A stretch of 33,988 bases of DNA from an uncultured Anaerolineae bacterium (GTDB taxonomy: Bacteria; Chloroflexota; Anaerolineae; Anaerolineales; Villigracilaceae), in the NCBI GenBank assembly GCA_903908605.1, contig CAIVSQ010000088.1, positions 1-33,988 of the forward strand, read 5' to 3'. Under the pieces are notes generated by a model. That model made no database searches, had not been told where the DNA came from, and saw only the letters and a program-made list of their open reading frames with translations. The position numbers were made by a program, and so were the translations under genes. Shown one piece after another: positions 1 through 33,988 of this stretch; within the stretch, counting starts at the first letter, position 1, and every line of letters begins with the position of its first letter.

Positions 1-2
1 CA

Positions 3-1304
3 ACACCTGTCCCCCCCCCCGATGTTGCCCCCACCGCCACCCCGGAACCTGTCACCATCCGCTATGCTAACTGGAATCTGGGCACCGAAGAAGAGGATAA
101 TATTCAACGCCAGCTGATCAAGGCCTACATTGCCGCCAACCCGAATGTTACCGTTGAATTCGTTGACATGTCCGCCGAAGGCGGTTGGGATGCAGTCCTG
201 ACAGGTTATGCTGCCAAGGGCGAACTTCCCGATGTCTTCATGGCCAACAATGTCCCGCTGTATGTTAAGAACGGCTGGCTTGCTGACCTGAGCGATTATG
301 TAAAAGATGACGCCGACTGGAAAAGCGTACCCCAGGCACTCAAGAACGGTTTCACCTATTCTGGCAAGGTGATGGGTCTGCCCGCCGCCCAGTTCATTAT
401 GGGTTACTTCGTCAACAAGGACAAATTCGAAGCCGCCAACCTGGACGCCCCCGAATATGGCGTTTCTGTCGATGACTTCTTTACCGCCGTTACCGCGCTG
501 AACAACGTCCCCCAGGGCACTCTCGGGCTGGACGAAATGGAATTCGTAGGGGGATGGTACCCGAGCAGCCAGGACAGCAACCTGAAATGGTTCAGCTTCG
601 ATGGCGAAAAGATGAATTACAATTCTGCCGCCTTTAAGGCTGGTATTGCCAAGGCTGGCGAAATGAAACCCTACACCTGGCAGGGTCTCAGCGATGAACA
701 AAAGAAGAATTTCAAGTCCCAGGGCCCGTGGGAACTCTTCCTGAACCAGGAAGTTGGTGTTCGCTGGGATGCCTCCTGGGCTCTTCCGGATTACATCCAG
801 AAGGCCACCTTCAACTGGGACTTCATCGGCATCCCCGGTGGCAACCAGGCGCTGGTCTCTGACGTGATCGTTGTCTCCAAGACCGCCAAGAATGTTGATG
901 CTTCCTACCAGTTCGCCAAGTGGATGACCTACTCCACCGCAGCCTACGCCAAGGAAGCCGAACTGGCCAAGGCCAAGGGTTCCGCCCCCAAGATGCCCGT
1001 TTCTGTAGACGCAGCCTCACTCGATCTCTACAAGACCTTCGTCGACAAACCCGGCGTCCTTAAGGCTCTTGAAAACCTCGATAACAGCCTGGTCGAATCC
1101 CTCGCGAAAGTCATCCCCGGCTACATCAACGCCCGCTGGGAAGGCAAACCCGGCATTGACGTCGGTGAAGACAAAGATGTCAACATGTGGTATATGTTCA
1201 ACTTCGCTAATGAAGGTCGCTACAAGTACGAAGACTATTCGGCGAAACTGGAAGAATTTGCCAACAAGATTCTGGCCGATGCCCGGGCCGAGTTGAGCAA
1301 GTAA
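3..1304 (+). CDS. ABC sugar transporter solute-binding protein (5' end outside window)
   Basis: This is an extracytoplasmic sugar-binding protein of the ABC uptake family (SBP family 1), which would deliver a saccharide to a permease pair. The frame is open from base 3, so the signal sequence and presumed lipobox lie upstream; 433 residues are visible. The first visible residues form a Pro/Thr/Val linker, typical of surface-anchored binding proteins. The folded domain then begins at a strand reading [10 protein letters not shown], with the usual GELPDVFM segment and a C-terminal helix-rich lobe. The linker is partly encoded by a run of ten C. The gene stops at 1304, just before an intrinsic terminator. 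Binding proteins are often separated this way from their permease genes so that they are made in excess. I infer that it serves one of the downstream permease pairs. The exact sugar cannot be read from sequence. Confidence 0.88.
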
Positions 1305-1321
1305 TCCGCACGTAACACCAA

Positions 1322-1353
1322 GGGGCATTGCTTACCACAATGCCCCTTTTTTT
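1322..1353 (+). terminator. Intrinsic terminator after the solute-binding protein gene
   Basis: A perfect 9-bp stem (GGGGCATTG / CAATGCCCC, with a loop of about 7 bases) is followed directly by seven T. It lies 17 bases after the stop codon of the binding protein and 67 bases before the chosen start of the next gene. It probably ends most transcripts and lets a fraction through, which would set binding protein well above permease. No convincing promoter is visible between it and 1421, which favours read-through. Confidence 0.85.
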
Positions 1354-1420
1354 CTCTTTTCCAAACCAGTTCCATTACCCTACGCCTGGATATTTTCCCG
1401 GCAAATCGAAGAAACCAGCC

Positions 1421-4288
1421 ATGTCCTCCAGGTTGATCGCTTTTCTGAGATTATTCACCGCCCTTCTGCTCATCACGATGACGCTGCCTTTTTCACAGCG
1501 CGCCTCTGCGCGCCAGTTGGAACCACAACCGGTGCAGCAAACGGGCATAATCCAAATTCAGGCTGATGCATTTGGACGAACATTGGCCCAGGACGAAACA
1601 TCCAGCTTATACAGTGCACCAGCAGTGCTGCTGCAAATAGGGGAAGGCGTTTCATTCCAGGTAAACATACCTCAAGCCGGGTTGTACACAATCGCATTTG
1701 ACATGGTCGCTGGGACTGCCCTAAATCCACCCGAAGGGCAGCTAAAAATTGATGGCTCTTATCCTGTGCAGGATGCACGCCAGATCGTTTTCCCGCTTTT
1801 TTTCCAAAACAGTACAAACCAGTTTCCGCAGGATCGCTATGGCAACGATGCCCTCATCCGCCAGGTACGACGGCCTCTTTGGACAACAGTTGCCCTGCGA
1901 GATGCCAATCTCAGCCTGGAATACCCCATCAAGCTGCAAATCTCGCAGGGACAACATACTTTTGAGTTCAAAACGGCCAAAGCCGCCATGTACCTTGGCA
2001 ACGTAACCATCCGGGAATTCAGTGAATACCCGGCCTACAGTGCCTATTCCCAAGATAACCAGGTCCCCGACAGCTCAGGGGTTTTGATTGAACTACAAGC
2101 CGAATTCCCCACTTATAAAAATGACACCGCCATCCGTCCAGTTGCCAGTCGCAGCCTGTCGATTTCCCCCTACGATACAAACAAACTTCTTCTGAACACA
2201 ATCGGTGGTGAAAGCTGGAATGCAAGCGGCTCCACCGTTTATTATGAATTCACTGCGCCAGCAGATGGTATGTACCTGGTCACCCTGCGCGCCTTGCAAG
2301 ACACCCGCAACAACTTTACCGTCTTCCGCCGCATTACCATCAATGGCTCTGTCCCATTCGTTGAGCTCAACCAGGTCCCCTTCCCATACTCAACTGAATG
2401 GTCCAATGTTACCCTGGGCGGCGCAAAACCCTACAAGATCTTCTTGAAAAAGGGACTGAATGTACTGGGGATCGAAGCGACCAACTCTCCCTATCATTCC
2501 GCCATTGAAAAAATACAAAAGGCCATGGTCGACATCAATGACCTCTCGCTGGAAATCAAAAAGCTTACCGGCAATCAGGTGGATCGCTACAAAGAATGGG
2601 TCCTATCCGATTACATCCCCGATATCCGCGAACGCCTGTTGGCCATTGCTGATGATCTCGCCAGCGATAAGGAAATTCTGCTGGCCCTGAACGACAGCGG
2701 AGCCTCGCCGGAAATCCTTACCTACCAGATGGCCATCGACAACATCCGCTTCCTGGCGAATGACCCCGATAAGATTCCGGTCTATATGAACCGTTTCTCA
2801 CAAGGCTCGGGGTCAGCCGCCCAATTACTCGGCAACCTTCTTCCTGCCCTGCAAAGCCAGCCACTGGCCCTGGACAAGCTTTTCATCCACTCCCCTGACA
2901 GTCTGCCCGTCGAAAACAAGGTTTCGCTGTTCACCTCAATGGCAGAAAGCCTTAAGCGTTTTATCTACTCATTCCGACCGGATCCTTATCAATCCATTGG
3001 TGCCAGCTCAGATGAAATTGAAGTCTGGGTTAACCGTCCACGCCAGTATGTCGATTTGCTGCAAAGCATGACCGATAATACCTTTACCAAGGAGACCGGC
3101 ATCAAGGTTAAATTCTCCATTATGCCGGACGAATCCAAGCTGGTGTTGGCCAATGCCGCCGGCATTCAACCCGATGTTGCCCTGGGTGTCAGTACCAACA
3201 TCCCGTACGAACTGGCCATCCGCCACGCATTAAAAGATTTACGTTCCTTTGATAACTTTGATTCCTTCATTCACATTTATTCCCCTGGTTCACTGCTCAG
3301 CTACATTATCAATGACTCAGTCTATGCCATTCCCGAGACCCAGGATTTTTGGGTAACCTACTACCGCAAAGATATCCTCGATTCACTCGGGTTGCCTGTG
3401 CCAAAGACCTGGAACGAAGTGTTGGAAATTCTACCCGAACTGCAGCGGTACGGCATGAACTACAACACCGCACTCTCCAGTGGCAGCGGTTTGAAGGGCT
3501 ACCTGGTGACAGCGCCCTACCTTTTCAACTACGCCGCGCCCCTATACAACCCGGACGGATTTTCAACCGGCCTGGGCAGCGAAGAAGCCATCAACGCCAT
3601 CAAGTTCATGGCCGAAAGTTTTACCATCTATGGCATGCCGCTGACCACCTCCAGTTTTTATGACAGCTTCCGCTATGGCAGCCTGCCCGTTGGAATCTCC
3701 AATTTTGAGACTTATATAAAGCTCGTCACAGCCGCCCCGGAGCTCAATGGTTTATGGGGCATCGACCTTTACCCGGCAACCACCCTGCCGGATGGCACCC
3801 AACTACGATATGCCACCGGGTCCGCACAGGCCAGCCTGATGTTTGCCAACACAGACCGCCCAGACGATTCCTGGAAGTTTATGAAGTGGTGGATGTCGAC
3901 CGGAACCCAGGTGGAATTCCAGGAACAGCTTATCTTGAATTACGGACCGGAATACTTGTGGAATTCCGCCAATCTTGAGGCCTTCCAGTACCTGCAGATT
4001 CCGGATGAACACAAACGCGTCATCCTTGAGCAGTGGCAGTGGATGCAGGAACCGGTCAAACTGCCAGGCAGCTATATGCAGGAACGCGAGCTTAGCAATG
4101 CCTGGAATAAAATTGTCTTTGACGGGGTCAACCCACGTGTGGCCATCGACAGAGCCATTATCATCATCAACCGCGAAATCACACGCAAGATGGAAGAATT
4201 TGGATATCTAGAAAACGGAAAAAAGATAAAAGAGTTCAAAATCCCGACGATTGAAACAGTTAAAAGGTGGATGGATAATGCCAAATAA
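1421..4288 (+). CDS. Carbohydrate-binding-like / ABC solute-binding fusion protein
   Basis: This secreted protein of 955 residues is twice the usual length of a binding protein. An earlier in-frame ATG at 1328 lies inside the terminator stem, so the ATG at 1421 is preferred; it begins a clear signal peptide ([22 protein letters not shown]). Two beta-rich segments follow, at about 43-215 and 221-360. They resemble CBM6/CBM35 or galactose-binding jelly-rolls: each starts IQADAF or IELQAEF, and each has a strand like [13 protein letters not shown] mostly helical linker spans about 361-530. From about 531 to 940 there is a complete SBP family 1 domain ([44 protein letters not shown]). No lipobox is seen. 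The gene overlaps the next permease by 11 bases. I infer a polysaccharide-docking subunit for the first permease pair. The SBP call is secure; the jelly-roll assignment is by eye. Confidence 0.82.
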
Positions 4289-5201
4289 GGACACGCTCCA
4301 ACGCTGGTTTACCAGGGAAGGCAATGCCTATCTCTTCCTCGGGATGTACGCGCTGTTATTCATAACCTTCATCGTCGTGCCCGTGCTGGTAGCATTTTTC
4401 CTATCTTTTACCTTTTTTGACACCATCCAATTACCCACCTTCACTGGCCTAAAAAATTACATTGTCCTGCTTACTCAGGATGATGTTTTTATGAAATATG
4501 TGTTACCCAACACCATCCAGTTCGCAGTCATCGTTGGCCCTGGCGGCTATGTGCTTTCGTTTTTCCTGGCATGGGTGCTCGCTCAACTTCCTAAAATTCC
4601 ACGCACACTCTTCGCGCTGATCCTCTACTCGCCCTCCATGACCTCTGGCGTGGCCATGGCAGTGGTTTGGAAGACCCTCTTCAGCGGTGATCAAAATGGT
4701 TACCTTAACAGCTTCCTGTTGGAATGGCGCCTGATCCAGGAACCGGTCCAGTGGCTGCAATCACCCCAGGCTCTCATGCCCATCATGCTGATCGTCACCT
4801 TATGGAGCAGCATGGGCATCGGTTTCCTGGCCATGCTGGCCGGTATTTTGGAGATTAACCCAGAGATGTACGAAGCCGGCAGCCTGGATGGAATCAGCAC
4901 CCGCCTGCAGGAAATTTTCTACATTACCATCCCATCTATGAAACCACAAATGCTGTTTGGCGCGGTCATGGCGATCGTTTCCACCTTCCAGGCTGGTGCC
5001 ATTGGCGTAACCCTCTCGGGTGCCAATCCCACCCCACAGTACGCCGGGCAATTAATTGTCAATCACATTGAGGACTATGGCTTTTTGCGGTATGAAATGG
5101 GCTACGCCGCAGCGGTTTCGGTGGTGCTTTTGTTCATGGTTCTCTTTTTTACCCGGCTGGCAAATAAATTATTCGCCAGCGATAACGAGGTGAACTTATG
5201 A
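4278..5201 (+). CDS. ABC sugar transporter permease, MalF type (pair A)
   Basis: This integral membrane subunit of a carbohydrate ABC importer has 307 residues and about six hydrophobic segments. The ATPase-docking EAA loop starts near residue 199 and reads [20 protein letters not shown], a variant of the usual EAAxxDGA form in which two small residues are changed. An ATG at 4251 is possible, but the ATG at 4278 has a good ribosome site (AAAGGTGG, 7 bases upstream) and removes residues that do not look like a permease N-terminus. It overlaps the preceding fusion gene by 11 bases and shares ATGA with the next permease, so the three are translationally coupled. It would form a heterodimer with that next protein. 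Confidence 0.92.
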
Positions 5202-6103
5202 AAAAACGATGGTTCCAACGTGTCTCGGGTATACGAAACAACGGCATCAACCCACAGGGTTTTCACATCAGCCAGCTCAAGTTCTATATCCTGCTGCTGC
5301 CCCTGGCAGTTTTCATGCTGTTACCAATCGTCTTTATTTTTTCGCACGCATTCAAACCACCAGATGAACTCTTTGCCTACCCACCGCGCTTTTTTGTAAT
5401 CAACCCAACAATCAAGAATTTTAGCAACCTTTTTTCAAAGATGTCCACCTCAGGCGTGCCTGTCAGTCGCTACCTGTTCAATAGCGTGTTAATCACGGTC
5501 GTCACAGTCGCTTCCTCTATTCTTGTCTCAAGCACAGCAGCTTACGCACTCTCCAAGAAACGCTTCTCTTTAAAAAAGACCCTCTTTGCCATCAACACCG
5601 TGGCCCTCATGTTTGTGCCTATCGCAGTTACCATCCCGCGCTTCTTAATCATCCAAAAAATGGGATTGATCAACACCTTCCTGGTGCATATCCTGCCAGG
5701 TCTGGCCATGCCCGTTGGGCTCTTCCTGATCAAACAGTTCATCGACGGTATTCCCGATGAGGTGGTGGAAGCCGCCCAAATCGACGGTGCTTCAGATGTT
5801 CGGATTTACTGGCGCATCATCCTGCCCATGATCCGGCCTGCCATTGCCACAATCGCCATCCTGACATTTCAGGCGGCCTGGAATAACGCGGATATTTCGA
5901 CTCTCTACATCAACAGCGAGAGTCTTAAGACTTTCGCCTTTTACCTGGGCACGCTCACCTCCACCACATCAGGCGCCAACCTGGTGGCGGGCCAGGGCAT
6001 CGCCGCAGCAGCCTCGTTGATTATGTTTCTCCCCAACTTGATATTTTTCATCCTGCTGCAAAGCCAGGTGATGAGCACCATGTCACACTCGGGTCTTAAA
6101 TGA
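5198..6103 (+). CDS. ABC sugar transporter permease, MalG type (pair A)
   Basis: This is the second transmembrane subunit of pair A, with 301 residues. After a short cytoplasmic N-terminus it has about six membrane segments. The EAA loop is canonical and begins at residue 191 ([20 protein letters not shown]). The start is fixed by an ATGA overlap with the previous gene and by GAGGTGAA just upstream. The stop overlaps the start of the NHL/Yip1 gene, so transporter and accessory protein are coupled. No nucleotide-binding subunit is encoded nearby. A multifunctional ATPase of the MsmX/MsmK kind elsewhere in the genome is therefore the likely partner; that is inference. Confidence 0.93.
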
Positions 6104-8124
6104 TGAAACGCGCCCTGCGGATTAGCCTGCTCATAACCCTGCTGGCCCTGGTGTTCATAAAAGGAGCCGCACCGGTCCTGGCCGAATCGCCCTATACCAC
6201 TTGGGCACCTGGCCCAGGCGGTTACCTGTATTTCACCCAGGATGCCTACACCCCATCGACTGAGATTGACCTGCCCATCTCGGGTGCGGAGGATATGTTC
6301 GTCGCCCCGGATGGCATGCTCTACATCGCCGACACCGGCAATGGGCAAATTCTCAAGCTGGATAGCCAGCGCCAGGTGGTTGCCACACTCGGCAAAGGCG
6401 CCCTGGGTGGCCCAACTGGTGTATTTGTCGATGAAGAGGGCCTTGTTTATGTGGCCGATGGACAGAAAAATACCGTTGTAGTTCTTAATCCCGACGGCAG
6501 CTTGAAAAAAGAATTTGGTCATCCAAGCGAGCCGCTCTTTGGAAAAAACCGGGAATTCCTGCCACGCAAAATAGCGGTTGATAAACGCAAAAACATTTAC
6601 ATCGTCAGCGAAGGCTCGGTCAACGGCATCGTCCAGCTTAACACGAATGGCAACTTCATCGGTTACTTCGGCGCAAATTCCTCGCAAATGTCGATCAAGA
6701 TGATCCTGCAAAGAATGTTCCTGACCAAAGATCAGCTGGAACAATTCATCAAAAATGAGGCCGCTTCCCCCTCCAACCTTGCAATTGACCAGCAATCGAT
6801 GATTTACACCATCACCGCCGGCACATCGCGCTCAAAAAGCATACGCAAATTCACCATCTCCGGCAAAAACATATTCCCAGACGCTTACGGATCAGCCACC
6901 TTTCGCGATATTGATATCAGCCCCAATGGACTGATACTGGCGGTCGATGCCAATGGACGTATTTACGAATACGACCTGGACGGCGCACTACTGTTTGTCT
7001 TTGGCGCCAAGGACAAGGGCGACCAGCGGCTAGGCACACTCACCAATCCAACAGCAATAGAACGTGACGGTGAGTTCATCTATGTTCTGGACAAAGAAAA
7101 AAACGCCATTGTTGTATACCAAACCACCGCCTTTGCCAGAAAGGTTCATGAAGGCATCCGGTTATATATGGAAGGTTTCTATACCGAAGCCAGCCCGTCC
7201 TTCCAGGAAGTCTTAACCTATAACGGTTCCTACATTATGGCTTACCAGGCCATCGCAGACGCGTATTACAAGGCTGGCGATTACATCAACGCATTGAGTG
7301 CGTTTCGCTACGCCGAAGACCGCGAAGGCTATTCTCAAGCCTTCTGGGAACTACGCAACCAGGTTTTGCAACAACACCTGGCCAATGCCTTCATCGGCTT
7401 GTTCGCGCTCTGGGCAGTACTGAGCATCGGGGGTCGACTGGAACGACGTTATCGTTGGTTCGACCCGCTGCGTAAATCGATGGGCGACTTGCAAAATATC
7501 AAGCTAGTGGATGACTTTGTCTTTCTTTTCCGCTTTATCAAGCAGCCAGCCGATAGCTTTTACTACATAAAGAAACGCCAGCACGGCAGCCTGCTTTTCG
7601 CCGGAATCATCTTCCTGTGGGTACTGATCGTTCGCCTGCTGACATTGTACCTAACCGGGTTCAGCTTTAACCCAAACCTCTCCCCCGCTTATATCCGCGT
7701 GGAAAACGAAGCACTTTACGTTATCATGGCCCTCTTCCTGTGGAACACGGCCAACTTCCTGGTTTCAACCGTCAACGACGGTGAAGGCCGCGTGCGGGAC
7801 GTGGTGATCGGCAGTGCATACAGCCTGTTTCCATACGCACTCTTCGCCCTGCCCATCGCCCTGGTCTCCAACATCCTGACCCTCAACGAAGCCTTTCTCT
7901 TCTCCTTCTCAACCTTCCTGATGTGGTGCTGGACCGCGATTATGTTATTCATCATGGTCAAGGAAATTCACAATTACACTGTCCAGGAAACCATCCGCAA
8001 TATCCTGCTTACGATCTTTACCATGGCAATGTTCGTCCTGACCGGCTATATCCTGTACGTCCTCTTTAACCAACTGTATGACTTTATCCTGGCTATCATT
8101 CAAGAAGTGGGGCTGCGTGGCTAA
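6100..8124 (+). CDS. NHL-propeller / TPR / Yip1-like membrane protein
   Basis: This 674-residue protein has an unusual architecture. A signal peptide ends near residue 28. Residues about 55-340 contain NHL-type propeller blades, with repeats of the kind [19 protein letters not shown] and [19 protein letters not shown]. Residues about 345-420 form a TPR-like helical pair ([32 protein letters not shown]). A membrane helix at about 428-446 is followed by a basic stretch ([15 protein letters not shown]), which places that side in the cytoplasm. Residues about 470-665 are a polytopic Yip1-like domain. The propeller and TPR should therefore sit outside the membrane, anchored by the Yip1 part. Its position between two permease pairs implies a structural or adaptor role in the uptake machine, for example clustering binding proteins or holding the glycan; that is inference. 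The domain calls are good, the function is unknown. Confidence 0.8.
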
Positions 8125-10306
8125 ATTAACCCGAATCTTGCATGTATTCTTCATCCTGGGGCTGGTATTGATGGCTTTTTACCCCAAACACATGGCATTT
8201 GCCTTGCAGGAAAAATCCCCTATTAATCCAGCGGAAGGAATGCCAGAATCTTACAAACAGGTGGCTGAAAACAAGCTGTTCATCCTGTATGTCGACGAGG
8301 AGGCACTCTCCTTCAATGTATTGGACAAACGCAGCGGCTACCTCTGGCACTCAAGCCTGGACGAAACCATCAAGACCGACCGGCTAAATAAATCCTGGAA
8401 GGCGTTCGCGCGCAGCGGATTGAGCATTGAATACCTCGATCCCAAGGCCGTAAATAAACGCATCTCGATCACCAACTCAACCCATCAAGTTAAGGTTCAA
8501 AACATCGATCACGGCATCTCAGCCGAAGTTAAATTCACGGACTTTGGCATCACCGTTGGGATCAACATCCAATTGGAAGACAACGGTGTCAGCGTGGAAG
8601 TCCCTTCCGCCTCCATCAAGGAAGAAAACCCGGATTTCAAACTCGGCCTGATCTACATCCAGCCATTCCTGGGTGCCACCCGCGCCGACAGTACGCTTGG
8701 TTATATGCTTATCCCGGATGGATCTGGCAGCCTCATCCGTTACACGGCGACCACCAAGGCCAAGAATATGTTTTATGGCCGCATTTATGGGCCAGACCTG
8801 GGCATGATCTCCTCGCTGCCCTGGGACCCGACCATCACGCGACCCTACCAGGTGTCTGTGCCGGTCTACGGTGTGCAGCATGGAGAGAAACAAAACGCCT
8901 TTGTCTCAATCGTGGAAAAAGGGGCCTCGTATGGCGAAATCCAGGCGCATCCATCCGGGATCATCACCAATTTCAACTTCATCTATAATGCTTTTGTCTA
9001 CAATGAAAGCTATTTCCAGGCCACCAACCGCTCGGGAGCGGGTGTCACCACACTGCAGAAGGAAACCAACCAGTTCGACATCAAAATTCATTATCGCTTC
9101 CTGACCGCCGAGATGGCTGACTATGTTGGTATGGCCAGGAGTTACCAGCAGTACCTGTTGGAACAAGGCATCCTGAAAAAGAACAAGGACCAGGGAACCG
9201 ACATCGGCATTCGCCTGGAATTTTTGGGAGGCGACAAAGAGCGTGTGCTGTTCTGGGATCGCCTGATCCCGATGACGACTGTCACACAGATGAGCAATAT
9301 CCTGCACGATATGCGCAGCCTGATCACGAATACAGATGTGGTTTATTATGGCTGGCAACCACTCGGCGCCGCCAGCATGCCACCCACCAGTATGAAACTG
9401 GATGCCACCTTGGGCAGCCTGGCCGATTTGCGCAAAATGGCTCAGGAAATAGCAGCGGGAGGTGGGCGGTTTTATCTCTATCTTGATCCCCAGGCTGCCG
9501 TTTGGCACGAATCCGGCTATTCTCCGCGCAATGACCTGGCCATGTCTATCACAAAGACCAATCTGGATTGGTACAACCGCTACAAAGCCAATTATTACTT
9601 CAATCTCGAAGCCCTCTCACCGCGCTTCACCAACCTACGAGAGTCTGTTTTCAAAGAGCTTGGTACGGGCCTGGCCCTGGATGGTATCGGCTACACGGCC
9701 TACAGCGATTTCAAAAATGGTCACCTTATTAACAGAGAAGGTTCCATCCACGCTTACCAGGAACTGCTGGCAAAAACCAAGACCCCCACACCCTTTTATA
9801 TTCCAAATGATTATGCCTTTGGCTCCATGAGCGCATACTACGACATGCCAATCAGCAGCAATGGCTATATCTACACATCCGAATCAGTCCCCTTCCTGGA
9901 AATCGTCCTGGCGGGCTGCGTGCCTTATTACGGTCCGGCGCTGAATTTCTCTTCCAATTTACGCGAGGACCTGCTACGCCAGGTGGATTACGGCGTCTAC
10001 CCGGCATATTTTCTCAGCCAAGAAGTGACCGCCCGCATCCTGAACACCAGCTCATCCTGGATATACACATCCTCCTATGCCCAATGGAAAGAAGAGATCC
10101 ACCGCACCTACCAGTGGATGAACAACCTGTTAAGCCCGGTGAGGGGACAGGAAATTGTTGCCCGGCAAACACTTGCCCAGGGTGTGTCAGCCACTACCTA
10201 TGCCAACGGCAGGCAGATCATCGTTAATTACAACGACAGCCCCATCCAGATCAAAGGGGTGTCGATCAACGCCAAGGACGCCGTGATATTGGAGGTGCAG
10301 CCGTGA
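8117..10306 (+). CDS. DUF5696-like secreted protein, possible glycoside hydrolase fold
   Basis: I recognise this as a DUF5696-type protein from the segment [15 protein letters not shown] (about 195-208) and its overall layout; no function for the family is known to me. The preferred start is the GTG at 8117. It has a purine-rich ribosome site (AAGAAGTGGGG) and opens with a signal peptide ([21 protein letters not shown]); an in-frame ATG at 8078 would put 13 extra residues before it. This gives 729 residues. The N-terminal half (about 30-380) is beta-rich, like the supersandwich domain of several hydrolases. The C-terminal half looks like a TIM barrel with acidic residues at strand ends: D522 in [11 protein letters not shown], plus the segments [22 protein letters not shown] and [11 protein letters not shown] small beta domain ends the protein. 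It overlaps the preceding gene by 8 bases and shares GTGA with the next permease. It could be an enzyme or a glycan-binding scaffold. Confidence 0.75.
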
Positions 10307-11193
10307 ACCTGCGCAAGATGTTTATTCGCAATGAAATGCGGCACAGTACGCGTGAAGCTCTGTATGGCTACGCCTTTGTGCTGATCTGGATGATTGGGTT
10401 TGCTTTATTTACCGCCATACCACTGGTGCAAACTTTTAATTACAGTCTCAACCAGGTGACCGTCGAAGCCACCGGCATCAAGCTCGAATTCTTACAATGG
10501 CAAAACTACTCCCGGGCTCTCTTCACTGACCCTTCCTTTGTTGAGCTGCTAATCGGTTATGTGGTGGAGATCCTGGTCTCGGTGCCAATTGTTTTGATAT
10601 TTTCCTTGATCATCGCCCTGTTTCTCAACCTGAACTTCTCATTGAAGGGCTTGTTTCGCACCATTTTCTTTTTACCGGTGGTGATTACCAGTGGACCTGT
10701 TATCCAGGAGCTGACCGCCCAGGGCGCAACCTCGGCACCTGGCATCGCCAAATCAGTAGCGGTCACCGAATTCCTGGCCCAACTTCCACGCTACCTGCGC
10801 AATCCGGTCGAATACTTATTGACGTCTTTCATCCTGATCCTGTGGTTCTCAGGGGTGCAGATCCTGATCTACCTGGCCAGCCTGCAAAAAATTGATAAAA
10901 ACATCTACGAAGCGGCTGCCATCGACGGTGCCTCACCCTGGGAAGCTTTTTGGAAGATTACGCTGCCCTCCCTCTCCACCACCACCTTGGTCAACGCAAT
11001 CTACACCATTATCACGCTATCACATTTTTCCGAAAACAAGGTCATTAAGTATATCTACGGCCAGACTTACGCAGTGGAAGGTGGCATCGGTTATGCCAGC
11101 GCAATGTCGTTTATTTATTTCAGCGCCCTGGTAGCATTGCTGGTCATTTTTTACCTGTTACTCGGCCTGCGGGATCGTAAGAATGCCGATTAG
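10303..11193 (+). CDS. ABC sugar transporter permease, MalF type (pair B)
   Basis: This is the first subunit of a second carbohydrate permease pair, 296 residues with about six membrane segments. The EAA loop starts at residue 203 (EAAAIDGASPWEAFWKITLP). Translation is taken from the GTG at 10303. It has a near-perfect ribosome site (GGAGGTG, 5 bases upstream) and forms a GTGA overlap with the DUF5696 gene; the ATG at 10318 lacks such a site. It differs clearly in sequence from the pair A subunits, so the two pairs are not a recent duplication. No ATPase gene accompanies it. Confidence 0.92.
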   Translation: MNLRKMFIRNEMRHSTREALYGYAFVLIWMIGFALFTAIPLVQTFNYSLNQVTVEATGIKLEFLQWQNYSRALFTDPSFVELLIGYVVEILVSVPIVLIFSLIIALFLNLNFSLKGLFRTIFFLPVVITSGPVIQELTAQGATSAPGIAKSVAVTEFLAQLPRYLRNPVEYLLTSFILILWFSGVQILIYLASLQKIDKNIYEAAAIDGASPWEAFWKITLPSLSTTTLVNAIYTIITLSHFSENKVIKYIYGQTYAVEGGIGYASAMSFIYFSALVALLVIFYLLLGLRDRKNAD

Positions 11194-11203
11194 GAGACTT
11201 ACC

Positions 11204-12133
11204 ATGAAAAACATCAACCTGGACAGTCTCAAGGGTTTTTTATTTGGCAATCGCAGTAGTTATGGGTTGGTCTTTACGATCGTTTTGTACCTGCTGTTAA
11301 TTGCAATCGGTTTTGTGTACCTCTATCCGCTGCTCTTCATGTTAGTAACCAGCCTGAAAAGCCCCGAGGATTTACTCAACCCGATGGTTCAATGGGTGCC
11401 TACCCAAATTTATACCGGCAATTACGAACGCGCCTACCACGTACTCGACTACCCCAATACGCTTCTATCCTCGATAATGATTAGCGTGATCCCATCGCTG
11501 ATCCAGACTGTGGTTTGTTCATTGGTCGGTTACGGGCTGGCGCGCTACCGCTTTTGGGGTAAAAACCTGCTGATTATGTTGATCCTGGCAACCTTCATCA
11601 TCCCGGCTCAAAACACTATCATCCCACAAATGCTCACCTACAAGAGTTTTGGTTTGCTCGGCAATATCTTCTCGCTCATCCTGCCAGCCCTGTTAGGCCA
11701 GGGACTGAAGAGTGCCATCTTCATCCTGATTTTTTACCAGACCTTCCTTTCCTTGCCCAAGGTACTCGAAGAAGCCGCGCGCCTGGATGGCGCATCTGAC
11801 TTAAAAATCTTCACCAGTATTGCGCTGCCCTCGGCCATCCCTGCCTTTGTCATCTCAATCATCTTTTCCATCGTCTGGTATTGGAACGAGACCTACATGA
11901 CCGTCATCTTCCTGGAAGGCGGTGTGCAGACACTACCGATGCAACTTTCCAAGTTCGTGCAGGCCTATGAAAATCTCTACCCGCCCGGAGTAGTCAATAT
12001 CTTCGATCGGCTAAATGAGGCTGTCAAGCTGAGCGGAACTTTTCTAAATATCCTTCCGCTCCTGTTAATGTATTTTGTTCTGCAAAAATGGTTTGTTGAA
12101 TCAATCGAAAGGTCAGGCATCACCGGTGAATAA
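11204..12133 (+). CDS. ABC sugar transporter permease, MalG type (pair B)
   Basis: This is the partner of the preceding permease, 309 residues with about six membrane segments. The EAA loop begins near residue 190 (EAARLDGASDLKIFTSIALP). The ATG at 11204 is chosen because AGGAG lies 7 bases upstream; an ATG at 11183 is in frame but overlaps the previous gene without a ribosome site. It is 10 bases downstream of the pair B MalF-type gene and overlaps the following lipoprotein gene by 8 bases. The second transport channel and the surface glucanase-like enzyme are therefore made together. Confidence 0.92.
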   Translation: MKNINLDSLKGFLFGNRSSYGLVFTIVLYLLLIAIGFVYLYPLLFMLVTSLKSPEDLLNPMVQWVPTQIYTGNYERAYHVLDYPNTLLSSIMISVIPSLIQTVVCSLVGYGLARYRFWGKNLLIMLILATFIIPAQNTIIPQMLTYKSFGLLGNIFSLILPALLGQGLKSAIFILIFYQTFLSLPKVLEEAARLDGASDLKIFTSIALPSAIPAFVISIIFSIVWYWNETYMTVIFLEGGVQTLPMQLSKFVQAYENLYPPGVVNIFDRLNEAVKLSGTFLNILPLLLMYFVLQKWFVESIERSGITGE

Positions 12134-13526
12134 ATTTTTCAACCTTCTGTTTGTGACCGTCCTACTGCTATCCGGCTGCGCAACCCCGGCTTCCACCCCT
12201 GCAGCGACTGAGCTTATCCCAGTTACACCCTCTCCTTCACTCCCGCCTACTCAGACGGTTGTGCCCAGCGCCACCCCTACCCTGGCGCCTACCGCCACCG
12301 CTACGGCTACCGCCACACCAATTCCCGCCAATATTGACGAAGTCACAGCCTTCGAGATGAAGGGTGCCTTTGATTTCTTCTGGGAAAAAGCCAATACCAC
12401 CAGTGGCAGCCCGGGTTACGGCCTGATCCGCGATCGTGAACCCGGATCAGAAGGTATTGCCAGCATGGCATCGGTCGGGTTTGGCCTGAGCGCTTACACC
12501 ATTGGGGTAGAAAAAGGCTACATCACCAAGCAGGAAGGCTATGAGCGCGCCAACCAAACCATGGATACCCTGTTGGCGATGGATCGCATGGAAGGGTTTT
12601 ATTATCACTTTGTCGACATGCAGACCGGCAAGCGTGCCTGGGAGAGTGAAATCTCCAGCATAGACTCGACCATCCTGTTCATGGGCGTACTGACCGCCGG
12701 GCAGTACTTCGGTGGCGACGTTGAAACCAAGGCCATGAAAATCTTTAATGGTGTCAATTGGCCCTGGTTTATCGACCCAGACCGCAATATGTTCTACATG
12801 GCCTACCGCCCCGAGAAAGGCTTTGAGGGGCACTGGGATTTTTACGCCGAACAACTTATGATGTATGTCCTGGCCGCAGGATCAGATACCCACCCGGTTG
12901 ATGATTCCCCTTATTACACATTCACACGCCACAAGGCAGCCTATGGCGATGGCAAGCCCTTCATTCACTCCTGGTTTGGCTCAATCTTCACCTACCAGTT
13001 CAGCCACGCCTGGATCGATTTTCGCGGGCTGACCGATAAGGAAGGTGTTAACTGGTTTGACAACTCAGTCGAAGCCACCCTGGCCCACATCAACTATGCC
13101 ACGGACAAGCAGAAAAAATACAAAACCCTCGGTCCCAATTCCTGGGGTCTTTCCGCCTGCGACAGCCCTGACGGATATAATGGAACCTACGGCGCCCCGC
13201 CGTCCGGGTTCGATAACAATTCCCATTCCGTGGACGATACCATACCTCCTTATGGAGCAATTGGTTCGATTCTCTTTGCGCCCGAACAAGCCAAAAGCGC
13301 CATGGTTCACTATTACTCTTTCGAAAAATTAAAGGGCAAATACGGCTTCAAGGATGCTTATAACCTATCCAAAAACTGGTTCGATACGGATGTAATCGGA
13401 ATCGATAAGGGTGTTTCCTTGCTGATGCTGGCCAACGCCGAAAACGACATCGTTTACAAGATCGTCATGAATAATAAAACCATCCTAAATGGATTGAAAC
13501 GACTAAAAATCAACAAGAACCAATAA
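12126..13526 (+). CDS. GH144-like (glycoamylase-domain) surface lipoprotein
   Basis: The likely start is the GTG at 12126, which gives a short lipoprotein signal ending in the lipobox LLSGC with Cys18 as the lipid anchor; starting at the ATG at 12075 would bury it. Residues about 19-75 are an Ala/Thr/Pro linker. The rest matches the glycoamylase-like family (PF10091) that includes GH144 endo-beta-1,2-glucanases. Recognisable segments are IASMASVGFGLSAY, EISSIDSTILFMG, AEQLMMYVLAAGS, VNWFDNS and SWGLSACDSPDGY. Total length is 466 residues. All of these recur in the paralogue at 14528. I infer that it cuts a polymeric beta-glucan at the cell surface and supplies oligosaccharides to the permeases. 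The fold call is strong; the exact linkage is inferred from family membership. Confidence 0.85.
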   Translation: MNKFFNLLFVTVLLLSGCATPASTPAATELIPVTPSPSLPPTQTVVPSATPTLAPTATATATATPIPANIDEVTAFEMKGAFDFFWEKANTTSGSPGYGLIRDREPGSEGIASMASVGFGLSAYTIGVEKGYITKQEGYERANQTMDTLLAMDRMEGFYYHFVDMQTGKRAWESEISSIDSTILFMGVLTAGQYFGGDVETKAMKIFNGVNWPWFIDPDRNMFYMAYRPEKGFEGHWDFYAEQLMMYVLAAGSDTHPVDDSPYYTFTRHKAAYGDGKPFIHSWFGSIFTYQFSHAWIDFRGLTDKEGVNWFDNSVEATLAHINYATDKQKKYKTLGPNSWGLSACDSPDGYNGTYGAPPSGFDNNSHSVDDTIPPYGAIGSILFAPEQAKSAMVHYYSFEKLKGKYGFKDAYNLSKNWFDTDVIGIDKGVSLLMLANAENDIVYKIVMNNKTILNGLKRLKINKNQ

Positions 13527-13538
13527 GAAAGTGGTCCA

Positions 13539-14531
13539 ATGGTAACAATCAAAGATGTGGCAAAACTTGCCCATGTCAGTATTACGTCAACTTCGTACGC
13601 GCTGAATGGCACCGGAACAATCAGCAACGCAACGCGTAAACGCGTCCTCGAGGCGGCGGAGACTCTTAACTATCACCCCAATGCCTTTGCCAGGAACTTA
13701 AAAAACCGTCGGTCCTACACAATCGGTGTATTCATCACCAGCTTTGGTGGCTCGTTCTTCGACGAAATCTTGGAAGGTATCCGCGATGCCATCAAGAAAA
13801 CCGAATATGAATTGATTGTTTGCCCGGAGACCCGCTCGATTCGAAAAATACTGACACAACGCCAGGTGGATGGAGCCATCATCTTCGACCGTAAAATAAA
13901 AAGCGAGATTATCCTCAAACTAGCCTCCGACCGCTTTCCGATAGTCGTGATGGATCGTCAATTGGATGCCGACTTCGTTCTGCCGCTCTTGATGGACAAC
14001 GATCGCGGAACGCGTGAAGCCTTTTATCACCTCTATGACCAGGGCGCCCGCCGGATCACCTGTATTTGGGGCGTGGATGATTCGTTTGACAACCATGAAC
14101 GCAAACAGGTATTCCTGGAAGAGGCGCAAAAGAACAATATTAGCCTGCAAACCTACACCGGCAACTTTACCGAGATCTCTGGCTATGAAATCGGTAAAAT
14201 CATCCTAGCGGATGAGATACTGCCAGAAGCTGTCTTTTGCGCCAATGATCAGATGGCAATTGGTCTCATCAAGGCCATCAAGGAACACAAGCTGCGGGTA
14301 CCCGAGGATATTGCCGTGGTGGGCTTTGACGATATCCTGGTTGCATCCGTAATGCAACCCACCCTTTCCACGGTCGGGATTTCACGCTTCTTATGGGGAA
14401 CCTTGGCTGTCAGCCAGTTGGTTGACTTTCTAATAGATGAAAAACCTTTCCAAACCCAGCGAATTCCTACCCGGCTGATCCAGCGGGAATCTTCGCGTAT
14501 GTCAAACAATCAGCAAGAGGGAAACGCGTGA
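13539..14531 (+). CDS. LacI-family transcriptional regulator
   Basis: This 330-residue LacI/GalR-type repressor begins with the DNA-binding helix-turn-helix (VTIKDVAKLAHVSITSTSYA) and a hinge around residue 50-58. A periplasmic-binding-protein-like sugar-sensing domain follows, with typical segments AVFCANDQMAIGLIKAIKEH and DIAVVGFDDILVASVMQP. It lies within the operon, 12 bases after the surface GH144-like gene and sharing GTGA with the next enzyme gene. It would therefore be made whenever the locus is on and could repress it in feedback until an oligosaccharide inducer appears. No convincing LacI operator was found in the window; the main promoter is probably upstream of base 1. Confidence 0.92.
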   Translation: MVTIKDVAKLAHVSITSTSYALNGTGTISNATRKRVLEAAETLNYHPNAFARNLKNRRSYTIGVFITSFGGSFFDEILEGIRDAIKKTEYELIVCPETRSIRKILTQRQVDGAIIFDRKIKSEIILKLASDRFPIVVMDRQLDADFVLPLLMDNDRGTREAFYHLYDQGARRITCIWGVDDSFDNHERKQVFLEEAQKNNISLQTYTGNFTEISGYEIGKIILADEILPEAVFCANDQMAIGLIKAIKEHKLRVPEDIAVVGFDDILVASVMQPTLSTVGISRFLWGTLAVSQLVDFLIDEKPFQTQRIPTRLIQRESSRMSNNQQEGNA

Positions 14532-15763
14532 GCAATTTCGATACCCGCAAAATACTGGAAGATGAGATTAGCGGCTCTGTAAATTTTTTCCTGCATTCTA
14601 CCAACCTGGACCCCGCAAGCCAGGGATACGGCATGGCCATTGACTGCAGCAACCAGCCCGGGGTGGCATCCATCGCCTCGGTCGGCTTTGCCCTGACTGC
14701 CTGGGTGATCGCTGCCGAACGCGGCATATTGAGCCGTGAACACGCCCTGCAGATCACCCGCAAAACACTGTATACGCTTCTCCATCACGCCAGCCATCAT
14801 CGCGGCTTTTTCGCCCACTTTCTGGAAATGGACTCCGCCAAGCGAATCGGCAGATGTGAATACTCCACAATCGACACCTCGCTGTGCTTGAATGGGGTCA
14901 TTACCGCCCAGGCCTACTTCCAGGATCAGCAGGTTTCAGACCTGGCCCAAGAAATCCTGGACAGGGTGGATTGGAAATTCCTGATCTTTGAAATGGATGG
15001 GCGCACACTTTTTCACATGGCCTACAACCCGGATGCGGATGGAGATTATTCCCAGGGCAACCCGGGCTATATTTACCAATGGGAGATGGCCGCCGAACAG
15101 AAGATGATGTACCTGCAAGCTGCCACCCAACTGGACCCAGGCACTGCCCGCAAACTCTACCAGGGCTTCGCACGTGACCTGGGAGAATTTGAAGGCCAAA
15201 AAATCATTATTAACCCCGGTGGCAACCTGTTCGCCTATCACTTCAGTGAAGCCTGGTTGGATACGGCCAGTTATCTCGACCCCGATGGCGTGGATTGGTT
15301 CAACAATTCCCGCCTGGCAGGACTGGCCAACCGGGCCTTCTGCATCCAGCACGCTGGTCAGTTCAAGAGCTATGGCCCCGATAGTTGGGGCTGCAGCGCA
15401 GGCGACAGTCCGTGGGGCTATGACGTTTCCGGTAGCACACCCAACCTGAACCCTTCCCAACCGAATGGTACGGTCTCTATTTTCTCCGCGTTGTCCTGCC
15501 TGCCATTTATGCCTGCCGAAACCCTCTCCTTGCTGGCGGCCCTGCTAAAAGATCACCCGCAAACCTGGGGACCCTATGGTTTTTATGATTCTTATAACCT
15601 GGACGTCGAACCGGCCTGGTACAGCAGCTCACTATACGGTATCAACAAAGGCTGTTCGATGATCATGATTCAAAACTACCTGGATGGCATGGTTTGGAAG
15701 ACATACACCAACAGCACATTGATTCAAAAGGCCCTGTCCATACTCGAATTTACCCGTCGTTAA
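14528..15763 (+). CDS. GH144-like (glycoamylase-domain) enzyme without export signal
   Basis: This 411-residue enzyme has the same PF10091/GH144-like domain as the lipoprotein at 12126. Equivalent motifs are IASIASVGFALTAW, EYSTIDTSLCLNG, AEQKMMYLQAATQ, VDWFNNS and SWGCSAGDSPWGY. It starts at a GTG overlapping the LacI stop, with AAGAGGGA upstream. There is no signal peptide and no linker, so it should act in the cytoplasm on imported oligosaccharides. Keeping both an outer and an inner member suggests different chain-length preferences or modes of attack. Linkage specificity is inferred, not proven. Confidence 0.85.
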   Translation: MSNFDTRKILEDEISGSVNFFLHSTNLDPASQGYGMAIDCSNQPGVASIASVGFALTAWVIAAERGILSREHALQITRKTLYTLLHHASHHRGFFAHFLEMDSAKRIGRCEYSTIDTSLCLNGVITAQAYFQDQQVSDLAQEILDRVDWKFLIFEMDGRTLFHMAYNPDADGDYSQGNPGYIYQWEMAAEQKMMYLQAATQLDPGTARKLYQGFARDLGEFEGQKIIINPGGNLFAYHFSEAWLDTASYLDPDGVDWFNNSRLAGLANRAFCIQHAGQFKSYGPDSWGCSAGDSPWGYDVSGSTPNLNPSQPNGTVSIFSALSCLPFMPAETLSLLAALLKDHPQTWGPYGFYDSYNLDVEPAWYSSSLYGINKGCSMIMIQNYLDGMVWKTYTNSTLIQKALSILEFTRR

Positions 15764-15773
15764 GGAGCGAAGC

Positions 15774-18095
15774 ATGCCAAAGTTTTACACTCAAGACGGT
15801 CAATTCTGGCTGGATGAACAGCCTCTCTTAATCCAGGCCGGGGAACTACACTACTTTCGCATACCACCCGACCAGTGGCGGCACCGCTTGGGCCTGCTGC
15901 AGGCGGCTGGATTCAACACACTCGCCACCTACATCCCCTGGCTCTGGCACCAACCCGAAATTGGCGCGTTTGAACTGGCTCCGTCTGACCTGGACGGTCA
16001 CAGCCACCCGATGCGCGACCTGGCAGGCTTTCTTGACATGGCCACCGAGATGGGCTTCCTAATCATCGCCCGCCCTGGCCCTTACATCATGGCCGAAACG
16101 ATCAATGAAGGCATTCCCCCCTGGGTCTTCAACACCTACCCGCAGGCCGCTTTCATCAGCCAGGACGGGCAAACCCAGAACATCGCCAGCTACATGCACC
16201 CGGACTTCCTGGCCTGCGTACGTTCGTGGTACCGGGATGTTTTCAAGGTGCTGACACCGCGCCAGGTAACATGCGGGGGCAATATCATCATGGTGCAGCT
16301 CGATAACGAAATGGGCATGATCCCCTGGGTCCGCAATATCATCGACACCAATCCCGATACCCTCGCCCATTTTGCCACCTACCTGGAGAAAAACCAACCC
16401 GGGCATCTGCCTGCCGGGCGGGAGAACGCGCTGCGCGATAGCCTGACCAACCCTCATGACCCGGTCGACGCATTAATCCTGGAAGATTACCGTCGTTTTT
16501 ACCGGACCTACCTGCGTGAATACACCACCTTTTTATTAAAAGAAGCACGTGCCTGTGGCTTGGAAGTGCCACCCGTCGTCAATATTCACGGGTTTGGCAA
16601 CGGCGGAAAGACTTTCCCGATCGGTCTCTCCCAACTGGCTGAAGTGATTGCAATCGACGGCATGCTCAGTGCCACCGATGTGTACCCCATGTTTATCGGG
16701 GAAGGTAATTTTCAGCAGCTACTGTTAGTCAATGAGATGACCCGCACCCTGCAAAACCCGCAGCAAGCACTTTTCTCGATCGAATTTCAGGCGGGTGGCA
16801 ACCTCGATTTTAGCGGCGCACAGTCCTCTTTTTACGATCTGCACACGCGCCTGTGCATCTCAGGTGGCATGCGCGCCATCAATCATTACTTGTTTTTCGA
16901 TGGCGAAAATCACCCAGTGCTCAGCCCAACCAAGCGCCACGACTGGGGTCACCCGGTCCGCAAGGATGGCAGCACCCGCAGCCACTACCCGCGCTACGGC
17001 CAGCTTTCCAAGGTGTTGGCAGCTTATGGCACAGACCTGGTCACCGCTCTGCCAGAGACAGTCACCACCATCGGGTTCTTGTTGGATCACTACATGACCG
17101 AGATCAACCACGCCCAGACCCACGAACAAACCAACATCATCACCCATCAACGTGATGTAATCAATTTTGACTTCCTGGCACGTGGATTGGCGATAACACA
17201 CCGTCCATTCAACGCACTGGAGCTCAGCCGTACCCGGCTGGATGCCCGTCAAACCCCGCTGTGCTGGGCGATGATGGAAAGACAATGCGAAGCTGCCACC
17301 CAACAAATGCTGGTGAATTACCTGCACTCCGGCGGGCGACTCGTGCTGGTTGGACGAATGTGCCAGGAGGATTTCGCACACCAACCCTGCAATATTTTGA
17401 GCGACGCCATCGGAATCACAACCATGTCCGGCGGGCAGCCGTTTAGCGGTGAATTAATTCATATCTTCGAGACAAACGACATACCAGCCTCCTTCGTGGA
17501 GGGCTACCAGGGTGAGTTTGATGAAGTATTTGCCTGGCGGGAAAACGGCGAAGCTTGTGGAATTGTGAAAACAATTGGCAAGGGTCAATTACTGCTGCTG
17601 GGGGCAACCCTGGCAGCCAACACCCTGGCTGACCTGGATGTTTTTGAGCACATAGCCCGCAAAATGGAGTGTTTGCCCCTGTTTGAACTCTCCAGTTGGG
17701 CCGATGTTCGCCTCAGCCGCGGGCCAGGCGGCGCGTTCCTGTATATCAACAATTACCAGGAGGAGCCCATCCAAACCAGCGTCGCCTATGCCGGCCAGCC
17801 CCTATTTGCTGGTCAGGCGCTGCGCATCCCTGCCCGGCGCGGCCTGATCCTACCCCTCGATTGGCGACCAGACCCGCGAGTCCTGATTCATTATTGCACC
17901 GCAGAGGTGCAGCAAATCACCGAAGATGCGGATGGGCTCAGCATCCATGCCAGCCAGCCTGATTTTTCCGCCGAACTAACCCTGAACGGGCTGAATTGTC
18001 CCGGAGCCCAACTGTTAACCGAAACAGACCACTGGCGCCGTATGCTGGTGCATGCCACGGCTGGGGTAATCCGTCTTTCACGTTCCATTCCATAG
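15774..18095 (+). CDS. Glycoside hydrolase family 35 enzyme (beta-galactosidase family)
   Basis: This 773-residue protein has the GH35 catalytic barrel. The substrate-pocket start is GELHYFRIPPDQWRHRL (residues 23-39). The acid/base glutamate is probably E179 in QLDNEMG and the nucleophile E337 in FSIEFQAGGN. A beta-rich C-terminal half follows. There is no signal peptide, so it is cytoplasmic. Canonical GH35 beta-galactosidases read NEYG at the acid site; here it is NEMG, which hints at altered specificity. I recall that a GH35 member from Ignavibacterium album acts on beta-1,2-glucosidic links. With two GH144-like genes next door, a role on beta-glucosidic oligosaccharides is at least as likely as galactosidase activity. 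The start has GGAG 7 bases upstream. It is the last gene of the long run, 5 bases from a convergent gene. Confidence 0.87.
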   Translation: MPKFYTQDGQFWLDEQPLLIQAGELHYFRIPPDQWRHRLGLLQAAGFNTLATYIPWLWHQPEIGAFELAPSDLDGHSHPMRDLAGFLDMATEMGFLIIARPGPYIMAETINEGIPPWVFNTYPQAAFISQDGQTQNIASYMHPDFLACVRSWYRDVFKVLTPRQVTCGGNIIMVQLDNEMGMIPWVRNIIDTNPDTLAHFATYLEKNQPGHLPAGRENALRDSLTNPHDPVDALILEDYRRFYRTYLREYTTFLLKEARACGLEVPPVVNIHGFGNGGKTFPIGLSQLAEVIAIDGMLSATDVYPMFIGEGNFQQLLLVNEMTRTLQNPQQALFSIEFQAGGNLDFSGAQSSFYDLHTRLCISGGMRAINHYLFFDGENHPVLSPTKRHDWGHPVRKDGSTRSHYPRYGQLSKVLAAYGTDLVTALPETVTTIGFLLDHYMTEINHAQTHEQTNIITHQRDVINFDFLARGLAITHRPFNALELSRTRLDARQTPLCWAMMERQCEAATQQMLVNYLHSGGRLVLVGRMCQEDFAHQPCNILSDAIGITTMSGGQPFSGELIHIFETNDIPASFVEGYQGEFDEVFAWRENGEACGIVKTIGKGQLLLLGATLAANTLADLDVFEHIARKMECLPLFELSSWADVRLSRGPGGAFLYINNYQEEPIQTSVAYAGQPLFAGQALRIPARRGLILPLDWRPDPRVLIHYCTAEVQQITEDADGLSIHASQPDFSAELTLNGLNCPGAQLLTETDHWRRMLVHATAGVIRLSRSIP

Positions 18096-18100
18096 AAGCA

Positions 18101-19801
18101 TCAAACAAAATTCAGGCAGCGCACCTGGCTAAAATCAGCGTGCGCTGCCACTTGTTTTCCAACACTGGTTGCATAAAGACCCAGGTAAGCCCCTGTGTAC
18201 CCGTAACTGACGATCAAATGAGCGCCGGTTTCTGAAAAAAAGGTAAAACCAGCCTGCCCGTCTGCCAGACTGTATTCGTAACGGTAGCGATGATCTTGAG
18301 AGACCACCCGCAGGCAAATATTGCCGGTATACTCAGCCAGGGCAATTTGAGCCAACTGCACAATATCCCCTGATGCACTCGCCAACCTTAGCTTCAAAAA
18401 CACCGATCCAGCCTGGCAGCAGACAAAAAATTGCAGGTAATTGTCGTCCTGCTGCAGCAAAACAAGCCCCGCCTCAAGGTCGTCACTGCCCGGCAGGAAC
18501 TCCATTCTGGCCTGGTAGTCAAAATAGCTCTCACGCTGGCGAAAGCCCATAAAATGACAGCTTCCACGCTCTGCGAAAACTTCCCGGCCCGCATACAGGC
18601 GCAAATAACCAGGCCGTTCGACCAGCGAAAATACCCCCGCCCCGGGCACCCTGCGAAAATTCCACTCCAAATTCAAGCTTTCTGAAATAAAATGATCCTC
18701 AAACACCATCGATCGAGGCGCAGCGATGCCATACGGGTGCAGCATTGCTGCGCCCTCTCCTTCACGTCCGCCAGGGAAAGGTTTCGGATTAAAGCGCTCC
18801 ACCCGCCCACTATTCGGAGCACAGACAGGCCATTCCAACCGGGCACACCCGGGCTCGAACGGTTCCAATTCCCATTCAACCGCTACCAGGTGGGTTTCAC
18901 GCCCCATGTTGGACCGACCCTGCTCATCGGCTCGTACACCCAACAAAACCATATACCAGCGCCCATCCGGCAGCTCAACCAGGTCACCATGACCGGTGCT
19001 GTGAACCCAGTGACCATAAGAAAGATGCCTTGAAGTCAGGATCGGGTTGCGTGGGTTGGAAAGGTACGGACCACTGATTTTTTCTGAGGCAGCGACCATG
19101 ACTGCATGGTTGTAACCAGTGCCACCCTCCGCCACCAACAAATAGTAAAAGCCATTGCGTTTGTAAAGATGGGGACCTTCCACCCACGCGCCTCCACAGG
19201 CGCCCTTCCATAAGGAATAGCGTTGACCCAACAAACGCCCGGTTGAAAGATCAAGTTCCTGCAACCAGATTTCACCCTGCCCGGGATAATCGGGCTCTTC
19301 CGGTTGGCGTGTTCCCACGTACCAACTTTTGCCATCCTCATCAAAAAACAGGTCCGGGTCAATCCCGGGTGCTCCTTCGACCACCACGGGGTCTGACCAG
19401 GGGCCGGCAACATCCCGGGCACTGATGATGAAATTAACCAAACGGGTCGGCTGTTGTGGATCGGGGGGCTGGTAAACATTGGTGGTGATGATATAAAAAA
19501 GGCCTGCATGGAAACGCAGCGTTGGGGCGTGAATCCCACCGCGGGTTTGCACATCCTGCAAGTTAACAGCTCCGCGGCACTGCTCCTCACGCTGCAGACC
19601 ATAACCAACCAGTTCCCAGGTCACCAGGTCGCGGCTGCGGTGAATGGGAAGACCCGGAAAATATTCAAAAGAGGAATTAACCAGGAAATACTCCTCCCCA
19701 ACCCGGCAAATGGATGGGTCAGGGAAACCACCCGGCAGGATCGGATTACGAAAAACGCCATCCCCGGGCTCCAACTGAGCCGATGAGCTTGGTTTCATCA
19801 T
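18101..19801 (-). CDS. Glycoside hydrolase family 43 beta-xylosidase / arabinofuranosidase-like enzyme
   Basis: This is a 566-residue GH43 enzyme. The five-bladed propeller carries the expected acidic triad: general base D28 in GGFPDPSI, pKa modulator D148 in GIDPDLFFD, and general acid E208 in WVEGPHLY. From about residue 355 there is a C-terminal concanavalin-like beta-sandwich (AGLVLLQQDDNYLQFFV), as in two-domain beta-xylosidases. There is no signal peptide, so it should act inside the cell on xylo- or arabino-oligosaccharides. It starts 6 bases after the upstream transporter gene and is presumably co-transcribed with it. Its 3' end is only 5 bases from the convergent GH35 gene, with no terminator hairpin between them. 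Confidence 0.9.
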   Translation of the reverse strand: MMKPSSSAQLEPGDGVFRNPILPGGFPDPSICRVGEEYFLVNSSFEYFPGLPIHRSRDLVTWELVGYGLQREEQCRGAVNLQDVQTRGGIHAPTLRFHAGLFYIITTNVYQPPDPQQPTRLVNFIISARDVAGPWSDPVVVEGAPGIDPDLFFDEDGKSWYVGTRQPEEPDYPGQGEIWLQELDLSTGRLLGQRYSLWKGACGGAWVEGPHLYKRNGFYYLLVAEGGTGYNHAVMVAASEKISGPYLSNPRNPILTSRHLSYGHWVHSTGHGDLVELPDGRWYMVLLGVRADEQGRSNMGRETHLVAVEWELEPFEPGCARLEWPVCAPNSGRVERFNPKPFPGGREGEGAAMLHPYGIAAPRSMVFEDHFISESLNLEWNFRRVPGAGVFSLVERPGYLRLYAGREVFAERGSCHFMGFRQRESYFDYQARMEFLPGSDDLEAGLVLLQQDDNYLQFFVCCQAGSVFLKLRLASASGDIVQLAQIALAEYTGNICLRVVSQDHRYRYEYSLADGQAGFTFFSETGAHLIVSYGYTGAYLGLYATSVGKQVAAHADFSQVRCLNFV

Positions 19802-19807
19802 AAAGAA

Positions 19808-20737
19808 TTAACTCCCGGTCTTCCCCGATCGCCCACGTTTTTCGAACCTGTAAATCTGCCAGGAGTTATACAGGTTATGGAATAAGACGTAAAAAGTCGG
19901 TCCCAACGCCACAATCGGGTGGATAAAGGTCAACGCGATCCAGATTACGAACGAATTATTCTTCTGGCCGAGCGACTGGCTTGATTCCTGCCAATGGCGC
20001 CGCCCACCTATCAAGGCACCCACTGAAAAGTTTACCGCACAGATTACCATCGAAATCAAAGCAATCCACATCACCTGCATGGCCGCACTGGACCATTCGG
20101 TACGCACAAAATCGGCAGCCTTGGCAGACAAGATGATCAAATTGGCCAACCAGAGCGGATACGCATAGGCTTTGCCCTTACCCACAAACACGCGTACCTT
20201 ACCTGGCAACCGCCCTGCCAGGCGCGCAAGAACCAGCGGAACAAACATGGTCACCAGTACAGGTTGCAGAACTTGCCAGGTGGTGACCTGCACGACTTTG
20301 CCAACCAGAAATGGCAAAACCACCGGCACCACCAGCGCCATGGCGACATTGGTCAGCAGCACTGAACCAACCACATAATCCACCTGTCCATCGATAAAAC
20401 CAATAATGACCGGCGCAGCGATGGCTGTTGGCGCAATGGCGGTCACAAAACCCGCCAACGCCAGCAATGGATCGAATAATGACAGCAGGCCATACGCCAA
20501 AAACGCGATCACGATATTGGCCAATAAAACCCACAAAACGCTGACAGGAATGGAGCGCGGATGAATCTCAATATCCAGGAATGCAAAAAAAAGCATCAGC
20601 ATCAGGAAATACTGCACCAGGAAGGACATCACATTTAATTGAGGAAGCAGCGTCCCCAGGACCATCATCAACAACAGGGAAGCCACTCTGCCGTAGCTTT
20701 TCAGCATGGATCTCAATTCGATCAATCGTACCCTCAT
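19808..20737 (-). CDS. Bile acid:sodium symporter (BASS)-like membrane transporter
   Basis: This hydrophobic protein has about nine to ten membrane segments. It resembles the BASS/SBF family through segments such as FVTAIAPTAIAAPVIIGFI and VGSVLLTNVAMALVVPVVL. The open frame extends far upstream into the divergent TetR gene, so a start near the first membrane helix is needed. The ATG at 20737 gives 309 residues, the usual family length; ATGs at 20776 and 20707 are alternatives. The family moves organic anions with sodium, but the substrate here is unknown. Coupling to the GH43 gene could mean uptake of a sugar acid or simple co-transcription. The family call is moderate, based on pattern rather than alignment. 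Confidence 0.65.
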   Translation of the reverse strand: MRVRLIELRSMLKSYGRVASLLLMMVLGTLLPQLNVMSFLVQYFLMLMLFFAFLDIEIHPRSIPVSVLWVLLANIVIAFLAYGLLSLFDPLLALAGFVTAIAPTAIAAPVIIGFIDGQVDYVVGSVLLTNVAMALVVPVVLPFLVGKVVQVTTWQVLQPVLVTMFVPLVLARLAGRLPGKVRVFVGKGKAYAYPLWLANLIILSAKAADFVRTEWSSAAMQVMWIALISMVICAVNFSVGALIGGRRHWQESSQSLGQKNNSFVIWIALTFIHPIVALGPTFYVLFHNLYNSWQIYRFEKRGRSGKTGS

Positions 20738-20843
20738 CCTTACTAATTTCCCTGCGAAAATACAAACCTGCCGCATGGGTCGAAGTATTTTCCCACCTTT
20801 CTGCCCGACCGGCAAGACAGCTTGGTTTTTAAAAAATCCCTTA

Positions 20844-20872
20844 TTGACAAATTGCTTGAGAATGCCTATATT
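20844..20872 (+). promoter_or_regulatory. Sigma70-type promoter of the TetR-led cassette
   Basis: A consensus -35 TTGACA (20844-20849) is separated by exactly 17 bases from a -10 TATATT (20867-20872). Transcription would start near 20879, about 36 bases before the TetR start codon. The surrounding sequence is markedly AT-rich. It lies in the gap to the divergent transporter gene. Confidence 0.75.
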
Positions 20873-20878
20873 ACTTAA

Positions 20879-20899
20879 TATCATTAACTTTAGTGAATA
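20879..20899. promoter_or_regulatory. Imperfect inverted repeat, possible TetR operator
   Basis: The arms CATTAA (20882-20887) and TTAGTG (20890-20895) match as an inverted repeat at five of six positions. They lie at the predicted transcription start, where a TetR dimer would block the promoter. The repeat is weak, and AT-rich sequence gives such matches by chance. Confidence 0.3.
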
Positions 20900-20914
20900 C
20901 CCTTTACTTTTATC

Positions 20915-21589
20915 ATGATAAATCCAACCCGAAAACAAATTCTGCACGAAAATACCAGGGACGAAATTAAATCCGTCGCCTGGAAACAAATCGAACAGCA
21001 AAGCGCTGCCCAGCTTTCGCTGGGATCGATCGCACGCGAAATGGGCCTGACCACCCCGGCCCTGTACCGCTACTTCGCTAGCCGGAACGAGCTGGTATCG
21101 GCCTTGATCGAGGATGCTCATATTTCTTTCGCTCAAGCCTTAGAAAAAGGCCTCTCTAGCTTGCCGTTGGATGATCACGCTGGCAGGTTTCGGGCACTCT
21201 GCCAGGGCTATCGCTTGTGGGCCATCAGTCACCCGCAGCCTTACAGCCTGCTATTTGGCAGTCCGGTCCCTGGTTACCGGCTGGACAATGAAGCCGCGCG
21301 AGCCGCCGAGCACAGTTTTTTAATCCTGTTGGGGGTAGTGCTTGCCGCCCAACAGGCTGGCAAGCTGTCTCCGCAAACCGAGGCAGTTTCCCTATCCATC
21401 TTGCACGGCGAACAACAGCCTGGCCCTCCTGCCATGGTCATTCACCTGGCCCTTTCAGCCTGGAGTACCATTCACGGAATTACCTCCCTGGAATTAAACG
21501 GGCACAACCAGATCATTCTGGCAGAACACGCCAATGAATTTGCCGAAATTGAAATAACCCGCTTGATGCAGTCAATCGGGATTAAATAA
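20915..21589 (+). CDS. TetR-family regulator with WHG-type C-terminal domain
   Basis: This 224-residue repressor has an N-terminal TetR helix-turn-helix (LSLGSIAREMGLTTPALYRY, about 34-53). The C-terminal ligand domain contains AWSTIHGITSLEL, the WHG signature of one TetR subclass. It follows the sigma70-type promoter and is first in a same-strand run with an MFS carrier, a hydrolase, a peptidase and another carrier, so self-repression with induction by a small molecule is likely. No good ribosome site precedes the ATG at 20915, so initiation may be weak or the start slightly different. Confidence 0.9.
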   Translation: MINPTRKQILHENTRDEIKSVAWKQIEQQSAAQLSLGSIAREMGLTTPALYRYFASRNELVSALIEDAHISFAQALEKGLSSLPLDDHAGRFRALCQGYRLWAISHPQPYSLLFGSPVPGYRLDNEAARAAEHSFLILLGVVLAAQQAGKLSPQTEAVSLSILHGEQQPGPPAMVIHLALSAWSTIHGITSLELNGHNQIILAEHANEFAEIEITRLMQSIGIK

Positions 21590-21615
21590 AACAACTTTTT
21601 TCGGGAGAATTGAAC

Positions 21616-22947
21616 ATGGAGCGACAAAAAACCAACTGGTGGCAGATCGTCCTGGTTTTATTAATTGGAGCCGGGGCAGTGGATGGATTTATGTGGTTTT
21701 TGTACAACACTTACATCCCGCTTTACCTGCAAGGTGGAAATCCAAATTTCCAGGCGGATGTGGTCGGGTTCGGGTTAACACCCCGCTCGGTAGGTCTGAT
21801 CCTGGTATTGGATAACATCGCGGCCTTTTTGCTGGCTCCGGTCATTGGCGCCATCAGCGACGGGTATCGCGGCAAACTTGGCCGGCGTATGCCCTTCGTG
21901 GTAGCCACGGTGCCCCTGGCAGCCCTGGCGCTGGCGGTGGTGCCGTTTATCTACCGGGCCATCCCTGCTGAAGCAAGCGGGAACTTCATGCAACTCCTGC
22001 CTCTCTTCATCCCCTTCTTCCTGACCTTAATGCTCGTGCTGGTACCGTTAGCCATTGCGCGTACCCCCATCGATGCGCTGGTCTACGACCTGGCTCCTTC
22101 CAAAGACCGCAGCAATGCTCGCTCGCTTGGAATTGTACTGGCTACATTGCTCTCCATCGGGCTGGGTATCGGCGGAGGAATGCTCTATGATATCAACGTC
22201 GTGCTGCCCTTCCTACTGTGCCTGGTAGTAACCATCATACTGACCGTGATCGGTTATTTCACCATTAAGGAATGCAAAGGCAGCGAGATCACATCCGAGA
22301 ATGAACCTGCCGGGCAAAGCGGTGAAACCGGTCTCCGCCACACTATGGCGGTGGTACGTGCAATGCCAGCGGAAAACAAGCGCAGCATTTTCTTCATGAC
22401 CATCAACATTTTCCTGGGGATGTTCGGCTTCTCGCTGATCCAGGCCTTCATTAGTTCATATAACATGACCGTCATGGGCGCAACCCAGGCCCAGGCGGGT
22501 CTACCTTTCCTAATTGCAGGCGCCACGCTGATGGTGTTCTCCTTCCCAGCTGCACTGCTTGCCAACCGGATTGGCCGCCGCCGCACCATGCTGATCGGCT
22601 GCGCCGGCTGGGCTGTTTCCGCCCTGGCGATCTTCCTGTTTCCATCCAAAGCCTTGTTCATCCCGCTCATCATTGTAGTGGCAGCTTTCTATACGTTCTG
22701 GTTTGTCAACAGTTTTGTCATGCTGATAGACGCCGCACCGGACGACAAAACCATCGGCACAATGACCGCCCTGACCTCAATGGCCAATATGGCCGGCATG
22801 TCAATCGGTCCGGCCCTGACCGGTTTCCTGATCGAAGCCAGCGGGTATAATTACGGGATGATCTTCCTGATGCAAGCATTGGTAATCACGCTGGCTTTCT
22901 TCAGCCTGCTGCCTGTTTCAAAAGGTGAAATCCGCTCGCTGGCGTAG
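21616..22947 (+). CDS. MFS transporter, GPH/SLC45-like
   Basis: This carrier of 443 residues has about twelve membrane helices in two halves joined by a hydrophilic loop near residue 220-250. The loop after helix 2 reads SDGYRGKLGRRMPFV, close to the SDxxRxxxGRRxPF pattern of GPH and sucrose-type carriers. An internal basic loop NRIGRRRTM follows helix 8. The ATG at 21616 has GGGAGA 7 bases upstream and is preferred over the TTG at 21610. It is 26 bases downstream of the TetR gene. A sugar or glycoside substrate is suggested by the motif but unproven; drug efflux is the main alternative in a TetR cassette. Confidence 0.85.
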   Translation: MERQKTNWWQIVLVLLIGAGAVDGFMWFLYNTYIPLYLQGGNPNFQADVVGFGLTPRSVGLILVLDNIAAFLLAPVIGAISDGYRGKLGRRMPFVVATVPLAALALAVVPFIYRAIPAEASGNFMQLLPLFIPFFLTLMLVLVPLAIARTPIDALVYDLAPSKDRSNARSLGIVLATLLSIGLGIGGGMLYDINVVLPFLLCLVVTIILTVIGYFTIKECKGSEITSENEPAGQSGETGLRHTMAVVRAMPAENKRSIFFMTINIFLGMFGFSLIQAFISSYNMTVMGATQAQAGLPFLIAGATLMVFSFPAALLANRIGRRRTMLIGCAGWAVSALAIFLFPSKALFIPLIIVVAAFYTFWFVNSFVMLIDAAPDDKTIGTMTALTSMANMAGMSIGPALTGFLIEASGYNYGMIFLMQALVITLAFFSLLPVSKGEIRSLA

Positions 22948-22956
22948 CGCCCGTCT

Positions 22957-23853
22957 ATGATGGAAGATACTCTCAAACTTTCGGATGGCAGGCTGCTCGC
23001 CTATGGGATCTATGGCAACCGTAACGGCTTCCCGATTCTTGATTTTCACGGTATCCCTGGTTCGCGGCGCGAGGCGGCGCTCATTGAAAAGTACCTGGCG
23101 CGCGAGGACATCTGCTTTATCGGGCTGGACCGGCCCGGGTGCGGTCATTCCAGTCCTAAATCCAACTCAAACCTGACCACCTTTGGCGCGGATGTGCGCG
23201 CATTGCTCGATCACCTCGGGATTGAGCGCTTTGCTGCCCTGGGGTACTCGGGTGGTGGTCCTTACGCGCTAGCCTGTGCCAGCCAAATGCCCACACGAAT
23301 GGCGGCACTGGCGCTGGTTTCATCGCTTGGCCCACCCGAAATTGGTGCGCAAGATATGATCGCCAACAATCGCGAAAAATTCAACCTGGCCCAGCGCATG
23401 CCCTGGCTGGCTCGCCTGATGCTCTGGTGGGTCTTTTCCTCACTGCGCCGCGACCCGCAACGGTTAAAAAAACAACTGCAGAAAATCTGGCAGCAAATGC
23501 CCGCGCCAGATCGGCAAGTACTGCAACAAGACCAGTTCTTTGCCGATAGCATGTTGGCCATCACCCAAGACGCGTTGGCGCTGGGCGTTGGCGGCTGGGT
23601 CGATGAAGAAGTCATGGCAGCACAGCCCTGGGGGGTTGACCCCAGGACCCTGCGTATGGCCCATGTCCAGCTCTGGCATGGCGGCATGGACCACAATGTA
23701 CCGGTCGCCATGGGCCAGGCACTGGCTGCCCAAATCCCTGGCTGCCAGACCCACATCCTGCCAGAAGAAGGCCATATTTCGCTGCTCTATAAGTACGGCC
23801 AGGAAATTGTCGAAAATTTGATCGAGGCCGGGTTCCGCCAAACCAGTTCCTGA
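22957..23853 (+). CDS. Alpha/beta hydrolase
   Basis: This 298-residue alpha/beta-hydrolase-fold enzyme has an oxyanion segment HGIPGS (31-36) and a nucleophile elbow GYSGGGPYA with Ser98. The likely acid is Asp245 in GGMDHNVP, and the catalytic histidine is His273 in EEGHISLL. A helical cap lies at about 130-215. No signal peptide is present, so it is cytoplasmic. It follows the MFS gene by 9 bases. With the M20 gene it could process an imported ester or amide, but the substrate cannot be read from the sequence. A second ATG lies 3 bases downstream. Confidence 0.9.
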   Translation: MMEDTLKLSDGRLLAYGIYGNRNGFPILDFHGIPGSRREAALIEKYLAREDICFIGLDRPGCGHSSPKSNSNLTTFGADVRALLDHLGIERFAALGYSGGGPYALACASQMPTRMAALALVSSLGPPEIGAQDMIANNREKFNLAQRMPWLARLMLWWVFSSLRRDPQRLKKQLQKIWQQMPAPDRQVLQQDQFFADSMLAITQDALALGVGGWVDEEVMAAQPWGVDPRTLRMAHVQLWHGGMDHNVPVAMGQALAAQIPGCQTHILPEEGHISLLYKYGQEIVENLIEAGFRQTSS

Positions 23854-23876
23854 CCGGCCACACCCAGGAGAATAAC

Positions 23877-25193
23877 ATGACTACCCCCGCCAGCCCCATC
23901 TACGAGAATCCGGTCGAATTATTACGGCAATTAATCCGCTTTGACACAACCAACCCCCCGGGAAACGAAACCGAATGCATCCAGTACATCAACGGACTAC
24001 TGGGTGAAGCGGGCTTCGAGACCACCATTCTTGGGAAAACCCCGCAGCGCACCAATATACTGGCCCGCTTGAAAGGGGATGGCAACGCCGAACCTCTGCT
24101 GCTTTATGGGCACGTGGATGTCGTCACCACCGAGAACCAAAAATGGCAGCACCCTCCCTTTGCGGCCGATATCGTGGACGGCTATATCTGGGGTCGCGGC
24201 GCCCTGGACATGAAGAGCGGTGTGGCCATGCTGCTGGCAGCTTTCCTGAAAGCCAAGGCCGAAGGCACCCGCTTACCCGGAGATGTCATCTTTTGCGCCG
24301 TAGCCGATGAGGAAAACGGCGGGTGTTACGGCGCCCGCTACCTGGTGGAGGAGCACAGCGAACTCTTTAAGGATGTGCGCTATGCCTTTGGCGAGTTTGG
24401 CGGATTCAACCTGCAGATTGCCGGTAAGCGTACCTACCCGATCATGGTCGCTGAAAAACAGCTTTGCGGTATCAAGCTCACCTTTCACGGGCGGGCCGGG
24501 CATGGTTCGCAGCCCATCCGCGGCGGAGCGATGGCCAAAGCAGCACGTGCCTTAAGCCTGATGGATAAACACGAGCTACCTTATCACCTCACCCCGGCCG
24601 CGCAGGCGATGATCACTGGGATTGCCACCGCAGTCGGCGGGTTACCAGGTTTTGTACTTGGGCAGACCGCCAACCCGCTGTTCGCCAATCCGATTCTGAA
24701 TATGCTCGGCACCCTGGCCGACGGTGTCCGCCCCATCCTGCGCAATACCGTCAGCCCCACCATCTTGCAGGCCAGCAGTAAAGTCAACGTGATCCCCGCG
24801 GAAGTGTCAATCGGTCTAGACGGTCGCCTGCTGCCAGGCTTCACCCCAGATACGCTGGTAGGTGAACTACGCAACCTGCTGGGAGATGATTTCGATCTGG
24901 AAGTCGTCAACCACGACCCAGGCCCATCTGCCCCGGATATGGGCCTGTTCAACACACTAGGCAAGACCCTGCGCGGCATGGACCCTGAAGGTTCCCCTAT
25001 CCCGTTGGTACTGGCCGGGGTGACAGACGCACGCTTTTTCTCCCGGTTGGGCATCCAGACCTATGGTTTTACACCTCTCAAACTGCCCGATGATTTCAAT
25101 TTCAACCGCACCATCCACGCCGCAGATGAACGGCTGCCCGTGGATGCCCTGGATTTTGGCGTGCAAGCAATTTTCAAAGCCCTGCATCGGTAG
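23877..25193 (+). CDS. M20-family zinc metallopeptidase / amidohydrolase
   Basis: This 438-residue enzyme shows the M20 metal and catalytic pattern. His79 and the catalytic Asp81 are in YGHVDVV, the bridging Asp111 in GRGALDMKSG, the general base and ligand pair Glu145-Glu146 in ADEENGG, and a final histidine in RTIHAADERLP. A dimerisation (lid) domain interrupts the catalytic domain from about residue 190 to 330 (GRAGHGSQPIRGGAMAKAAR). Family members hydrolyse peptide or N-acyl bonds, as in dipeptidases, acetylornithine deacetylase or N-acyl amino acid hydrolases. The start has AGGAGAA 5 bases upstream. It lies in the TetR cassette between the hydrolase and the second carrier. Confidence 0.92.
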   Translation: MTTPASPIYENPVELLRQLIRFDTTNPPGNETECIQYINGLLGEAGFETTILGKTPQRTNILARLKGDGNAEPLLLYGHVDVVTTENQKWQHPPFAADIVDGYIWGRGALDMKSGVAMLLAAFLKAKAEGTRLPGDVIFCAVADEENGGCYGARYLVEEHSELFKDVRYAFGEFGGFNLQIAGKRTYPIMVAEKQLCGIKLTFHGRAGHGSQPIRGGAMAKAARALSLMDKHELPYHLTPAAQAMITGIATAVGGLPGFVLGQTANPLFANPILNMLGTLADGVRPILRNTVSPTILQASSKVNVIPAEVSIGLDGRLLPGFTPDTLVGELRNLLGDDFDLEVVNHDPGPSAPDMGLFNTLGKTLRGMDPEGSPIPLVLAGVTDARFFSRLGIQTYGFTPLKLPDDFNFNRTIHAADERLPVDALDFGVQAIFKALHR

Positions 25194-25219
25194 GAGCCCG
25201 GCGCTGCCGGCCCCCTACC

Positions 25220-25232
25220 CCGGCAATGCCGG
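25220..25232. repeat. GC-rich palindrome between peptidase and MFS genes
   Basis: CCGGCA-A-TGCCGG is a perfect 6-bp inverted repeat around one base, with further GCCGG runs just upstream. It occupies the 68-base gap between the M20 and second MFS genes. It may be a REP-like element or a processing hairpin. It lacks a T tract, so it is not a standard terminator. Confidence 0.4.
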
Positions 25233-25261
25233 ACCCTGCTTTACCCCAAGGAAACAATTGC

Positions 25262-26533
25262 ATGTCAGAAACCGGCGAACCGGGTGTTCAACAACAAATC
25301 GAGCGTAATTTCCAGTGGAATTTCATCGTCAACACCCTCGATGGAACCAGTTATTGGTTTGGGATGAGTTTTATTTCCGCCACCATCATCCTGCCCCTGT
25401 ACGTCAGTCATTTTTCAAACAACCCGCTGCTCATCGGCCTGATCCCCTTTTTAGCCAGCGCCGGCTTCCTGGTTCCCCAAATTTTTGTCGCCAATATCGT
25501 CGAGCGGGCGCCAATCAAAAAGTTTTTCCCAGTCAATATCGGGCTTTTTACCCAACGGCTGCCGATGATTCTGATGGCTCCAGCGGCATATTTCCTCGCG
25601 ACCAGCCAGCCAGGCCTGGCGCTGACCAGTTTTTTTGTACTCTACACCTGGCACACTTTTGGATCAGGCTTTACAGTCGTTGGCTGGCAGGACATGATTG
25701 CAAAAATCATCCCGGTCGAGCGGCGTGGTCGTTTTTTTGGCATCACCAATTTCATCGGCAACGGCGCGGGCATCCTGGGGGCGGTGGCGGTTCCATTCAT
25801 CTTAACTAAATATACCTTCCCATTGGGCTATGTCATCTCCTTTGCCATCGCAGCCACGCTGATTTTTCTTTCCTGGTTTTTCCTTTCCCTCACCCGCGAA
25901 CCAGCCGTCCAGAACAGTAAAGCGCCCATCTCCCAACTGAATTACATGCGCTCCCTGCCCGCAGTGTTGCGCAAGGACCGTAATTTCCGCATGTACCTGC
26001 TGGCACAGATCGTCTTTTCATTGAGCGGCATGGCGACCGGATTCCTGGCGGTCTACGCAGTCCACACCTGGAATATGCCAGATGCACAGGCCAGCGGTTT
26101 CACCATCGCAATGCAAATTGGCCTGGCGCTCTCCAATCTGTTTTTTGGCTTCCTGGCCGACCGCAAGGGTCACAAATTAAGCCTGGAAATCAGCTTGATC
26201 TTCAGCTTTGCATCATTGATCCTGGCCATCCTGGCTCCCAGTCCATGGTGGTTTTTCCCTATCTTTTTTCTGCGCGGTGCTGTGAACGCGGGCACTTTTA
26301 TCTCGAGTATTTCGATTGTGTACGAATTTACCGACGCTGAAAACCGTGCTACCTATATCGGGCTCTCGAATACCATTCCCGGGATTGCCGGCTCAATCGC
26401 GCCATTGGTGGGCGGTTGGTTAGCGGGCGTTGTCAGCTACCAGGCCATGTTCATTCTTTCTGCCATTACAGGCCTGATCAGTTGGGTCATCATGCGTTTC
26501 ATGGTGCGCGACCCACGCCGGGGACAGATTTAG
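25262..26533 (+). CDS. MFS transporter
   Basis: This is a 423-residue major-facilitator carrier with about twelve membrane helices, a long basic N-terminus (QQQIERNFQWNFIVNTLDG) and typical loops such as VERRGRFFGITNF and DRKGHKL. The ATG at 25262 has AAGGAAA upstream; an ATG at 25226 would add unlikely residues encoded by the palindromic spacer. It resembles carriers often annotated simply as MFS in Anaerolineae, and no substrate motif is evident. It is the last gene of the TetR cassette and is followed by an inverted repeat that may end the transcript. Confidence 0.85.
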   Translation: MSETGEPGVQQQIERNFQWNFIVNTLDGTSYWFGMSFISATIILPLYVSHFSNNPLLIGLIPFLASAGFLVPQIFVANIVERAPIKKFFPVNIGLFTQRLPMILMAPAAYFLATSQPGLALTSFFVLYTWHTFGSGFTVVGWQDMIAKIIPVERRGRFFGITNFIGNGAGILGAVAVPFILTKYTFPLGYVISFAIAATLIFLSWFFLSLTREPAVQNSKAPISQLNYMRSLPAVLRKDRNFRMYLLAQIVFSLSGMATGFLAVYAVHTWNMPDAQASGFTIAMQIGLALSNLFFGFLADRKGHKLSLEISLIFSFASLILAILAPSPWWFFPIFFLRGAVNAGTFISSISIVYEFTDAENRATYIGLSNTIPGIAGSIAPLVGGWLAGVVSYQAMFILSAITGLISWVIMRFMVRDPRRGQI

Positions 26534-26539
26534 TTTGCC

Positions 26540-26584
26540 CGCGCAGTAACAAAACCCTCTACCACGACCCCGTTACGCGCGTTT
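26540..26584 (+). terminator. Possible terminator after the TetR cassette
   Basis: CGCGC-A-GTAAC pairs with GTTACGCGCG over ten base pairs with one bulged A and a loop of 21 bases, followed by TTTC. It starts 6 bases after the MFS stop codon. The stem is strong but the T tract is short. Confidence 0.45.
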
Positions 26585-26862
26585 CAAATGCTTGCCTTGG
26601 TTGCCACCCTCATTCAGGTCACCGATCAACACATGGATGGTAACAGGCCTCACTGTACGATATCGATGCCGTCGCTCAACCTGGTACCAAACAACAATTA
26701 GGCCGGGTCGTGCAACTCGTAGGCCAAACCCGACATGGATGTATCCATGACGACCAGTGAGATGTGGATAGATATTGAGAGGGCCATCTTCCACGGAACA
26801 GAATGAAATGGAGTGTGCTACACTGGTAACATCTTCGATTACCAAAAAGAATGTGAGATTTT
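26585..26862. other. Intergenic stretch upstream of the zinc-finger gene
   Basis: No coding sequence is convincing here. A weak extended -10 (TGCTACACT, 26816-26824) lies about 40 bases before the zinc-finger start codon and may be its promoter; no matching -35 is evident. Confidence 0.3.
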
Positions 26863-27279
26863 ATGGCCACACCAGGCAATGTAGATAATGAGACGATGGT
26901 TCCATGCAAGCAATGTTCAAATCAGGTTTGGATTCGAAAAGATCGGCTACAAGCGCATATTCAGAAAGTTCACTCACTCAAAGCAGCTCCAAAGACAAAA
27001 TTTACCACTTATAAAGCACGCATCGCCAGCACCTTCCCACCCAAAGTGGTCACAAAATCGACAGTTGTCAAAAAGACTGGCAAAGCAAGGGGGGCAGCCA
27101 ATATCATCCTCACAACAAGAGACGGGAAGCGAATAGGCAATGGCTTCTGCTCAGGATGTGGTGTTGAGCAGTTAACCCTTTGGCACTATTCCGAAAGCAA
27201 TCTGGGACCAGTGGATATTTGTAACGAGTGCAAGGCAGATATTTTTGATCGATCTTTCGGTCAAGCCAGTGGTTCTTAA
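26863..27279 (+). CDS. Small zinc-finger protein of unknown function
   Basis: This 138-residue protein has two predicted zinc sites. The first, near the N-terminus, is C2H2-like: Cys15-x2-Cys18, then His32-x4-His37, with the segment RKDRLQAHIQKVH typical of small bacterial fingers. The second is a four-cysteine site: Cys96-x2-Cys99 and Cys120-x2-Cys123. A basic, disordered-looking linker (about 40-80) joins them. It is likely to bind nucleic acid or a protein partner, but no process can be assigned. It stands alone, and its stop codon lies in a 17-base palindrome. Confidence 0.75.
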   Translation: MATPGNVDNETMVPCKQCSNQVWIRKDRLQAHIQKVHSLKAAPKTKFTTYKARIASTFPPKVVTKSTVVKKTGKARGAANIILTTRDGKRIGNGFCSGCGVEQLTLWHYSESNLGPVDICNECKADIFDRSFGQASGS

Positions 27280-27290
27280 TTGAATTAAGA
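27274..27290. repeat. 17-base palindrome across the zinc-finger stop codon
   Basis: TCTTAATT-G-AATTAAGA is a perfect 8-bp inverted repeat around one base and includes the TAA stop codon. It could be an operator-like protein-binding site; it is too AT-rich for a strong terminator. Confidence 0.5.
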
Positions 27291-27616
27291 CAGGTGAGGG
27301 GGCAACACAGGTTTGCGCTTTACAGAATAAAAACAGGCAGCGCATTGTGTAAATAGCAGGCTGTCTAAATGAGCTTCCCGGCCAGCTGGCGACATTGGGC
27401 GAAGAAGCCACCAACCCGCCGCGCCCTTTCGGCCCAGGATCTAAAAATGGGCCAGCATGGATTTGTCCATTCCCCTGGTCAGCCGGGTCGCTGAGGGCCC
27501 AGCCTGTGCCATCGTCCTCGCCGCCAAGCAGGTGTCGCCAACGTCACGGTCGCTCGGAAGCAGTGTTTACATCGTCCATCATTCGATCCCCCAAAATAAT
27601 AGCCAGCAAAGCTATC
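27291..27616. other. Intergenic stretch with no recognised feature
   Basis: Only short open frames occur here, with no recognisable motif or ribosome site. The stretch separates the + strand zinc-finger gene from a - strand operon. I see no RNA gene and no clear terminator for either neighbour. Confidence 0.4.
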
Positions 27617-28642
27617 CTAAGCATCCATCTGTATCACAGTGATTTCATCTTCAGAAGCCACCGCGAAGCGCATCCTGACGGGGTCAACCGCAATGGGAAC
27701 CAATAGGTCACGCTGGGTGACAATGCTGCTCTTTTGTCCTCCCGTACGAATATCCTCCCAGCGGGCAATCACCTGGCCACTGGCGATGTTGATGATGGCA
27801 GGGTGCTGGTAGAAAGAAATAACATGACCGGCAGTAAATGGCTGGATAATGCCGGCTGGTGCTTGTAGATCAGCGCAAGAGGCAGTCTTGTTTTCGGGGA
27901 ATAAATAATGCACAATCTTTCCGGGCGGCGCCAGGGGTAATTCATCCTCATCAAGTTCATTTTCTTCGTAGTCATCATCCGCAGTCACAAAAACACAGCC
28001 ATCATCGGTCGCAATAGCCGAGGGGATGGACACACCTGGGCGGGCTGGCCAGACACCACCACGATCCAAAACGGTGGGAGTTACCAGGGCTTGCTCAATA
28101 TCGAATAGCTGTATATAGTCAAGCGGATGCCACAGCCAGCCAGCACTCAGCAGGTAACGTCCATTTGGGCTGACCGAAAAACGCGAGTGGAAAAAATCAG
28201 CCGGGGTGGTATCGCGAGTGGTAAGTCGGTGGCCTGTTTCCACATCCTCAATTTCAAGCCGGCAATACTCATCCGGGCAGTGGACCAGGCCGGTATGGCC
28301 AGTGGGAAGCTCAACAAAGGCAATCGGGTACTCATACGCATTGGCATGGTAAAAACTGCGGTTTATCTCGCGCAGGATGTTCCCTTGCTTAAGCAGCAAT
28401 CCCTTGGTGCCCAGGCGCTGGTATAGAACAACATACTCAGCGGAACTGGAAACCAGCGCGGCATCGAAGCTGTAGGCATAATTTATCTGCGGGGGCAGGA
28501 TGGTTTTGTCCAGGAAGTAACGCACCTGCCCACCAACCCAGTCAATCAGCTCATCGCCCTGCCAATGAAGTGAACGGGCCGGGTAACCCCATTTACGATT
28601 GCCCTTGAACGGGATTGTAATTCGACTGGCTTCATGCAGCAT
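27617..28642 (-). CDS. Propeller-like protein of unknown function
   Basis: This 341-residue soluble protein is rich in short beta strands and in WD40/propeller-like turns such as FSVSPNGRYLLSAGW, QLFDIEQALV and FAVASEDEITVIQ. These suggest a seven-bladed propeller, but no enzyme motif is visible. A very acidic loop (DDDYEENELDEDE) lies at about two-thirds of the length. The ATG at 28642 is chosen because AAGGTGA sits about 6 bases upstream; a GTG at 28651 would lie next to that site. There is no signal peptide. It follows the GH31 gene by 39 bases on the same strand. I do not recognise a named family. Confidence 0.7.
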   Translation of the reverse strand: MLHEASRITIPFKGNRKWGYPARSLHWQGDELIDWVGGQVRYFLDKTILPPQINYAYSFDAALVSSSAEYVVLYQRLGTKGLLLKQGNILREINRSFYHANAYEYPIAFVELPTGHTGLVHCPDEYCRLEIEDVETGHRLTTRDTTPADFFHSRFSVSPNGRYLLSAGWLWHPLDYIQLFDIEQALVTPTVLDRGGVWPARPGVSIPSAIATDDGCVFVTADDDYEENELDEDELPLAPPGKIVHYLFPENKTASCADLQAPAGIIQPFTAGHVISFYQHPAIINIASGQVIARWEDIRTGGQKSSIVTQRDLLVPIAVDPVRMRFAVASEDEITVIQMDA

Positions 28643-28681
28643 AGATTTCACCTTGCAAGATCAAGCACACCCTGGCAGCCA

Positions 28682-30970
28682 TCAGGGCAGCAACCCTTCT
28701 TTTTTCAATTCCCGTGCAAAGGCTTCGCCCCAGCTGGAGCCTTGTAGATAAAAGACACCTGGCTGTCCGACTGGGGCGGGGACACTGACATACTGCCCGC
28801 CAGGATAGATTTTCCCACTCCACAGGTGTACCCACTCACCCTGCGGCAGGTAAGCGCTCACCTGCTTGGCGCCCGGGTCCGTGACCGGCGCGATCAGGAA
28901 ATCCGCGCCAAGCATGAATTCCTGGTAGGTGATCTTCCAGGTCTCGGGGTCAGCAGGGTAATGGATAAAAGGGTGACGTACAACCGGCAGACCGGTTTGG
29001 TACGATTCAGCCACCAGGGCTTTGCGGTAATCAAATAAAGCAGCATAAATCTTGGCCCACCGCGCAAATACATCCAGGCTATCCGCATCCGTGTAAAACT
29101 GGATGTTATTGTCGGGCTGGTTGCCCTCATGGGTGCGGAAAATAAGAGTAAAAGCGCTCATTTCCATCCAGCGATAGAGTAGCTCGCGCGAACGATGGAT
29201 ATTCAATACCGGGTTGCTGACGGTGGTATACCCGCCGATATCACTGTGATTGAAGGCCATGCCAGAGAGACCGCCGGTATTCAAGCCGGTCACAGCGCTT
29301 TTGAGACCATCCTCACGCGACCAATCGACAAGTTGATCCCCTTCCCAAAAGAGAGTGGCGTAGGCCGGTGATGCGCTGTAAGCCGCCCGGCTGAAGAAAA
29401 CCAGCTCATTGTTGCTTTCGTCAACCAACTCACGGTTCAGCCCGGCCCACAATTCCGGGTAATGATTGTGAACAAGCGCGGCATCACCATTGGCCAGGAC
29501 GGAATCGTAAGGTAAACCCTCACCGAAATCAGCCATCCAACCTTTGGCGCCGGCACCAAGCACCTGGGTCTTTAATACACCCTTATACCAATCCCGGGCA
29601 GCGGGGTTGGTCAAATCCAGCATGCCAAAATAAAAATCGGTACTCAGGACCAGGTAAGGTTCACCACTGGCATTCTTGATCAGGTAGCCCTTGCTGCTGG
29701 CTTCCTGGAAAAGATTACGACGCATGTTGGGTTTTAAGCCGCTGATATTGGCCAGGTAGGGGCTGGCATAGACCATGACCGCCACGCCATCCTTATTAAG
29801 ATCACCAACCAATTGATCCCAGCCAGGGTAACGATCGTAATCCACTTCCCAGTTCCACCAGAGTTGTTTGCCAAAAGATGTTTTACGCTGGCCGACCCAA
29901 TCTTGCAACCAGAAAGCCGCCATGGGGGTATTGCGCTGTTTTAGCCCGGCATACACCTGGCGCACCTGTGCAGTGCCGCCCTGCATGCCGACGATGGCCG
30001 CGGAATAGACCCAGTCGGGCAAAGCCGGGCGTTGCACGGGCTGGCCGAGCAGCAACTGTTGAGTTATTTCCGCAGGGGTGGTGCCGTCCAATATTTGGGC
30101 ATACACAGCCGGGGACCAGGTTTCCACCTGGACACGGTCAGGGCTGCGCAGGTCAAAAACGCTGTAAGCTGCATTAAGCAGGGAGAACGCACGCATGGTG
30201 TTGGTCATGTAGAACGGCATCGGCGCGTAGGAAGTGAACTGATTGCCGCCCGCGCCGCCATTGGTAATATCGGCAGCAAATGTGATTGGCTGTTCGCCAC
30301 GCCCGACACCCTCTTCACTGACCCAGACCGGCACCTTTTTACCCTTCATATCGAAATGGGTAAACTGCTCGCCAAAGCCAAAGAAATGTTCACCCTGATC
30401 AGAGGCGTAGGTCAGAAAAAGACGGTTGAATTTGTCTTGCTCCTGGTAAGTCTGGGTGTCCTGTAACCAGACGGACATCAACAAGCCCGGCCCAGGCTGG
30501 CGCAGCTTGAAATTAACGTTATACAGTAACGAACTGTTGTCGTTGCAGTAGAGGTGACCGCTGAGGGTCATCTCACGGCCTGGGTCATTGTCAGTGATCA
30601 AATCCACAGTTTGGCGGGTGCAGACCACGCGGCGATCATCCTTGATCGAAAACATACCGCGGGCTTCCCGTACGGTCTCACTGCCTATGGCAGCCATCAC
30701 AAAAGACTCACCCGGGATGGTTTGCCAGAGAATTTTCCCGGAAGCTGTGCGCACACTTAACTGTCCCCCAGCAGCGTTATCCCAATTCAACTGGTAGGGT
30801 CCAACCTGGGAGAGACCGGTTGGGGCACCAGTTTCCAGGGCAGAGAGCCTGCCGCTCAGTTGAAAATTGACCGGGCGCAGGGTATAACCCAGGCCCAACC
30901 CCAGGCAAATGACCAACAACAGCAAAAACAAACCATACCTTCTTCGCAGGTTTCCATTTTTGGGGTTCAC
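28682..30970 (-). CDS. GH31 alpha-glycosidase, YihQ (sulfoquinovosidase)-like
   Basis: The preferred start is the GTG at 30970, with GGAG 5 bases upstream, giving 762 residues. An N-terminal hydrophobic anchor (LFLLLLVICLGLGLGY) follows RRRYG, so the enzyme should face outward, tethered to the membrane. The catalytic nucleophile is Asp481 in GWMADFGEGLP and the acid/base Asp577 in NHSDIGGYTT, both in the form seen in YihQ. Of the residues I recall as binding the sulfonate in E. coli YihQ, the two Gln and the Trp are kept (Q330 in GMQGG, Q356 in WLQDW, W372). The Arg301 position reads Gln369, in GKQLWWNW. The substrate may therefore not be sulfoquinovose but a neutral or otherwise substituted alpha-glycoside. 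It probably shares a transcript with the propeller-like gene downstream. Confidence 0.88.
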   Translation of the reverse strand: MNPKNGNLRRRYGLFLLLLVICLGLGLGYTLRPVNFQLSGRLSALETGAPTGLSQVGPYQLNWDNAAGGQLSVRTASGKILWQTIPGESFVMAAIGSETVREARGMFSIKDDRRVVCTRQTVDLITDNDPGREMTLSGHLYCNDNSSLLYNVNFKLRQPGPGLLMSVWLQDTQTYQEQDKFNRLFLTYASDQGEHFFGFGEQFTHFDMKGKKVPVWVSEEGVGRGEQPITFAADITNGGAGGNQFTSYAPMPFYMTNTMRAFSLLNAAYSVFDLRSPDRVQVETWSPAVYAQILDGTTPAEITQQLLLGQPVQRPALPDWVYSAAIVGMQGGTAQVRQVYAGLKQRNTPMAAFWLQDWVGQRKTSFGKQLWWNWEVDYDRYPGWDQLVGDLNKDGVAVMVYASPYLANISGLKPNMRRNLFQEASSKGYLIKNASGEPYLVLSTDFYFGMLDLTNPAARDWYKGVLKTQVLGAGAKGWMADFGEGLPYDSVLANGDAALVHNHYPELWAGLNRELVDESNNELVFFSRAAYSASPAYATLFWEGDQLVDWSREDGLKSAVTGLNTGGLSGMAFNHSDIGGYTTVSNPVLNIHRSRELLYRWMEMSAFTLIFRTHEGNQPDNNIQFYTDADSLDVFARWAKIYAALFDYRKALVAESYQTGLPVVRHPFIHYPADPETWKITYQEFMLGADFLIAPVTDPGAKQVSAYLPQGEWVHLWSGKIYPGGQYVSVPAPVGQPGVFYLQGSSWGEAFARELKKEGLLP

Positions 30971-31297
30971 AGGCGCTCCATGTATTAATACGAAAGTGCA
31001 GCTGGGTATGAAACCGGTCAATCCGGGTTTCCCAACCACGGGTCTTTTCGCAGTTGGGCCAGACCAAGCCAAATGCGTTGGCCGGGACGCGCTGCGGAGG
31101 AAACCAGACCTAGGCGGGCATATCTTTCAGCCATAAAGCCAAGCCTACCAGCCCACATCGACAAAAAAAGTTTACAAGAGAATTTGTGGCTCGGGCAAGT
31201 GCAGAATTGGGGGCAAGGGCTTTGACTTGGTCAATGATGAGGTTAAGCATGAAGGTATTTTATCGCAAGAATAAGCCAGGGCTCGTGATGAAAACGT
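30971..31297. other. Intergenic stretch upstream of the GH31 gene
   Basis: This should contain the promoter of the GH31 operon on the - strand, but no convincing -35/-10 pair is visible. A short symmetrical TTGAC/GTCAA element lies near 31225-31236. No coding sequence is supported. Confidence 0.35.
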
Positions 31298-31777
31298 TCA
31301 GGCTTGCTGCAATTCCGACCAGGCGACCAGCTTTTTTTCAAAAGGGATGGTTGCTGCCGGGCTGCTGGACGGTAAGACCAGTTTCTTGAGGGGCGAGGTT
31401 TGCTGCGGCCCCCACCGCTTAAACCATGCACCAGCTTGTGCGCCGTTGAAGGCAATCAACTGCAATTGCGGCAGGCTGGCAAACAAGGCAGCAAAATCAT
31501 TTGGAACCGGATTCTTTATGGCACTATCCAGACTGCCAATGCGCTCGCAGGAATGGAGCACATCCCAAAGGGCAATACCCTTCTGCTGCAAACCGGCTAC
31601 CCGGCTGGGATAAGCGGCATCGGCGGGGATGGCGTACAAAGCTTGCATGATACGCCAGAATTGATTGAGTGGATTGCCATAATACTCCTGTCGCTCAAGC
31701 GAGATTTCGCTGGGCATGCTGCCAAGGATCAGTATCCGGGCAGTGGGAGAAACGATAGGCGGGAAAGATTCTTTCAT
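31298..31777 (-). CDS. Hypoxanthine-DNA (family 6-like) uracil-DNA glycosylase superfamily protein
   Basis: This 159-residue base-excision repair enzyme removes deaminated bases, chiefly hypoxanthine, from DNA. The N-terminal motif LILGSMPSEISLERQEYYG followed by NPLNQFWRIM is characteristic of the DNA-deoxyinosine glycosylase branch. The C-terminal LPSSSPAA matches the family's LPSTSPA loop. The length fits. It is a single gene on the - strand with GGAGA about 11 bases before the ATG, and it has no functional link to the neighbouring sugar genes. Confidence 0.88.
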   Translation of the reverse strand: MKESFPPIVSPTARILILGSMPSEISLERQEYYGNPLNQFWRIMQALYAIPADAAYPSRVAGLQQKGIALWDVLHSCERIGSLDSAIKNPVPNDFAALFASLPQLQLIAFNGAQAGAWFKRWGPQQTSPLKKLVLPSSSPAATIPFEKKLVAWSELQQA

Positions 31778-31816
31778 GGGCGCAAAATCTCCGGCTAATT
31801 AAAGCGGTGGTTGGGC

Positions 31817-31838
31817 TGGAAGGAGTGCAAACCTTCCA
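31817..31838. repeat. Inverted repeat upstream of the DNA glycosylase gene
   Basis: TGGAAGG and CCTTCCA form a perfect 7-bp stem with an 8-base loop, about 40 bases upstream of the glycosylase start codon. No T tract follows. It may be an operator or an RNA hairpin. Confidence 0.35.
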
Positions 31839-31934
31839 CTGCGCGTATTTTGCACAGGCTGAAAAGTCAGTGAGGATACCTGCCTGCGGAATAAGGTGAT
31901 GTTAGGTCCTTTTTGGCAGGCAATATTCCCCACC

Positions 31935-32374
31935 TTTTTTTTGCGGCTTTATGGCGCAGGCCATTGCACACGAACACAGCAGCTATTGCCCGGCTGGGAT
32001 TGGATCGATTGTACGGAGAAATAATTCAAATTCACGACGATCTGGGTGACAGCCTTTCTGATTCTGTAAACTCAGATTAGCTTTTTAAGAAATCAACGCT
32101 TCCAGTAATTTTTGCCCAGGTGGTAGACCATCCAGAAAATCGAAAGTTCAAGGTTCTTTCAGAAAATATTGTGAATCTTGAAACCATGCGCGAAGCACAG
32201 GGCATCCTCTTGCGGTGCGGGGCCGTCAGTTATTGCCTTGATCAAATTGTCCAACGACACGAGGTTGGCAAGCATTTCTTGGCCGGTTTAAATTTGCCAT
32301 CCCCCCAACCCATCAATCAGTTGTTTGATGCAGTGGTTGCACCGATCTGGAAATTATTGGAAATACAGGCGTAA
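31935..32374 (+). pseudogene. Polyprenyl synthetase remnant with an in-frame stop
   Basis: Reading the frame from about 31982 gives IARLGLDRLYGEIIQIHDDL. This resembles the region of the second aspartate-rich motif of polyprenyl diphosphate synthases (lGlafQIqDDllD). A TAG stop follows at 32078-32080. The same frame then continues KKSTLPVIFAQ, matching the conserved KKxTLPviyA segment, and on through ILLRCGAVSYCLDQIVQRHE to a stop at 32374. The N-terminal half, with the first aspartate-rich motif, is not recognisable upstream, although FFAALW near 31937-31954 may be a trace. The gene is therefore truncated and interrupted, and almost certainly nonfunctional. An intact enzyme of this family would make isoprenoid chains for quinones or lipid carriers. 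Confidence 0.6.
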
Positions 32375-32410
32375 AACCACTACGCAAGTGTCGGGATCAT
32401 TCCACTGGTT

Positions 32411-33100
32411 TCAAAGCTCAGGTTGTTTTACAAACGGCGTGATGATCCCCAGGCTCTTGGCCTTGGCAATAGCGGCGGCGCGCGTGTTGACACCCAACTT
32501 GACATAAGCACCCGATAGCAGGTTGCGCAGGGTGGAATGCGCCACAAGCATATCTTTGGCCAGGTCGGCGGTCGAACGACTTGGGTAAGCAGCACACATC
32601 GAAAGTACCTCGAGCTGGCGCGAATTGAGCGCTTCGCCGGATTGAAGCTGGGAGCTCAGGAAAAGCTGGTGCGCTTTCGGACTGAAGTGAATACCGCCCT
32701 GAGCAATTTCCAACACAACACTGCCAAGTTCGCGGATGGTAGCACTATCATCCTTGATAATATAGCCGCTTGCCCCGGCTTCCATCACACTGCGTATCAG
32801 CCTGCGTTCGGCGAACATGGATATCACCAGGATGTTCAAACCCGGATGGAGCTGAAGCAAGCTGGGAATGGCGTGGAGAATCGGGTACGGACTGCTATTT
32901 TCCGCCGAGACAGGTACGCCCACATCCAGGATCAGCACATCCGTCGGATGCGCCGCCAGGCTGGTTTCAAGTTCTTCACCAAAGCCCAGGGTCGCCAGCA
33001 CTTCTATTTCTGGAGTTTTGCCAAGGCGGAATAAATACCCGTCCTTGATACTTTGGTGATCATCCAGTATGGTTACTTTAATTTTCCCGCTAGTTGTCAT
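32411..33100 (-). CDS. NarL/LuxR-type response regulator
   Basis: This 229-residue two-component response regulator has an N-terminal receiver domain with the acidic pocket Asp13-Asp14, phospho-acceptor Asp59 in VLILDVGVP, and the conserved Lys116 in YIIKDD. The C-terminal LuxR-type helix-turn-helix (about 155-220) includes LNSRQLEVLSMCA and LGVNTRAAAIAKAKSLGI. The ATG at 33100 is chosen because AGAGAGGAA lies about 9 bases upstream; an in-frame start at 33124 adds eight residues. No histidine kinase gene is visible in the window, so it is an orphan or its partner is elsewhere. Targets are unknown. Confidence 0.9.
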   Translation of the reverse strand: MTTSGKIKVTILDDHQSIKDGYLFRLGKTPEIEVLATLGFGEELETSLAAHPTDVLILDVGVPVSAENSSPYPILHAIPSLLQLHPGLNILVISMFAERRLIRSVMEAGASGYIIKDDSATIRELGSVVLEIAQGGIHFSPKAHQLFLSSQLQSGEALNSRQLEVLSMCAAYPSRSTADLAKDMLVAHSTLRNLLSGAYVKLGVNTRAAAIAKAKSLGIITPFVKQPEL

Positions 33101-33459
33101 CGTAATAGTTCCTCTCTCAAACAATATCAGAAAACAGCCCGGGAATCAAGTTTCCCGAGTGCCAAAGTACAAATGTCTATGTTCGCCTGGGGCTCGCCTC
33201 TTGCAGAATTCTGACACACAACTTCCCTGGTATTCCACAGGATTGCCCTACGGCAAAGCTCTTCGATGATTTTGGTGAATAATTGTGCTGCTTTTCTGTG
33301 ATTATTTTTTAATTATCGGTTTTCATTTAACAAATTATCTTGCAATCGCATCCATCCACCAGAAAAAACTCGTCACTTTCTGTCCTGTACTTTACAACAC
33401 ACATTTCAATGATCAACCTGAATGGATGAGTAGCACCTATTAAATGGTAAGTGTTTTTA
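33101..33459. other. AT-rich intergenic stretch
   Basis: This lies between the response regulator and antitoxin genes, both on the - strand. A - strand open frame (33327-33533) overlaps the antitoxin gene in another frame and shows no recognisable family. In particular it is not a Doc/Fic or PIN toxin. The stretch should contain the response-regulator promoter, but no clear hexamers are seen. Confidence 0.4.
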
Positions 33460-33699
33460 TCAACGGGCGAGGGCTTCCAAGACAGGGCGATATTCCTGGA
33501 TAAATTCAGAAACATGTCGAGCAAATTCTTCATTCACTCCGTGGATGGAAACCTCCAAAGAACTGATTGTTATTCGTTTGGTGATGGAATCTAATTCAAT
33601 ATTCACATCTGAACCAACACCGACGCCCAGGCTTTTGAGCATTTCGCTGGGTAGGCAAATGACTTCTCTGTTGCCGGTTTTAAATATTTTCCTAATCAC
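33460..33699 (-). CDS. AbrB/MazE-type antitoxin-like DNA-binding protein
   Basis: This is a 79-residue protein. The SpoVT/AbrB swapped-hairpin domain (IRKIFKTGNREVICLPSEML, then LGVGVGSDVNIEL) occupies the first 50 residues. The tail EEFARHVSEFIQEYRPVLEA resembles antitoxins that pair with Doc-type toxins. The GTG at 33699 is chosen because AAGGAGAGG lies about 6 bases upstream; longer readings enter the hairpin region. In a normal module a toxin gene would follow directly, but none is seen downstream on the - strand. It may be an orphan antitoxin, a solitary regulator, or the leftover of a decayed module. Confidence 0.8.
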   Translation of the reverse strand: MIRKIFKTGNREVICLPSEMLKSLGVGVGSDVNIELDSITKRITISSLEVSIHGVNEEFARHVSEFIQEYRPVLEALAR

Positions 33700-33747
33700 G
33701 GTCCTCTCCTTATGAGCTTGGATTGAATGTATATCGTGGTGGAATGT

Positions 33748-33775
33748 GGACTTGCCACTAAGTCGGGGCAAGTCC
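33748..33775. terminator. Hairpin at the edge of the tandem repeat block
   Basis: GGACTTGCC and GGCAAGTCC form a perfect 9-bp stem with a 10-base loop. It occupies the same place relative to the following ATGGCGG block as the terminator hairpins of the neighbouring repeats. It seems to be a diverged third copy of them, since no T tract follows on the - strand. Confidence 0.5.
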
Positions 33776-33839
33776 ATTCTTTATATGGCGGGGAGGGCGA
33801 GAATTGAATATCATCTTCTCAATGAAGACCCGAGCCGAG

Positions 33840-33868
33840 AAAAAAAGACTCTCGCTTGCGCAAGAGTC
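33840..33868 (-). terminator. Intrinsic terminator in repeat unit 1
   Basis: On the - strand GACTCTTGCGCAAGCGAGAG then TC forms a hairpin with six outer base pairs (GACTCT/AGAGTC). It is followed by a run of seven T, a standard rho-independent terminator. It lies about 7 bases after the CCA of a tRNA-like end. Confidence 0.65.
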
Positions 33869-33934
33869 CATTTAGATGGCGGGCAGGGCGGGATTTGAAT
33901 ATCATCTTCTCAATGAAGACCCAAGTCGAGTAAT

Positions 33935-33961
33935 AAAAAGACCCTCGCTTGCGCAAGAGTC
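33935..33961 (-). terminator. Intrinsic terminator in repeat unit 2
   Basis: This is the same hairpin as the terminator about 93 bases away, with one base changed in the outer stem (a G opposite T), followed by five T on the - strand. It lies 7 bases after the tRNA-like CCA at the window end. Confidence 0.6.
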
Positions 33962-33988
33962 CATTTTGATGGCGGGGAGGGCGGGAAG

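Follow-up and report, generated by a model that had tools for sequence, protein, structure and literature searches.

A widespread seven-gene unit for glycan import and its candidate beta-1,2-glucan form in an uncultured Anaerolineae bacterium

The stretch of DNA analyzed here (the window, 33,988 nucleotides, which is the entire contig C88 of an uncultured Anaerolineae bacterium) contains a core unit of seven genes, encoding a large binding protein (SBP2f), the permeases PermA1 and PermA2, a membrane protein with NHL, TPR, and Yip1 parts, a DUF5696 protein, and the permeases PermB1 and PermB2. That this is a conserved multi-part unit is strongly supported. On balance we lean toward reading the window as the beta-1,2-glucan version of a widespread unit in which two importers of the CUT1 type (the class name we assume for systems such as MalEFG and UgpABCE) are joined by two non-standard proteins and work together in the manner proposed below.

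The unit lies in a run of twelve genes, all on the + strand, that spans positions 3-18095; the ORF list and Pfam domains bear out the co-oriented run described in the initial annotation. The gene for SBP1, a stand-alone solute-binding protein (3-1304), is truncated at its 5' end by the start of the contig, so the run is visible only from a partial SBP1 onward. It continues with SBP2f (1421-4288, longest ORF from 1328), PermA1 (4278-5201, ORF from 4251), PermA2 (5198-6103), the NHL propeller/TPR/Yip1 membrane protein (6100-8124), the DUF5696 protein (8117-10306, ORF from 8078), PermB1 (10303-11193), and PermB2 (11183-12133). Beyond the unit are a GH144-like enzyme whose signal sequence is of the lipoprotein type and which is presumably extracellular (12126-13526, ORF from 12075, assigned by Pfam only), a LacI-family regulator (13539-14531), a second GH144-like enzyme that lacks an N-terminal signal sequence and is presumably cytoplasmic (14528-15763), and a GH35 enzyme (15774-18095). 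Pfam finds SBP_bac_1 in both binding proteins, BPD_transp_1 in all four permeases, LacI and Glyco_hydro_35 once each, Glycoamylase (PF10091, which we take to contain GH144) twice, DUF5696 at 580 bits, and NHL and Yip1 together in one protein whose TPR_2 match is under the cut-off. The gene overlaps of 4-11 bases noted earlier are seen at eight junctions when the internal starts 4278, 8117, and 12126 are used; with the longest ORFs, three of the overlaps are bigger.

Gene content, order, and conservation of the unit were established computationally from two separate anchor genes, with gene-label HMMs trained on Chloroflexota loci. Loci were taken for the best 80 of at least 579 relatives of SBP2f, a set biased toward the lineages of the query; among the 82 loci anchored on SBP2f, 73 hold all seven families and the other 9 are cut by contig ends. 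Order is exact in 71 of the 73 complete loci, the remaining two having one additional upstream permease (L084) or swapped blocks (L085), and L077 shows the usual order when its genes are placed by domains rather than by ORF starts. At 40 Bacillota loci anchored on DUF5696, hand-picked out of 58 strong DUF5696 places, the Yip1/NHL-DUF5696-PermB1-PermB2 segment is invariably present (40/40), and all seven genes occur at 31 (26 in exact order, 5 swapped), with L210 keeping the order but having PermA2 broken in two pieces. Block A (SBP2f-PermA1-PermA2) is missing from the stretch examined at eight of the 40, five of which are limited by contig ends; at L194, L197, and L202 it is absent with no such limit, and SBP2f lies elsewhere in those genomes. 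Further DUF5696-anchored loci with long matches in other Chloroflexota genomes gave 18 complete units out of 23, the other 5 being cut by contig ends (these represent 23 of 28 such genomes, leaving out two with the match on contigs shorter than 4 kb and three whose genus was represented already). The window's own genome has a second copy of the unit, both copies being complete, and its two full-length SBP2f matches fall one to each copy. When 72,556 plasmids were searched with DUF5696 and with SBP2f, both matched the identical two records; the Paenibacillus plasmid copy adjoins flavin oxidoreductases, and the annotation listed around it includes no glycosidase. On the basis of anchoring on two separate genes and of the plasmid result, we reject chance clustering. 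Yip1, DUF5696, and permease genes sit together at every uncut locus examined that has a full-length DUF5696, the opposite of the lack of co-occurrence that the initial annotation had named as a refutation, and the neighborhood that it described for Paenibacillus was found in Paenibacillus loci. At the four loci L061-L064, where the DUF5696 match is weak, the unit is absent.

Distribution was sampled in Chloroflexota, Bacillota, 14 well-known control genomes, and the plasmid collection, with at most three DUF5696 candidates scored per genome. The curated cut-off for DUF5696 is passed by 33 of 400 Chloroflexota genomes (29 with long, strong matches), by 39 of 398 Bacillota genomes (37 with such matches, 12 of them at two or more places), and by none of the 14 controls, which could account for the unit having escaped notice; sub-threshold matches occur in two controls, Thermotoga maritima and Lactococcus lactis. 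A search of an open-access library turned up no description of the unit and no paper naming "DUF5696". Since the enzymes that adjoin it vary (GH144/GH35, GH43, GH26, GH28, GH10, and GH42), the seven-gene unit looks like a general glycan-import chassis.

For the copy in the window, three proteins have solved relatives that act on or bind beta-1,2-glucan: the cytoplasmic-type GH144, whose relatives include an endo-beta-1,2-glucanase, the GH35 enzyme, whose closest solved relative is the beta-1,2-glucosyltransferase 7vkw, and SBP2f. These relatives suggest an enzyme set for beta-1,2-glucan. A beta-1,2-glucan cluster would be expected to combine GH144 with a protein that binds oligosaccharides and another enzyme specific for beta-1,2 linkages, and all of these are present, by relationship only. 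Judged by sequence relationship, the neighboring enzymes probably degrade beta-1,2-glucan, which would also be the substrate of the window's unit. The GH144 association follows a lineage, as the 12 complete GH144-linked loci, drawn from two phyla, form a single clade in 7/7 gene trees (built once with FastTree, as were all the trees compared here), with a support of only 0.541 in the PermB1 tree. The nearest NCBIfam model of the GH35 enzyme, an exo-beta-D-glucosaminidase, is far under the cut-off, and this GH35 was found in 7 of 61 genomes from the window's family (Villigracilaceae), its own genome counted. As described in PMC8861115, the Ignavibacterium album cluster resembles the run in having two GH144 enzymes, a GH35 (IaSGT), and a Lin1841-like binding protein. 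The window differs from the I. album and Listeria innocua clusters in carrying the seven-gene import unit, and neither GH94 nor GH3 was matched by any of its 20 scanned proteins; a GH94 match lies on contig C605.

SBP1 is separated from the rest of the run by a terminator-like hairpin at 1320-1348 (+ strand), with 11 pairs and a T-rich tail. The 75 bases folded around it give -17.7 kcal/mol, and it is the richest in G-C pairs among 26 terminator-like matches, a number somewhat above the shuffle mean of 19.7 (sd 4.1). Judged by eye and without a shuffle control, a hairpin lies 3' of SBP1 in 8 of 9 GH144-linked loci, L043 being the exception, and the T-run follows it in only some. We regard the hairpin as a probable partial terminator or mRNA-stabilizing stem, and it is likely that SBP1 is expressed separately from the remainder of the run or at a higher level. 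The TTG start of SBP2f at 1328 falls within the hairpin, and ATG 1421 is the likelier start. Division into separate operons was considered and rejected; sigma-70-like matches were fewer (9) than in shuffled sequence (mean 15.4, sd 4.3). At the SBP1/SBP2f junction, however, the hairpin probably splits expression, and for this one junction the separate regulation that the initial annotation had named as a refutation of the single run applies.

The pattern of a CUT1 importer, an SBP_bac_1 protein with two BPD_transp_1 permeases, is found twice in the run, and the nearest NCBIfam models of the permeases are UgpA/UgpE, MalF/MalG, and GlcT/GlcU, all under cut-off. The unit differs from such importers in its two permease pairs, in a binding protein of ∼950 residues that carries two additional strand-rich regions, in having Yip1/NHL and DUF5696 as fixed members, and in that the window holds no ATPase gene. 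The own genome has four MalK OB-fold matches, three of them clustered on contig C130 and two of the four above cut-off; ugpC adjoins the plasmid copy of the unit, and ATPase-like proteins of 368-390 residues are encoded upstream of five further loci. The predicted model of SBP2f comprises an N-terminal helix, the two strand-rich regions, a helical part, and the SBP domain. The carbohydrate-binding-like domains previously ascribed to it have no Pfam match and rest on the strand-rich regions of the model; the 50 listed fold matches span ∼400-520 columns, a length that corresponds to the SBP domain, and have no bearing on this part. By sequence the SBP domain is nearest to Lin1841, a beta-1,2-glucooligosaccharide binder, and among the fold matches listed the top one binds cycloisomaltooligosaccharides, with a beta-1,2-glucan binder a close second. 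SBP1 is closest to the solved structure 22hh (E 6e-210), of which a 61-residue piece is identical at 61/61 positions to SBP1 of L044 and at 41/61 to the window's SBP1. The entry name of 22hh is silent on the ligand.

A separate SBP gene is present at 98 of 118 loci, and none is found in the stretch for the other 20, including ten Chloroflexota loci of L049-L060. In tree comparisons by a single method (FastTree; 200 resamplings, 98 loci), the separate SBP is closer to PermB than to PermA (difference 0.079 to 0.175). SBP2f follows the two pairs to the same degree (difference -0.028 to 0.018), and it is by gene adjacency that we assign it to PermA. The tree of the separate SBP also fits an operon of two unconnected importers of the ordinary kind (one for short oligosaccharides and one for long ones, for example), in which Yip1/NHL and DUF5696 would not be a scaffold and would instead serve on their own in glycan sensing or quality control. 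Such an arrangement is also favored by the blocks A and B being apart or swapped (L085, L205, L212, L215, L221, and L222), the swap agreeing with two modules as well as with one machine, and by the strict EAA-type loop pattern being usual in all four permease families (76/81, 70/81, 60/73, and 45/74). However, the linkage of Yip1, DUF5696, and PermB, near-invariant across two phyla and usually including both pairs, exceeds what free-standing importers need, and we consider this explanation unlikely, if still one to be reckoned with.

A scaffold role is favored by the tree correlation of NHL with DUF5696, which is the tightest (0.911); in 36 of 70 relatives the NHL and Yip1 parts are encoded by separate genes. 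A precedent for a Yip1-family protein acting with an ABC transporter is YknWXYZ of Bacillus, where YknW modulates how an ABC complex assembles (PMC4887032). YknWXYZ differs in effluxing a peptide toxin, and the passages on it mention neither an NHL domain nor a binding protein. This exporter, and the unusual presence of two pairs in one unit, could suggest that the second permease pair is an exporter, of a signal or a surface glycan, rather than an importer. Both pairs, however, match BPD_transp_1, a family of binding-protein-dependent transport permeases, and binding proteins accompany the unit, which makes export highly improbable.

DUF5696, an extracytoplasmic protein with an N-terminal hydrophobic helix, is predicted to adopt a GH129/GH101-like fold (5opq, E 5e-36, TM 0.65/0.72) and has a distant GH129 profile match (E about 3e-15 to 9e-15), a resemblance shared with GH129 and GH129-like enzymes such as NagBb and ZGAL_3152. 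The catalytic aspartate of these enzymes is Asp-435 in NagBb, equivalent to Asp-486 in ZGAL_3152 (PMC5698469). Its placement on DUF5696 is approximate because the printed profile alignments end just short of the site; a search of 151 Chloroflexota and 149 Bacillota genomes for GH129 relatives suited to residue-level alignment gave one match above cut-off, which was unused. With this approximate placement the nearest position is Asp-535, an Asp in 10 of 12 members of the GH144-linked clade, whereas in 106 other DUF5696 proteins the equivalent is Asp in 15%, Arg in 24%, Glu in 21%, and Ser in 11%. This variation disfavors a plain GH129 enzyme, and it sets DUF5696 apart from the known enzymes, as does the linkage to ABC permeases. 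An active glycosidase of a new family, trimming or uncapping glycan at the membrane, would agree with the fold and profile match, with Asp-535 in that clade, with Asp-470 and Asp-544 being Asp in 12/12 of its members, and with the retention of Asp-544 (82%) and Asn-577 (83%) in the 106 others. Given how seldom the approximately placed catalytic position is Asp in those others, we think this improbable, and with the site unconserved a trimming role is unlikely in most members. We read DUF5696 as mostly a glycan-binding pseudo-glycosidase.

Sus systems are Bacteroidota loci defined by a SusC TonB-dependent transporter together with SusD. The window resembles them in joining glycan capture, cutting, import, and regulation in one locus, the likeness drawn in the initial annotation, but a Pfam scan of 20 window proteins at E 0.01 gave no SusC/SusD or TonB-dependent receptor match, and therefore we reject membership. 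That earlier interpretation is supported in part: the multi-part unit is real, and its accompanying enzymes suggest beta-1,2-glucan. The surface assembly it envisaged, docking and trimming a polysaccharide, may exist, with conservation and co-evolution as what speaks for it.

In the working that we propose, the secreted lipoprotein GH144 would cleave the glucan outside the cell, and the membrane-tethered SBP2f, which carries two sandwich-like regions, would grip chains and deliver them to the PermA pair, while SBP1 would bring freed oligosaccharides to PermB1 and PermB2. In the membrane, the NHL/TPR/Yip1 protein would act as an organizer and DUF5696, as a mostly inactive glycosidase relative, would bind glycan, the two keeping both importers adjacent. 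Import would be powered by MalK-type ATPases encoded elsewhere, the cytoplasmic GH144 and GH35 would complete breakdown of the oligosaccharides, and the LacI protein would detect the product. The substrate, the binding roles, the assignment of binding proteins to pairs, the ATPase, and the joint assembly of both importers are what we infer here.

Further still, the seven proteins could form one membrane machine, of two ABC importers, a Yip1/NHL scaffold, and a glycosidase-derived DUF5696 binding platform, that holds polysaccharides or long chains at the membrane, passes pieces between the importers, and is adapted to different glycans through exchange of the enzymes and of the small binding protein. 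We offer this undescribed importer class of Chloroflexota and Gram-positive bacteria tentatively, as a real possibility short of our preferred reading. If the unit is one machine, it shows a monoderm-type solution to polysaccharide capture and import, assigns a function to several unnamed gene families, and provides a marker by which glycan loci, and what they act on, could be found in bacteria of rumen, soil, and hot springs.

The window makes up the entire contig C88 of a 5.77-Mb assembly in 612 contigs, and twelve genes in one orientation occupy positions 3-18095. The genome probably belongs to Chloroflexota, judging by named SBP2f relatives whose contigs also occur among the genomes sampled from this phylum. 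The stand-alone solute-binding protein SBP1 comes first, then the large binding protein SBP2f, the permeases PermA1 and PermA2, an NHL/TPR/Yip1 protein, DUF5696, PermB1 and PermB2, followed by a GH144-type lipoprotein, a LacI regulator, a GH144-type enzyme without a signal and a GH35 enzyme. All twelve genes listed in the initial annotation were found, and the overlaps of 4-11 bases that it described occur at eight junctions, provided that internal starts at 4278, 8117 and 12126 are used. A hairpin with a T-rich tail (1320-1348) downstream of SBP1 sets this gene apart from the rest of the run, and eight of nine related loci have a hairpin of different sequence at the equivalent place (judged by eye). 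A GH43 gene on the opposite strand comes after the run. Searches of Pfam and NCBIfam at E 0.01 gave no match for a 442-residue ORF with several hydrophobic stretches (19808-21136, minus strand), whose true start is probably internal, nor for a 344-residue protein adjoining a GH31 gene (27617-28651, minus strand).

The seven genes from SBP2f to PermB2 form a real and conserved unit. The same genome carries a second copy on contig C127, in the order LacI, separate SBP, SBP2f, PermA1, PermA2, Yip1, DUF5696, PermB1, PermB2 and a putative glycosyl hydrolase-like protein. Among 400 Chloroflexota genomes, DUF5696 matches were found in 46 (33 over the cut-off, 29 with long matches). When long-match places were taken from 23 of the 28 other genomes, all seven genes were present in 18 of the 23 loci, and the remaining five (L039, L048, L053, L056 and L065) end at contig ends; at four places with weak DUF5696 matches (L061-L064) the unit was looked for and was absent. 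Scanning species genomes with SBP2f as the anchor yielded at least 579 relatives, the best 80 of which, together with two plasmids, formed a set of 82 loci. Exact gene order was seen in 71 of these (70 in an earlier count by ORF starts) and contig ends interrupt nine, while L084 has the usual order plus an extra permease upstream and L085 has its two blocks swapped. NHL and Yip1 are fused in 34 of 70 loci of this best-80-plus-plasmids set and are two genes in 36. Two annotated plasmids, from Paenibacillus cellulosilyticus and Butyrivibrio fibrisolvens, have the same gene order, NHL and YIP1 being separate genes in the latter. Separate queries with DUF5696 and SBP2f retrieved the same two of 72,556 plasmids. 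In a Paenibacillus plasmid copy (L068, NZ_CP054609.1, 7957-30658), the genes after the unit encode four LLM-class flavin oxidoreductases and two more binding proteins; this stretch has no annotated glycosidase, and the substrate of this copy may be other than a plain glycan.

DUF5696 matches occur in 46 of 398 Bacillota genomes (39 over the cut-off, 37 with long matches), and 40 loci were selected from 58 strong places. Yip1/NHL, DUF5696, PermB1 and PermB2 are present in all 40, and all seven genes in 31 (26 in exact order, five swapped). L210 has the usual order with PermA2 in two pieces ∼1.6 kb apart (3562-6420), possibly split by an inserted element. SBP2f-PermA1-PermA2 was not found within the stretch retrieved at eight of the 40 loci. 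Contig ends limit five of these but not L194, L197 and L202; 4-6 SBP2f genes lie elsewhere in each of the genomes of L194, L196, L197 and L202. Because L085, L205, L212, L215, L221 and L222 carry the two halves of the unit the other way round, we regard these halves as separable blocks.

In the model we favor, SBP2f and the PermA pair would form one importer and a separate SBP with the PermB pair a second, with Yip1/NHL and DUF5696 sitting between them. Tree comparisons agree in part with this model. The separate SBP tree correlates at 0.721 with PermB versus 0.594 with PermA (difference interval 0.079 to 0.175), and the DUF5696 and NHL trees also lean to PermB (differences 0.050 to 0.115 and 0.011 to 0.079, respectively); SBP2f favors neither pair, and the tightest pair is NHL with DUF5696 (0.911). 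Both permease pairs probably couple to an ATPase, because EAA-type loops, searched with a strict pattern, were found in 76 of 81 PermA1, 70 of 81 PermA2, 60 of 73 PermB1 and 45 of 74 PermB2 proteins. Outside the window, this genome has four MalK OB-fold matches, two over the cut-off and three grouped on contig C130. The Yip1-family protein YknW is reported to modulate assembly of an ABC complex (PMC4887032), and we infer that all parts of the unit may form one complex.

The relatives of GH144, GH35 and SBP2f suggest that the substrate here would be β-1,2-glucan. For the inner GH144 enzyme, the one covered by the solved-structure comparison, the top relatives are BDI_3064 (5.5e-33), XCC2207 (7.5e-31) and the endo-β-1,2-glucanase 5gzh (3.5e-30), further ones being labeled putative glucoamylase. 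The top solved relative of GH35 is a β-1,2-glucosyltransferase (7vkw, 5e-60), reported as IaSGT of Ignavibacterium album (PMC8861115), followed by an exo-β-D-glucosaminidase (5gsm, 6.9e-49); the nearest NCBIfam model is also exo-β-D-glucosaminidase, far under its cut-off. SBP2f is closest by sequence to Lin1841 (3.5e-14); by fold, the β-1,2-glucooligosaccharide binder ranks 2-4, with a cycloisomaltooligosaccharide binder ahead and the others general sugar-binding proteins. SBP1 is near the solved structure 22hh, whose entry name gives no ligand and whose compared piece is identical to SBP1 of locus L044. An SGL of Chloroflexus aurantiacus (Chy400_4164) is reported in use for making β-1,2-glucooligosaccharides (PMC12102758). 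GH144 neighbors were found at 13 loci, of which three (L133, L137 and L199) belong to Bacillota. In each of the seven gene trees, and likewise in the concatenation, the 12 complete GH144-linked loci group as a single clade (support: SBP2f 1.0, PermA1 0.998, PermA2 1.0, NHL 0.998, DUF5696 1.0, PermB1 0.541, PermB2 0.995, concatenation 1.0), and the core therefore seems to travel together with its enzymes, between phyla too.

For DUF5696, aligned in 57 rows, the model (pLDDT 89, pTM 0.90) matches the fold of the GH129-like 3,6-anhydro-D-galactosidase 5opq (E 5e-36, TM 0.65/0.72), with further matches to NagBb and GH101 enzymes, and at the sequence level the DUF5696 profile detects NagBb and ZGAL_3152 (E 2.8e-15 to 9.3e-15). 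The catalytic residue is reported as Asp435 in NagBb and Asp486 in ZGAL_3152 (PMC5698469). The nearest DUF5696 position is D535 of the window protein, where a predicted strand ends, a placement that is approximate since the profile alignments end just before it; so placed, the position is Asp in 10 of 12 members of the GH144-linked clade versus 15% of 106 others. We infer that most family members serve in binding; those of the GH144-linked clade may be active enzymes. DUF5696, SBP2f and NHL proteins are probably anchored or exported, because an N-terminal hydrophobic helix is common to them (68 of 74, 74 of 82 and 73 of 79, respectively, in the best 80 of at least 579 relatives plus plasmids). 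Extra hydrophobic helices past residue 80 were seen in three of 74 DUF5696 proteins of that same set, and for DUF5696 of L059 (9186-11636, minus strand) the alignment shows a hydrophobic insert. Besides the SBP domain, the SBP2f model (pLDDT 86, pTM 0.81) contains a helical part and two strand-rich regions, at ∼100-260 and 289-385.

In the open-access library searched, which covers few subscription papers and preprints, we found no mention of "DUF5696" and, among the papers listed, nothing on a unit pairing Yip1/NHL with ABC or permease proteins; a relative of SBP1 has already been solved by others (the 22hh entries). The unit shares its basic type with CUT1-type importers and differs by the second permease pair and two fixed partners, and this enlargement is what we regard as new. 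Separate SBP_bac_1 proteins make up the largest family encoded immediately beside the unit at 120 loci (70 proteins in 55 loci), and such a protein is encoded somewhere in the retrieved stretch at 98 of 118 unique full loci. Representatives of the flanking families include AraC and GntR/LacI-like regulators, a Gfo/Idh oxidoreductase, GH43 with CBM6, GH26 with CBM35, GH28, GH3, GH43 with lectin domains, GH2, GH10, GH42 and a GH144-type protein. Given this variety of flanking enzymes, the unit looks like a chassis serving many glycans.
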